Positions 1 through 64,000 of a stretch of 64,000 bases of DNA are shown here, one piece after another; within the stretch, counting starts at the first letter, position 1, and every line of letters starts with the position of its first letter. Source of the stretch: Narthecium ossifragum (Eukaryota; Streptophyta; Magnoliopsida; Dioscoreales; Nartheciaceae); contig OY986973.1 in the NCBI GenBank assembly GCA_963920575.1, forward strand, positions 9,706,607 through 9,770,606, read 5' to 3'. The notes under the pieces were generated by a model. That model was not told the origin of the DNA. It worked only from the letters and a program-made list of their open reading frames with translations, and did not search any database. A program made the translations under genes and the position numbers.

Positions 1-299
1 CCGTCTCCCCTTACCTCTCCCGCTCTCTCTTCCCTTACCTCTCTTCCTGGCTCCCCACACCATTGGCCATCTCCCATAAGCCATTGGCGATCGCGAGAAG
101 GAGGCGGAGGAAGAGAGTTGAGATCCAAAGGAATCGCTTCCGCCTCTCAGTGATCAACCTCACCCCTCGCCCAACCCGCCGTCGACTCGTGACTCGCTCC
201 GTGAAGGCCGGCCTCCAGTTCCTCGTTAGATGCATCGTCCTCGCTCCACGCTGTCGGCCACACCTCCCTCTCCGTCGGACGCATCGGCCTCCACCCACG
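1..299. other. C/T-rich sequence, no gene recognised
   Basis: Pyrimidine-rich sequence leading into the tandem repeat array. Long frames are open on both strands because of base composition. None of the translations resembles a known protein; they are rich in Arg, Pro and Ser. No promoter or splice structure can be defended. Confidence 0.4.
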
Positions 300-1094
300 C
301 CGCCGTCGACGAGACCCACGCCACCAATATCATCGATATCTGAGCATCCAAACCCCGTGGAGCTCCCCTCTCTCCATTTGGCCGCCATCGCCGCCGACGC
401 TCTGTCTGACGCATCCCCTCCCGGACAGCCAGGTAGGTATCCCCGCCGCCGATTGCCCCAACCCCACTTCGTACTCCTATCCCCCTCTCACTCTCTCTTC
501 CCTTTCCTCGCTAGGAGAGGAGTTGTCCACCCAAAGCCGTCATCGAGCTCGACCCATGCCGCCAACATCATCGATCTCCGAGCTTCCAAACCCTGTGGAA
601 CTCCCCTCTCTCCATCTGTCCGCCGTCGTCGCCGGCGCTCTGTCTGCTGCATCCTCTCCTGTATAGCTAGGCAGGTATCCCCGCAGCTGATCGCCCCAAC
701 CCCCCTTAGTACTCCCATCGCCCTCTCTCACTCTCACTTCCCTTACTTCGCTAGAAGAGGAGCCATCCACTCACGTCGCCGTCGTCGAGCTCGACCCACA
801 CCGCCAACATCATCGATCTCCGAGCATCCAAACCGCGTGGAGCTCCCCTCTCTCCATTTGGCTGCCATCGCCGTCGCCGCTTTGTCTGCCACATCCTCTC
901 CTGGACAGCCAGGCAGGTATCCCCACCGCCGATCGCCCCAACCCCCCTTCGTACTCCCATCGCCCTCTCTCACTCTCACTTCACTTACCTCGCTAGGAGA
1001 GCAGCTATCCACCCACGCCGCCGTCGTCGAGCTCGACCCACGCCACCAATAGGAGTTGTCCACCCACGCCGTCGTCGTCGAGCTCGACCCACGC
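300..1094. repeat. 239-bp tandem repeat array, part 1
   Basis: A unit of about 239 bp recurs. The core catcgatNtcNgagcNtcc begins near 331, 569 and 811, and a fourth copy is continued at 3484 after the solo LTR insertion. Before the insertion there is an extra short duplication of about 53 bp (tgtccacccacgccg ... gacccacgc). Each unit carries a donor-like cag/gtaggtat and an acceptor-like cctcgctag, so the array may derive from a duplicated exon-intron block. It keeps open frames on both strands, which is a composition effect and not good evidence for a protein. Confidence 0.8.
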
Positions 1095-1610
1095 TGTCAC
1101 GCCCCGCCCCAATTAAATCCATATTTAATCTAAAAAATTACTGAAAAATTTCGACATGACCCTTGGCCACGGGAACGGGCACGTGAGATCACAATTTACA
1201 ACCTGTCAATAGATACAAACTACACAATCTATTACAATCCACTATAATTTACAACTTTTAATCACAACTACTAGGGACACATTCGCCCACATCAATTTCG
1301 AATAATATACATACATGCATTCAATTTATCAGATCTCATATAATTGGGTACATAATCACCAAAATACATGAAAACCCAACCCAATTTCACAATATACAAT
1401 TTTTCCCATTTCCAACATATACATACTTTATCATACATAAGAGAATAGACAAAATATAAAATGACTCCTCGTCCTTGTGCATGACCTCCATGGGGGTGCA
1501 CTAGTCTCGGGCCCACCCATAGATCCTCCTGCACAAAAACCCAAACAAAATGAGCTCGAAAGCCCAGTATGAGTCACCTGACACACTCTAGGACACTGGT
1601 GTACACCCAC

Positions 1611-1895
1611 CTATCCTAGTATACTGCCCAAGTATGGTCTGGCTAATATGGGTAAGTCTTACATGCACAGATGCCGCGTCCGACCGTCAATGCTCGCCCA
1701 TACCCCTATAGACTCTATACCCAGCCCCAGTATACTAGTATAGGTACAACATCCTATACTAGCTTACTGATCCTAGTATGGTCTGGCTAGTATGGGTAAG
1801 TCTTACACGCACAGTCGTCGCGTCCTGCCGTCAATGCTCGCCCAGACCCCTATAGACTCTAAACATGCCTCTGTATACTAGTATAGGTCCAACAT
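1611..1895. repeat. Tandem duplication inside solo LTR
   Basis: A block of about 140 bp (tatggtctggctaNtatggg ... gtatactagtatagg) occurs twice in a row. The related solo LTR at 36219-37524 has only one degenerate equivalent near 37200-37240. The duplication therefore explains part of the length difference between the two copies. Confidence 0.75.
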
Positions 1896-2400
1896 CCTCA
1901 ATCAGATCAAATCCTCAAGTCAGATCCTCAATCAGATCAAATCCTCAAGTCAAGTCAAAGTCCTCGATCGACATACGAAGATCAAAATCCATCCATCAAG
2001 TCATCGACATAGCCCTAGACTCTGACTAGTCTAGCTACAGGACCTGACTAGATCCAACCACAACCTATCCTAAGACAAACCTGACATTCCTAGCATGTAT
2101 GCACAAATCACATAAATAATCGATCAATCAATAAAATGGTCAATTTAATCTCATTACACATACATACAGGAAATCATCATATACATAACATAACATGTCA
2201 TAAATAAGCTTGTAATGGGCTCAACTAGCCCAACAAGCTCTACCACAACAAATACATTATCATGGCATACCATAGCATCGCATATACACACAAGATTAAT
2301 AAAGTACATACATAAATATAACATGGCATCAACACATTTATATAGCAAACAAAGCACAACAAATCCTAGGAGGTAACTCCTACCTCAAAAGGACAGTCGA

Positions 2401-2432
2401 TGCGCTCTGCGGGGGGAGGGGGGGGGGGGGGG
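2401..2432. repeat. Poly-G tract
   Basis: An almost unbroken run of G residues within the solo LTR. It is a simple-sequence tract prone to slippage, and its exact length should be treated with caution. Confidence 0.8.
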
Positions 2433-2604
2433 TCCACGTCCTGCTCCGGCCTCTGGCAGCCGCTCAACAAATCAACTAAAACACGATAATCGAGATTACG
2501 ATCCGTTAGAACCCTAAAGAGATTAAAACAACTAGCATCAGAACAATTTTAAAAAGCCGATCGAAACAGCGCGGAAAACGACGAAAACAGTAGTCGGAAG
2601 GCTC

Positions 2605-2690
2605 TGGTGCACGTTAGCAAACAGCTAACATGCACCGCATGCACAAGGCACTGACCAGTGCACCCAGGCAGACGTTGCGCGCCCCAACGT
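2605..2690. repeat. Inverted-repeat (stem-loop) modules in LTR
   Basis: Three adjacent inverted repeats are visible. GGTGCACGTTAGC pairs with GCTAACATGCACC (12 of 13, loop aaaca, 2605-2635). GCACTG pairs with CAGTGC (2-nt loop). ACGTTG pairs with CAACGT (7-nt loop). They lie about 0.8 kb from the LTR start, similar to the hairpin arrays of the other long Gypsy LTRs in this window. Confidence 0.6.
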
Positions 2691-3469
2691 GCGCCGCACG
2701 CACAGCGTCGCCTTCCTCCCGAAGAAGATCACCGGAGCTCACGCCGGATCTCCAAACAAGGTGCTCAAGTACTGGGGAAAAAATACCAGAGGAGAAGAGG
2801 GAAGCTACACGCTGTCCCTAGGCACAAGATTCCCAAGAAGGTCGTGCAGCCACGGCCAGGGAATGGCCGGCCGGAACCTTGCCGGAAACCATGGCAGGGA
2901 GGAGGATCAAGGATCCCCCCACCATGGGAGACGCCCGGACAGGGCTTGGAGAGAGATTCCCCGGACCACGGGGGTCCTTCTCCGGCGCTGCAGTCGCCGA
3001 GGGAGGTCCCCGACGTCGTCCATGGCATCTTCTCCGGCGACCCATCGCCGATAATCGCGAAGCTCTCCAAAACCCAACGGAAAAACGACGGGAAACAAGG
3101 GAAAACGAAGGGGAGAGAAGCTAGAAGCTCACCTAAGCCAAGAAGGGAGACGAAATCCAGTGGAAAGCTCACCTAAGCTAGAAGCTCCCTTCTTCTCTTC
3201 TTCTCCGGCGCCGGTGATCCCCCTTCCTCTTTCCTCTCCATCGCCCTCGCGATCTCTCTTCCAATCTCTCTCTCGATCTCTCTCTCTATCTCTCACTCCC
3301 GATCTCTCCCTCTCTCTCGGGTTGGCAGCCAAAAATGGGAATGGAGAAGAGACTCGATTTCTCCAGAAGGAGGGGTATTTTTGCAGAAAACACCCCGTAA
3401 GACCCAAAATTACACAAAAGGTCCTCTAAATCTTACAGAAAAACCCTCACATGCAATTAGGTCCTTACA

Positions 3470-4422
3470 CACGCTGCCAACATCATCGATCTTCGAGCAT
3501 CCAAACCGCGTGGAGCTCCCCTCCATCTGGCTACCATCGCCGCCTGCGCTCCCACGCGATCCACGCCCCACGCCGTCGACCACGCCCAACCCGCGTCGAC
3601 CTCGCCCCACGCCATTGGCCACGCCCAACCCATCGTCGGCCACACGATCCACGATCATCGTCCCAGCGGATGGCGTCCTCTGGTTCATCGACCTCCTCGA
3701 CTACTTCATGACCACCAAGGTTCCCATCGACACCAAGGTTTTGATCCTACTCTTCCCTCTTCTCTTCTCTTCTCCTCCTTAGTACTCTTCCCTCTATTTG
3801 TGTAGGACTCGCCACTCCCTCCCTTCGCCTCTGGATTCTTACCAGCATCCAAAGCCCGCTCGTCGACGCCAAGATCCGATTGCTTCCTACCAGTGGGAGC
3901 TCCTCCCTTCGCTGTTCTACGTCCTCCAAATCCAAGCTTTGTTGGTATTGGTCTCCTCGCTGTCGCCGGGTCCGACCGATTTCGACATCGTTCTGCGACT
4001 CAGCAAGATCTATCTCCTTCTCCACCCCCGCTATCGTCCAAGCCTCACCGCGCCCAGCTCCGCCATATCTCCGGTGAGCTTTCCCTCTCCTCTCCTCTCT
4101 TCACTTCTGTGAGCATCTCGATCTCTTGATCTATTCCCATTGAAGAGACATTGAATCTCTTCATTGTCTTTGTTTATTTTTGCATCATGGATCTTCACTT
4201 TGCATGATTTATTAGTGCTCATGACCTAATAATTCCTTCCTAATTTTCTGGTAATGATCTTATTTCAACTCTAGATGACAGGATCGCACGAATCAATTTT
4301 AGAGATAGGAAGCAAACAAGGAGATTTTTATTTCTGAACCTGCATATGATCATTTTTGTAGTATGTTATACATTTTCATTCTTTGTTGCATTCTTTCTGG
4401 CCATTGTTGATGTTTTGATATA
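3470..4422. repeat. Tandem array part 2 and following unassigned sequence
   Basis: The fourth copy of the 239-bp repeat resumes at 3470 (core at 3484) and diverges after about 3560. From 3560 to 4100 the DNA is C-rich with short open frames on both strands. After 4100 it becomes AT-rich, resembling a leader-to-intron transition (ccggtgagctttccctctcc near 4071). No protein family is recognised, and a decayed host leader exon is only a possibility. Confidence 0.5.
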
Positions 4423-5361
4423 GGGTTTTTTTACATATATATCCTCAAAAAACTTTCAAATTACGTATTTACCCCTACATTCTTCATATTTTCATATATA
4501 CCCCTGAAAAGTCCAAATAATCTCAAAAATACCCTTCGGGTTAGTTGCCGTGGAATCAAATGGGAATATTCCATAACGCCGTTAACAGCGTGGTGTCAAA
4601 TTACCTTTTTGCCCCTGATACTGTTCATCGTCCCTGCCGTCATCTCCGGCGACCTTGGCCGGAGAAGATCCAAAAACCTCGAAAAATGCCATGAAAAATG
4701 CCCAAAAATACATGGAAAAACCCAGAATCAACAAGGAAGCTTATCTACACCAAGAAGAAGAAAAAAATCGATGGTTACCCAACTCTACAGTCGCTGGAAA
4801 AAGGGGGGGCGTCATATCCGACGACCTTCGCCGGAGAAGATCCAAAAACCTTGAAAAATGTCACGAAAAATGCCCAAAAATACATGAAAAAACCCGGAAT
4901 CAATAAGGAAGCTTATCTACACCAAGAAGAAGAAGAAAAATCAACGATTACCACTCAAATCTCGAAAAAATCCGGCGAAAACCCCTTTTTTTCTTCTATG
5001 TTTTTGTCCGTTTCTTTCTCTCTCAAACTCCTCCTTCTACTAGCTTCTAGTGAGAAATAGTGGGGAGAAGAAGGGGAAGGAGATCAGTATACTTGGCCGG
5101 CTTTTGGCCACAAAATGGCGTCGGCGGTGAAAACTGAGAATTTGCAAAAAAACCCATAGTTACACGAAAATCCCCATAAATTTACAAAAAGCCCCCTAAA
5201 ATATGATTTAACCATGGTTAAGTTACTTAACCTCACGGGAGTTGACGGAAGGGTATATATGTGATCACTTAAACTTTTGAGGGATATATATGAAAATATG
5301 AAGAATATAGGGGTAAATCCGTAAGTTGAAAGTTTTTTGAGGATATATATGTAAAAAACCC
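4423..5361. mobile_element. Non-autonomous Mutator-like element (939 bp)
   Basis: The ends are long terminal inverted repeats of roughly 100 bp, starting GGGTTTTTTTACATATATATCC on the left and ending GGATATATATGTAAAAAACCC on the right. The flanks carry a perfect 9-bp target duplication tttgatata (4414-4422 and 5362-5370), the Mutator signature. No transposase is present. The TIRs are clearly homologous to those of the Pack-MULE at 21111-22680. The interior carries a duplicated block (about 4640-4740 and 4805-4920, gaccttNgccggagaagatcc) and reaches ctcctccttctactagcttc near 5025. It may be a captured leader, but the source gene is not recognisable. Confidence 0.92.
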
Positions 5362-5440
5362 TTTGATATAATCCCTATTTCTTAATGAATTTATATCTAA
5401 TCTTAGATGTTTCTCCTTTAAAACCTTTTCCTATTAAATT

Positions 5441-5652
5441 CATGCTCTAGCCTGTAAAGGACTTAAAGTAATTGAAGAAACAAAGACTTAATATCTTAAA
5501 AAGATAAAAGAAAATGAGAAGTGGTTGTGAAAGCGAAAAAGGAAGAAGAAATGCTCTCATGCTCGAGCCTGCAATGGACTTAAAGTAATTGAAGAAACAA
5601 AGACTTATATCTTAAAAAAATAAAAGAAAATGAGAAGTGGTTGTGAAAGCGA
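5441..5652. repeat. 117-bp tandem duplication
   Basis: Two adjacent copies start catgctcNagcctg at 5441 and 5558. They share cttaaagtaattgaagaaac and gagaagtggttgtgaaagcga. It is a local duplication with no coding role visible. Confidence 0.85.
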
Positions 5653-6623
5653 TGAAACTCTTGCCTTTTCGACCATCTTCTTCTTCTTCTTCTAAAGGTG
5701 GAGAAAAGAGGAAAGAAAGTTGCAATGGAGATGGCTAACCATATCTCCACCTTCTTTGCTGCTTCTTGCTGGGCTTCTATGTTGTGCAACAGCTTATGGA
5801 CCGCATTTTTGTGCTTGAGCTCTTTGAAGGATATTTTTTGTGAATGTGATCATATAAGTGTCGAAGATTGATTTGTTTTTTCTTCTTCTTGGAATGTTGG
5901 ATTCTGATATGATTGTGTTTTATCTAAAAAAATTAGTTCTCAGGAATGATAGTTTGAATTCTAATAGTGTAATCAATTGCTTGGAAGGACAGGAAACAAA
6001 AGTTCTGCAACAAAGGATATGACTGGCTTGCAATGTGTAAATCATCATTTTTTTTTGACTCTTTTTGTTGGAAATTGCTCATGTTTCGATCTTGAGCTCC
6101 TTGGTGTCAATGTTTATTTTTGTTTTGGTTGTTGTTTCTTTCCAATTACTGTTCTCCACACGTGTTGGTGACGTCTCTGTTTTCGATTTGCTCCAAAATC
6201 ACAACGTTTTGAAATGTTTTCAGTTTGCTCTAGTTGACTATTGAATGGCAATAATTGTGGCTAACATCAAATCAATGACTGTTGAGCTGCTACTTCTCCT
6301 TTGTTCTTTCTCTTCCATCAAATCAATAACTTGAACCTCCCAAAAGAGCTTATTAGTTACATGGCATGGTGGGGATACAGTGCAGTATGAATGCATACAT
6401 TGTTTAGAAAAAATGTATATGTCATGATGTCAAATATTGTATTCCTCTCTAAATGGTATGGCAGGGATAAAGTTGTGGTTTGTGGGGACAAGGTTTGCTC
6501 CGAGGACAATGTTCACCCTTTTTATATTGTGATTTAATTTTTGTGAAGAGTGTTGTAGAATTGTCTCATTTAGCCTTTGGTATAGGGGAGTTTCTGCTGA
6601 AATTTTCTAAAACAAACCTTAAA
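5653..6623. other. AT-rich sequence without recognised gene
   Basis: T-rich, intron-like or intergenic sequence. Short open frames such as the one at 5977-6171 have no recognisable similarity. It lies directly upstream of the first Helitron-type 3' end and may be the body of that element. Confidence 0.4.
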
Positions 6624-6654
6624 TATCCGTGTCGTAGGCACGAGCATTTACTAG
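6624..6654 (+). mobile_element. Helitron-type 3' terminus (first)
   Basis: A GC-rich hairpin (cgtgtc gta ggcacg) followed 8-10 nt later by CTAG and then T matches the plant Helitron 3' end: a stem-loop plus CTRR, inserted before T. No 5' TC end or Rep/helicase sequence is identified, so only the terminus is claimed. Confidence 0.55.
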
Positions 6655-6710
6655 TTATTCATATAATGTTCACATAATGATGCAATAAAAATTAAATTTT
6701 AATATATATA
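6655..6710 (+). repeat. Inverted repeat arm, left (partner at 9248-9312)
   Basis: The segment ttattcatataatgttcaca...gatgcaataaaaattaaa has its reverse complement at about 9248-9312 (tattgcatcattatgtgaa...ttatatgaataa). The two arms, about 55 bp each, bracket the 2.5-kb segment holding the DUF642 pseudogene and both large TA tracts. Confidence 0.65.
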
Positions 6711-6741
6711 ATATTAAAATATCATATAATATTAAAATATC

Positions 6742-6742
<1 letters not shown>

Positions 6743-6812
<70 letters not shown>
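6743..6812. repeat. TA dinucleotide microsatellite
   Basis: A pure TA run of about 70 bp, preceded by degenerate aatattaaaatatcat repeats. A similar run lies at 6935-6989. Confidence 0.9.
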
Positions 6813-6814
<2 letters not shown>

Positions 6815-6929
6815 TATGTAAGAGCATGGTTAAAAAATAACCTTGGCTTTGTCCTGGCATCCTATGTGGTATCCAATGTCCTACATGGAGGCTTGCGAGG
6901 CCCATAGGTGGAGGCTCAATGCGGCAGCG

Positions 6930-6990
<61 letters not shown>

Positions 6991-7112
6991 TTATGTAAAA
7001 GCATGGTTAAAAAATAACCTTGGCTTTGTCCTGGCATCCTATGTGGTATCCAATGTCCTACATGGAGGCTTGCGAGGCCCATAGGTGGAGGCTCAATGCG
7101 GCAGCGGTTTTT
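6813..7112. repeat. 123-bp direct duplication separated by a TA tract
   Basis: The block cttatgtaaNagcatgg ... gcggcagcggtttt occurs at 6813-6934 and again at 6990-7112 with almost no differences. The second TA microsatellite (6935-6989) lies between them. The near-identity implies a recent duplication, probably slippage or template switching at the TA tract, or an assembly artefact at that tract. Confidence 0.85.
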
Positions 7113-7904
7113 TCGTCCCACCACCTTCGTCCACCCACCCATCCAGCGCCAACGCGCCAATCTCTCCATTCCAACCACCCACGATCTCATCTCCCCCACT
7201 CACCCACGATCTCATCTCCCCAACTCACCCACTTACCCCCCCCCCCCCCCCCCCCCGGCGCCTCCATCGTGCATCGTGGCTGCCCATCCGCTCCCCCTAA
7301 CCCTCACATGGGATCTCCGACAACCCTCCTTCCTCGCGATTCCAGATCGGAGGTCGCGCGTCACCTCTGTTGCGAATCCAAGCTCCTCCGTCGGCATCGG
7401 GACCTCCCGACCTCCCCGATCTCCTTACCCGTGTCACCTCGAGTCCACCCAAAAGTTCTCTGTTTTCCCCGTTCAACTCCTCCGACGCGAAGGGTGATCG
7501 CTCTTGGATTTCCCTGGAAGGACCCCGTCGTCTGCGCGTTTAAAGCCACCGCCCAGATGCTGCTCCAGGCGGCACTGAGGATCCATGAGAATACCGAGAC
7601 CTCGCACCGTCTTCTCCGTCGGCTCTCCGTCCTAGCACGTCTGCCGCACTCATCTCTCCCCCCGGCGCCGTCCTCCATCACCAACGCGCCGCCCTCTCTC
7701 TTCCTCTTCTTCACTTCCAACGTCCCCTTCGCCAGGACCCCCGACATCGTCGCTCCAACACCGATCGAAGCCAACTACGCAGCCGCAATCCGCCCCGCCC
7801 CTTCCTCCCCAACACCTTCGTCCCCAACGGCTCCGGACCGACGAGCTTGGATGGCCGCTTCTACGAGAACAACAAGAACAGAGCAACGAGAACAGGGCAA
7901 CATG
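7113..7904 (+). other. C-rich segment upstream of DUF642 pseudogene
   Basis: C/T-rich, weakly coding-like DNA with a poly-C tract near 7231-7256 and a repeated cccacgatctcatctccccc. The translated frames are low in complexity. It may be decayed 5' coding or leader sequence of the DUF642 pseudogene, or unrelated captured exons. No family is identifiable. Confidence 0.35.
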
Positions 7905-8525
7905 ATGGGGTCGCTGCGGATCGGACCAACGTGTCGGTGGCGACCGACGTCGACGTGCTCCCTATCCAAACCATGTATAGCAGCAACGGCTGGGATTCCT
8001 AAGCCTGGGCTTTCACGGCGGTGCAATCCGATGCAGAGCTGGTGATCCACAACCCCGGAGCCAATGACGACCCGGCATGCGGGCCGCTGAAGATCCAGTT
8101 ACACGGCGCTTCCCAGCTGGACGGTGGACTCCCCGAAGGCCGTGAAGTAAATCGACCCCGCCCACTTCTCCGTCCCCAGTGGCCGCCGCGCCGTCGAGCT
8201 CCTTGCCGGCACGGAGAGTGCCATCGCGCAGAACGCCAGCACCACGCCCGGCCGGCTCTATGCCCTCACTTTCCTGGTGGGCGACGCAAGCAACACGTGC
8301 AAGGGGTCGATGCGCGTGGAAGCCTATGCAGGGAGAGAGAGTGTCAAGGTCCCCTGTCCAAAGGCAGAGGCGGGTCCAAGAGCGCGGTGCTCCGGTTCAA
8401 GGCCGTCGCCGAGCACACGTGAGTGGTGTTCACCAGCAGTTACTACCACACCAGGAGCGACGACCTTAGCTCGCTCGCTCTGCGGCCCGCTGATTGACAA
8501 GGTCTCATTGGTGGCCGCCATGTAG
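7905..8525 (+). pseudogene. DUF642 cell-wall protein pseudogene (BIIDXI-like fragment)
   Basis: Split-frame translation gives hallmarks of the plant DUF642 family, which are secreted cell-wall proteins of two tandem galactose-binding-like domains. The end of the first domain (DVLPIQTMYSSNGWDS, then AWAF and HNPGANDDPACGPL) is followed by the second (IDPAHFSVPSG, AVELLAG, PGRLYALTFLVGDA, CKGSMRVEAYAGRE, and finally CGPLIDKVSLVA). The N-terminal signal peptide region is missing. In-frame TAA codons lie at 8000-8002 and 8148-8150. The linker between the domains is shortened, and the frame shifts after VKVP near 8350 and again before the last motif. It cannot encode the protein. GC-rich codon use differs from the AT-rich surroundings. 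A Helitron-type 3' end lies 700 bp downstream on the same strand, which would fit gene capture; that link is inference. Confidence 0.8.
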
Positions 8526-9189
8526 AGCTACGTATGTCTGTAATTAAGAGATTAATTATGTGACAGTATCATTTGTAAGAGCACATGGCAAGGAATCGAT
8601 TGAGAAGTCTGTTTCTATCTCAATTGTCAGACATTTCTCTACAATATTTTTTGGTGTCCAATGTCTATGAGATTATGTTTTCGGGAGTTTTTTTATACGA
8701 AAGACCATGGATCTAAGGGCAACAGGATGGGGTCACTGCAGAGGCGGGTGGAGACGTGGATCCGGGATCAAGCGACGAAGGCGGGGGTGACATTGTGGTG
8801 GTTGCCGACGGTGTCGCAGTGGATGTGGCCACCGTGGGGCGGGGGAGAGGATCGCAAGGAGCGGGAGAGGCAGCTGAAAGAGAAGGAGTTCGAGCGGCAG
8901 CGGAGCAATGCATTCTTTTTACCTAGAAATATTTTATTTGTAAAATCATTTGACCGGGTATGATATATCCATTCAGATTGGTATTTTTTTTATTATACCT
9001 ACATTTCATCATTTTAAAATCTTTTACTTACTATATAAAATTTGAACATCATATATCATGTTTGAATTGATTTTCTAAATCCTTACCATCTTTTTATTGA
9101 GTAATTCATGTGTTTTGATCTAAGCTATTAAATTTTTTTAAAAAAAGGGTACAGTGGATATTAAAAGACATAAATTGACTGCAGTCATG
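8526..9189. other. Intergenic or Helitron body, no gene seen
   Basis: AT-rich sequence with a short GC-rich island at 8740-8910 whose frames are open on both strands without recognisable motifs. It lies between the DUF642 pseudogene and the second Helitron-type end and is probably part of the same captured block. Confidence 0.35.
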
Positions 9190-9224
9190 CAATTAAACCG
9201 TGCCAAGGGCACGAGAATCTGCTA

Positions 9225-9225
<1 letters not shown>
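9190..9225 (+). mobile_element. Helitron-type 3' terminus (second)
   Basis: The hairpin ccgtgcc aa gggcacg is followed by agaatctg, then CTAG at 9222-9225 and T. This is a canonical plant Helitron 3' end, with a perfect 6-bp stem about 8 nt before CTRR. Its body would extend leftward and could include the DUF642 pseudogene. The 5' TC terminus was not located. Confidence 0.65.
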
Positions 9226-9262
<37 letters not shown>

Positions 9263-9312
9263 TTTTAACTTTATTGCATCATTATGTGAAAATTATATGA
9301 ATAATATATATA
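9226..9312 (-). repeat. TA microsatellite and right inverted-repeat arm
   Basis: A TA run (9228-9258) is followed by the reverse complement of the 6655-6710 segment. It directly abuts the second Helitron-type end, just as the left arm directly abuts the first. Confidence 0.6.
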
Positions 9313-10139
9313 TATATATTATTTTAATGTGAACATTATATAAATAATGTTGCATCATATGATCCCAAAGGCAAACCAAACACCAGCATTAGATGGCCGA
9401 TGCATGCATGCCACGATTCATGCATCCCACAATCAGGGTGCACCAGCGATTCACGCAACCAAACGCCCCCAACATAAACTCAATGATGCAGAAATCTTCA
9501 CGAATTCCAAAACACAATACCATAACTGAAATCAAACAATTTAATGTCTGACTCAAGTCTATTTGACATCACCAATCGATAAAAGTACTACATAAGTAAT
9601 TCCAAATTTCACACTAGAGAGATGTCATAGGATTCTAATATTTATGCATGCATATGAAGTGGAACAGATGAAAGAAAAATTACCAATATAGTTTGTATAT
9701 CCTCGGCAGTTGGATGAGGGAGTTGATTGGCACACCAACGAAAGAGAAAGCAAACCAGCACGTATCCGTCCAGGTAAAGTGGGACTATGGTTGAAGCTTA
9801 GAAATTTTTGCAATCTCATACCCCAAAGAACACTTTTTATGATATGATATCTCTTCATTGTTTTTTTTGCAATCTAATACTCCTCAGTCACTGAAATTAC
9901 CATCCTACCCTCACTTTTCACCGTCGCAGCATAATAAGTATGTAAAATGGACGAGACAACTATCTCACTGATAGGTATACCAAACTACTATAGTGCTAAT
10001 AAAACATAAAAAAAACTAATGCCCTAACAGAAAAAATTAAAACACAACACAGAAGCATATTTTGCTACCTTATTTCAACATAAATCCTTCAAGAAACATG
10101 CAGAAGCGATTTGCCATAGAAGAAAATAGTACATATATG
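9313..10139. other. AT-rich sequence, nothing recognised
   Basis: No protein, RNA or repeat family could be assigned. Short frames (for example 9625-9858, minus) have no recognisable motifs. Confidence 0.4.
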
Positions 10140-10415
10140 CTAAAATGATATGAAATCACTACCAGTGGCACAGAGATTCAAATGTTCCAAATATCTAAAG
10201 GAGGAAGAAAAAATTCAAATGTTCCAAATATCTAAAGGAGGAAGAAAAAATAAAGATTAAAGTGAAAAAGGAAAGGGTTTTAGGAAACCACAACCTTGAA
10301 ATAGCATCAAATAATAAAGCCAGTGAGCTGGATTATTACTCGAGTAATGTGTAGTCCAACTCTATATATACATAATGTGATTTGTGCCACTGGTAGTGAT
10401 TTCATATCATTTTAA
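10140..10415. repeat. Foldback element / MITE-like inverted repeat
   Basis: AAAATGATATGAAATCACTA and the adjoining ccagtggcaca at about 10143-10173 recur as a perfect reverse complement at 10382-10413. The interior holds a direct duplication of gattcaaatgttccaaat...gaggaagaaaaaa (10181-10250). TA dinucleotides flank both arms, possibly a 2-bp target duplication. It has no coding capacity, and the superfamily cannot be assigned. Confidence 0.6.
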
Positions 10416-10930
10416 GTAAATGTGCTCTGCACTCTGTGAGTAAAAAAGAGAGAATGAACAGGCTTGAATAAATGACCACAATGGTAAACCATTCTAGCAA
10501 ACTAACCTCAAACACTAGGGCTGCTATCAGGCTGTAGTCATCAAAAATAGCATATTTTCCTTTGTTAGGTTGTAGGGCGCTTGTTTTCCCAAGTTCAACT
10601 TGCAAAAGATTGACATACTTACAACAGTTATTCCCAAAAGTGACAACATAGAAGGAAAATATGTACAATACAAAGTGAATAAAATCTTCATTCAATTAAA
10701 GGAATTTGACCCACATAATTGGTGGGCACACTATACTTCCGTTGACAATAATCTGAGATAGCACCTAATCAGACTGCAAGGCATAATTCACTTTGTCACA
10801 AAAATTGCCATGTCTTGGATAAAACCAAAAGTGACATCAAGTTTATTGGATGATAGCTCCGCATGGAAAAGACCATGATCTTCAGGTCTATTTAAATAGC
10901 ACATGAGAATAGGCGAGATAAAAGTGAACA
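10416..10930. other. Unassigned; possible introns or exons of a captured gene
   Basis: Open minus-strand frames (around 10500-10600 and 10790-10900) contain protein-like stretches such as LGKTSALQPNKGKYAIFDDY that I do not recognise. They lie downstream of the kinesin-like exons on the same strand and could belong to the same captured transcript or to another gene fragment. Confidence 0.3.
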
Positions 10931-11212
10931 ACTCTATTGCTGAGAATTTTAAGACAAATGCTCTCTCCACATGCTACAGAGAAGCAAAGCAACTTTTTAA
11001 TAAATGAATGATGATGGAATGAGAACTCTGACAGGAAATGAAGCAAAAAAGGAGAAGAAATTAGAGACTCATCCAGTATTTATCCAAAAATAGCCTCCTT
11101 ATGTAGTCAAAGATATCTGCTACGGTGCTCTCAGTAATGGCGGTCATTGTGTATGTATTTCCACTGCTAGTTTGCCCATAAGCAACTATGCTTGCTGCGG
11201 CATTATACCAAA
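10931..11212 (-). pseudogene. Kinesin motor domain fragment (kinesin-7 like)
   Basis: Two minus-strand exon-like pieces match the kinesin motor. The first (11212 to about 11095) reads [20 protein letters not shown] and continues [13 protein letters not shown]. The second (about 10967-10931) reads ERAFVLKFSAIEL and is preceded by a TAG acceptor. This order and spacing match consecutive exons of plant kinesin-7 genes, whose P-loop is GQTSSGKT and which continue with a TMxGITExxVxDIYDYI-like stretch. Here the catalytic P-loop lysine is asparagine (AAA to AAT), which would abolish nucleotide binding in a normal kinesin. No other motor parts (SSRSH, LAGSE) were found nearby, so it is a fragment, probably carried in by a transposon. 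The CACTA-type end at 18510 is a candidate carrier but is unproven. Confidence 0.78.
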
Positions 11213-12221
11213 TTTCACAATTTAGTTGTCTCTGACTGAGAGAAAAGAAAGAGAAAGTGAAAGACGATTGAACTTACAATTAATACCGCTCCCAACTGAA
11301 AGCGCAACTTCCTTGGCTCCCTAGCTCCTCATACACTTGTTTGGTAGCGCACTCACATCCTTCATCGTGGGATTTTAGAGATGAAGTGGGCCAAGAGTGG
11401 AGATCTAATAGCTGGCAGGCGGTGGCGCCGGATGGGTTCCTCCTCGGAGCGGTGGTTTTCTACATCAAGCACCTCCCAAGCAATCAAACAGACACAAATA
11501 TGCATGAAAGTTTCAGTTATAGAAGTGCACTGTCACGGATTATGTTAAATAAGTTACAGCGAGTATTACCAATCAAACAGTCTGAAATAAAGGAGCCAAT
11601 GAGACTCTTAAAACCCAAACAATAGATCTACGATAACCAAAGATACCATATCTGAACTTACAGATATACAGTAATACTTTGCATGTATAACATCATTCAT
11701 TCATGCATATCCACAATGTATGTATAACATCATTCATTCATGCAAATCCACAAAGAATAGGTGATATTGTTTTCCTCACCATATCAAATGAAAACGATGA
11801 CAAATAGAAATGATAAATCGACTTATTGAAGATGAAGATATATAACTTGAAAAAGGAAATAAAAGAAGAAACTTTGCATGTGTACATTCATGCATGCATA
11901 TCCACAAAGAAGTGGTGATTGTGTTAAATATAGAGAAGAATTCCTTCCACCAGATTTCCCACAAAAGCCATTGAAACCAGTGAATAAACGCATGCCACCG
12001 CATTCCCTGCCACAAAAAAGCTACATCAAAACCACACCATAACAAAACCCCATAAGCTCTCACACAAAAAAAACCACTCTGTCTATGTGCAAAAACCTCT
12101 CTTTTGTGTGGCTTTTTTAAAAAAGAAAACGGTTAACTGACTATTTGAATGCAGGAGAAGTCTTATATTGCTTGGATTTGGAACCCAGCAATGTCACAAT
12201 GCATGCAAATTAAGCAGATTC
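11213..12221. other. Unassigned sequence left of the Reina element
   Basis: Includes a GC-rich patch at 11380-11480 and three copies of a tttgcatgtNtaNattcattcatgcatatccacaa motif (11675-11920). No gene is recognised. The sequence immediately left of the LTR (catgcaaattaagcagattc) matches the sequence right of the other LTR in style (tgcaaattaagag). Together they represent the pre-insertion locus. Confidence 0.4.
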
Positions 12222-12617
12222 TGATAGGCTCTGCTTTGGGTGCAGGCCTAACACCAGCCAGATGAATAGCAGCAGAGTACTAACAGAGGAGAAGCTAGCA
12301 GCGAAGGCCAGAAGAAGAAGAAGGAGAAGAAGATTGAGGAAGATTGATATATATTCATTCATATCTGTAATCCTCCTTACAATGCTTTAAATAGAACAAC
12401 CTCTCCTAATGAGGAACTCTTGACAGCTATCAATGCAAGACAATTGAGGAACTGCTTATTAAGAAAGTTCTAATTGCAGTAGATAATCTGCTTTTATTAG
12501 GAAACTCCATATCTTCAAGCTTTGCTAGAGCTGGCCGTATCCGAAGTAGGAATGTGCTTTCCTCGTCTGCTGTAGGTGAGGATCTGCTGCTGTTTCTGCT
12601 GGCCTGGTTGCCTATCA
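12222..12617 (-). repeat. 3' LTR of the Reina-like element
   Basis: Left copy of the direct repeat, which is the 3' LTR because the element lies on the minus strand. It carries TGA...TCA ends and a TATA-like CTATTTAAAGC (minus strand, near 12383-12393). Confidence 0.93.
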
Positions 12618-13693
12618 TTCCACCCCCCATCAAGACAGACCTTGTCCTCAAGGTCTATAGCAGGAAACCTTAATGCCAAGGGGTCATATGGTTCCCAAGT
12701 TGCATCCTCTGCCAGCAATCCTGTCCATGTCACTAATGCTTCTTTAATAAACTTGTCATGTTTCTTAACCCAACGGAAGTCGGTAATCAGCGCAGGCTCA
12801 ATGACCATGTCTCCGGACTCCTCGAATGTCGGTAGCTGAGGCTGCGAATGCTCACGATCTCCTAGTTTTTTCTTAAGTTGGGATACATGAAACACTGGGT
12901 GAACTCTAGCCGACGTAGGAAGGTCGAGGCGGTATGCCACTTTACTGACCCGATCGCGAACTTGGAACGGCCCATAGTAACGGGGTGCCAGCTTCTTGCA
13001 GGCTCGGAATTGGATGGACGTTTGGCGGTAGGGTTGGAGTTTAACGTAGACCCAATCACCAACTTGGAGTTCAACCTCCCGCCGATGCTTGTTGGCTTGA
13101 GTCTGCATCCTATTGGGAGCAAGCACCAAGTTATCTTTGAGGAGCCGAAGAATGCCGTCCCTAGAGCGTAGCTCAGAATCTACCAAGGCGACGGCCGACG
13201 AGTGTGGCTCGTAGCGGACGATAGTGGGGGCTGGTCTGCCGTAAACTGCCTCAAATGGTGTCATTTGAGAAGTTGACTGGTAGGAGGTATTGTACCAGAA
13301 CTCCGCCCAAGCAAGCCACTTCATCCAATTCTTTGGTCGTTGGCCAGCAAAGCAACGAAGGTATGTCTCAAGGCATCTGTTCAACACTTCCGTCTGACCG
13401 TCCGTTTGAGGGTGGTAGGCGGTGCTCATCTTCAATGTAGTGCCCTGAAGCTTGAAGTACTCCCGCCAGAAGGCGCTCACGAAGACGGCATCCCGGTCAG
13501 TGACGATGGAGCGAGGGACGCCATGCAGTCGGACAATCTCCCGAGCGAAGACGTCGGCCACGACCTTTGCAGAGTAGGGGTGCTTGAGAGGGATGAAGTG
13601 ATCGTACTTGGTGAGTCGGTCGACAACCACCAGGATGACCGAATAGCCCGACAAGACTGGTAACCCATCGATGAAGTCCACGGCGACATCGTC
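12515..13693 (-). pseudogene. Integrase core and chromodomain of the Reina-like element
   Basis: A 388-codon open frame covers the DDE core. MDFIDGLP holds the first Asp, VTDRDAVF the second, and QTEVLNRCLE the Glu, so the catalytic triad is present. The GPF-type C-terminal domain (YYGPFQVRDRVSKVAYRLDLP) is followed by a chromodomain-like tail (ITDFRWVKKHDKF, EALVTWTGLLAEDATWEPYD) that would steer integration to chromatin. The frame is separated from the upstream zinc-finger part by a single TAG at 13694-13696, where the family has Trp, consistent with a TGG-to-TAG change. The frame's C-terminus runs into the 3' LTR. Reading past the LTR boundary is a common trait of small Gypsy elements, but its functional end is uncertain. 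Confidence 0.9.
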
Positions 13694-14920
13694 CTAGACT
13701 TGGTGAGGGATGGGCAGAGGTTGCAAAAGGCCCACCGGAGCCATAGCTTCATACTTGTTGCCCTGGCAGGTGTCGCACGAATGCACATAATCGCGGATGT
13801 CACGACGCATGCCGTCCCAGTAGAAGTTAGCCGCCAGCCGTTTGATCGTCCGCAAGACCCCCGAGTGGCCGCCCAGCGGTGTGTCGTGGAACTCGTGGAG
13901 GAGAGCGGTTTTCAGGGCGAAAGAGGGAGGTAGGACCAGTGCCCCGTTATGCCAGAGGTCGCCGTCGCGTAGGACATAGTTGCCGGAGGAGTCCTCCCCT
14001 GCTTCGATCCGCCCTCGTATGGCCGCGATGTGTGGGCTGGCGCGACAGTCGGCACGGAGCTGGTCCAGCCAAACCGGTGTGGGTGCGGAGACGGCGTAGA
14101 CCGTGGGTGGGGTGGCTGCAGCTTCATCCCCGGTGCCGTCGGGGGTATCCGTGGGAGCGCCGCCTACACCCATTCTTTGGTCGCCGGTGTCCTCATGGAG
14201 GCGAGACAGAGCATCGCCCGCACGATTATCTCGGCCTGGCCGATAGACGATCTCAAAATCAAACCCAAGAAGCTTGACAAGCCATCGTTGTTGCTCCCCG
14301 GACGTGAGGCGTTGCTCGAGAAGATGCCGGATGCTCCGGTGGTCGGTCCGGATCTGAAAACGCCTCCCTAGTAGGTAGCTGCGCCAGTGCTTGACAGCGT
14401 ACACCACCGCTGCTATGCCGCGACCAGAAGCATCCGTCTCTAAGATGAACGGTTTGGAGAAGTCTGGCAAGGCCAGTACCGGGGTAGTGGTCATCGCCGT
14501 TTTGAGGGCTTCAAACGCCATCGCCGCGGCCTCGTCCCAGATGAATCCCTGCTTGGAAAGGAGACGAGTTAGTAGCTCAGCGATCTTGCCGAAGCCGCGC
14601 ACAAATTTCCGGTAGTAGCCGGTCAACCCCAAGAATCCACGTAGGGCTTTCACTGATTGTGGACGCGGCCAAGCCTTCATGCATTGAATTTTGTATGGAT
14701 CTGCCGCCACGCCATCTCGAGATATAACATGACCGAGGTATTCGACTTGTGGGCGCCCAAACTGGCACTTCTGCCTGTTAACCACCAGTTGATTTGAGCG
14801 GAGGGTTTGGAGGACCCAACGCAGGTGAGCCAGATGGTCTTCCCAAGTCCTGTTGTACACCAAGATATCGTAGAAAAAAAACCAAAATGAAACGACGAAG
14901 GGCTGAACGGAAAACATCAT
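13694..14920 (-). pseudogene. RT C-terminal half, RNase H and integrase zinc finger
   Basis: A 408-codon frame begins inside the RT. The catalytic motif usually FFDDILVYS reads FFYDILVYN here, so one of the paired catalytic aspartates is lost. RT thumb and RNase H follow (QVEYLGHVISRDGV, GFLGLTGYYRKFV, LETDASGRGIAAV). About 35 residues between the first RNase H Asp and the VYAVKHWRSYLLG motif are missing, removing the part that normally holds the catalytic Glu. The end has the integrase HHCC finger (HEFHDTPLGGHSG...CDTCQGNKYEAM). The N-terminal side is fused out of frame to the upstream RT after loss of the conserved segment before the active site. An active polymerase is not possible from this copy. 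Confidence 0.9.
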
Positions 14921-15178
14921 TCAACATCTTGGAAAGTGGCCGGGGAATTCGTAATGACCGTCATGTGTGTGGAACACGGTTTTGGGGATGTCCGCCTCGG
15001 CGACACGAATTTGGTGATACCCAGCCTTGAGATCAAACTTGGTGAATAGAGATGCCCCGTGGAGCTCATCCAATAGCTCGTCGATAGAAGGAATAGGATA
15101 GCGGTCTTTGACCGTGATATCATTGAGGGCCCGATAGTCCACGCAGAAACGCCAGGAGCCAACCTTTTTCTTGACCAA
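14921..15178 (-). pseudogene. RT N-terminal part of the Reina-like element
   Basis: Frame [19 protein letters not shown], then [18 protein letters not shown] and [12 protein letters not shown], the fingers and first catalytic Asp region of a Gypsy RT. After HYEF the normal segment before the active site is deleted and the frame ends (HFPRC, stop). Translation continues only in a shifted frame at 14920. The downstream half is annotated separately. Confidence 0.9.
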
Positions 15179-15248
15179 TAGTACGGGAGAGGAGTACGGG
15201 CTGGTGCTCGGCCTGATGACACCCGTCCGTCAACATCTCTCGCACAAG

Positions 15249-15674
15249 TCACTCTATCTCCGTCTTCTGGGCATGGGGGTAGCGGAAAGTATGCACATTC
15301 GCCGGTCTTGTGCTCGGAAGAATCGCAATTCGATGGTCTTGAGCTCGGGAAGGTGGCAATGTCCTGGAAGCCAGGAAGACGTCACTGAACTCGTCAAGCA
15401 GAGTAGCCAAGGGAGACGGCGAGTTCGGTGGGAGTGTGTTTGGAGCTGCGGCCTCCACAGAAAAGAGCCAGTAAGCAACGATGTCCGTCTGCAACCACCT
15501 AGAGAGAGAGTGGAGGTCTCCTGGTGCGGCTGGAGACCGCGCCTCCCCTTGAATCAAATGTGGAGCGCCATCGATAGTGAACCGCATGGTGAGCTGCTCC
15601 CAATTGCAAGCGACGGTCCCCAACCAGCGAAGCCATTGAACGCCGAGAACCACGTCAAAGCCTTGCAAATCCAA
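15249..15674 (-). pseudogene. Protease C-terminal / linker region
   Basis: MDLQGFDVVLGVQWLRWLG is the conserved C-terminal strand of the Gypsy aspartic protease. It is followed by the linker to RT ending near IAILPSTRPANVHTFRYPHAQKTEIE, the standard lead-in to the RT. A stop separates it from the protease core at 15681-16121, and another separates it from the RT at 15178. Confidence 0.85.
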
Positions 15675-15680
15675 TGGGTA

Positions 15681-16121
15681 CTAGTCGACATGGAACCCAT
15701 AGTCTTGTATCCATATGTCCACCGCGCGGCAGATCTCCTGACAAGAAAGCCGCTTGCCGTCGGCGACCATCACCCCAAATGGCTCAGCGGCGGAGAGCAT
15801 GCAGTGCAACTTGGGCACTAGTCTCGCACGGACAAAATTGTGGGTACTCCCACTGTCAATCAGGACTGAAACAGGGCGCCCGACAATCACCCCCGTGACC
15901 CTCATGGTCCTTGGCGCTGCATAGCCGGACATGGCATGAATGGAAATGGCGGCATCATCATCAGCGAGGGTCCCCTCCTCGGCCGATTCCCCCGGTGGTT
16001 CGTCATCGAACGGCGGCTTAGCTGCGTCAAGGAGGAAGAGTTGTTGCCGCTTGCATACATGACCCTTGGTAAATTGCTCATCACAATTGTAGCACAGCCC
16101 TTTCTCCCGGCGAGCTTGCAT
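15681..16121 (-). pseudogene. Zinc knuckle and aspartic protease core
   Basis: The frame begins ARREKGLCYNCDEQFTKGHV followed by CKR, a CCHC-like knuckle of the Reina gag. An acidic linker and the protease active site VLIDSGSTHNF (DSG form) follow. The frame stops near IQDYGFHVD just before the last protease strand. Gag and protease are split by frame breaks from the preceding gag frame ending at 16358. Confidence 0.88.
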
Positions 16122-16357
16122 CTGCTCCCATGTCAGCCGTCAAAATCCGACGCTGGCCGGCACCATAGGGTCCGTGCCATGGTGTCCCGCCAGAGCGCGG
16201 CCCAAAAGTCCCGCAGTGGTGCCCTTTGGAGGAACAGAGGAAGATCATGCGGAAGGGAGGGAACAGGGCGTGTGTATGGCCGCCTAAACTTCGCGAGCTT
16301 CTCTTCCTGAGCCTGAGCTAAACAGTATGCATGGTGGACGGACTTGGGGTTGAAGAG

Positions 16358-17041
16358 CTATACGTCTAGCCGGATGTCCTCCCGTAGGCCGCCCATAAAG
16401 CTTCCAAGCAAGGCGGACTCTGGCCATCCTCGTAGGCGAGTTGCTAAGCGCTCGAACTGAGCTTGGTAGTCGCGCACCGATCCGGTTTGTTGGAGCTTGG
16501 CGAGGGTGGCATCAAGGTTCTCGTACTCGAAGGAACCGAATCTGGAGCACAGGGCCTGCGAGAACTCCCACCAAGACGCCCACGGATGGATGGTTTCATA
16601 CCAACGGTACCAGTGGATAGCTTCTTCTTCTAGGTGGATGATTGTGACGGTGATCTTGTCTGTGTCCGCCGTGCCCTGACCACGAAAAAAGTGCTCGGCC
16701 TTGTAGAGCCACCCGACTGGGTCATCGCCGGAGAAGTTGGGGAAATCCGTTCTCACTTTGGTAGAATAGAAGACGCTGCCCTCACCACTACGAGGAGGAG
16801 GACGTCCGCTAGAAGAGTTGGCAGAGCCCTTGAGCCCTTTGTCGTGGCTATCTTTGTCCTTGAGAAGCAAGGCTACAGAGGACATGATGGTGTCAACGTT
16901 AGCCTTGAGAGCCTCGACGGATTCGGCGTGGTGCTCGGAAGTCTTCGTGTGCCGGAGAAGCGCATGTTGAACCCCATGGATCGCGACCTCGAGGGTCACC
17001 ATCCGTTCGTCCGTCGTGATAGAGCGAACGCCGGAGGCCAT
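16358..17041 (-). pseudogene. Gag of the Reina-like element (N-terminal part)
   Basis: The start is ATG at 17041, which overlaps the end of the PBS region, a compact arrangement typical of small chromoviruses. The frame reads MASGVRSITTDERM with coiled-coil-like helices. The capsid-like domain follows (DFPNFSGDDPVGWLYKAEHFF, WYRWYETIHPWASWWEF, LATLAKLQQTGSVRDYQAQF, LLGSFMGGLREDIRL). It ends at a stop after RLDV, before the zinc knuckle region. The frame upstream of this ATG runs into the LTR and is unlikely to be used. Confidence 0.88.
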
Positions 17042-17042
17042 G

Positions 17043-17054
17043 GCTCTGGTACCA
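17043..17054 (-). other. Primer binding site, tRNA-iMet type
   Basis: TGGTACCAGAGC on the minus strand, 2 nt inside the 5' LTR, differs at one base from the complement of the initiator tRNA-Met 3' end (TGGTATCAGAGC). Confidence 0.85.
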
Positions 17055-17056
17055 AA

Positions 17057-17452
17057 TGATAGGCTCTGCTTTGGGTGCAGGCCTAACACCAGCCAGATGA
17101 ATAGCAGCAGAGTACTAACAGAGGAGAAGCTAGCAGCGAAGGCCAGAAGAAGAAGAAGAAGAAGAAAATTGAGGAAGATTGATATATATTCATTCATACC
17201 TGTAATCCTCCTTACAATGCTTTAAATAGAACAACCTCTCCTAATGAGGAACTCTTGACAGCTATCAATGCAAGACAATTGAGGAACTGCTTATTAAGAA
17301 AGTTCTAATTGCAGTAGATAATCTGCTTTTATTAGGAAACTCCATATCTTCAAGCTTTGCTAGAGCTGGCCGTATCCGAAGTAGGAATGTGCTTTCCTCG
17401 TCTGCTGTAGGTGAGGATCTGCTGCTGTTCCTACTGGCCTGGCTGCCTATCA
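17057..17452 (-). repeat. 5' LTR of the Reina-like element
   Basis: Right copy of the direct repeat, 396 bp, nearly identical to 12222-12617 apart from small changes in the gaagaagaag run and near the end (gttcctactggcctggctg). Confidence 0.93.
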
Positions 17453-18129
17453 GGTTCATTGCAAATTAAGAGATCCAAATCCATGCAAATTAAGAGTTCC
17501 AAAGAATAGCTCACTCAATTTTTTAAAAAAAGGCAAAGAACATGTGCATGTTATAACATGAATCTGCTTAATCTGTGCAAGTTATGAGATTGACAACATG
17601 ATAACCTGAAGGCAAGTAGGATTAGAGTAAGGAATCTTCTAACATCTTTAGAAACACCACTAGTAATAAAACTGCCAATTAAGTTGGGAAAAGTTCTAAT
17701 TAAAGTCCCAAAGATGGGATTTTTAGACGACCCAAGAGTCCATTACTCTAATCTCTCCCTTCACATTGATGGCCTTCCACTCCTATTGATCGTGGTTGCC
17801 ACCCATGCAAGCTATTCCCAGCTCTTTCCATCGTAGACCAAGACGCTGCTCCGCCTCCAGCGTATTCTCGAGTACCCGCCGGCCCTCGTCGGATGGAACA
17901 AACCGACTTCTGCTACCTCCTTCCCTCTGATTCCGTCTCGGTGAAGGGGGGGGGGGGGTATTGGGGAGGGCGGGAGTAAGGGAGCTTACACGTCGGACGC
18001 CAAGTCCACCGAGCACGCCGCCATAGTCCGCCAAGCACGTTGCCAGATTCCGCCTGTTGTTCACAACACCCTTTGTTGGCAGAGAAGGGAGGTGAGGGGA
18101 GAGGAGATGAGAGACTTAGCTAGGGATCA
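17453..18129. other. Unassigned sequence with a small minus-strand ORF
   Basis: Repeated gcaaattaagag motifs lie next to the LTR. An open frame at 18064-17783 (minus, 93 codons) is Arg-rich and unrecognised. A G-run lies at 17946-17958. It may be the interior of the CACTA-type element that ends at 18510. Confidence 0.35.
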
Positions 18130-18510
18130 GAGGGTTTATATTGGATTTTTTTTTCAATTTTTACTTTAGCCTACAGTGACAAGCAAATAATTATTTTCTT
18201 ATCACTGAATATTATTAGTGACAAAAACTAATTTGTTGTCTCTAAATACAAATTTTACTCCCACTAAATTAACCATTTTTTCCGTCATGTTACTTTTTAA
18301 TTTTAAATGGCGAGCATTAGTGACGACAAAAAATTTTCGTCACTGTATATAAGGTTTTCAGTGACAACTAAAAAAATTCCTTCAGTGAAAAATCAGAAAA
18401 ATTGAGGCCAGTGACGACAAATTAATCTTGTCACTGTAGGCCTATCTTATGTCACAATAACTATTATTGTCACGGAATACTTGTCACTGTAGCCCACGTT
18501 TCTTGTTGTG
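18130..18510. mobile_element. CACTA-type transposon end with subterminal repeats
   Basis: The right terminus reads TTTCTTGTTGTG, i.e. CACAACAAGAAA inward, one base from the plant CACTA terminal repeat CACTACAAGAAA. For about 380 bp inside it, short direct and inverted copies of the gtgac(g)aca / tgtcac motif recur (aNtgacgacaaa, ttgtcactgta), which is the subterminal transposase-binding array typical of CACTA elements. The other terminus was not found and may have been lost. Confidence 0.75.
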
Positions 18511-18674
18511 TTTGTTCTGCAAAACAGAAAAAGATAATAAGTTAACAAGTAGCCATTGCTAATTGAGCGGCAACAGTCAATCCTGCTCGATAACCCTTAA
18601 CTTCCTGCACAAAAATAATAATAAAAACAACAGTAGTGAGTACGTTGAAACCACCAAGTTTTAATCAATGAAAC
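18511..18674. other. Short spacer, nothing recognised
   Basis: AT-rich sequence between the CACTA-type end and the 5' LTR of the next element. Confidence 0.4.
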
Positions 18675-20544
18675 TGATGAGATCCGACGGTTCCAGCGGA
18701 TCAAAAGGCCCAATCGAGAGTATCAACATCTTGAGTTTGGTTGAGTTCTAGTAGCTATGTTGATTCATAAGAGTCCTAATAGTTATGCTTAATTTGTGAG
18801 TTGAGTCAGAGGAAAGTTAGAGGAATTGGAGTGTAAGTTGGACGCTGATGAGTGCCTGAAAGTGCACTCTAAAGAGTCTTATAACCATCTTAATTGTTAA
18901 TTCTTCAGCCTTAATCAACCTCTTTAGTGCTATTTTTATACTTATATGTTGCTTCATAAAGATTGGTTGAAAAATGCAGAAAATTGGAATTAAAAGGAGC
19001 AAAGGAGCTGAAAAGATCACATGGGTCAACTTGGAAAATTAAACAATACCTGCTCATGAAAAACCAAATGATGTATCATATATTATTGGAAATCTCTTGA
19101 AGTTTTTCTGGAGAATTTTACGGTTTGTGATTCTGAGTTTCTTAGAGAAAGTTACAGTACTTTTAGTACCGAGGGCGCTGAGCTGAATGACAAAAGGAAT
19201 ACGAAGAAAAGAAGATCGATCTTCTTTACATAAAAAATCGATCTTTATTAAGGCAAGACAAAAGATACAATACAGAGACTCGCGGTCGACCATCACATCA
19301 TCTGCCACATCGACTGTGAGCCTCTGTCACGAATATACCTTCTCAAGGTCGATGCGAAGATCGATCGCGAGCGTAAACAGGAAATATGGAATAAATGATC
19401 GATCATTCTCGGGGCGTGACACTTCTACGGGATGAAATGATCGATCTTCATCCCTAGAACATCGATCTTTATATAGATGCTGAGGAAAATCAAGGGCGCA
19501 GATCTAATCCGAGTTGAAGACCTTTGAAGCTTATAAATAGGCAACTTAGGGTTATTTAAGGGGATATTTTGGAGGACTTTTCTGGAGCATCTGGAGGAGA
19601 GGAAGCTGCATTAGGGTTTTGTTTTCTTCGTCTTTCTTCTTTATTTTTTTGGAACACTTGTGTTATCCTCATGATGAACACGAGTGGCTAGTTTCTTTTC
19701 TAAGATACCGGTGTAGTATAACAGAATCATTCTGTGTTATTGAATCATGTTTATTTAATCAGTTTATTTTTCTTGTTTCATTCATTATTATAACTGAAAT
19801 CTTAAATACTTATATCTGGCCAATAGAAGAATTATAGATTGTTTTCTGTGAGATTGGACGAGGGTTCATTCCCTAATCTTGCAGGATCTATGAATGAACG
19901 AGTTTATGTCAAAGCATGCTTCAAGTTAAGACAATTCTTGGTTCATAATTGTTGTTCAGAGCTTAATGGATTCTTGATTGACACTTAGCTATGGGTTCAT
20001 TAGCAAGAGTTAATTGAGGGTACTTGGTGAAGACCGCGATCAAACGAATCATCATACCAGAAGAACAAACCCTTGGAATTAAACTGAGATTTCGTTGATT
20101 CAATGCATAGAATGAGGATGTTATGGTGAAATCGGAACCTTAGTCTTCATCCATTATATTTCTATCGTTTTCTTATTTCGTTATTAGATCTTCAATTTTC
20201 AGTAGTTCGTATTTCTTACTTCACTTTCCTTATTTTCTTTACTTTGTGTTCTTCTTTAGTATTTAACTCTAATAATCTTTACAAATCTCTTTGGGTATGA
20301 TACTTGTCTCGCTGCTATACTGACTACACCGATTCGTATACTTGCGAGATATAAAATTTATTCATCAGACTCCTGCGTGCGCCGAGTAGTTAGGGTTTGC
20401 TTCATGCTCTCTTGCTATCAATAAAGACTTTGGGGTTTTCTAGTCATAAATTGGAGCAGGGGGTGTCCTCTGCCATTAACAAAGGATAAAGAACGAAGGA
20501 TAAAGAACGAAGCGGTTGACCTTCCGGATATTAGAAGTTCATCA
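18675..20544 (+). repeat. 5' LTR of second Reina-like element (interrupted)
   Basis: The left part (18675-18840) and right part (20373-20544) flank the solo LTR 18846-20367. They align with the uninterrupted 3' LTR, where ttggacgcctgcatgcgcc shows the empty site. Confidence 0.88.
18846..20367 (+). mobile_element. Solo LTR (1522 bp) of a TGATGAGTGC family
   Basis: It begins TGATGAGTGCCTGAAAGTGC and ends AAAATTTATTCATCA. The flanking gacgc (18841-18845) and gactc (20368-20372) match 4 of 5. The homologous uninterrupted site in the 3' LTR at 34508-34525 confirms the insertion. A plus-strand TATA box (ttataaatag) lies at 19531-19540. GATCGATC-type palindromes cluster upstream of it (19204-19471). 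The ends and layout match the LTRs of the TR-GAG element at 53972-61000, so this is the same superfamily of LTR. No internal region is present. Confidence 0.88.
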
Positions 20545-20573
20545 ATTGGTATAAGAACTCTGATCCTAGTACG

Positions 20574-21110
20574 ATGGTGGGTGCCTACAAGGAAAGGCTC
20601 AACGCGCTCGAGCATGAGGCGGAAGCAAACGCAAGCAACCATGGCAGCTTCCAACGAACGGGTTGGCGTTTTCGAAGCCAAGTTCACAAGCATGGATGAT
20701 AACATACAGGAGATTCTGCGGTTTATGAACACCACGAAATCGGAGGGCCTACGTATTGAGAGCGACGGGTCATCTTCTCATGGAGGAGGCCATGGCTCTG
20801 GTGGGGGACGACTGCTCCTACACAATGGAGGTGGCGGACCGGAAGACAGTCAACATCAGATGAAGATGGATTTTCCACTCTTCACAGGAGGTGATCCAAC
20901 AGTTTAGTTGAATAGGGCGGAGCAGTTTTTTGAGATCCAAAACATACTAGCCAACCAGCGTATTAGATTGGCGTCGTTCCGTATGGATGAAGGGGCTAAT
21001 CAGCGGTGGAGGTCACTGCAGCCTATTTATAGGGAGGCCAACGTGCAGATCACTTGGGAGGCATCCGTAAGGGGGATCAAGATCAATTTTGGAGCTATAC
21101 GTTACATTAA
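20574..21110 (+). pseudogene. Gag N-terminal part of second Reina-like element
   Basis: The ATG at 20574 starts MVGAYKERLNALEHEAEAN, then shifts frame into NERVGVFEAKFTSMDDNIQE, a coiled-coil N-terminus shared by Reina gags. A Gly/Ser-rich linker and the capsid entry MDFPLFTGGDPTV follow. A TAG stands where the family has Trp (before LNRAEQFFEIQ). The reading continues through FRMDEGANQRWRSLQ to the Pack-MULE insertion at 21111. After the insertion the gag resumes near 22690. Confidence 0.85.
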
Positions 21111-21504
21111 TATGTTTTTTACATATATATCCTCAAAAAAGTTTCAAAATACGTATTTACCCCTACATTCTTCATATTTTCATATATACCCCTGAAAAGT
21201 CCAAATAATCTAAAAAATACCCTTCCGTCTGGTTAAGTAACCTAACCATGGGGTAAATTCTAACCGGGCTGGGTAACTTTACTTAAATACCCCCACCATT
21301 TATTTGCAAGAAAAAATAAACCTTAAATTGTGCAACTAAATGACCACTTACAAATGGATGCTTAAAATTATTGTCACAAATTGCCAAACCAAAGTTGCAG
21401 AAGAATGGGATGCTTGGCAATAACCAATGGGGAAAAAGATTCATAAACAAGTGTGATTTTTTGTTCTTTGCTCAAGCAATTAATTAATGCTCTCAAAAGC
21501 CATG

Positions 21505-21737
21505 TCACTTGCAGAGACTGAGCTTCTTGAAGTAAGCCGCCAACTCCGAGCGCTGGTACGGCCGGGTGGCGATGCAGGTGGTGATGTTCTCCTGCTGCTC
21601 GATCCACACCTTATGCCGCACCCCTCCGGCCGCCGCCAGCTTCACCGCCAAGCTCCTCATCTGCGCCTCCCCCCTCACTTCCAGCGTCACCTAATAGTAA
21701 CACCACACCATATAGTATATAGTTGTTTAGATCCCAG

Positions 21738-21799
<62 letters not shown>

Positions 21800-22185
21800 T
21801 CTTATGTGAGGCAAATGGTGGAGCGGACCTTGTGCATGGAGTCAATATTGGCGGGGGCGACGTAGGCGGCCGTATCGGGGTGGTCGCGGTGGGCCCAGAC
21901 GGCAGCCACGGCGGCGTGACAACCCTGGGCCACGATGCTGCCCAGTGGCCACTTGTCGATCAGGTCTCGACGGAGTCCAATGTACTGCACCACCACCTCT
22001 CCACTACCGTCCACTTCCTCTCCCGTCACCGGCGCCACCGCATCCGGAGTCGTTGTGTCGGTGGTGGTGGCAGTGGCGGTGGGGGAGGCGCTCATCGTGC
22101 TGGAGAGGCGAAAGGTGGGGGCTTTAACCCTTCTAGAGGTGGTGGTGGTGAAGGGGAGGAGTGTGAGAAAGGTGGTACGTGCCAA
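21505..22185 (-). CDS. PTRHD1: PTRHD1-like putative peptidyl-tRNA hydrolase (two exons) inside Pack-MULE
   Basis: Exon 1 spans 22185-21829 (119 codons) and exon 2 spans 21690-21505 (61 codons plus stop). The intron 21828-21691 starts GT, ends AG and is mostly a TA microsatellite; the join keeps frame (SMHK to VTLEVRGE). The product would be 180 residues with no internal stop. Residues 1-60 are a Ser/Thr/Ala-rich N-terminus, possibly a targeting peptide. The PTRHD1 core follows: VVVQYIGLRRDLIDKWPLGS, IVAQGCHAAVAAVWAHR (the conserved His of PTH2-type enzymes), then exon 2 MRSLAVKLAAAGGVRHKVWI, ENITTCIATRPYQRSELAAY and the final KKLSLCK. The family is thought to act on peptidyl-tRNA or related substrates, but its role in plants is unclear. 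GC-rich codon use contrasts with the host element. This looks like full-length capture. Expression cannot be judged; about 300 bp of upstream DNA inside the element could carry a promoter. Confidence 0.85.
21691..21828 (-). repeat. Intron of the captured PTRHD1-like gene, TA microsatellite
   Basis: The 138-bp intron has GTCCGC donor and CTATTAG acceptor on the minus strand. About 57 bp of pure TA repeat occupies 21741-21797. The donor beyond GT is not a strong consensus. Confidence 0.75.
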
Positions 22186-22689
22186 CGAGCTACTACTAAT
22201 GTAGGATGATGGGAAGCAGGCGGGGAGCTCGAGGCCGCGATCGAAGTCCGACGAGGAGATCGGCGAAATGAGTTTTGAGGTGGTGCTTGAAGGTGATGAT
22301 TTGAGGTGGTGCTTTAGGTGGAGGGAAGAAGATGATGGGTTTGAGGTGGTGCTTAAAGGTAGGATGAGATGGTTGGGGTCGAGCTCGCCGGAGGAGATGC
22401 GGTGGCTGGCCGGCGAATGGTGGGATGCCTGGCCTTCCCAAGAACTCGGACATGGTGAATGAGTGTTTGTATCACTGTAACGGTACTACAGGGGCAAAAT
22501 TGTCTTTTCCCGTGCTAACGTTAACGACGTTGGGAATATTCCCACTGGATTCCACGGTAACTAACCCGAAGAGTATTTTTGAGATTATTTGGACTTTTCA
22601 GGGGTATATATGAAAATATGAAGAATGTAGGGGTAAATATGTATTTTGAAAGTTTTTTGAGGATAAATATGTAAAAAATCTTACATAAT

Positions 22690-23371
22690 TATGATGAGGC
22701 CTTATCTAAAATCCGACAGAAAGGGGTCATTGGAGGAGTATTTGGATGAGTTCGAGACTCTCACCAACCGTGTATCAGAATGGCTTCAATCAGGTTTAAT
22801 TGGAGTTTTCCTGGGAGGGTTACATGGTGACATTGCAGGCGAAGTACGGATGTTCTGACCGACGACGTTGCCAAATACGTTTGAGATGGCTCAGTTGGCT
22901 GATGAAAAGTTATAGCAACACCAGCAAGGGCTTCCACGTGTAGAGCTCAGTCGGGCTGTGTTCAGGGGCATTCAAGTCCCCGGTTTGGGCTGGCGCGGTG
23001 GCATGACAACGGCGGCCCTAGGAGCATCAAGCCAGGGTCGGGGTGGGGGACCGCCCAACTGGCCGCCGACAACTGTGCGACGGCTATCTTATGAAGAGAT
23101 GAAAAAGAGGCGAGAAAAAGGGCTCTATTTTAATTGTGATGAACGGTTCGTACCGGGACATCGCTGCCAGAGACCTCAGGCTTTCTTGATCGAACTCGAG
23201 CAAGAAGTACATGAGGTGGATGGATCGCTAGCGACGGAGGAGACAGTCATGGATGTAGAACAATGGGATAACCACGTAGTCGCGCCAGTTGCTAACAGAC
23301 CATCTATATTTTTTCATTCACTGACGAGGTATACGAGTCCAAGGACTATGAGAGTGTTGGCAAGTATTGTG
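22690..23371 (+). pseudogene. Gag C-terminal part with zinc knuckle
   Basis: After the Pack-MULE, gag resumes (GSLEEYLDEFETLTNRVSEW, then a GVFLGGLHGDIAGEVR-like stretch). A basic Gly-rich linker and a knuckle REKGLYFNCDERFVPGHRCQ follow. The first Cys of the CCHC motif appears replaced (Tyr-Phe in place of Cys-Tyr/Phe). It ends in SLTRYTSPRTMRVLASIV and then a stop at the entry to protease. Confidence 0.82.
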
Positions 23372-23990
23372 TAGATTCAAGTTAGCACCTTGATAGACAG
23401 TAGGTAAACACACAACTTCATCGATGAAGGCCTAGCATCATGTTTGGACTTGGCAATCACACCGATCAAGGAGTTTGGAGTCCGATTCGCCAACGGAGAC
23501 CGTCTCAGATGTACAAAAAAATTCCAAGGAGTGACGATGGCCATACAGGGGTTTGAATTCCAAACCACACTATTCTCTATACCTCTATACGGAATAGATG
23601 TGGTGTTGGGAGTTGAGTGGTTGGAGACTTTGGGACCTACGTTATGTGATCGGAGATCTATGTGCATGAAATTTAAACAAGGCAGCAAGGAGCACATGAG
23701 AGCTGCATCCCATGTAGGACGAGGCACGACGTTACCAGCCTCTCTACAAGCCCTCGAGCATGAGATGCGAAGAGGTGGCGAGTTGCTCGCCGTCCGAGTA
23801 GAAGCAATTGACCACAATGCAGTCAAGGCAGCCCGGAGAGGTCCAAGAATTGCTAAAAATGTTCGCTCATATACTAGAGGCACCAACAGGATTACTGCCC
23901 GACAGAGAGTTTGTGCATCAGATTCCATTGATGGAGGGAGCAACGCCAATCAATGTGAGAGCCTATAGATACGCACATTTCCAAAAAAAA
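23372..23990 (+). pseudogene. Aspartic protease region of second Reina-like element
   Basis: The active-site region near 23388-23410 reads LIDSR-stop-THNF. The normal DSG glycine is changed and a TAA follows. Then ITPIKEFGVRFANGDRLRC and LYGIDVVLGVEWLETLGPTL give the remaining protease strands. It leads to the RT start through a linker ending [14 protein letters not shown]. It is inactive. Confidence 0.85.
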
Positions 23991-24655
23991 TGAAATTGAT
24001 CACCTCACCCGTCTTGTTGGTGAAGAAGAAAGACAGTACTTGGAGATTCTGCACATACTATAGGGACTTGAATGCCATGACAAACAAAAATCGATTTCCA
24101 CTTCCGGTGGTGGATGACATGATTGACAAACTACATGGCGCTAAATTTTTCTCTAAACTTGATCTTCATGCGGGTTATCATCAGATTCGGGTGCACCTAG
24201 AGAACATTCACAAAACAGCTTTCCGGACCCATAGCGGTCCCTACGAATATGTGGTGATGCCGTTTGCATTATGCAACTCGCCGTCTACATTCTAGTACAC
24301 TATGAACACGCTTTTTAGACCATATTTGTGACGATTTATTTTGGTGTTCTTTGACGACATAAAGGTGTATAGCAGGGCGTACGCAGATCACTTGAAGCAT
24401 CTCAGGTTAGCTCTCGGCATCTTGAGCCAAGCAAATTTTTCATTAAACCTTCAAAGTGCGTCTTTGCTAGCAAGGAGGTGGAGTACTTGGGCCACATCAT
24501 CAATTGCGATAGCGTAAGTGCGGATCCTCAAAAGATCGAACCAATGAGACAGTGGCCAATCCCAAATAATGTTCCATAACTGGGTGCATTTCTGGGTTTG
24601 GTAGGTTTTACTGTAAATTCATCAAAGATTACAGGAAGATTGCCTTTCCTCTTAC
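23990..24655 (+). pseudogene. Reverse transcriptase of second Reina-like element
   Basis: [34 protein letters not shown] and [15 protein letters not shown] give the fingers and first catalytic Asp. [17 protein letters not shown] is followed by TAG (Gln codon in the family). RPYL is followed by TGA (Arg codon in the family). Then comes the intact active site VFFDDIKVYSRAYADHL. Frame breaks follow near 24430 and 24595. The stops fit C-to-T decay. Confidence 0.88.
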
Positions 24656-24659
24656 GACA

Positions 24660-25142
24660 TTGTTGAAGAAGGGCCAATTTAATTGGAATAAGGCAGCAGG
24701 CGCAGCCTTTGAAGCTTTAAAGATGGCCAGGACCGCAACGCCTGTATTGGCACTTCCAAATTTCAAGGAGCAATTTGTGGTAGAAACCGACGCATCGGAT
24801 GTCGGGGTCGGGGCGGTGTTAATGCAAGCATGGAGACCGGTTGCCTTTCTCAGCAAGGCTATAGCATCGACTAAGAGGTCGTGGTCTGCTTATATGAAAG
24901 AGATGTTGCCTATCATTGAGGCGGTGCGGGTGTGGAGACCATACTTGATGGGGAGGAAATTCATGATTCAAACGGATCAAAAGAGCTTAAAGTTCTTTCT
25001 GGAACAACGAGTAGTGACTCCTGAGCAGCAAAAATGGATATCCAAGTTATTGGGATACAAGTACGAGATCAAGTATAAGCATGGTAAAGAGAACTTGGCA
25101 GCGGATGCATTGTCACGGCGCGTCATAGAAGCAGAGTTGTAG
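24660..25142 (+). pseudogene. RNase H of second Reina-like element
   Basis: A 160-codon open stretch: FNWNKAAGAAFEALK tether, VVETDASDVGVGAVLMQ with the first catalytic Asp, RPVAFLSKAI, SAYMKEMLPIIEAVRVWRPY with the catalytic Glu region, MGRKFMIQTDQKSLKFFLEQ with another Asp, and NLAADALSRR at the end. The domain looks complete, unlike that of the element at 12222-17452. Confidence 0.9.
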
Positions 25143-25573
25143 CAGCTGTCCTGCACAGTATCGTCCATATGGGAAGAAATCCAAGAGGCGAACCATGTCG
25201 ATGAATGTTTATGTATCTTGCTTCGACGAATAATTAAAGGAAGTGAGGGAGTTCTTGGCGGTGAAGTCCAAGAAGAAAGGACGGCTTGGGATGTCAAAGG
25301 GAGTTCGGTCGGTGATCAAGAAGGAGATGAGATAGCGCCGGCAGGGTTCTCGGCTCGCGATGGATTGATTTATTATCATGGTTGTGTCGTTATTCCACCA
25401 AAGTCTGAATTGGTTTGGTAGTTGCTACATGAGTTTCATGATTCTCTGACGGGAGGTCACTCGGGCATGCTTCATACCTATAAGCGACTGGACCGGGTCT
25501 TCAATTGGGAGGGGATGTGACATGATATAAAAAAATATATTGCCGAGTGCGAGGTATGCCAGAAGAACAAATA
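25143..25573 (+). pseudogene. Integrase zinc-finger region, broken by insertion
   Basis: After the RNase H linker comes the HHCC finger (HEFHDSLTGGHSG ... CEVCQKNKY). Stops occur at the linker (TAG near 25140 and 25419) and at WEGM-stop-HDIKKY near 25517. The finger ends at the target site aaata of the solo LTR starting at 25574. The core resumes at 33102. Confidence 0.85.
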
Positions 25574-25587
25574 TGTGAGGACCCGTA

Positions 25588-28510
25588 TGATGAGTGCATG
25601 AAATTGCACTCTAAACATGACTAAGAGCAGCTTATTTGCTGAGTTTTCATGATTTATATAGATGATTTCGTCCGTATATGTTGTTTCACAAAGTTATTTG
25701 TATTATGCAAGAAATTGAAGCAAAGATGGGTCTTTAACACCCAAATTGTACCTTTTCAAAACGAACCAGATGAAGTGCCATATATGGTTGGAAAGCTCTG
25801 GAAGTCTAGTTTCTGAGAGTTTTTACGGTTCGTGATTTAGAGTTTCGTAGAGGAAGATATACTATTTTTAGTACGAGAGGTGCAGGAGCAAGCAGCTATG
25901 GATGAAGAAGATCGATCTAATTCCAAAGAAGATCGATCTATGTTTGTGCTTAGACGCTGACAGAGAGTTGACAGAGGACCAATTATAACAAGATCAATCT
26001 GAACCTGGGCGATCTGGAAGTGACCCAGTCTACGAAGAAAAAAAGATCGATCCTTTCCCAAATACGATCTTAGTCGGGGCGACCCAAGTTACCGAAAATG
26101 AGGAAAAATATAGTTTCATCGACTGGTAGGGAAATATTCGGAACATATTATCTGGAAGTCAAAATATTCTGAAATTTTAACACATGATAGAAGGCTCAGA
26201 GACAGGGGCGGATCTAGGATTTAAAGTCCGCCCAGGCTAACACTATCCTAATGGTTTGCTTGATGGAAACTATACAAATCACATGCTCAAATTTTAATGT
26301 AATATCTCTAATATATTTCAAAAAGCCCGCTCCTATGTTTCAGTTACTGTTATTCTGCACAAGAACAATAGACTATATCCAAACAGTAAATGCTCAAGTA
26401 GTGTTCTCAATATTCAAATCACATTCTTTTCTAAACAGTAAAATTATTCAAAAAATAATTCTGAAAACAAAAAAATTGCAAGTGGGGTCTAATCTCTCAA
26501 TTATGCAACTACTAACCTTTTAAAGTGAATAAATGTGAACAAATTAACATGCGTAAGCTCACACTATCGAAGTTGTGCCCAACAATTCTTTTGAGAATAG
26601 AATTCGTCAATTATCTCATCTGTGTTAATATCTTGAGCAAGCTCTCTTTCAATGTAGATAGTCATAGAATCTCTCAAAAAATCCTCGTCCATATGATAAA
26701 ACTAGGTTTTTCCCCATATGGGATCAATTCCATCATTAAAATGCACAAAATCAATTCACCGGTCTCCAAAAATATGTAAAAATCATCAAAACACAAATAG
26801 AGAAATACAAAGAATGATTTTACTAATGATTTCCAAAATTTCAAGGAATCCAAAATTAAGGATTTAATTTGAGAAAAGGAGATAAGATAGAGAGAAATAG
26901 AAATTAGAGATTTCTGTATAATACCTTAGCCGACAGCCGTCCAATATTGAATTCGGAAGAGCATGGTCTTCCTTCGTAAATCCACGGATTTCACCCCTAC
27001 ATAATATTGAATTCGGAACACCCACCAGAATTACGGATTTCCTTCCTACAACCGCCCAATACCTCAGCCACCCCCCAGCAGGTCGCCCTCCTAATCACTA
27101 GACCCAGTAGGCCGCCCCCCTAATTACCAGACCTAGCAGGCAGCAACACTAGTTCGTACGGTGATGTCAATACCCCAGTCACTTTTTAATTTTGACTCTT
27201 TGGCTTTTTTTAATTTTGACTAGTTCGTACAGTGATGTCAGCAGGCCGCTTACACACCTAGCTATGCATCTTTTAATTTTGACCGGCAGTACTGGATTGG
27301 GCATCTGGGCTGGCCATTAGATTAGGTTAGGCTTAATATGTTTATATTGAGTTTAAATGGGCTAAAAATATAAGCCCTTTGAAAAATTTCATGTGGGCTG
27401 CCCGGGCTACAGCCCGGTGCAGCCCACTCATAGATCCGCCCCTGCTCAGAGATCTACAACTTTTATGTTAGACATTTTGTGAGATTCTCGATGGGGCAGA
27501 TTGGAAGAATAGAGGAAGTTACATAAGCTGGAAAACTGTTCTGTCGAAGCTGAGAAGAATATTCGTCAAATATTCCAAATAACTCTAAATGTTATGAAAT
27601 CTTCGAGATCTAACAGAAGACTTACTAATCTACAACTTTCGTGTTGAGAAAGTTTCCAAATTCAGGCTGGATTGGACCCAACTGCGACCGGAATAGACTG
27701 CTAGGATTAATTAAGGAAATCCGAGTAGCACCAGAAGTCCAACTCAACTAAAACCCTAATTTCGGGAGTTCCCCTATATATATGGTTATTTTAATTCAAA
27801 ATTTGGCTGGTCCCAAGGGGGTTTTCTACAGAGTTTTGGAGGGGAGAAAAGCAAGAAAGAAGATGAAGAAATCTCCATCCATGGCCGGGTAAGCCGCGGG
27901 CATGGCGGACGGATGATCTAGCGAGGATTAGGGTTTCTTCTTCATCATGGTTCATAGTTTTAATCTTTATTGTTAAACTCTTTTCTATGAATTGAATCTT
28001 TAAGAATTACATCTATTGTTTACCTACTTTATCTCCTGAAATATTTACTATGCATTGTCGATTGTGAGAGTTGGCATTGTGTATTCTTAGAGATCTGGTA
28101 AGATAGAGTTAGGGCTTTGTCCCGATGAACTTTTGCTATACGTTGCCTGTAGTGACAGCCGGTATCATATATTCTTCGGTTTTGGTTGGATGAAGTTAGA
28201 ACTATAATAAGGAAGAATCAATCGTAGGAAGAGACATTTATATATTTTATAAGATTAATAATTCCATATCATCCGGTTAAGGTGATTGGGATGTGAATCC
28301 CTTAACTGAGTATTGAATGAACCGTTGGTAGAAGAAGAACCTAAGTCCGAGTGAAGTGATTCCCGATGCCTAGCCATCTTAAAACCTTGATATCTTTAGT
28401 TAACCTTACATTATAATTAAATCTTTTGATCTAATTTAGTTAATTCTTAAATTCTCGTTTGTTTTCAATTCATTGTTATTTGCGGTTTGGATGTTTTCTG
28501 CTTGTCTCTT
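25588..28510 (+). mobile_element. Nested LTR of the TGATGAGTGC family, right end truncated
   Basis: It begins TGATGAGTGCATGAAATTGC, 14 bp inside the outer LTR. It shows the same features as the solo LTR at 18846: tatatggttggaaagctctg, GATCGATCT palindromes at 25908-26055, a TATA box near 27773, a leader with agggtttcttcttcatc, and a long T-rich tail. A hAT element sits inside (26203-27444). The expected ...TTCATCA end and about 80-100 bp of outer LTR are missing at the right junction (about 28480-28515), so a deletion has removed the boundary. The right coordinate is approximate. Confidence 0.72.
26203..27444. mobile_element. Non-autonomous hAT element (1242 bp)
   Basis: Terminal inverted repeats CAGGGGCGGATCTA are flanked by a perfect 8-bp duplication ctcagaga (26195-26202 and 27445-27452), the hAT signature. 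The interior is AT-rich with duplicated segments (ggaattcggaaNa and acctagcagg-type repeats at 26940-27140, tagttcgtacNgtgatgtca at 27150-27240). No transposase is visible. Confidence 0.95.
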
Positions 28511-29334
28511 CGTTTGTTTTGTTTCGCGTCGGGTGCAATCGTACGATCGCATTGTTGTCTTTGGACCTCAAGGGCAATTTGGTAAAATTATACATTGTCA
28601 GTCGGTTTCACACCTGCGTAGTGCACACATGTCATTAGATTGATATATGTGATTGATTAAACCTTTAGGTGCGCTTTCGATCGGAAGATTGAAGCTCGAT
28701 CGGGAAAGATCGAAACGGACGGTTGAGATCGATTCCAGCTTTCTATAAATACAACATTTGCTTCTCTGTCTCCGATTTTCCTTCTCTTTCTTCCCCTCTC
28801 TCTGTCGGCTGTGGATCAGTAGGAGGAGTGTCCAGCTATTACATATAGCCGTTTCTACCCTAATCATGTGATTAGGTTTGCCTAAAATTGATGTTTTTAT
28901 GAAAGTTTGTATTCCATTGTAATCACTGTTTTAGGAACATCTGGAAGGTTAGCTTTCGCGTTTTACCGGTCGACTTGGTTTCTATCATCCGTTTTGTCAT
29001 TTTTCCTTTTGGCTGAAACAAGCAAGATTTGATATTTTGCCGTAGGAATCTTGATTTCTTGATGCCGTTGGGACGTTCTATTCTACCTCCCCTCAAAGTT
29101 TGGCTGAATTATAACGAGTTTCCTCGGATTTTCGAAATCCTCTCTTGATGTCTGTTCATTCCCAATTTTGGTGTTAATTTACGAGGAATATTGTGAAACC
29201 TTCAACACCAAAGTTATAGATCTTCGAGTCTAGTTTCATTCCCACTTATTTTGTATTTTTCTGATTTTTATAAGAATTATGGTGATTTAGTTTGTGATCT
29301 GCGATGAGTTTGGCCTGAATTTGTCAGGCTAGTT

Positions 29335-29430
29335 CTGATCGATCCCAACCTATTTGGGATTGATCCAAACTCAAATGTCAGGGAGGAGGTTTATGTTTGA
29401 CCAGTTGGGATCGATCCCAACTCGATCCCA
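29335..29430. repeat. GATCGATCCCAAC inverted-repeat modules in LTR
   Basis: Ggtcgat/gggatcgatccc-type palindromes: gatcgatcccaacctatttgggattgatcc, then gttgggatcgatcccaac and ctcgatccc. With nested elements removed they lie about 0.85 kb from the LTR start, matching the position of the ACGGTCGAT hairpins in the related LTR at 29745-32166. Confidence 0.65.
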
Positions 29431-29744
29431 AGATGGCAGATAAGATATTTTTGATAATGTTTTTTGGTTTTCGAAGCTCCTTTCGATCCGATTTTTTGTG
29501 GATATCTTTGTATCGATGAATTGTGTTAACATGCTAGTTTTTCATGAATTTGAAATATTTATGCAAGGTTTATAGCACATTTCACTAATTGCTAAGTTTC
29601 TTGCAAGTTATGAATTATATGTGCCATGTAGGATTATGTTATATAATATGTTGTTTGTTGATTTGTTGTTGGCATTGCGCCGAGAGTAGCATACTGAAGA
29701 TATACTCCATAATTGACTATTACATGTTGATGTGACATATCGTG

Positions 29745-32166
29745 TGTCACACCCCGACCCAGAAAACCCATCCAGGACGAGGCGTGAGGGTCCTAACACT
29801 ATTCATCATCAACCGGCACGGTACAAAGCGGAAAAGACGGATAATTTAAACAATTATATTCCAGAGGCTAAGCAGATTTAATTATCATATATCATCAAGT
29901 TGTACAATTCAGATTTAATACAAAAGCTCCCAAGAGATAAATTTAATACAATACTCCAAAATCCTCAGAAGTTTACATCATATACACATATGTATCAAAG
30001 GGTACAACTGGTAATCCTCCAAGCGTCCTCAAGCGCCTCTGGAAGTACTCGCGCCGCCAAAAGCCGATCCTGCCGGCTCCACCGAAGAAGAACTGCCGCC
30101 TGCACCTGCAAACGCAGCCCGGGTAGGAGTGAGCGATAAGCTCAGTAGGGTTCTACTCTACGGCACACTGAAGGGAGGAAAACAACAACAGAGTTGTCTT
30201 CCAGCTCAAGTCTGACGGATGCCACGGGTCCCACAACCCTGTCGACTCCCCAAGGGATCCTACTCTTCTCAACCGACCACGCTGGGAAACTCAACCAACA
30301 CGCTGGGAGGAAAGAACCGGAACCAGTAGGATCACCATTACCCAGCAGGAAACCACTGCCTGGGGACCATGTCAGGGACGTCGACGCCCATCCTTAGAAC
30401 TTAGCTTCGGAAGACAACCCGACTTCTAAACCTCAACAATGATCAGAGTCAACTAGCGTAAATCCTCAAAGACATGAGACTTGATCAACAATCACACCCT
30501 ACTCCTGACTACCCATCCACGGTCCTAAGGCTAGATCCGAGCTACCCGAGAGCCTCGGATCGGCGACCTAAACCATCACCCGCCTAACCTCAAATGCCTC
30601 TAATGCATACAATGCATGAGCCTAGGCAAACATCTATCCTAGATGTCTCTACATGCCACATCAATAGTTAAAAGTTCAACAGATATACAATAGCCCTCGG
30701 CACTCGCCGGCAAGAGGCTAAGGTTCCACAATTTCTCATTAGCTAGCACTCATAGCTAGCTAATGGCTAAGCAAACAACTAAGCAATTAACTACAATCAC
30801 TCATGTATTTGTTGGAAGTAGAACCATAGATTTTCTGGAAAAGGAAAGAACATTTGAATCAATCTCAAACCAAATGGAAAATCCTTTGAAAACCTCATCA
30901 AATCCCCCTACATGCTTCCCAACATGTTTAGATACTAGTTCCCCATCAAAACCAATCAAGAAATACCAGAAAACCGAGTTTAAAGGGTCACGGACGATGT
31001 CACGGTCGATCCGGGGATCGACCGTGAGGCCACGGACGATGCCACGGTCGATCCGGCGATCGACCGTGAGACCCATGTGAAGAAAACCAAGGGCGACGGT
31101 CGATCCATCCATCGACCCTGAGAAGCCCAAAACCAAACAGCGCCTGACGGTTGATGCGACGGTCGATCCGACGGTCGACCGTCAAGTAAAAGGCGAAAAG
31201 GAGGAGATCCTACGGTCGATCGATCCATCGACCGTGGGAGCCCAAAATCCCAACAGAGCCCGACGGTCGATGCGACGGTCGACCGTCAGGCCAGAAAGGG
31301 TAAAACTACACTTGACGGTCGATGCACCGATCGACCGTCGAGCCTTGGCACAGTTCATCAGAACAGTGCCGAAAATCCATTTCTTTGGATTTGAAGTATC
31401 AAATCAAATTGAAAAAGGATGTAATCTTGCAAGCAAGTATATTTAGCAAAGGGGAAGCTAATGGAGTGAAGAAATCCAGTTTTCGACGGTTAAATCTCTT
31501 ATCGAGGTCCAAATGGACAAAAACCGAAAAAACGACGATAATACGGAAACTAACCGTTCAAATACCGAAATCTCAACGTAGGAATACAAGAACTGAGTTA
31601 TGATACACATACAAAGAGTTACAAACCATTCTAACATGTATTCCTACAGCGAAAGCACATAAAACCTATCTTAGGAGAACCCGATCCAAGGATCGAGATA
31701 GAAACACCTACTTGAGCAAGTAGGGGAGCTCCTCCACGCGTGCCACCAGCCGAGCCGCCAAGATCCAAGCTCCGAAAGCCCAATCTCCAAACCCTACCTC
31801 AGCCGAAGGAGAGAGAGAGAAGGGAAGAGATCGACAGGTGAAGGAGAGAAGGAAAGAGAGAAAGAGACATGCCTTATATAGAAATTCCAAATCTATCTCA
31901 GCCGTCCAAATCGATCTTTCCCGATCGAGCTCCGATCCTCCGATCGGACGCACCCTAGGGATTCTAATAAAACACATACATCAATCAAAGTCAGTGTGTG
32001 GAACGCGGGTGTGAAACCGACCACCAGAGGGCATATTTACCAAAATGCCCCCGGGGTCCAAAACCGCCACACGATCGCCCGATCGTGCCCGACGCGGAAC
32101 CAAACCAACAGGAAACCGGCTCTCAACCCACGTGGTCGAGTCAGGTCTGAGGGACGGGCCCTCACA
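29745..32166 (-). mobile_element. Solo LTR (2422 bp) nested in a related LTR
   Basis: On the minus strand it begins TGTGAGGGCCCGTCC and ends GGGTCGGGGTGTGACA. The 5-bp target duplication tcgtg is perfect (29740-29744 and 32167-32171). It inserted in opposite orientation into the related solo LTR 25574-33096. A TATA box (CTATATAAGG, minus) lies at 31872-31881. Seven or so long hairpins occupy 31001-31341. No PBS, PPT or coding sequence is present. Confidence 0.92.
31001..31341. repeat. Array of perfect ACGGTCGAT/ATCGACCGT hairpins
   Basis: CACGGTCGATCC gg GGATCGACCGTG at 31001-31026 is a perfect 12-bp-arm inverted repeat. CACGGTCGATC/GATCGACCGTG follows at 31043-31068. Five more imperfect or perfect copies run to 31341 at 40-70 bp spacing. 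The loops vary while the arms are conserved. Confidence 0.9.
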
Positions 32167-33101
32167 TCGTGACACCTAGTCTAGATGCTTGTATTGATGC
32201 ATGCATTCTATGCATTAAATGCATTCTAGGTTAGGCGTGGGCGATGGGTCAATTGCCGATCCGAGAGCTCGAGCAGCTCGGATCTAACTCTAGGATCGAG
32301 GCTGTGTAGCAAGGTTTAGGGCATGATTGTATTGTTGAATCCTTGTACTCTCCAAGTAAATGTCTAATTGGCTACAATTTTATGGTTATTGAGGTTTAGA
32401 GGTCGTGCCGATTCTCCAAGACCAAGTGCTAATGATGATTGTCGATACGTTCCTGAGGTAGGTCCCCAAGCATGGGAATCCTACTTGGGTAAGGGTAATC
32501 ATGCATGTTACTATTCCGCTGCGTCTTGGTAACATGTTCAAGAGAGAGGTTTCATGATAGGAGCCCTTGGGACATTGATTGGGTTATGAGACGCATGGCA
32601 TACCTTAGACTTAGACGGAAAAGCGACACTGTTATTGTTTCCTCCTTTCAGTCTAACATAGATTAGAACCTAACTGAGCTTATCGCTCACTCCTACCAGA
32701 GGTGTGTTTTGCAGGTGCAGTCACTAGCTCTTCGTCTGTAGCACCAGCTGGACAGGCTTTTGGCTGTGCGTCGACCTCTGGAGGTGTTTGAGGAGTTGGG
32801 GTCCAGTTTATCTTGATAGATTATATAAATATATAATTTCTCTCTTTGAGGATTTTGATATCTATGTATACATGTCTATTTGAGAATTAATCTGCAAAAG
32901 AAATTTTGTATTCATATCCAGATGTATAAATTAAATTTGTGAGCATCTGTAGATTGTTAAAATTATAGTTTTGACCCCATATCAAATTGTTTAAATTAGT
33001 CATGTTATATGTTGTATAATTGCGCCAGAGTTGAAGTGAACATGTTTAGATCCCTCACGTCCCGATCCGGATGGGTTTTCTGAGTCGGGCGTGACAAAAT
33101 A

Positions 33102-33960
33102 TGAGGCGTGAACCTCGACAGGTCTCCCACAACATCTACCAGTGCCAGACCGAGTTTGGGAAGATACTTCCATGGATTTTATAGAAGGCCTACCGACGTC
33201 GATGTTATTATGGTGGTTGTAGACAGATTAACAAAGTACGCCCATTTTATTAAAACATGTTGTGTTATAGAAGAAAATTAACATACATATAGATATGTCC
33301 CCGATCCACACCCAGGCGTTGTTTTTGAAACCGTGATGGTAGTGATTCCGCCAGAAAACTTCAGGTTAAGTGTACTTGCCTTGGAGCGGTCCCGGGATGG
33401 GTGATCTACCGGGAAGTGTTCCCGGATTCTATAGATGACGCAAAAGTGGATAATATTATGTGAGAAGGGTGATGGCGTTACATGGTGAAGCTGCATTGTG
33501 TACCCAATTCTATTGTATGTGACAGATCCTATTTTCTTGAGCAAGTTTTGAATTTTTCAAGCTCCAGGGGACCAAGTTGAAGATAAGCTCTGCATATCAT
33601 CCCCAAACAGATGGGCAAATAGAGGTAATTAATAGGTGTCTAGAGTAGTATTTGCGCAGATTGGCAACCCAAAACCCGAAGAAGTGGATTGCGTTTGTTC
33701 CGTGGGCAGAGTATTGGTATAATACCACATACCAAATACCACGCATCCACCGGCATGACGCCGTTTGAGGTGCTATATGAAAGATCACCTCCAACCGTGT
33801 CAGGTTACTTGGCGGGGGCGTCGCCGGTGGTGGAATTTGATCGAGAATTAATCAACAGGGATGAGGTTCTGCTGCAGTTGAAGGATAATCTCAGCATATC
33901 TATAAATTGCATGAAGCAACTTTCTAACAAGAGGCGACGAGAGTTGTAGTTTGACGTTGG
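33102..33960 (+). pseudogene. Integrase core of second Reina-like element
   Basis: The core resumes after the LTR insertion: [14 protein letters not shown] (first Asp) and [17 protein letters not shown] foreign segment of about 190 bp (33280-33465) breaks it. It continues with PNSIVCDR (second Asp region), [20 protein letters not shown] (catalytic Glu), WIAFVPWAEYWYNTTYQ and MTPFEVLYERSPPTVSGY. Stops stand at 33643-33645 and 33946-33948, where Gln codons are expected. It is inactive but easily recognised. Confidence 0.87.
33345..33430 (+). repeat. 5S rRNA-like sequence (Cassandra-type or SINE-like insertion)
   Basis: Within the integrase core, the stretch attccgccagaaaacttcag, gttaagtgtacttg and gggatgggtgatctaccggg aligns with the 3' two thirds of plant 5S rRNA (atccca-tcagaactccgaag, gttaagcgtgcttg, aggatgggtgacctcctggg), including equivalents of the internal A-box and C-box. 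The 5' part of 5S rRNA is replaced by unrelated sequence (cgatccacacccaggcg). In plants such 5S-like cores are the hallmark of Cassandra TRIM LTRs. No clear LTR ends or target duplication were found, so the class is open. It is not a functional 5S gene. Confidence 0.6.
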
Positions 33961-34245
33961 CGACTGGGTTTACCTTAAACTACAGCCGTACCGGCAAAAT
34001 TTGATGTTTCAGAGGGCTCATCAAAAGTTGGCCAGCAAGTTTTTTGGGTCATATCAAATATTGGAAAGAATAGGATTGGTGGCGTATCGTCTAGCCATGC
34101 TAAAGGGTGTTAAAATCTATCCGGTGTTTCACATTTCTTTGTTGCGTAAGCTAGGAGGAGTTCTGGTGGAGTCGGAGGTGCCGCCATACAATAAGGAAGG
34201 TACACCATCATTAGCGCCGGCGCAAATCTTAGACTACCGCTAAGA
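33961..34245 (+). pseudogene. Integrase C-terminal / chromo-like tail
   Basis: GDWVYLKLQPYRQNLMFQRA, KLASKFFGSYQILERIGLVA and VKIYPVFHISLLRKLGGVL are the GPF-type C-terminal domain. The tail PSLAPAQILDYR ends at TAA near 34241, where the chromodomain would begin. A decayed rest (SLNLSPEDSTWED) is readable in a shifted frame to 34310. Confidence 0.85.
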
Positions 34246-34338
34246 AAAACGGGGGGCTGAAGCACTAGTTCATTCCTTGAACTTGAGCCCGGAAGATTCA
34301 ACATGGGAGGACATGGTCCGAAACGAAGGAGGGGAGAA

Positions 34339-34698
34339 TGATGAGATCCGATGGTCCCAGGAGTCTAAGTTGATTCATAAGAGTTAGTGGAGTTGATTCA
34401 TAAGAGTCCTAATAGTTATGCTTAATTAGTGAGTTGAGTCAGAGGAAATAAGGGTTGGCTGGACTAGTTAATTAGATGAGGAAAGTTAGTGGAGTTGGAG
34501 TCTAAGTTGGACGCCTGCATGCGCCGAGTAGCTAGGGTTTGCTTTAAATAGAGTCCATGTATTAGTTCTTCTTCTTCATGCTCTTTTGCTATCAATAAAG
34601 ACTCGGGTTTTTCGGCCATAAATTGGAGCAAGGGGTGTCCTCTACTATTAAGAGAGGAAAACGAATGACGTGATTTTCCGGATATCGGAAGTTCATCA
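34339..34698 (+). repeat. 3' LTR of second Reina-like element
   Basis: TGATGAGATCCGATGGTCC...CGGAAGTTCATCA, 360 bp, uninterrupted. It contains an internal repeat of ttgattcataagag and a TATA-like gctttaaatag near 34540. It shows the empty site for the solo LTR in the 5' copy. Confidence 0.9.
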
Positions 34699-35318
34699 TA
34701 GATATCTTAGGATGAAAGAAATTTGATGAGTCAACCTTTGTCAGTAGCTAGGTATGTGGCCTATGCTGCATTAACTGAGAAAATATATTCGAACAGTAAA
34801 TACATATAAAGGAATATTGAGAGCTCAACATCCTAAAATCAAGAAGCAATGCACAATATTTGAGCCTCCTATAAGCTATACTATGGCAAGACAATGGAAT
34901 TCATGCACCAAGAATATACCACCAGATTGAACTAGTCGTTAGTGTCAATCCGGGATAAAACGTCCCACCGATTACATGACCAAGAGAATACCTTGTGATA
35001 AACAACCAAAACATAGTTTAGTTCTTTGACTTCAGATTACATTAGTCTAAGGTCACTACATATCAACTTTTCGTCATATTAGATGAAACACCTGGTCCGA
35101 TCATCAAACCAATTCCAGAAATCATAAATTTCATTCTTTGTCAAAAATTGTCACACGAGCACAATCATATAAGGCCGTGTGAATAGCAAGAAAGACATCA
35201 ACAGCTACATTACTCGTTGCAATTTAGGATAAAGCAAATGTTGAATAAATAGACAAGTCTTATTTACATCCATAAAACGACCTCCTGGCTCCTGCTAAAC
35301 ATAAACTAATAGCATTGC
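34699..35318. other. Unassigned AT-rich sequence
   Basis: No gene or repeat family recognised. The sequence directly continues at 39849 after the next LTR element, because the target duplication attgc ends here. Confidence 0.4.
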
Positions 35319-35795
35319 TGATAGGAATCCAGGAGTGGGTCAAGCCAGAGGGCCGAGCCACGTCATGAGTAGTTTGGAGTCATGTCATACGATAAGTCAG
35401 TCATTGGGGTCATATTTGTATTAGTCAATTAGGAGTTGTGATTGATTTAGGTTGGGTGTGAGCCCGAGTCAGTTGTTATTCGGGTTGGATATGAGCCATT
35501 CGTTAGACGGCTACACATCCAACGGCTATGATGTTATCTAGGTATTTGAGAGTACTAGGGTTTCTATATGCCTCTCTATAAATAGAAGGCAAAAGTCTGT
35601 AGTCCAGGCATTCAGGGAATTAGTAAAGCTATTAAGGGGTTCTTCCAGCCATCAAGTGGAAATAGGGATTTATCCAGCCATTAATTGAATACAAGGGGCG
35701 TCCTCGGCCATCAATCGAGAATTATCGTCTTCTTCTCTATCTTCCTTCCACCATCCACGACCCGGTGAGATCTCCTCAGATCCAGGATCTCATCA
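35319..35795 (+). repeat. 5' LTR of the cargo-carrying LTR element
   Basis: TGATAGGAATCCAGGAG...GGATCTCATCA. A TATA box (ctctataaatag) lies at about 35573-35584. Apart from one 17-bp or longer indel it is nearly identical to the 3' copy. Confidence 0.92.
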
Positions 35796-35797
35796 AT

Positions 35798-35809
35798 TGG
35801 TGTCAGAGC
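35798..35809 (+). other. Primer binding site, tRNA-iMet type
   Basis: TGGTGTCAGAGC, 2 nt after the 5' LTR; one mismatch to TGGTATCAGAGC. Confidence 0.85.
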
Positions 35810-35825
35810 TTCAGTTCTTGGCACC

Positions 35826-36213
35826 ATGGCATATTTAACAGAAGAAAAGCGGTTCCAGGCGTTGGAACATGGAGCAGAAGATATCAAGGCGACCATCGTA
35901 GACCTATGGGTATCAGCACAGAAAACAACAACCATGTTTGAAGAGCGTCATGAAGTCATGGAGACTAAATTCAACAGTTTGGAATGGGTCATGCGCGACC
36001 TGGCACGGGACTTGGGCAATCAAATTGCAGCCCTGACAGCTAGAATTGGCGGCGCAAAAGGTGAGTCCTTGGCAAACCCTACAAGCCAAGTAAATCCTAA
36101 TCCTCCATCAACTATCTCATTAGATCCATGCCCTCTATCTTCTCAAACCCAGCGGCCTTCCTTTTCCCTTATTAATCCTAACCCAACATCCACTGTTAGA
36201 TCAAATCATGACT
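35826..36213 (+). CDS. Truncated gag N-terminus
   Basis: From ATG at 35826 the frame reads MAYLTEEKRFQALEHGAEDI, then a helical segment (ATIVDLWVSAQKTTTMFEER, MRDLARDLGNQIAALTARIG) similar to the coiled-coil start of Reina gags. A Pro/Ser/Asn-rich linker (NPNPPSTISLDPCPLSSQTQ) follows. The capsid domain is missing. About 130 codons remain before the solo LTR inserted at 36219, after which the linker style (SPSPNPIHSPPPIPNAYRQP-like) continues at 37530. Confidence 0.75.
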
Positions 36214-36218
36214 GTCCA

Positions 36219-37524
36219 TGTAAGGGCCTAAGTGTAAATTTCTGGGCTTTTATGTAAATTGGAGGACTTTTCGCGTAATTTCTTGTTTTACGGGGGGTTT
36301 TCTGCAAAAACCACCCCCACCCTTCTAGAGAAGTCCAGTCTTCTCTTTCCCCTATTTCGCTGCCAACCCGAGAGAGAGAGAGGGGGAGAGATCGGGAGAG
36401 AGAAATAGAGGGAGATTGAGAGAGATCGGAAGAGAGAACGAGAGAGAGATCGGGAGGGCGATGAAGAGGAAGCAACAGAGAGGAAGGGGAGATCGCCGGC
36501 GCCGGAGAAGAAGGGAGGAAGGGAGGAAGAAACCGAGTGAGAAGGAGGTGGTGCTCGTCGGAAAGGTGTGGATCCGGTGGAATTTCCTCCGGATTTCTTC
36601 TCCCATTTGGCTCAGGCGATCGATTGAGCGGTCGTCAAGTGTCGGAGCGTGACGTGGATTCCTGGACTTAGAGTTTACGCTTGGATTGCGTCTTTGAGGT
36701 AGGAGTTACCTCCTAGGATTTGTTGTGCTTTGTTTGCTATATAAATGTGTTGATGCCTTGATATATGTATCTATTTTATTAATCTTGTGTGTATATGTGA
36801 TGCTATGTTATGCCATGATAGTGTATTTGTTGTGCTAGAGCTTGTTGGGCAAGTTGAGCCCAGTACAAGCTTCTTTATGACATGTTATGTTATGTATATG
36901 ATGATTTCTTGTATGTATGTGTAATGAGATTGATTGACCATTTTATTGATTGATCGATTATTTATGTGATTTGTGCATACATGCTAGGAATGTCAAGTCT
37001 GTCATAGGACAGGGATTATGGTTGGGTCTACTCAGGTCCTGTAGCTAGACTAGTCAGAGTCTAGGGACTAAGTTGATGACTTGATCTGAGGACTTTGATC
37101 TGGTTAAAGATCTGATTTGAGGATTTGATCTGATTGAGGATCTGACTTGAGGATTTGATATGATTGAGGATCTGACTTGAGGATTTGATCTGATTGAGGA
37201 TGTGTTGCCTATACTAGTGTACTGAGACATGTATAGAGTCTATAGGGGTCTTGGAATTTGGAAAAATAGTTGTATATTATAAATTTGGGTTGTCATATCC
37301 TGTATTTTGATGTTTACAAGTCCTATGTACATGAAATGAATGAGATGAATGAATCTAGGTGGGCGAATGTGTCCCTAATAGTTGTGATTAAATGTTGTGA
37401 ATTATGTTTTATTAGTGATTGAAAAGTTGTAATAGTGATCTCACGTGCCTGTGCCCAAGGGTCATGCCGAATTTTTTCAGTAATTATTTGGGATAAATTG
37501 TATTAAATTGGGGCGAGCGTGACA
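36219..37524 (+). mobile_element. Solo LTR (1306 bp), family 1
   Basis: It begins TGTAAGGGCCTAAGTG and ends GGGGCGAGCGTGACA, with a perfect target duplication gtcca (36214-36218 and 37525-37529). It is homologous to the reverse complement of 1095-3469 at both ends and in the tgatctgaggatttgat repeat block (37075-37200). It lacks the roughly 1 kb extra sequence of that copy. It is inserted in the gag linker of the cargo-carrying element. Confidence 0.93.
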
Positions 37525-37529
37525 GTCCA

Positions 37530-39290
37530 TCACCAAACCCTATTCATTCACCGCCTCCGATTCCTAACGCTTACCGTCAGCCACTAATTAACCTTTCTAT
37601 ATCACCGTCTGATCACAGCCCTCCATCACCTTTACTTAACACTTTCTCATCCCCACCGTTGGATCGAGGACCTTGCATTAGATCCAACTCCTCCACGTCA
37701 CTCCTCATTCTCTCTCCTTCCACTCGCTCTCTCTCCCCCAAGATCTTCTCTCATGCAAGTCCCTCTCCCTCATCCCCGTCGACGACCACCTCCAGCTCTA
37801 CCTCGTCACCGACCGCACGGATCCCGATCTCGCGACCTTGCTCCACGGCCTTCGCCGCCGTCCCGCCTCTCGCCGGGATCCCATCTTCCTCATCTCTCTC
37901 ACCGGCGCCCCCTTCTCCTTACTACTTCGGCGTCTCTATCTCCCACGCCGGAACTCCGCCGACACCGACCTCACCAAGACCTCCGCTACCTTCGTCCTCC
38001 TCTCCATCTGATCTTCGGTCAAGCCGCCAAGCTACGGCTCCTCGCTCCACCTCACCGGATCCTCGCAGCCGCAAGCACCCAAGCTCCGCCGCACCGCCCC
38101 CCACTACTCCCTCACCAGATGCTCTGCTTCCTCCCGATCTCGGTGGGCCAAGCTCGCCAACGATACCGTCCCGGTTCGTCTCTCAAGCTGGCATTTGCTC
38201 CGACGGACGGAAGATACCAAGCTCACCTACCCCGACTCCCTTCCTTCGCCCCCTCTTCATTCCTTCAGCCCGACGCCTCTTCCCCGTGCATCGGTTGCCG
38301 CCCCCGATCCGCCTGAAGTCACAAGATGTCCGTAGCGATGAACCTCCAGCGAGGAGCCGCCGTCGTTGTCCTCTCCACTCCAGGCTTGACGGGAGCTCTC
38401 AGGAGCCTACTCGGATCTCCTCGAGCTCCAAGCCCGTAGGCTCCGGTCCACTCTCTCTCGCCGGCCATCACCGCCAGCACTTCCTCCTGAGGTTGCCGCC
38501 CTCTCTCCAACCAGGAAGACCTCCTCCCTACTCCGCCAGCCTCACCAGAAGCCCTCATCGGCCTCACCCTCCAATGCCTTCGCCAGCCACATTTCACTCG
38601 AGCACCGACGACGACGATCTGCAGTCCCCAGTTCATCCCCGTTGTCGACCTGGGCACCTCGCGCCATCTCCGATCCAGATCTCTGCTGGCCAAGCCTCAC
38701 CCACGACCTCCTCACCTCCCCGGTCCTCGCTTCTTCGATCATCGTCAACCACGCCGAAGTCCTTGCCACAACCTCGGGCAGCCCCATCTCCGAGCGCCTC
38801 AGCCACCGGCCACGGCCAACTCCGCCAGGGACCTCTTCTTCACCCTCGACAATCTCCGCGTTGTTGTTCACGCCGACATGGCATCCGTCGGCGACGACAG
38901 CCTTACAAGCTCCACACCAACACATCTTCCTCCGGCGTTGCGGTTTCAGATCTTGGCTACTTCACAAGCTCCGTCCCCCTTGATTCCACTTATCTCATCA
39001 CCATAAGGCATCGTTGTCGACCTCGACTCCGGGCCAATGTCGCTAAAAAGCCTCCAACACTCTTTTCAAAGTCCGACAGATCCATTGGTCAACCAAGCAT
39101 TGCCACTGTCTTTCTCGACACAGGAGTTTCATCGCTGGATTCCGCTATCTCCCATATCTTTGGCCAGCTTCCGGACCTCCTTCAGCAGCGCCACCATCAT
39201 CACCGTCTTTCGGAGAATTGGCACCGAATCGTATTCGATCCTGGAGGACCCGAAGCTGTATCTACTGGTGCAACTAATTCAGCGGACCAA
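37530..39290 (+). other. C-rich coding-like cargo inside LTR element, unrecognised
   Basis: GC-rich DNA with long frames in several phases. The plus frame with the most protein-like composition begins near 37757 (SLIPVDDHLQLYLVTDRTDP, LATLLHGLRRRPASRRDPIF, LISLTGAPFSLLLRRLYLPR) and is broken by a TGA near 38010. A later stretch (ARDLFFTLDNLRVVVHADMA) and a third (LEDPKLYLLVQLIQRTKQ near 39238) also look coding. A 574-codon frame (37659-39383) spans the block but is Pro/Ser/Arg-rich and is probably a shadow. The codon bias suggests captured exons of one or more host genes. I do not recognise the family. Confidence 0.45.
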
Positions 39291-39345
39291 ACAATTAAAA
39301 ATGAGCTCGACCTTGAGGACAAGGTCGATTTCAAGGGGTGGAGAA

Positions 39346-39843
39346 TGATAGGAATCCAGGAGTGGGTCGAGCCAGAGGGCTGAGCCATGTCATGTGTAGT
39401 TTGGAGTCATGTCGTAGGATAAGTCAGTCATTGGGGTCATATTTGTATTAGTCAATTAGGAGTTGTGATTGAGTCAAGTGTTGTTATGATTGATTTAGGT
39501 TGGGTGTGAGCCCGAGTCAGTTGTTATTCGGGTTGGATATGAGCCATTCGTTAGACGGCTACACATCCAACGGCTATGATGTTATCTAGGTATTTGATAG
39601 TCCTAGGGTTTCTATATGCCTCTCTATAAATAGAAAGCAAAAGCCTGTAGTCCAGGCATTCAGGGAATTAGTAAAGCTATTAAATGGTTCTTCCAGCCAT
39701 CAAGTGGAAATAGGGGTTTATCCAGCCATTAATTGGATACAAGGGGCGTCCTCGGCCATCAATCGAGAATTATCTTCTTCTTCTCTATCTTCTTTCCACC
39801 ATCCACGACCCGGTGAGATCTCCTCCGATCCAGGATCTCATCA
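39346..39843 (+). repeat. 3' LTR of the cargo-carrying LTR element
   Basis: The copy of 35319-35795, preceded by a purine-rich PPT and followed by the target duplication attgc at 39844-39848. Confidence 0.92.
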
Positions 39844-39848
39844 ATTGC

Positions 39849-40197
39849 ACGCACAAACAAATAAACAAACATGAGTGACTCTGTAGTCGAAGTACAGATC
39901 GAACTCATGGATCGCGCTCTCAAACTTGATAACCTGCGACACCAATCCCCCGATGATCAGCAAGTGGCACGCTAATTCAACAAGAATCCATAACCACCAA
40001 AGCTCCAAAAGATACATAAGATCTAAGTATTTCGCGGTAAATATGCCAATAGACACATTCAAAACCAGGGCTTACGGATAAGAGGCGGATTGAGATGGTG
40101 AGGATGTCGACAGAGGATGAGGATATAGATTATGAGGACACCCCTAAAGGCGTTCCGTATTGTGCCGCTTGATCCTTCATCTCCGCACAACCCACCT
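39849..40197. other. Continuation of pre-insertion locus, unrecognised
   Basis: A minus-strand open stretch (about 40062-39850; VELACHLLIIGGLVSQVIKF, HEFDLYFDYRVTHVC) looks protein-like but is not recognised. It may be a fragment of a host gene, interrupted by the LTR element that ends at 39843. Confidence 0.35.
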
Positions 40198-41394
40198 GTT
40201 GACGAGGAAATCTTACTGTTGACCAGTAAAGTCAAAATAGTCAAAATGTCAAAAATCAGGGATGTGTAAAAGTTCAACTCCTTCAAACTCAGTTCGAACA
40301 GAGATGTCAAATTAATTGGAAATATGGTCAAATTCTATTTAAAGGTATAATCTATTTGAAACGATAAATCTATCTAAAAAGGCTAATTAAGTCTAGAAAA
40401 TGATAAAGATCATCCTAAAAACAACTAAATCCAGACAAAAGCAAGATTAAACCGATGATAACCTAAATTAATCTACTGTAAAGATCTAGATTATGAAAAC
40501 TGCAGTAATGAAAACTAATCTAAGAAAGCAGTAAAGAAGAACACAAAATAAGATAAAAGATCTTCATTAATTAAGAGAACTTACAAGTACAACAGGAACG
40601 AAATCAAAATCCATGCACATAGGTTGCTTACAATAGTGTCAGAAAGATTACACAGTGAAAAGAAGCCTATTTATATCCTAGCGCTAATAACCGTCCCCGC
40701 CTGGCTTGATCGTGGCGCAATTATAGGAGATCGTGCTGTAACTGCGCTATAATCGTCTTCCCGCGTTCATTTCTTTAGTCGATGAACACACATGGCCGAT
40801 GATCCTACATTGTACACATCACGATCATGATTAATTATTGATATTTCTTTAGACACGTCATGATTGCACTTGGTCGATGATCTTCAGTTGGACCTGTTAT
40901 GATCACCTCTGGCCGATGGTTTGCATGCATCTCATTTGTATTTGGCCGATGCGCCTTCTCTGCACACCAAACATTTGATCGTCCATTTGGGTTGTACGAT
41001 GAAGTCATAGGTTAATAGATCATCGGTCACAATTACGATGCTTAGGTGTCAATCATTGATTGGTTAGCCATTATTTTGGCTAACATTTTACCCCTTATGC
41101 GGTGATCGAGGAATTCTCTCTTAATGACGAGGCGACCCCATATGACGCGATTTTGACTGCTTTTTCTTATCTTTTAAACCTAGTCATCACGACTCTCTCG
41201 GAAGCCGTACCATCACGCTGTTTATGTTCTTTATCCAATCATTTTTGAATCCCGCATTTAATGCGACGACAAAAGTTCTTTATTTAAGCTATATCCCTTG
41301 GCTGAGAGAGAACTTTCTTTGCTTGTCATCTTCCTCTGGCTGCTAGGGTTTTATTTCTTCCACCAACCATTGCTACGGCATCTGATTCTCTTCT
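40198..41394 (+). other. AT-rich leader / possible LTR-like 5' region of the PMD unit
   Basis: It starts with TGTTGACGAGGAAATC, which could be an LTR start, but no partner copy is in the window. The motif tggccgatg or tggtcgatg recurs about every 45 bp (40790-40950, five to six copies). A TATA-like tttatttaagctatatccc lies at about 41279, 100 bp before the PMD coding region. Another TATA-like ctatttatatcc near 40668 faces the other way. It probably represents the regulatory region of the PMD transcription unit. Confidence 0.4.
40785..40955. repeat. Repeated TGGCCGATG motif
   Basis: The copies catggccgatgatc, cttggtcgatgatc, tctggccgatggttt and tttggccgatgcgcc, plus a further tagtcgatgaac, lie at fairly even spacing upstream of the PMD coding region. 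The spacing suggests a protein-binding array. This is inference from pattern only. Confidence 0.5.
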
Positions 41395-43235
41395 TCTTAA
41401 CTCCGGTGACTATTTTCTTTATCAATCATCATGTTTCGATAAATCAAAGCAGACGATGAGGTTCCGAGAAAAGTAAATGCAGCCATTGAAGAATTTAATG
41501 AGGCAATGAAGTCGGATGAGATATAGAGTGCATATCTGGCTAGGGATGGTTCTCTTGATTTCAGGTCATTCGTTCTTGGTCCCTATTTTGTTCCTGATAA
41601 GATTCTTTCTCTTGCGCCTGATTTTATGCCCATCTTACATTCATTCCCCCTTTCTAGTGATTTGCCTTTCTCTCAAGATCTTAATATTTCTACTCTTGCA
41701 TCGAAGAGTCCCATTACTCCATTGCCTTTGACCGATGACAAGTTCATTGAGTGGCACAACATGATGATCAATCATACTGAAACAATAAAAAAAAAATCTA
41801 ATGCTGGTGTATTAGATTTCCTAGATTTGAGTACTAGGATCCCTAACCAAGAACCAAACCTACTTATTTCGTCGCTTCTCTTTTAGTTGATGGGGGTATA
41901 CCAACTTTGTTTTTCCCTTTGGCACACTCACCATTACCTTGTTGGATGTTTCACTTTTGACCGGCCTTTCTCCTCTTCGCGCCCTTGTATCGGCCAATAT
42001 GGAGTTACCCCAAGGTCGTGACATGGTTTTTGACACCGATAAGAACTACGGTGTTTTTATCAATGCATATGCAAAGTTGAAAGAGACTGACAATCCTCCT
42101 AACTCCCGTGAACGTTTAGCTTTTATTTATTATTGGCTTTGTAAATTCGTTCTCTTTCTTCATGCTAAAAAACCTATTAAGGGCTACATTAAACTTGCCC
42201 AAGAAATCGCTGCCGGAAAACAAGTTCTTTCACTTTCTTCTTTCATTTTATCGGCCATCTATAGAGGTATCTGTTTGACTCTCGATCAAATGAGAAGGCG
42301 GTGGGTTAATTGGTTTTGGCCCTCTTTGGATCGTCCAATTATGGCTTAGAGCCTATTTCCCAGAACTTCATATGCCTTTATCATCGTCATCGGCCAGGAC
42401 TCAAGGCCATTTGTATCTTTCTTTATTGTTCATTCCCAAATCTTTCCAACAACTTTTTTTTGTCATTTTTATACTTTGTCCACCTTTTCTTCCTGATTCC
42501 CATCCAGTATCCATTCATCCATTGGTTGATCTTTCTTCCGACCTAGATTCTGAAGAGAAACGACAAGCGTGGGCTGGTTTTCTTATTGGTCGTGATCTAC
42601 ATTTTTACATGGCATGGGGTAAGGCCAACAATAAGTGTGGAGTAGAAGTATATGCTCAAAATTTTTTTGCTCGTCAATTCGGCCTTAAACAGGCTTGGCC
42701 GGTACCTCCATTCTTCAGTTTTAGTACAATCGTCAAGGGTCGATGCAGCTTTTCCAACATCGATTTGGTAGTTTGTGTGGAGAAGAGAGAAATCGCTCTT
42801 GTTAAGAGGTTCAAACTATCAGCATATGAACCGACGACCAATATTGACCCGGTTGTCATCGAGGGTTGGGAATCAGAAATTAAAGAGAGTATTTTTTTTC
42901 CTTGACAAAGATATTGTGTTTGATAACTTTGTCCAAAGGAAAAGAGAGGGCGAAAAAGAGACAGGTCTAATCCCTTTGACAAAGGAGATCGGCAAGAGAA
43001 AAAGAAAAGAAAAGGTAACTTTAAATTTTTTTTTATAATCTTTTCCCATCCTGAGCAATTAATATGATGGATAGATTCTGATGATGAAGGCGATCCATCG
43101 ACCAAAAAGAGGCGTAGGAAAAAGTCTAGTGAAGAGATGATCGCTTACAAATGCGTCGTTAAAAACGTTGCAAACTCAATCAAGAATAAAATTGATAAAC
43201 CCTTATTCAAAATACTAAACTATGGGGTAGAATAG
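41395..43235 (+). pseudogene. Plant mobile domain (PMD) protein, 5' exons, broken
   Basis: The translation shows a PMD of the transposon-associated type. SAYLARDGSLDFRSFVLGPY and LPLTDDKFIEWHNMMINHTE are followed by FPFGTLTITLLDVSLLTGLS. Then come YGVFINAYAKLKETDNPPNS, AFIYYWLCKFVLFLHAKKPI and YIKLAQEIAAGKQ, with a C-terminal RQAWAGFLIGRDLHFY and VEVYAQNFFARQFGLKQAWP. Frameshifts near 41885, 42300 and 42900 and a TAG at 41524 break the frame. A 60-bp intron (43015-43074, GT...AG) precedes an acidic/basic exon (DSDDEGDPSTKKRRRKK). The gene continues at 52915 after the Athila-like insertion. PMD genes are linked to silencing and are often carried by transposons. This copy is decayed, and its carrier is not determined. 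Confidence 0.82.
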
Positions 43236-44219
43236 TGATGAAATATGGGATCGAACCACATACTAAGAACAACACCCCCGCAGCAGGCTTCGACCATTGT
43301 CCTGTACCGATCATTAAGACCATTATAAAATGAATGGGCTAATTGCCACTCAGGTACCTCATGATGGGGACACTCTCTTTTATCATTAAAACCAAATCTA
43401 TAAGATCATGTCTAGAAAAAGAATACAAGATTCAACTAGAAAAATACAAGGAAGATCTACTAAAGCTTCATGAGATCCCTAAGTATAGAAATTAGCCACT
43501 CATCTTTGTGATGGAAGCCATAGATTCGATGAAGAACGGTTGGGATCCACGCTGCAACTCCATCTTCTCCAGAGAATCCTTCAAACCCTAATTCTCTATT
43601 TTCTCTCTATGGAGACCTCTAGTTTTCGGCCAGCAAACACCTTCTTATAGGTGTATTCCCGAAATTAGGGTTTTGGGTTGAGTTGGACCTCTAATGCAAC
43701 TCGAATTTTCTGGTTTAATTCTGACAACCTCTTCCGATCGCGACTGGGTTCAACTCGTCCAGAATTTAAAAATGTGTTCAAGATGAAAGATGTAGATTCG
43801 AAAGCCCTCTGTTCTGCCCCGAAGATTTGACATTATGTGAACTTATCTGGAATATTTGGCGAATATTCTTCTGAGCATCGACAGATCAGTTTCCCAGCAT
43901 CTGTTTATCTTCATATTTGTGAAAACTGCTATTAATTTATCTAGAATCTCGCACAGTGTCTAACATGAACGTTGTGCATCTTGAAGTCTTCTATAAGTCC
44001 TAAAAATTTCAGGAATTTAGGATTTATCTGGAGAATTTGGTGAATTCTTTTCGCACTGACAGCGGAGCGGCTTAATTTCCACATATTAGTCTTTTTCTGT
44101 ATTTTCTAACTTGAATCTTCATTAAACCTGAAATCAATTAACAACTATCAAATACAAACACTCTCGGGCTAACAAATGTAAATTAAGGGGTTTAAGTATG
44201 AATATTTAGTGACTCATCA
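43236..44219 (-). repeat. 3' LTR of Athila-like element, carrying a gag fragment
   Basis: On the minus strand it begins TGATGAGTCACTAAATATTC and ends ATCCCATATTTCATCA. Positions 43261-44219 align without length change (959 bp) to 51956-52914. The last part (43261 to about 43390) encodes the same gag segment that lies in the true gag at 51956-52085. Only the outermost 25 bp (43236-43260) are unique to this copy. Confidence 0.82.
43261..43395 (-). repeat. Gag-derived segment inside LTR
   Basis: The reverse strand reads a gag stretch (FNDKRECPHHEVHEWQLAHS followed by FYNGL), as in Athila gag proteins. A retrotransposon LTR normally has no gag sequence, so its position inside the LTR is anomalous. 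Confidence 0.8.
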
Positions 44220-47087
44220 CACCCCCCAACTTACACTTTGCTAGTCATAGAGCAAAGAAAATATAAAAGAAAAACAATAAATCTAACCAGCCACTTTCGT
44301 AGGTTTCACGGTTGCACTTAGCATGTGCAACAAGCTTTTAAACCCCTGGGTTACCCCAGTGGAGGAGTTATAGTCTCATGAGGGTTTTTAGGGATGACAC
44401 CCACAAACATCTATACATTCCCTTGAATATATCATTAGAAATTAATCACAATATTCATCAACTCTAATGTGTGAAATAGAAATATTATCCATAAATATAT
44501 ACCCTTCAACTCATAGTCACATAAACATATAGTAAGTCAAAACATGTCATAACATATTTCTAACACTTCAACATATTTAAGCATGATTAAAAATAACTTT
44601 AACACTCCTATGTGTGAATGTGGTTCCACATGCTTCAGAGCATCTATTATATCTAAACACTTCAACTATTCAAGATCACAATCCTATCCAAGCACATATC
44701 TTCCACTTATCACATAGCAATATCTGTTTTTTTTCCGTAGGAATTTCAACTGTTTTACGCGAACACCACGCTGGTTAGGCACACTGCCCGGTTACTAAGT
44801 TGAAAATCCTCATTTTTTTCTTTCTTCTTTTTTTCAGGAAATTCAACCGTTTTACGCGAACACCACGTTGGCTAGGCACACTGCCCGGTTACTAAGTTGA
44901 AAATCCTCATTTTTCTTTCTTTTTTTCCTGCATACTCAGATAATTACATGTGTTCATGTATTTTCTGTGTCATGACATAAAATTGTAAACCTATCTCAGT
45001 ATCATGCTTAGAATCCAATATCAAGGCACACTGCCCAGTTACTAAGTTGAAAATCCTAATTTTTCTTTCTTTTTTTTTCCGCATACTCAAATAATTACAT
45101 GTGTTTATGTATTTTCTGTGTCATAACAGAAAATTGTAAACCTATCTCAGTATCATGCTTAGAATCTAATATCAACCCCTTAACATGTGGAAGTGAACAT
45201 GTGCATTAGGATATGTCAAGCTATCCTTAAATCATGGTAAAAGTGTTAAAGTATAAAAATAATATCATGCATAGCAAAAATTTACTATTTCTTATATGAC
45301 ATACAAGTCTCAGAATAATTCATAAAATAAATTTCTAAAACATGCATCTTTGTCAAATCATATCATAATTTCATTCTTTTGACATAATTCAAGGGATGTA
45401 TAATATTTGGTTACCATAAAAAAAATATGATCATGAAATTTATGAATGCTACCCTCCAACTTAAATGTAATTGTCCCCAATTACACCAAGTCATAAAAAT
45501 AAAGAAGGAAAAGGATAGAGATCACCATAAATATCGCGCCATAGGTAGTTAGTTCGCATGGAAAACGATCACCACTCCGCCCACAAGAAGAATACGTCAC
45601 CATTAAATAAATTCATGTCTCTAAAAGAGATTAAAAGACTAAAACTTTAGAAATCACCCTAAAACATTAGAGACATATATAAAGACTTAAGAATAACCCC
45701 CTGATCGGTCGATATAAGATTTGCATAATTTGCCCCTTAATGATTTCCGAAGGAATACCTGTTATAAAAAACACCTTTCCAAAAGATCAAAGAAAATAGA
45801 ATGGAAAAAATAACAAAAAGACATAAAAATTTTGGCGGAGTCTCCTCTGGATATATGGACCAAGAACTTGTACAAACATTCATCCACGAAATTAAAAATA
45901 TAGACATTAAAGCAATACAATACATTAACGCATCCATCCACAGCACCCAAATAATCAGCATCCATAAAAATCGTCCTGATTGACAATCTAGACCATCCGA
46001 TCAAACATCAGAGCGCTAGAGCACATGGAACTCGTCCATCATCAATTGGACGGCTGAGAGCTCGCCGGCTGGTGATAAACGGTGGAACGTCGTCGCCGGA
46101 GGATGGGGCCAGTAGGGATGTAATCGTGGAAGGCCAAGGAATGCGTTGGTGAGGTCTGATCAAAGAATCGTGGCCTCACGGTGGTGGAACGGCGGTGAAC
46201 AGTGCGGAAGAAGATGGCCGGAATTGGAATCCGGCGGTCGAAGCTTCAAGCGAGGTGGGCAAGGATCGAGGAAGCATCGTGGAGGGTTTGGGACCTCACC
46301 TATGGGATTTAATCTGCAGATTAGGAGTTCCAAAAGGTGGATGAAAGATGGCGGACGCGAAGGAGGAACGTCGGAAGAAGAATCCGGCGATCTGAGCTTC
46401 AAGCTTGTGTTTGGAGGGTTGCAAAAGCGTCGAAAGGCCAGAGGAAGGTGCTGGATGTGGCTAGGGGCGGTGGGAAGCAATGGAAGAGGTGATCGGAGAT
46501 GGCGGATGAAACAGGGGAGGGTCACCGGCGTCAGAGGAGATGAAATTGGAGGAAGAAGATGCCGTGAGGAGTTAGAGGAGAAGATAGAGAAGGTGGTGGT
46601 CGTGTTTTGGAGGGCTGGACGTTGTTAGGAGTGGTGGGCGGCGGTCGGTGATGAGGAAGGAAGAAGCAGGAGGTTGGATCGACCGTGGATGCAGGTGATG
46701 TGAGAACAAAATCAGACGGTCGATCGATCGATCGACCGCGAACCAGCTTATTTGGAAATGTAAACTGACCGTGGACCACGTTATATGTTTAAGGAGCTGA
46801 CGGTCGATCCTTGCATCGACCCTGAGAAGCTTTATTTTTGACCGAGCCTCACGGAAGTTCTTGCGGTCGATGAGACGGTCGACCGTCCGCCAGGGACTTC
46901 GATTTTCTCGATAATACGATTATTTTTACAGGAAAATCAAGGAAAATCATGGAAAAAATGGAAAAAAACATGTGAAAAATCCTAAAAATCAAAGAAAATT
47001 CAGTAAAGCTACGGAAAAATCATAAAACTGGGTTGCTTCCCTGGAAGCACGTAATTTTACGTCTTTCGCTAGACGTTCATAAAATGA
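44220..47087. other. Long 3' noncoding region of Athila-like element
   Basis: Between PPT and integrase, about 2.9 kb. It contains direct repeats of ttttacgcgaacaccacg ... cactgcccggttactaagttg (44753-44815, 44853-44904, partial at 45024-45055) and of a longer block around ataattacatgtgtNcatg (44938-45030, 45090-45180). A G-rich region at 46060-46660 has an internal repeat (aatccggcgNtcNgagcttcaagc). GATCGATC/GGTCGACC inverted repeats lie at 46716-46890. No env-like ORF is convincing. Confidence 0.6.
46716..46890. repeat. CGGTCGATC/GATCGACCG inverted repeats
   Basis: A self-complementary acggtcgatcgatcgatcgaccgcg, then acggtcgatccttgcatcgaccctg, then gcggtcgatgagacggtcgaccgtc. The arms are the same as the hairpin array at 31001-31341, although the elements belong to different clades. 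Confidence 0.75.
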
Positions 47088-48226
47088 TCAATTATAGCAT
47101 GGACCCGTCAGCTCGACGGACTTAATAACCTCACCGTGGACAATATCCTCCACATAATATTTTAATCTATGCCCATTAACAGTGAAAATTTCATTCTTGT
47201 GTGGATGTCGAATCTCTATAGCACCATGTGTAAATACTTTATTTATGATAAAAGACCCAGACCATCTAGAACGTAATTTGCCTGGGAAAAGACGCAATCT
47301 AGCATTGAAAAGCCAAACATTCTGCCCGACAGCAAAAGTCCTCTGTGAAATATGTTTATCATGGAAGGCCTTTGTTTTATCTTTATAAACTTTGAAATTA
47401 AAATATGCCTCATTGCGAATTTTCTCAAGTTCACATAAACTCAGTTTCCTATGTGTTGTGACGGCATTAGTATCAGTATTGAGCTTTTTAATGGCCCACA
47501 TAGCTCGATGTTCTAATTCTACAGGCAAATGACAAGGTTTATCAAACACTAATCGATATGGGGACATACTGATAGGCGTTTTATAAGCCGTCCTATAGGC
47601 CCACAATGCACCATCGAGCTTAGTGGTCTAATCTGTGCGGACAATACGAACAATTTTCTCTAATATGCGTTTTATTTCCCTATTAGAAAGTTCTACTTGA
47701 CCACTAGTCCGAGGATGATAGGGAAATGTTACTTTATGTGTGATAGAATACCTTCTAAGGAGGGAAGCAAAATATTGATTATTGAAATGAGAACCACCAT
47801 CACTAATAATCGCACGAGGACAACCAAATCGATAAAAGATATTACTTTGAAGAAATTTAACCATAACTTTATGATCATTCAACTTGGTTGCTATAGCTTC
47901 TACCCATTTAGACACGTAGTCGACAGCTACAAGGATATACTGAAAACCAAAGGAAGGTGGAAAGGGACCCATGAAATCAATGCCCCAAATATAAAAAATA
48001 TCGGCAACTAAAATCAGAGTTTGAGGCATCTCATTCCTACGAGAGATATTTCCAGTCTTTTGACACCTAATACAGGATTGGCAAAAATTATGACATCCTT
48101 AAAATTCGTAAGCCAATAGAAACCACACTGCAAGACTTTTGCAGCGGTTTTCTTTCCAGAAAAGTGACCACCACATGCATGTGTATGACAGAAAGTGAGA
48201 ATATCATGAACTTCAGACTCGGGCAC
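47088..48226 (-). pseudogene. Integrase of Athila-like element
   Basis: Finger: CHTHACGGHFSGKKTAAKVL, then a one-base frameshift before the second half. Core: [13 protein letters not shown] (first Asp), [28 protein letters not shown] (second Asp) and [18 protein letters not shown] (Glu), so the DDE triad is present. A TAG in [18 protein letters not shown] near 47630 replaces the usual Trp (TGG). C-terminal part: [20 protein letters not shown] and [20 protein letters not shown]. The frame ends at 47088 near the start of the noncoding region. Two breaks make it inactive. Confidence 0.9.
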
Positions 48227-48295
48227 ACACCTACGGATAACTTGGTCAGAGCAATGCTTAAATAACTCAGGGTCTTCCCATATATAATATTTAAT

Positions 48296-48955
48296 CTAAG
48301 AAAAGTATCTATCTTTGGCATTTTTAGACCAAGAGTCAGGAAGCTTGTCGGAAACAAGAAAATTAACTATATGAGCGTACCAACGTTGTGAAACATGAGT
48401 CACCTGACAGAGATGCTCGTCTGGAAAGGAGGCATTAACAGGAGTGTTATCAAGAATGTGTTCCAAGGGAATGCGAGACAAGTGATCAGCAACTACATTT
48501 TCTGAACCCTTCTTATCCCTAATCTCTAGATCAAATTCTTGCAAAAGCAAGATCCAACGAATCAATCTAGGTTTGCCATCCTTTTTAGCTAAAAGATATA
48601 ACAGAGCGGCATGATCAGTATAGATAATGATTTTGGAACCTAGGAGATAGGAACGGAACTTTTCCAATGCAAATACTACGGCTAATAATTCCTTCTCAAT
48701 AGTCGTATAATTTAATTGAGATTCAAAGAGGGTCTTACTGGCATAATAAATCACATGTGGCAATTTATTTACTCGTTGTCCTAAAACTGCTCCTATGGCA
48801 GAGATAGAAGCGTCACACATAAGTTCAAAAGGTAGAGAATAATCAGGGGCATGAACGATAGGTGCAGTAGACAGTAAATCACGAATAGTCTTAAAAGTAG
48901 TCAAACATGTATTATCGAGAACAAAAAGGACATCCTTGGCTAGCAATTCACACAA
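48296..48955 (-). pseudogene. RNase H of Athila-like element
   Basis: An open 219-codon stretch: [20 protein letters not shown] (catalytic Asp), [40 protein letters not shown] (catalytic Glu), [20 protein letters not shown] (Asp), [20 protein letters not shown] and [11 protein letters not shown]. The domain is intact by eye. A stop and a deletion (FYRFKIS, stop) separate it from the RT. Confidence 0.9.
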
Positions 48956-48958
48956 GGG

Positions 48959-50121
48959 TCATGAAATTTTAAAACGGTAGAATCCAGTAAGACCTAGAAA
49001 AGAGCGAATTTGGCGCACAGAAGAGGGCGGAGGCAGTTTCGCAATTAACTCAACTTTAGCCCTATCAACTTCTATTCCACACTTAGAGACATGTGACCTA
49101 AAACGATTCCTTCTTGAACCATGAAGTGGCTTCTTTCCCAACTAAGAACAAGATTAGTTTCAATGCATCGATCAAGAACTTTAGAAAGATTGTGTAAACA
49201 GGATTCGAAAGAATTTCCAAACACAGAAAAATCATCCATAAATATTTCAAGAAATTTATCAATCATGTTAGAGAAGGTGGCCATCATGCATCTTTGAAAA
49301 GTTGCAGGTGCATTACAAAGACCAAAAGGCATCCTACGGTAAGCAAAAGTACCAAAATGACAAGTAAAAGTAGTCTTCTCTTGATCTTGAGGATCGACTG
49401 CAATTTGGTTATACCCTGAATATCCATCTAAGATTTGATCAATGAAAGGAAGAGGGAAGTAATCTTTTCTAGTCAAAGCATTGAGTTTCCTATAATCAAT
49501 ACAAACACGCCATCCCGTGGTCTGGCGCATTGGGATCTGATCACTGTTCTCATTTTCTACAACTGTTAAGCCTGATTTCTTAGGGACGACTTGTGTAGGG
49601 CTGACCCACTGGCTATCAGAAATTGGGTATATAATACCCGCATCCAGAAGTTTCACCACTTCTTTCTTCACTACCACTTTCATATTCGGATTCAGATGGC
49701 GTTGCATTTCCGTAACAGTTTTAGACTCATCCTCTAAGTGAATCTTATGCATACAAATCGAGGGATCAGTACCTTTCAAATCAGCGACCGTCCAACCTAT
49801 TACTTTCCTATGATCCTTAAGAACATCAACAAGGTGACTCTCCTTATCGGAAGATATAGAAGAAGAAATGATAACGGGAAGAGTAGAGTTTGATCCTAAA
49901 AAAACATATTTTAGAGTTTTAGGTAGTGGTTTAAGTTCAAGTTCATGTGGTGACTCCAGTGAAGTAGGAGCAGGAGTTGATAAGAGTGAATGGAAGGGGT
50001 TCAACAACCCAGGAGATGGTCTCTCGACCATTTCCAGAATCATAACCGACCGGTCGCTCAGGGGGCCGATCGGTCGGTCCAGAATCCAGTTGTGTTCCAA
50101 TGTCATCTTTTGATTGTGCAA
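48959..50121 (-). pseudogene. Reverse transcriptase of Athila-like element
   Basis: LLDAGIIYPISDSQWVSPTQ and VVPKKSGLTVVENEN are followed by TTGWRVCIDYRKLNALTRKD and YFPLPFIDQI. About ten residues normally found before LDGYSGYNQIAVD are missing. The catalytic pair is intact (LEIFMDDFSVFGNSFESCL). The frame shifts at EGIVLGH, and the rest (VSKCGIEVDRAKVELIAKLP, RQIRSFLGLTGFYR) is in another frame ending near 48959. Confidence 0.9.
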
Positions 50122-50760
50122 TTTCTAAACTAACATCATCATGATTGTTAGAGTCATAATCATGCAGACTATCTGATAATTCATCAGAAATCACAGCATG
50201 TGATCTATCATCAATACATTTAGTCAAAATAACAACATTAAAACATTCATCATCATTAGGCTCAGGCAAGCATGCAGTTTTAAAAATATTCAATTTAACA
50301 TGCATATGTCCAAAGGAAACATCCATCACACTAGTTCTACAATTTATGCAGGCATTAGCAGTGGCCAAAAAGGGACATCCTAGGATAATAGGTACGGTCT
50401 TTTTACAGTGGACAGCAGGTTCCATATCTAAGACAACAAAGTCAACAGGAAAGAAGAAATTATCCACTTTGACTAAAACATATTCTAAAATACCTCTAGG
50501 TGTCTTAATGGACCTGTCAGCTAATTGCAAGATCACTGGTATTTGTTTAAGTTTTCCCATCCCAAATTCCTTCTAAAGGTAGTAAGGCATAAGGTTAACA
50601 TTGGCACCTAAATCAAGAAGGGCATTTTCAATATGGTAGTCTCCTATATAACAAGGTGTGGAAGGGGTATCAGGATCTTTCAGTTTAGGAGGTGTATCAT
50701 GCTTCAATATCGAACTCACTTGCTCAGTAGGAAAAATCTTTTTAGACACTTTGGATTTGG
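49943..50760 (-). pseudogene. Aspartic protease region of Athila-like element
   Basis: NALLDLGANVNLMPYYL near 50630-50580 is the DLGA-type protease active site, followed by a stop. The frame MGKLKQIPVILQLADRSIKT, PRGILEYVLVKVDNFFFPVD, FVVLDMEPAVHCKKTVPIIL and GCPFLATANACINCRTSVMD gives the rest of the domain (ILGCPFLATA, usually ILGRPFLATA). An acidic tail follows before the RT. Confidence 0.87.
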
Positions 50761-51955
50761 CCTAGCGTTTATAGGTACACAGATCCTTAAGAAATTTGGC
50801 ATAAGAAGGAATTTGTCTAATGGCATCAAGCAAAGGTATGTTGATATTGACTTGCTTAAAGGTTTCAAGGATTTCTTCGGCAGATTTTCGAACTTTTATG
50901 GTTGAAGAGGGATCCTTAAGGGCTACTGGAAAAGGCACTTTAGGAATATATTTAGTTGGATCAGGCTCCCTAGAATCAGATGGGTTAATATTAGGTGAAA
51001 AATAAGAATCATCTCGGGTTGGACGATTGATCGTCGGATCGGGCGTTTGATCGTCCGTACTGACAGGTTCACCTATTTGGTTATCTACTGTTCTGCCACT
51101 TCTGAGGGTCGTGCGGCTTTGGCACTCTCAAAGTTTTGACTTTCTACATAGTGCTGGCCTATGGGGTTTGTCACAGGTTGACTTGGCAAGTGACCTTCCT
51201 CTCTTTTGGCTATAGTCTTAGAAAGTTGGCCCAGTGAATTCTCAAGTTTAGCAATGGATTGAGTATTAGAATTACACTGGTTCTCTATTCCAGAAACATA
51301 ATTCTAAATTTTAGAGACTTCACTCGCCAAATCACGTCTTATGCCACTAATGTTTTCATTAATGTTTGAATTGATGTTGTCATTCATGGCAGTCATAGTC
51401 GAAAGGAGGGAACTTAAAGTTGGTTCAGAGGTGGATTGGGTTTGAGGGGCTAAAGTTGATTGTGGAGGGTACCCAGGATTTGGATTTGCAGAAGGTTTAG
51501 GTGGGTACTTAAAAGCAGAAGGATTGGTTGTGTTGCCTTGCCCGAGAAAATTACTTAATTGTTGTGGTTTCCAACTAAAATTAGGATGATTTTTCCAACC
51601 TGGATTGTAGGTATTCGAATAAGGGTTATTTTAAGGTTTGGAAAAACCATAAGTTGCATTAGCTTGTTCCTGAACAAAGTCAGGGAAATTGGGAGCCAAA
51701 TGACAATTAGTGATATGATGATCAGAGTCCCAAGAGAAGTGTTAGGCAATTGTTGATTAAGAGTTTGACCTGTTTTCAGCTGGTTTAAATCTTTAGTTAG
51801 GAGAGCTACTTGTGCGGAGAGACTTTGGAATTCATAAATTTCATGAATTCCTCGAGAATTACGAACAGTGGTAGACTGACTCCTAGAAACTGAGGCATTG
51901 TGTTGTGAATTTTCAGCAAGGTTATCATACATTTCCCAAAGAGCAGTCCATGGCT
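50761..51955 (-). pseudogene. Gag C-terminal region of Athila-like element
   Basis: From right to left: CCGGVVLSKPWTALWEMYDN, LAENSQHN, an Asn/Gln-rich region, QVALLTKDLNQLK and then GWKPQQLSNFLGQGN-type sequence. A Pro/Ser-rich stretch (KYPPKPSANPNPGYPPQSTL) and helices with MTAMNDNINSNINENISGIR follow. The N-terminal half is missing because the right LTR is fused here. Several stops (for example near 51632 and 51305) are present. Confidence 0.82.
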
Positions 51956-52914
51956 TACTAAGAACAACACCCCCGCAACAGGCTTCGACCATTATCCTAT
52001 ACCGATCATTAAGACCATTATAAAATGAATGGGCTAATTGCCACTCATGTACCTCATGATGGGGACACTCTCTTTTATCATTAAAACCAAATCTATAAGA
52101 TCATGTCTAGAAAAAGAATACAAGATTCAAATAGAAAAATACAAGGAAGATCTACTAAAACTTCATGAGATCCCTAAGTATAGAAATTAGCCCCTCATCT
52201 TTGTGATGGAAGCCATAGATTCGATGAAGAACGGTTGGGATCCGCGCTGCAACACCATCTTCTCCAGAGAATCCTTCAAATCCTAATTCTCTCTTTTCTC
52301 TCTATGGGGACCTCTAGTTTTCGGCCAGCAAACACCTTCTTATAGGTGTACTCCCGGAATTAGGGTTTTGGGTTGAGTTGGACCTCTAGTGTAACTCGGA
52401 TTTCCTGGTTTACTTCTGACAGCCTTTTCCGATCACGACTGGGTTCAACTCGTCAGGAATTTGGAAATGTGCACAACATTAAAGATGTATATTAGGAAGC
52501 CTTCTGTCCTTCCCCGAAGATTTGACATTATTTGGACTTATCTGAAATATTTGGCGAATATTCTCCTGAGCATCAACGGATCAGTTTCCCAGCATCTGTT
52601 TATCTTCATATTCGTGAAAACTGCTATTAATTTATCCTGAATCTCGCACAGTGTCCAACATGAAAGTTGTGCATCTTTAAGTCTTCTATATGTCCTCAAA
52701 ATGTCAAGAATTTAGGATGTATCTGGAGAATTTGATGAATTCTTTAGATACTGATAGCGAAACGGCTTAATTTCCACATATTCGTCTTTTTCTGTATTTT
52801 CTAACTTGAATCTTCATTAAACCTGAAATCAATTAACAACTATCAAATACAAACACTCTCCGCCTAACAAATGTAAATTAAGGGGTTTAAGTATGAATAT
52901 TTAGTGACTCATCA
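51956..52914 (-). repeat. 5' LTR of Athila-like element fused to gag
   Basis: It aligns over 959 bp with 43261-44219. It ends TCATCA at 52914. On the internal side the gag fragment runs straight into the gag ORF, and no PBS exists. The copy lacks the 25-bp terminal piece TGTGGTTCG...TTTCATCA seen at 43236-43260. Confidence 0.82.
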
Positions 52915-53890
52915 AGAGACTTCATCTTATGCGAATTCTTCCCGACCATCTCCAATCTTAGAAAGGAAGACCGGGTCTCCCGATAGTCGACCAAGTAGTC
53001 CATCTGCTCCAATCAAGTAAGTATTTTTATCTATTTTCTTTGTCTTCTTCATATTCTTCTCTTGGCACTTAGACATTTCTGTCTCCAGGGTTACAACAGA
53101 AGTGTCGTCAAGTACTTCCAGTTCCTCATATTGTTCACCCTCCCCAAGTATCGCTGCATGTGAACCTTCGAACTTGGCCGATGTAACTACTTCCAAGATT
53201 AAGGAATACCTTCCCGTCGTGCTTAGCCAAGCTGAGAAGAATCGTCCAGAGGAACGATCGACCACAGCTCATCTTCAAATTTTGAAACAAGTACGTCTAA
53301 AGATCAGAATCGAACGTCTCGCTCAAAGGAAGATGAAAGTACAATTATTTGTTTTTCCTTTATTATCCATTTATCAATCTCTTCTCATTTTCATATTTGC
53401 ATGCTTCACAGACGGACAAATCTATCGATCAATCGATTGAGAGTGATGAAGGGGACGAAGGAGACGGGGACGGCGAAGATCTTTTTGATGTTTTAAACGC
53501 AGCTCCCACTAAACCAAGCTTGTTATTAATTGGTGAGATGCTCGCTCATGGTCCATATAGCCGTTTACGAGATCTTTGTGATATTGGGTTATCATCTGTA
53601 ACAGCTTCTCCTGATGCATCGGCCTCTCGTATTTTGGCCGAGGAATATGTTATTATGGTATCATTGACCAATGTCACTTAGCCAAGTACCACTGTACCCC
53701 CAACAGTTTTGTCGACAAAAGTACCAGCTACTACATCAACATCAACATCAACACCAATTTCTGGTGCCCCAGAAAGATCAATGGCCGAGAGTACTTTGGT
53801 AGTTTCTACTACTATGACACCATCCTCATTAATTGTTACTCCGCCTGCACGCCCGTCTAGTTCTGCCTCGGATCAGGTAGTCAATTCGGG
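52915..53890 (+). pseudogene. PMD protein gene, 3' exons
   Basis: It continues the PMD unit after the Athila-like insertion. The first exon (to 53016) reads ETSSYANSSRPSPILERKTG. Intron 53017-53072 has GTAAGT...TTAG. The next exon (53073-53338) reads VSSSTSSSSYCSPSPSIAAC, then EYLPVVLSQAEKNRPEERST. Intron 53339-53411 (GTACAA...ACAG) keeps frame (RKMK to TDKSIDQSIESDEGDEGDGD). The exon from 53412 reads DVLNAAPTKPSLLLIGEMLA with a TAG at about 53678. A Thr/Ser/Pro-rich tail follows to a donor at 53878. A final intron to 53945 (TTTTTAG) precedes GNIAQLV, where the next element begins. These low-complexity acidic exons resemble the C-termini of transposon-linked PMD genes. Confidence 0.72.
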
Positions 53891-53971
53891 CTAATACATA
53901 TAATCATTTTATTGATAATAATTATTTAGTATTTCTTATTTTTAGGGCAACATAGCTCAACTAGTTAGGGC

Positions 53972-55643
53972 TAATACATAAATTTTATATCTCGCAAGTA
54001 TACGAATCGGTGCAATCAGTATAGTAGCAAGACGAGTATCGTACCCACAGAGATTTGTAGAGATTAATAGAGTAAAATGCTAAAGAACAGAAAAGAAAGA
54101 AAATATGGAAGAGAAAAGAAGAAATATGAAGTCTCGAAAATAGATGACCTAATAACGAAATAAGAAAACGATAGAAATATGATGAATGGATACTAAGGTT
54201 CCGATTTCACCATAACATCCTCATTCTATGCATTGAATCAATCAAGATCTCAGTTTAATTCCAAGGGCTCGTTCTTCCGGTATGATGATCCGTCGGCCGC
54301 GGTCTTCACCAAGTACCCTCAATTAACCCTAGTTAATGAACCCATAACTAAGTGTTAACCAAGAATCCATTAAGCTCTGAAGAACAATCATGAACCAAGA
54401 ATACTCTTAGCTTGAACCCGGCCTCGACATAAACTCATTCATTCATAGATCCTGCAAGATTAGGGAATGAACCCTCGCCCAATCTCACATACAACAATCT
54501 ATAATACTTCTATTGGCCAGATAAAGGTATTTAAGATCTCAGTTATAATAATGAATGAAACAAGGAAAATAAACTGATAAAATAATCATGATCCAATAAC
54601 ATAGAATGATTCAGTTAGGGCTACATCGGTACCTTAGAAAAGAAACTAGCCACTCATGTTCACCATGAGGGCAACGAAACTAATGGAGAAATAAAGAAGA
54701 AATAAGAAAAGAAAACCAAGCCTGGAACCCTTCTCCTCGCCTCCAAACGCTGCCAAAAAGTCCTCCAAAAATCCCCCTTTGATAACCCTAAGTATCCTAT
54801 TTATAGGCCTAAACTCGGGTTAAATCAAAACCGTTGATTTAATTCACTGGAAACGTCCGATCGATCCTCCTCGGGATGTTGGATCGATCGGTCTCATTGA
54901 GATCTCCCACTTCTATTTACGCCCGAGCCCGATCGATCGGACTAAGGGAGTCGGATCGATCGACTTCGTAAAAATTCTTCATCTCTGGCTCTTCCCGAGT
55001 TCGATCGATGGTCCGATCGATCGAATTGTGTTCCTCTAAAAAGCATACGTTCTGTCACCCTTTAATTCCCAAGTCCGATCGATCGAATTATGAGTGTTGG
55101 ATCGATCGGTTGAGTAAAAATCCGCGGTTTTTGACTTTTCCTGAGTCCGATCGATCGGACCATTGGTGTCGGATCGATCGGACCCCATAAGAGCGATGGA
55201 GGGATCGATCGGATGTGTTGTGGCTGAAAAACACATGTTCTGTCACGTTTTTGCGTGGTCCGATCGATCGGACCTTCGCTCGGACTTCCAGCTTATTTAC
55301 TGTGCTGCCATTCAGACTGCGCCATCGGTACTAAAATTGCCATAACTTCCTCTAGGAAACTCGGAATCACGAACCGTAAAATTCTCCAGAATCTAGACTT
55401 CAAGAGCTTTCCAACCATATATGGTACATAATCTGATTCTTCATGAGCAGGTACAGATTAATCTTTAAAGTTGATCCATGCACTCTTTTCAGCTTCTTTT
55501 CTCTTTTTTCCTGCATTTTCCAAACAACTATGTGAAGCAACATATAGATATAAAAATAGGAATAAAGATGTTGATTAAAGATAATAATCTAGCAATTGAG
55601 ATGGTTATAAGGCTATTTAGAGTGCACTTTCATGCACTCATCA
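53972..55643 (-). repeat. 3' LTR of the gag-protease element
   Basis: 1672 bp. On the minus strand it begins TGATGAGTGCATGAAAGTGC and ends in a changed terminus (ATGTATTA instead of TTCATCA). A TATA box (CTATAAATAG, minus) lies at 54797-54806. CCGATCGATC hairpins lie at 54857-55270, upstream of the TATA box. Confidence 0.9.
54857..55270. repeat. Array of CCGATCGATC / GATCGATCGG inverted repeats
   Basis: Seven or more paired arms lie within 410 bp upstream of the TATA box. Examples are CCGATCGATCC with GGATCGATCGG (54857-54891, 11-bp perfect arms) and CCGATCGATCGG (self-complementary). The second LTR has the same array at 60190-60625. Confidence 0.9.
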
Positions 55644-56837
55644 CACCCCCCAACCAGCTTATTGCTAGTCTCTAGCAATTTTAAGCGCATAAAATATATT
55701 AAGCACACCACGGTTCAAGGATGTAGACAAGCATGATAAAAATTCTGCCTTATCAACTCAATAATGTTGTACACCGTACAGAGCACGAAAACTTATAATA
55801 CTCATACACATACCACCAACATATGAAATCAACTTTTACACTTCAAACATGCTAACACCATCCAGAAGAACACATGTGACGTGATAAATAAATGTTACGT
55901 GCAGAAGCAACTTCTACCCACCATTAGTCCAAACACGCTACTATCTTCATGACCACTCATCCAACCCTCGCACTTTAAGTACAGCATGCTCTTTCTTTCT
56001 TTTTTTTCTTTTCAACTATCAGACATTTTGCCTTTTTACGCGAGCACTCTCCGCTTCTTGAGGCGCATAGACCCGGTTACTTAGCAAAACACTTAATAGT
56101 TTTTTTTTTTATAGTTATAAGTGGTTCTACCTTTTTACGCGAGCTCCCTGCTTCCTGAGGCAAGAATACCCGGTTACTCAGTAGATCACTTAATAGTTGT
56201 TTAGGCACAGCTTTATCAAGCTCCAGAACTTTTTCTCTTTTTTTTTTTTTTTCTGCATGCAATACTCAACACTAGCTAATGCTGAAATCATGGTCTACAT
56301 TAACAATAGCATGCTCATTCCTTTGGTGAGTATAATCGCCACTGCACATAAAGTGTTCGTGTGTGAATCACATGATATTCTACCTTCAGGTTATCATACA
56401 TGCAATCAATGTATCGGCCAATCCATATGAAAGCAGCATGTAAAATAAGCATAAACATTTCAGCTCATGTACAATTTAACACTATTAAACCTACAAGGTA
56501 GCTTGAATAAAGTCATGAATGTCTACACCCCCAACCTGAATTCAACATTGTCCTCAATGTGTGCATTTATCCAATAAAATATGGAGGATGTGGCAATCCA
56601 AAAATTTCCAGAGTAGTAAGAGACAAGATACTGTAAATAAGAACGAGGCCACTAGATAGAATAGCGAACATCTCCTCAAGGATCCTCCGGGTGGCTGAAA
56701 ACCTAAAAGAAAAACAAAAGAGAAACATAAGACTGAAAACTAAAACTTAAACTTAAAAACAGGTTACCTTGGTGGGTTGCCTCCCACCCAGCGCTTTATT
56801 TAACGTCTAGGCAAGACGTACTGCAAAGCCTTAACGT
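55644..56837. other. 3' noncoding region of the gag-protease element
   Basis: It starts with the PPT (caccccccaacc on the plus strand). It contains two copies of a ctttttacgcgagcNc ... cccggttactNag module (56032-56090 and 56131-56180), also present in the Athila-like element (44750-45060). A cttaatagttNttt repeat and AT-rich DNA follow. No ORF beyond chance is seen. Confidence 0.6.
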
Positions 56838-59255
56838 TCAGCCAGGTTCGTATGGTTGTAATGCTTCAAGCGGTGTGACAACCTCCTGTGCTCTCTTATA
56901 GCTGTGCAAGTCATTCTGCACCATCTTCAAATCCGCTTTCAATGTAGTCTTCACTTGCTCCTGCCTGAAATTAGAGAACACCAATGAATCTACAGCATTT
57001 ATTGAGAAGCAATCAAAAGAGCTTGAAGGACATGACATAGACTCAAACACTTTAAATTCAACCGTTTCACCTAAAACTGTCATGCTGAGCTTACCATCCT
57101 TCACATTAATCATAGTATCAGCTGTAGCCATAAATGGGCGTCCCAACAAAATAGGCAATTTTCTATCATTCAATGGTGCATCATCCATATCCCATATCAC
57201 AAAATCAGCAGGGATAATTAACTTATCAATTTGTACTAAGATGTCTTCTACAATGCCTAATGGATATTTAATTGAACGATCTGCAAGTTGTAGAGACATC
57301 GTAATAGGTTTTAATTTACCAACACCTAGCTGAAGGAAAACAGAGTAAGGCATCAAATTAACACTAGCTCCTAAGTCAAGCATTGCCTCCCCTATTTTTG
57401 TATCCCCAACAGTAATATTAATATTAAAACTCCCTGGATCCTTAAGCTTGGGTGGAAGCTTCCTTTGTAGAACCGCGCTTGCCGTCTCTGAAACCATCAC
57501 CTTTTCATGAGGTTCATACTTACGTTTAGAAGTACGTAGTTCCTTGAAGAACTTTGGAAAGGCTGGTATTTTCCTAATCACATCAAGCAATGGTAAGTTC
57601 ACATTAACCTTAGATAGAATATCATAAATTTCAGAATAAGACTTATCTATTTGGGCTTTCTTCAGGCGGCCTGGAAACGGAATCGGCGGCACATATGGTG
57701 GAGGAGAGTTGTGATGAACCTCCGGAACTGAATTTGCTCTCTTTTCATGATCAAAAGCAGATGTGGCCGATGGTGGCCTTTTCGAGCGTTCCTCCTTTTC
57801 AACTTCCTCACTTGCATCATCATTTAACTCATCAATAACTTCAGCATTAATCTTATTATCAATAATCTTACCTGAACGAAGAATAGTAACTGCGTTGGCT
57901 TGCTCTGGTTGGCTTGGAAATCTGCCTGGAACATGGGCTCGTACAGCATCTGCAAGCTGTCCCACTTGAACTTCCAACTTCCCAATGGATGCTGCAACAT
58001 TCTTTAGTACCGCATCATGCTGAGCAATGGCTGCACCTTGTCGAGCAATGGTTGAATCTTGTTGTTCCATCCTTGAGTCTATTTTCTGCATAAAAGCTAA
58101 CATAGTCGCTTCCAAAGACGACTTAACAAGTGAGTTAGACTGATTAGCAGAAGGCATACTAGGATTAGCATTATTTTTCCATGAAAAATTCGGATGTTCC
58201 CTCCAACCAGGATTGTAAGTATTTGCATAAGGGTCAAATCTAGGTCTCGGGTTATAAGCATTCATCAAATTAGCTTGCTCTTGCACATATTCAGGAAATT
58301 CACTACCAGAAGGACAAGAATCAAACCTATGACCAACAATATTGCAAATTGAACAAACCTCAACCGGTTTTGCTTGTGTGGACATCATCGCGTCTATCTT
58401 CTTGTTAAGAGTTGCAATCTGCCTTGCCATGTCATCATTCTGGTTCAGCTCATAGATGCCTCTCGCCTTATTCCTCGTGTCCCTCTGCTGCGAGTTTGAT
58501 CCTAGCATCTCATAGATTTCATATGCCTCCGGTGGTGTCCTTTTGAACATCGCTCCACCTGCAGCATTATCTGCCATAGTCTGACAAGAAAGATTTAGTC
58601 CATCATAAAAATATTGCATCTGATTTTCTAAAGAATAATTATGATGTGGACATTGCATCAAAAGCATTTTAAATCTATCCCATGCTTCATGGAATGGTTC
58701 TCCATCAGATTGCAGAAAATTTGGAATTTGCCTTCTCAAGTTAGTAGTCATGGCATGAGAATAAAATTTACTAACAAACTTGTTATAAATTGCATCCCAA
58801 GTAGTGAGTGATCCAGGAGGCAACGACATCAACCATCTCTTCGCTTTATCCTTCAAGGTGTAAGGAAAACAACGCATCCTCAATTGATCTTCAGTAATGC
58901 CACCTAGAGGAAAAGTCTGAATAGTAGCATAATAATCTTTCACAAAAGTTAGTGCATTCTCAGAAGGTAAACCATGAAATTCAGGAAGCATAGAAAAATG
59001 TAGATTTTTAAGTTCATAATTTCTAGCCTCTGCAGGTAACGCAATGCACGAAGGTGAGGTAGAAATAGTTGGCCTCGCGTACTCCTCCAAAGGACGTAAA
59101 TTGTTATTAAGCGCCATCTCCTCTTGTTCCTCCTCTTGAACTCCTAGATCTGATGTGGACAGGCTGTCTTTGTTAGATTTCTTCTTCCAACCAATTTGAT
59201 CTACTTTATCGTTCAAGGGCAACAACTTTTCTTTCCGTGATCGGCGACCTTGCAT
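56838..59255 (-). CDS. Gag-protease polyprotein, intact (805 aa)
   Basis: ATG at 59255, stop at 56838, no breaks. Residues 1-50 are basic/acidic. The gag domain spans about 90-225 (PEFHGLPSENALTFVKDYYA, CFPYTLKDKAKRWLMSLPPG, TTWDAIYNKFVSKFYSH, CPHHNYSLENQMQYFYDGL), typical of Athila/Tat gags. Residues 301-314 form a C-x2-C-x4-H-x4-C knuckle (CSICNIVGHRFDSC). A coiled-coil with QQDSTIARQGAAIAQHDAVL follows (about 400-440), then an acidic linker. The aspartic protease spans about 620-720 with DLGASVNLMPYSVF (near 627) and LGRPFMATADTMI. No RT motif follows; the protein ends QPYEPG. The neighbouring LTRs are almost identical, so the ORF is recent or conserved. It lies 26-49 nt inside the PBS and is probably translated from the LTR-driven transcript. 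Its enzymes must come from an Athila-like relative. Confidence 0.93.
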   Translation of the reverse strand: MQGRRSRKEKLLPLNDKVDQIGWKKKSNKDSLSTSDLGVQEEEQEEMALNNNLRPLEEYARPTISTSPSCIALPAEARNYELKNLHFSMLPEFHGLPSENALTFVKDYYATIQTFPLGGITEDQLRMRCFPYTLKDKAKRWLMSLPPGSLTTWDAIYNKFVSKFYSHAMTTNLRRQIPNFLQSDGEPFHEAWDRFKMLLMQCPHHNYSLENQMQYFYDGLNLSCQTMADNAAGGAMFKRTPPEAYEIYEMLGSNSQQRDTRNKARGIYELNQNDDMARQIATLNKKIDAMMSTQAKPVEVCSICNIVGHRFDSCPSGSEFPEYVQEQANLMNAYNPRPRFDPYANTYNPGWREHPNFSWKNNANPSMPSANQSNSLVKSSLEATMLAFMQKIDSRMEQQDSTIARQGAAIAQHDAVLKNVAASIGKLEVQVGQLADAVRAHVPGRFPSQPEQANAVTILRSGKIIDNKINAEVIDELNDDASEEVEKEERSKRPPSATSAFDHEKRANSVPEVHHNSPPPYVPPIPFPGRLKKAQIDKSYSEIYDILSKVNVNLPLLDVIRKIPAFPKFFKELRTSKRKYEPHEKVMVSETASAVLQRKLPPKLKDPGSFNINITVGDTKIGEAMLDLGASVNLMPYSVFLQLGVGKLKPITMSLQLADRSIKYPLGIVEDILVQIDKLIIPADFVIWDMDDAPLNDRKLPILLGRPFMATADTMINVKDGKLSMTVLGETVEFKVFESMSCPSSSFDCFSINAVDSLVFSNFRQEQVKTTLKADLKMVQNDLHSYKRAQEVVTPLEALQPYEPG

Positions 59256-59280
59256 TCACTACAAATAAACTCTAATCAAA

Positions 59281-59298
59281 TCCCCGGCAACGGCGCCA
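59281..59298 (-). other. Primer binding site, tRNA-Asp type
   Basis: TGGCGCCGTTGCCGGGGA on the minus strand, 6 nt inside the 5' LTR, is the perfect 18-nt complement of the plant tRNA-Asp 3' end, as used by Athila/Tat elements. Confidence 0.93.
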
Positions 59299-59304
59299 AA
59301 AACT

Positions 59305-61000
59305 TGATGAATAAATTTTATATCTCGCAAGTATACGAATCGGTGCAATCAGTATAGTAGCAAGACGAGTATCGTACCCACAGAGATTTGTAGAGATTAA
59401 TAGAGTAAAATGCTAAAGAACAGAAAAGAAAGAAAATATGGAAGAGAAAAGAAGAAATATGAAGTCTCGAAAATAGATGACCTAATAACGAAATAAGAAA
59501 ACGATAGAAATATGATGGATGGATACTAAGGTTCCGATTTCACCATAACATCCTCATTCTATGCATTGAATCAATCAAGATCTCAGTTTAATTCCAAGGG
59601 CTCGTTCTTCCGGTATGATGATCCGTTCGGCCGCGGTCTTCACCAAGTACCCTCAATTAACCCTAGTTAATGAACCCATAACTAAGTGTTAACCAAGAAT
59701 CCATTAAGCTCTGAAGAACAATCATGAACCAAGAATACTCTTAGCTTGAACCCGGCCTCGACATAAACTCATTCATTCATAGATCCTGCAAGATTAGGGA
59801 ATGAACCCTCGCCCAATCTCACATACAACAATCTATAATACTTCTATTGGCCAGATAAAGGTATTTAAGATCTCAGTTATAATAATGAATGAAACAAGGA
59901 AAATAAACTGATAAAATAATCATGATCCAATAACATAGAATGATTCAGTTAGGGCTACATCGGTACCTTAGAAAAGAAACTAGCCACTCATGTTCACCAT
60001 GAGGGCAACGAAACTAATGGAGAAATAAAGAAGAAATAAGAAAAGAAAACCAAGCCTGGAACCCTTCTCCTCGCCTCCAAACGCTGCCAAAAAGTCCTCC
60101 AAAAATCCCCCTTTGATAACCCTAAGTATCCTATTTATAGGCCTAAACTCGGGTTAAATCAAAACCGTTGATTTAATTCACTGGAAACGTCCGATCAATC
60201 CTCCTCGGGATGTTGGATCGATCGGTCTCATTGAGATCTCCCACTTCTATTTACGCCCGAGCCCGATCGATCGGACTAAGGGAGTCGGATCGATCGACTT
60301 CGTAAAAATTCTTCATCTCTGGCTCTTCCCGAGTTCGATCGATGGTCCGATCGATCGAATTGTGTTCCTCTAAAAAGCATACGTTCTGTCACCCTTTAAT
60401 TCCCAAGTCCGATCGATCGAATTATGAGTGTTGGATCGATCGGTTGAGTAAAAATCCGCGGTTTTTGACTTTTCCTGAGTCCGATCGATCGGACCATTGG
60501 TGTCGGATCGATCCGACACCAATGGTCCGATCGATCGGACCCCATAAGAGCGATGGAGGGATCGATCGGATGTGTTGTGGCTGAAAAACACATGTTCTGT
60601 CACGTTTTTGCGTGGTCCGATCGATCGGACCTTCGCTCGGACTTCCAGCTTATTTACTGTGCTGCCATTCAGACTGCGCCATCGGTACTAAAATTGCCAT
60701 AACTTCCTCTAGGAAACTCGGAATCACGAACCGTAAAATTCTCCAGAATCTAGACTTCAAGAGCTTTCCAACGATATATGGTACATAATCTGATTCTTCA
60801 TGAGCAGGTACAGATTAATCTTTAAAGTTGATCCATGCACTCTTTTCAGCTTCTTTTCTCCTTTTTCCTGCATTTTCCAAATAACTATGTGAAGCAACAT
60901 ATAGAAATAAAAATAGGAATAAAGATGTTGATTAAAGATAATAATCTAGCAATTGAGATGGTTATAAGGCTATTTAGAGTGCACTTTCATGCACTCATCA
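59305..61000 (-). repeat. 5' LTR of the gag-protease element
   Basis: 1696 bp, ends TGATGA...TCATCA in both orientations. It carries the 24-bp extra palindrome ccgacaccaatggtccgatc near 60510-60533. The TATA box CTATAAATAG (minus) is at 60131-60140. Confidence 0.92.
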
Positions 61001-61001
61001 A

Positions 61002-63235
61002 TGTCACGCCCCGACCCGCGAAAGCCCAACCGGACAGGGCGACGCGAACCGGAACCTAACTAAATGTGGAAATAATGGCGGGGGGTTCCCTCTAACCTAC
61101 TGGTTTCATTAAACATTTCATAAGCACCCCTGAATAAATTTAAACCTGAACAGAAATAATATAATATTCCAAAACCTCAAAGGGGTTACAACAGTTTATA
61201 CATCATACTCCCGTAGAAGACTAACTATAACAAAACGTGTAGAATGTAATCACCGATCCTCAGACCCCGCCAGACGCCGCCGCGCCACCAAACACATGCC
61301 CGGTAGGGGCTACAGAAGAATAGCTGGCGTCTGCACCTGCAAAACGCAGTCTGGGTAGGAGTGAGCATAAAACTCCGTAGGGTTCTACACTACGACACAT
61401 AGAAGGAAGGGGAACACAAGAGTGTCGCCCTCATGTAAGACCTGGGTGTACACAGGGGCCCCATATCCCCACCGCGTGTCCCTGAGGCCCACGAACATGT
61501 CGCACTCAGTAGCAGGAAACAACATTGCTGGCCCACAAGCAGGGAACGTCACTGCATGCGGGAAAAAGAACCGCTAAGTAGTCAACCTCTCTACTCAAGG
61601 GTCAACACAGTGGAACACGGGCTACACCTCAGCATCTGACTCAAGGCCGACACGACATCTATAATCATCAAGCAACATGTGTATCACTCATCTAAGCCTA
61701 TCATCAAGTTTGACTGGACACCACAATTCGAATCGAGTCCAAACTACCCAACCCCGGTCCTAGGGCCAAATCCGAGCTTCCAGCCTCGGGACGGCGATCC
61801 ACAATTCACCCACGCCCTAACCATGCAACTAATGCACAACAGAGAATGCATGCTATGAACATACACAAGCAAGAGGAATAGGCATGCAACAGTACGACAA
61901 GGCAGCATACAAGTCCAACCGGATCGCTGCAGCGGTACTACCAACCGCTGCCAGCCGATCCGCAGCGGGTCCCGGCATTACGACGGTACCACGACCGTCA
62001 ACCGCGGACTCCTGCAACGGGAAGCAACCCCGAAAACTTCGATGAACAGTAAAAATATAATATTATAATCTGAGCTTATAATATTATATTCAAAACACCA
62101 AAACATTCTCTACAAGCAGCTAGTTGACCCCAACGATCCGACATCCACACAACGTCGGATTCAAGATCGAACGTAGACTCCAGTAGATCTATATTCCAGG
62201 ATCAATATATCCAAAATTCATAAACATCCAACGGCTGGATTAATGGGAAAACACTAATCAAAACCGCTAATCAAAACTAACTTACCAATGCTTGCTGCAA
62301 CGCAGCCCACCCGTACGAAAACCATAACAAATCGTAGGAAAATCCGAAAAATATGAAATCAACTGGGTTAGAGACTAGATTCAAAGATCTACAACTCTTA
62401 TGCTCATCGTAACCCAAGATAATACATGTACCGATCAGAAAACGCGCCGCAAGCTGGCTGTTCTTCAAGAACAGCAAAAACCGGAAAATCCGAGATTAAT
62501 CATGCATAAATCCTACTAAAAACTCAACCAAAGATCATGAAACTTAAATCAGAAATTATTCTAAGCAATAGGAAGCTAACAACACAAAGAACTACAAGAT
62601 CTACCGGCTAGATTAAGAGAAACCTATTAAACACTCTCGTAGGTAGAAAAATCTACCGGAAACGCAAATCCCCGGTTGATTCCCCGCTAAACGGCCACTA
62701 ACCAAGCAACCAAACCACGTCAGGGATCTTCCTCACGCCGCCACGGATCCAACGAGTTTGGAACACCCAAAATGGTGGCCGGAGGAGGGAGAACGTAGAA
62801 GAACAAGGTGGCTGCCCCGGAAGGAAAACAGAGGAAAAAAAATAGAACCGCGGAAGAGAAGAAAGAAGAAGGAAGTAGAAGAGAAGGAAGAAGAGAAGGA
62901 GAAGAGAAGTAGAAGGAAGGGGAAGGCCGGGGAAGGAGGGGGAAGGTGAAGGAGAAGGTGAAGGAGAGGTCCTCTCCTCTGACAACGCAGAGCGACGGCC
63001 ATACCGGCCGTCCTCGCCGCTCAACTGCTCGCTACAGTAGTTGGATCGATCCAAAGGTCAAAATCCTCCTAAAAGGATCTAGTCAAACACAATCATCAAT
63101 CAAAGGCTGTGTGTGTACACGCGGGTGTGGAACAAACCGACAAGGCGCAATTTACCAAATTGCCCTTGTGGTCCACAACGAGCCACGGGCCTGACTCAGG
63201 CGGTCGACCCAGGAATGGAGGGACAGGTCCTCACA
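61002..63235 (-). mobile_element. 3' LTR of a Tekay/Del-like Gypsy chromovirus
   Basis: 2234 bp. On the minus strand it begins TGTGAGGACCTGTCC and ends GGGTCGGGGCGTGACA. A purine-rich PPT (ccTTTAAGGGTATTAGGA on the minus strand) precedes it at 63236-63255. The internal region continues rightward with integrase coding sequence, so this is a 3' LTR and not a solo LTR. The left flank is 1 bp from the end of the TR-GAG LTR (possible target duplication atcaa). The 5' LTR is outside the window. GCAGCGGT/ACCGCTGC and GACGGT/ACCGTC inverted repeats lie at 61929-61999. Confidence 0.88.
61929..61999. repeat. Hairpin modules GCAGCGGT/ACCGCTGC and GACGGT/ACCGTC
   Basis: Perfect 8-bp arms (61929-61936 with 61944-61951) and 6-bp arms (61982-61987 with 61994-61999) with short loops. 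A ccgatccgcagcggg piece lies between them. Confidence 0.75.
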
Positions 63236-63309
63236 TCCTAATACCCTTAAAGGAAATCTCGTCCCGAGATTCGATAAAGGTAGGGCTCGGAAGCAGAAAA
63301 ACAGTTACA

Positions 63310-63999
63310 CTAAAAGACAGGACAAGAGGTACCTCGAGATGAAAACAACTGTGGAAACTCCTTCCGCATGCGCGCCTCGCGCTCCCAGGTCATCTCCTCG
63401 GTGCCTCTGTTCCTCCACAGTACTTTGACCAAGGGAATCGTCTTGCCCCGTAAGATCTGATCCCTCCGGTCAAGTACTCGAACTGGTTGCTCGACGAAAA
63501 TCACGTCTGCCTCAAGCTCAATGTCATCCACCCTGATGACATGAGACAGATCTGGGTGATACTTCCTCAGCATCGACATATGGAACGTCGGATGCACAGC
63601 TGACATGTGCTGAGGAAGATCCAGGCGGTAAGCTACCTCACCGATCCTCTCTAGGATCTCAAACGGCCCGACAAACCTCGGCTACAACTTATCACCCCTG
63701 CCAAACCTGACGGACCCTCTGTACGGCGATGCTCGCAGGAACACCCTGTCGCCGACTGTAAACTCTAACGGTCGTCGCCTCTGATCTGCATAACTCTTCT
63801 GCCGGCTCTGAGCCGTCAGAAGTCTCTGCCTGATCTGCACTAACCTCTCTGACGACCGCCTGATGAGGTCTGGACAGGTGAGTGAAGCCTCTCCAACCTC
63901 TGTCCAGCACACTGGTGAACGACACGGCCTACCATACAACACCTCGAAAGGTGCTACTCCAAGACTGGACTGGTAGCTGTTGTTGTAGGCGAACTCCAC
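63310..63999 (-). pseudogene. Integrase C-terminus and chromodomain of Tekay/Del-like element
   Basis: EFAYNNSYQSSLGVAPFEVL and YGRPCRSPVCWTEVGE are the end of the core. A helical RRSSERLVQIRQRLLTAQSR follows, with QKSYADQRRRPLEFTVGDRV and GSVRFGRGDKL. A TAG (near 63682) breaks the usual GKLSPR stretch. The C-terminal part (FVGPF-type, then AVHPTFHMSMLRKYHPDLSH) leads to a chromodomain-like end (EADVIFVEQPVRVLDRRDQI, VKVLWRNRGTEEMTWEREAR, KEFPQLF). The stop is a single-base change. The remaining coding region lies beyond the right edge. Confidence 0.9.
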
Positions 64000-64000
64000 C

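Follow-up and report, generated by a model that had tools for sequence, protein, structure and literature searches.

A common 24-bp dyad in retrotransposon families of Narthecium ossifragum, apparently spaced to lie on one face of the helix

Why should unrelated retrotransposons of one genome carry arrays of symmetric motifs, and is it the pairing of the arms or their sequence that is kept? The question is raised by a window of 64,000 nt from Narthecium ossifragum (GCA_963920575.1, OY986973.1, 9,706,607-9,770,606, forward strand). A first-pass annotation had described arrays of perfect hairpins in its long terminal repeats (LTRs) and proposed that pairing itself is selected. Non-random arrays of symmetric motifs do occur in distinct LTR families and in the internal region of an Athila-type element; selection for pairing failed for the class of motifs named here after its arm, CGGTCGAT. 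Rather, several retrotransposon families carry arrays of a common 24-bp dyad, spaced as if to occupy one helix face, and these look more like putative docking sites of a DNA-binding protein than hairpins maintained by pairing.

Perfect inverted repeats (arms of at least 8 bp, loops of 3-16) were counted in 400-bp stretches and compared with 20 dinucleotide shuffles. As annotated, the arrays at 31001-31341, 54857-55270 and 60190-60625 lie far above shuffled sequence, with 7 repeats at 31001-31400 (shuffle mean 0.05, maximum 1), 6 at 54801-55200 (mean 0.10, maximum 1) and 6 at 60201-60600 (mean 0.30, maximum 2). The internal array at 46716-46890 holds fewer than two repeats at this threshold, which places it outside the shuffle comparison. 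The excess was weaker at 29201-29600 (2 repeats against 0.10), where both repeats are one palindrome with its surroundings, and at 61801-62200 (2 against 0.05), where an 8-bp hairpin is joined by an AT-rich one at 62054-62090.

29403-29422: single 20-bp palindrome AGTTGGGATCGATCCCAACT
61929-61951: single hairpin from the inverted-repeat count, arms GCAGCGGT/ACCGCTGC

The main arrays are thus real, but those claimed at 2605-2690 and 61929-61999 each shrink to a single hairpin, the former an imperfect 13-bp one (2606-2635) under the perfect-arm threshold. In the stretch 29335-29430, described as ggatcgatcc-type, the weak excess comes from the one 20-bp palindrome.

The motif at 31001-31341 belongs to the CGGTCGAT class, whose unit is a 24-bp dyad, ACGGTCGAT-N6-ATCGACCGT, fixed in length and in its arms and free in its centre. 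Seven copies or so had been reported at 31001-31341, and seven such dyads are indeed found there.

29745-32166, minus strand: solo LTR of a Tekay/Del-type Ty3 element, family F1; a 2.4-kb block in copies, with differing flanks
31000-31343: array of seven 24-bp dyads
31002-31025: dyad 1, ACGGTCGAT-N6-ATCGACCGT
31044-31067: dyad 2
31096-31119: dyad 3, right arm ending in CCCT
31159-31182: dyad 4, in a 36-bp form that has one more direct half-site, 12 bp upstream
31212-31235: dyad 5
31263-31286: dyad 6
31315-31338: dyad 7
31872-31881, minus strand: TATA-like TCTATATAAG, sense position about 287

A relative of this LTR on C1 has two LTRs and gag-pol, and the F1 element has the Ty3 order of pol, with Pfam protease, RT, RNase H and integrase (the integrase core under the Pfam cut-off, its zinc and SH3 parts above it). 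The F1 element L044 gave no Pfam Chromo match at E 0.001; the Tekay/Del label is our assumption from the PBS, the PPT and LTR length. In sense orientation the array occupies 826-1166, downstream of the TATA-like site near 287. That site is exact in 21 of 26 among the F1 loci listed, and in the two-LTR relative on C1 a TATA-like match was absent near 287 and present only near the 3' end. Both this LTR and the element at 53972-61019 read on the minus strand, so that what had been called the LTR start is in fact the 3' end; the annotated order of array and TATA box, downstream here and upstream in the 59305 LTR, nevertheless holds in sense orientation for these two.

Genome-wide, convergent CGGTCGA/TCGACCG pairs number 29,250, against 52 for a reversed-pattern control. 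Among the pairs listed, the gap is exactly 8 bases in 43 of 51, with 23 distinct, strand-independent gap sequences. Loops had been said to vary around paired arms, and in this class their sequence does, but their length is fixed; nor are the arms perfect throughout, the right arms of the dyads at 31096 and 46800 ending in CCCT rather than CCGT. The dyad is found in LTRs of Tekay/Del-type Ty3 elements, in one LTR and one internal region of Athila type, and in a copia element (F3, which is copia-type). The idea of family-specific arms is therefore half right, since the same CGGTCGAT arms occur in both Ty3 and copia elements. A further 20 stretches were chosen from among the listed arrays in the first 7 Mb of C1; the other arrays examined hold 2 to 11 dyad matches each, overlapping 12-bp tandem forms counted, and one stretch (L063) holds zero 24-bp dyads.

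The internal array in the window lies between RT and the 3' LTR of an element that we presume to be of the Athila lineage:

43261-52914, minus strand: Athila-type element; its LTRs are 43261-44219 and 51956-52914, and its RT is on this strand
46716-46886: internal array, dyads at 46716, 46800 and 46863

The annotation had placed the same arms here, and three units of the motif are present, which agree with the 24-bp form in 19, 18 and 17 positions out of 20. An alignment of 28 copies adds a fourth dyad and gives spacings of 52, 51 and 63. This order, together with one flank, is common to the F1 and Athila internal arrays, which points to one homologous module; the two were consequently rejected as independent evidence. 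Some Athila copies have deletions spanning one perfect dyad, so that sites are also lost.

What is kept in these dyads bears directly on one alternative, namely that the transcribed array folds into RNA hairpins that feed small-RNA production or act in leader RNA, so that pairing matters. Both arrays fold far below their shuffles (z -7.9 and -9.4, with 0 of 100 shuffles reaching such a value), a result that is built into any array of inverted motifs. Lying downstream of its TATA-like site, the F1 array is probably in the RNA, and the available portions of PMC5311732 and PMC10760457 report palindrome-rich LTR regions of Sireviruses as small-RNA hotspots. Against this, the arms of 117 distinct dyads have changed on one side in 161 cases and on both sides in 12, only 6 of the 12 complementary where independent sides would give about 7.3, and complementarity of the centre pairs and flank pairs is not above chance. 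Among aligned copies (28 of 40 scored for each family), the 29745-type array has 46 one-sided and 0 two-sided changes, and the Athila internal array 59 one-sided changes, with two-sided changes split into 3 paired and 3 unpaired. In a genome-wide count at one arm position, both sides are altered in 73 dyads, a number that comes without a single-change denominator; 34 are complementary among 50 listed, 32 of the 34 from one lineage. The count of CACGG...CCGTG flanks (3,296) stands without a mismatched counterpart and is not used as evidence. Selection for pairing in the CGGTCGAT class was rejected on the two-sided changes, the centre pairs, the flank pairs and the genome-wide double changes. 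The fixed gap length, a 10.5-bp phasing without meaning for RNA and the abundance of direct half-site pairs within 29 bp (29,350, as common as convergent pairs) also speak against RNA hairpins, an explanation that we regard as improbable.

The arms do change slowly. In 28 F1 copies, which are those nearest the window array and hence a biased sample of conservation, non-CpG substitution was 0.0099 in arms, 0.0492 in centres and 0.0288 in spacers; in 28 Athila internal copies it was 0.033, 0.105 and 0.075, respectively. In both element families, then, arms change 2-5 times more slowly at non-CpG positions than do centres or spacers. CpG positions of the Athila arms (0.072) are slower than those of spacers (0.124) but not of centres (0.059). 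With no compensatory excess, unpaired centres and slow arms, pairing is not what the class keeps: what the CGGTCGAT arms retain is their sequence.

Spacing is the second property of the arrays. Adjacent dyads tend to be separated by multiples of 10.5 bp, the deviation being at most 0.2 turn for 130 of 135 distances (chance 40%), with distances below 24 bp (12-bp tandem half-sites) and L063 left out; copies and arrays are related, so these distances are not independent. When spacers were collapsed to 12, 18 and 27 clusters, leaving out distances below 28 or above 130 bp, R at 10.5 was 0.68, 0.66 and 0.68, with jitter p of 0.0025, 0.00015 and 0 of 20,000, and a best period of 10.6-10.65. Divergent pairs at 26-55 bp number 20,578 genome-wide (control 42), only 144 of them in the out-of-phase band of 44-49 bp (control 11); this list alone fits 10.8 bp slightly better than 10.5. 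Family F2, whose LTRs are 74-76% like F1 in parts, is not significantly phased by itself (R 0.47, p 0.13), and for those distances that F1 lacks R is 0.46 with p 0.015 only. Part of the dyad spacing follows from units of ~31 and 52 bp and from the 12-bp half-site, and distances between single half-sites (442) peak also at 12, 24, 65 and 75 bp. Helical spacing could conceivably be a rotational nucleosome-positioning signal of CpG-rich motifs instead of protein cooperativity, and the arrays, at about 0.3-0.45 kb, would span two to three nucleosomes. Such a signal would leave the fixed 24-bp dyad and the conserved GGTCGA half-sites unexplained, and we give it very little credence.

A different picture emerges from the GATCGATC class, seen in a gag-only element whose LTR edge carries a string that we take to be the Athila PBS:

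53972-55658, minus strand: 3' LTR of the gag-only Athila-type element
54857-55274: GATCGATC palindrome array, short form
56838-59255, minus strand: gag ORF, which fixes the orientation of the 53972-61019 element
59305-61019, minus strand: the element's 5' LTR, with TATAAATA at about sense 859
60190-60631: GATCGATC palindrome array, long form
60479-60540: 62-bp perfect palindrome, absent from the element's other LTR
18846-20367, plus strand: related LTR, 80-86% in flanks, with different array palindromes (19208-19227, 19394-19407); orientation inferred from alignment to the 59305 LTR

In the 59305 LTR the array occupies sense positions 375-780, upstream of TATAAATA. Arithmetic on site distances gave no helical phasing for this class. 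Symmetric flanks vary, and copies show duplication and inversion. For selected pairing there is some support here, as at least 3 further symmetric flank pairs, of differing sequence, accompany 8 of the 26 non-duplicate sites counted in the window (chance about 0.4, the sites not being independent), but a mutational route, by tandem duplication together with inversion at the palindromic core, is also seen directly: within 60479-60540, the 15 bp that separate two GATCGATC cores run opposite to their direct duplicate in copy L095. Mutational turnover might then explain the arrays entirely, with palindromic cores and short repeats breeding slippage, duplication and inversion to no function. Copies of the Athila-type LTRs do contain 23-bp and 31-bp tandem units beside the 15-bp inversion, their array is hypervariable between conserved flanks, and 12-bp indels occur among F1 copies (the extra 12 bp of dyad 4 is absent from one aligned copy, and dyad 6 has 12 bp more in 5 of 28). 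Turnover without function is nonetheless unlikely in light of the slow non-CpG arms in two element families, the recurrence of the same dyad geometry in Ty3 and copia, and the nearly empty out-of-phase band.

Fixed geometry, arm conservation, phasing and presence in both Ty3 and copia elements characterize the CGGTCGAT arrays, and we favour, on balance, a reading of them as cis-regulatory dyad sites, phased onto one helix face, to which a putative dimeric protein would bind. Each 24-bp dyad would supply two inverted half-sites (core GGTCGA, 12 bp apart) to a dimer. Neighbouring dyads would stand whole helical turns apart (about 3, 4, 5, 6 or 8 turns of 10.5 bp), so that bound dimers would lie on the same side of the duplex and could bind together. 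Elements would keep half-site sequence and phase while spacers and centres drift, and the array may have passed between families and superfamilies by recombination or been retained from an old common stock. That the arrays of Ty3 and copia elements preserve the sequence of their half-sites and the helical phase, and not the pairing, points to binding of duplex DNA by a protein. Arrays that follow the TATA-like site in one lineage and precede it in another would suit a site acting at the DNA level. The protein may be a host factor, and its binding might aid transcription or resist silencing. A bolder version, which we hold to be possible but doubtful, is that one putative host factor serves Ty1/copia and several Ty3 lineages through a shared phased module that moves between families; if true, the dyads, at tens of thousands of sites, would form a platform used in common, as an enhancer or against silencing.

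Among known systems, the CGGTCGAT arrays are best read as a variant of the "RM boxes" of Sireviruses (Ty1/copia). The accessible text of PMC2829016 describes these as a palindromic LTR dyad motif in many copies with a CGG-CCG signature, extra copies lying internally, upstream of env, and RM box clusters border a CpG island; examples are CGGTCGACCG (Vitis), CGGTCAGACCG (Osr8), AGCGGTASTACCGCT (Inga) and ACAATCGATTGT (Tnd-1). The seven dyads in the window are likewise a repeated palindromic LTR motif in many copies, and CGGTCGA...TCGACCG has the signature, which the GATCGATC class has only in part (CCGATCGATCGG). The Inga motif resembles the hairpin at 61929, and the Tnd-1 motif has the ATCGAT core of the Athila-type LTR here. 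RM boxes lie upstream of the TATA box; here the array of the 59305 LTR is upstream of it and that of the 29745 LTR downstream. That paper, in the same portions, calls the motif Sirevirus-specific relative to the classic Ty1/copia elements it compared, whereas here copia shares it with Ty3 elements of Tekay/Del and Athila type, F1 being of Ty3 type and not a Sirevirus. The unit also differs, being a helically phased 24-bp dyad with a 6-bp free centre; the portions of PMC2829016 at hand note no such phasing for RM boxes, and the word "helical" occurs once in the paper as a whole.

In the sections available, PMC5311732 and PMC10760457 cite a 2016 study of clustered palindromic motifs with predicted secondary structure in LTR regulatory regions, which the present arrays resemble. 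PMC10760457 finds maize Ty3/RLG elements generally without an obvious peak of such structure, unlike the Ty3 arrays here, and its report of a copia palindrome in Helitrons is a precedent for sharing across element types. The plastic 5' CpG islands of Del LTRs (PMC4029996, in part) are similarly CpG-rich, length-variable stretches within long LTRs, and were not found in a eudicot group; the paper nowhere uses "palindrom", "inverted", "hairpin" or "tandem repeat". The BII boxes of Tnt1, compared by description and not by sequence, are said to bind defence-induced DNA-binding factors, but neither palindrome nor phasing is described in the available part of PMC3316501. Arabidopsis SIRC cassettes (PMC10342631, likewise in part) combine short repeats and spacers, occur in Athila elements too and are sometimes palindromic; they are direct-repeat cassettes, however, described there without a fixed dyad geometry. 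The portions of the literature surveyed treat palindrome arrays of plant LTRs chiefly as regulatory boxes of Sireviruses, as hairpins and as hotspots of small RNAs. Being short and well defined, the 24-bp dyad could serve directly as bait, so the purpose of LTR palindromes becomes testable.

As to the rest of the window, a search of Rfam at the gathering threshold returned snoR71 only. Perfect inverted repeats with arms of at least 9 number 196, and 151 of them start in three 500-bp bins (6501, 9001 and 21501), where the nested matches in two-base steps look like simple repeats.

The seven units in 31001–31341 share one 24-bp form, ACGGTCGAT-N6-ATCGACCGT, a dyad in which two inverted half-sites with the core GGTCGA surround a free 6-bp centre. 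Previous annotation had placed the same arms inside an Athila-like element, and indeed three dyads of this form occur in its internal region, at 46716, 46800 and 46863. The host elements are as follows:

29745–32166, minus strand, solo LTR of the F1 type, a block of about 2.4 kb whose flanks differ between copies
43261–52914, minus strand, element with RT on the minus strand, presumably Athila-type
53972–61019, minus strand, element with two LTRs (97.8% alike) and a minus-strand gag ORF, its primer site being what we take to be Athila-type

The first is called a solo LTR because its 2.4 kb block recurs elsewhere with other flanks. In the assembly that contains the window (379.4 Mb, 150 contigs), a two-LTR relative on contig C1 (LTR 82% alike) carries between its LTRs gag and a pol frame of 1,259 residues, in which protease, RT, RNase H and integrase segments are recognisable; this places the window LTR on the minus strand. 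The relative's primer site and polypurine tract look Tekay/Del-like, and no Pfam Chromo match was found in it. The stretch occupied by the third element's minus-strand gag ORF (56838–59255) also contains an Rfam snoR71 match (58637–58742, plus strand, 47.6 bits against a gathering score of 40); this plant snoRNA, together with the kinds of element present, marks the DNA as that of a plant. Of the window's 196 perfect inverted repeats, 151 fall in simple-repeat-like stretches around 6744–6965, 9228–9258 and 21739–21770 (500-bp bins, nested hits).

Genome-wide, with element copying inflating all pair counts, there are 29,250 convergent pairs CGGTCGA-N(0–29)-TCGACCG (reversed-pattern control, 52), 29,350 direct half-site pairs (14,701 + 14,649; controls, 235) and 20,578 divergent pairs (control, 42). 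The gap is exactly 8 in 43 of the 51 convergent matches listed, and these 43 carry 23 distinct gap sequences, counted independently of strand. By hand count, about 60 of roughly 100 direct matches listed are 12-bp steps, and indels of exactly 12 bp separate F1 array copies in two units. At G000:C1:4417400-4417454, five successive half-sites at 12-bp steps form a small minisatellite.

Clustering with the arrays masked gave the array-bearing families listed here; the five-way split is our own, and at the threshold used short matches link nearly all loci into one component.

F1, like the window LTR 29745–32166
F2, loci L041, L048 and L054, parts 74–76% like F1
F3, loci L039, L045, L046, L049, L050 and L062
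F4, locus L057, 89% to the 18846 LTR and 77–84% to the 59305 LTR in parts
F5, the Athila internal array

Locus L093, which is flanked by the two LTRs of an F3 element whose LTR parts are 97% alike, encodes copia-type gag and integrase domains; F3 members are joined by matches of about 70–500 bp, and all six loci may constitute one copia family. Between the two LTRs of this L062/L093 element lies a mainly direct GGTCGA half-site array (L063, G000:C1:5037800-5039200, 508–752) with TCGA spacings of 20–21, 29 and 40–42 bp and no 24-bp dyad within it. L048 holds a second, distinct repeat, CGGTCGAGCGATCGATAGC, at G000:C1:2074966-2075008, about 0.9 kb from its dyads, and this repeat recurs near 2082114. 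The F1 and Athila internal arrays have a 52/51/63 spacing and one flank in common and are therefore probably versions of one homologous module. In the Athila family the internal array is general: of 1,126 candidates, 40 copies were scored (77–91% alike, excluding the window's own).

The dyads are also laid out helically. In the first list (11 arrays), 16 distinct adjacent dyad distances gave a best period of 10.45 bp within 6–16. Across 25 dyad-bearing arrays, drawn from 20 further C1 stretches and the earlier ones, 130 of 135 adjacent distances fall within 0.2 turn of a 10.5-bp multiple. By family, phasing at 10.5 bp gives R 0.86 in F1 (14 arrays) and R 0.72 in F3 (6 arrays), and is not significant in F2 by itself (R 0.47, p 0.13, 3 arrays); with spacers collapsed into 12, 18 or 27 clusters, R stays at 0.66–0.68 (jitter p ≤0.0025). 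Among the 50 divergent matches listed, 47 lie at 30–32, 40–42 or 51–54 bp, the other three at 34, 36 and 49 bp and none at 43–48 bp, and 10.8 bp fits slightly better than 10.5 bp. Genome-wide, 144 pairs (control 11) lie at 44–49 bp, or 0.7% of the 20,578 at 26–55 bp, both counts being inflated by copying; an even spread over the 30 gap values would put 20% there.

The first-pass annotation suggested that pairing itself is selected and proposed compensatory arm changes between copies as a test. For the 24-bp dyads this was not borne out. An alignment of 28 F1 copies gives non-CpG substitution rates of 0.0099 for arms, 0.0492 for centres and 0.0288 for spacers (CpG 0.0172, 0.0317 and 0.0294), and arm changes are 46 one-sided and 0 two-sided. 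The corresponding rates in 28 Athila internal copies are 0.033, 0.105 and 0.075 (CpG 0.072, 0.059 and 0.124), with 59 one-sided changes and 6 two-sided ones, half of them paired and half unpaired. A set of 117 distinct dyads, taken from 25 arrays, shows 12 two-sided changes against about 11.7 expected, 6 of them complementary against about 7.3 expected (per-position values summed). Complementarity did not exceed chance in centre pairs (31 distinct centres) or flank pairs (13 clusters). Arm position 5 changed on both sides in 73 dyads genome-wide; 34 of the 50 listed are complementary, and 32 of those 34 represent a single lineage. Together these results argue against selected pairing and in favour of the half-site, core GGTCGA, being what is conserved. 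The only perfect Athila internal dyad, at consensus position 118, has lost differing stretches across it in several copies, including the window's (among 10 of 28 shown), as expected of an unstable palindrome.

The sequences show a motif conserved at the duplex level and arranged helically; we infer protein binding, with a putative factor and function. The nearest known kind is the Sirevirus RM box (PMC2829016), whose motifs are nearly the same. That 2010 paper describes RM boxes as restricted to Sireviruses within its set of Ty1/copia elements, and a 2023 maize study (PMC10760457) reports that Ty3 elements generally lacked a clear peak of this kind of structure. Among the titles and abstract openings listed by searches of an open-access library, none reported helically phased dyads in Ty3 LTRs.

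The 53972/59305 LTRs carry GATCGATC-centred palindromes, mostly 23 and 49 bp apart, a spacing in which our own arithmetic finds no helical phase. The 18846 LTR has flanks 80–86% identical to theirs, yet other palindromes in its array region. Among the 10 best-scoring loci for the GATCGATC array, seven have the short form of the window 3′ LTR, two carry direct duplications (23 bp in one, 31 bp in the other), and the tenth is the 5′ LTR of the window itself. This 5′ LTR differs from the 23-bp duplicate in that the 15 bp between the two GATCGATC cores are in inverted orientation, which creates a 62-bp palindrome; inverted repeats of this class can therefore come from duplication plus inversion at a palindromic core.
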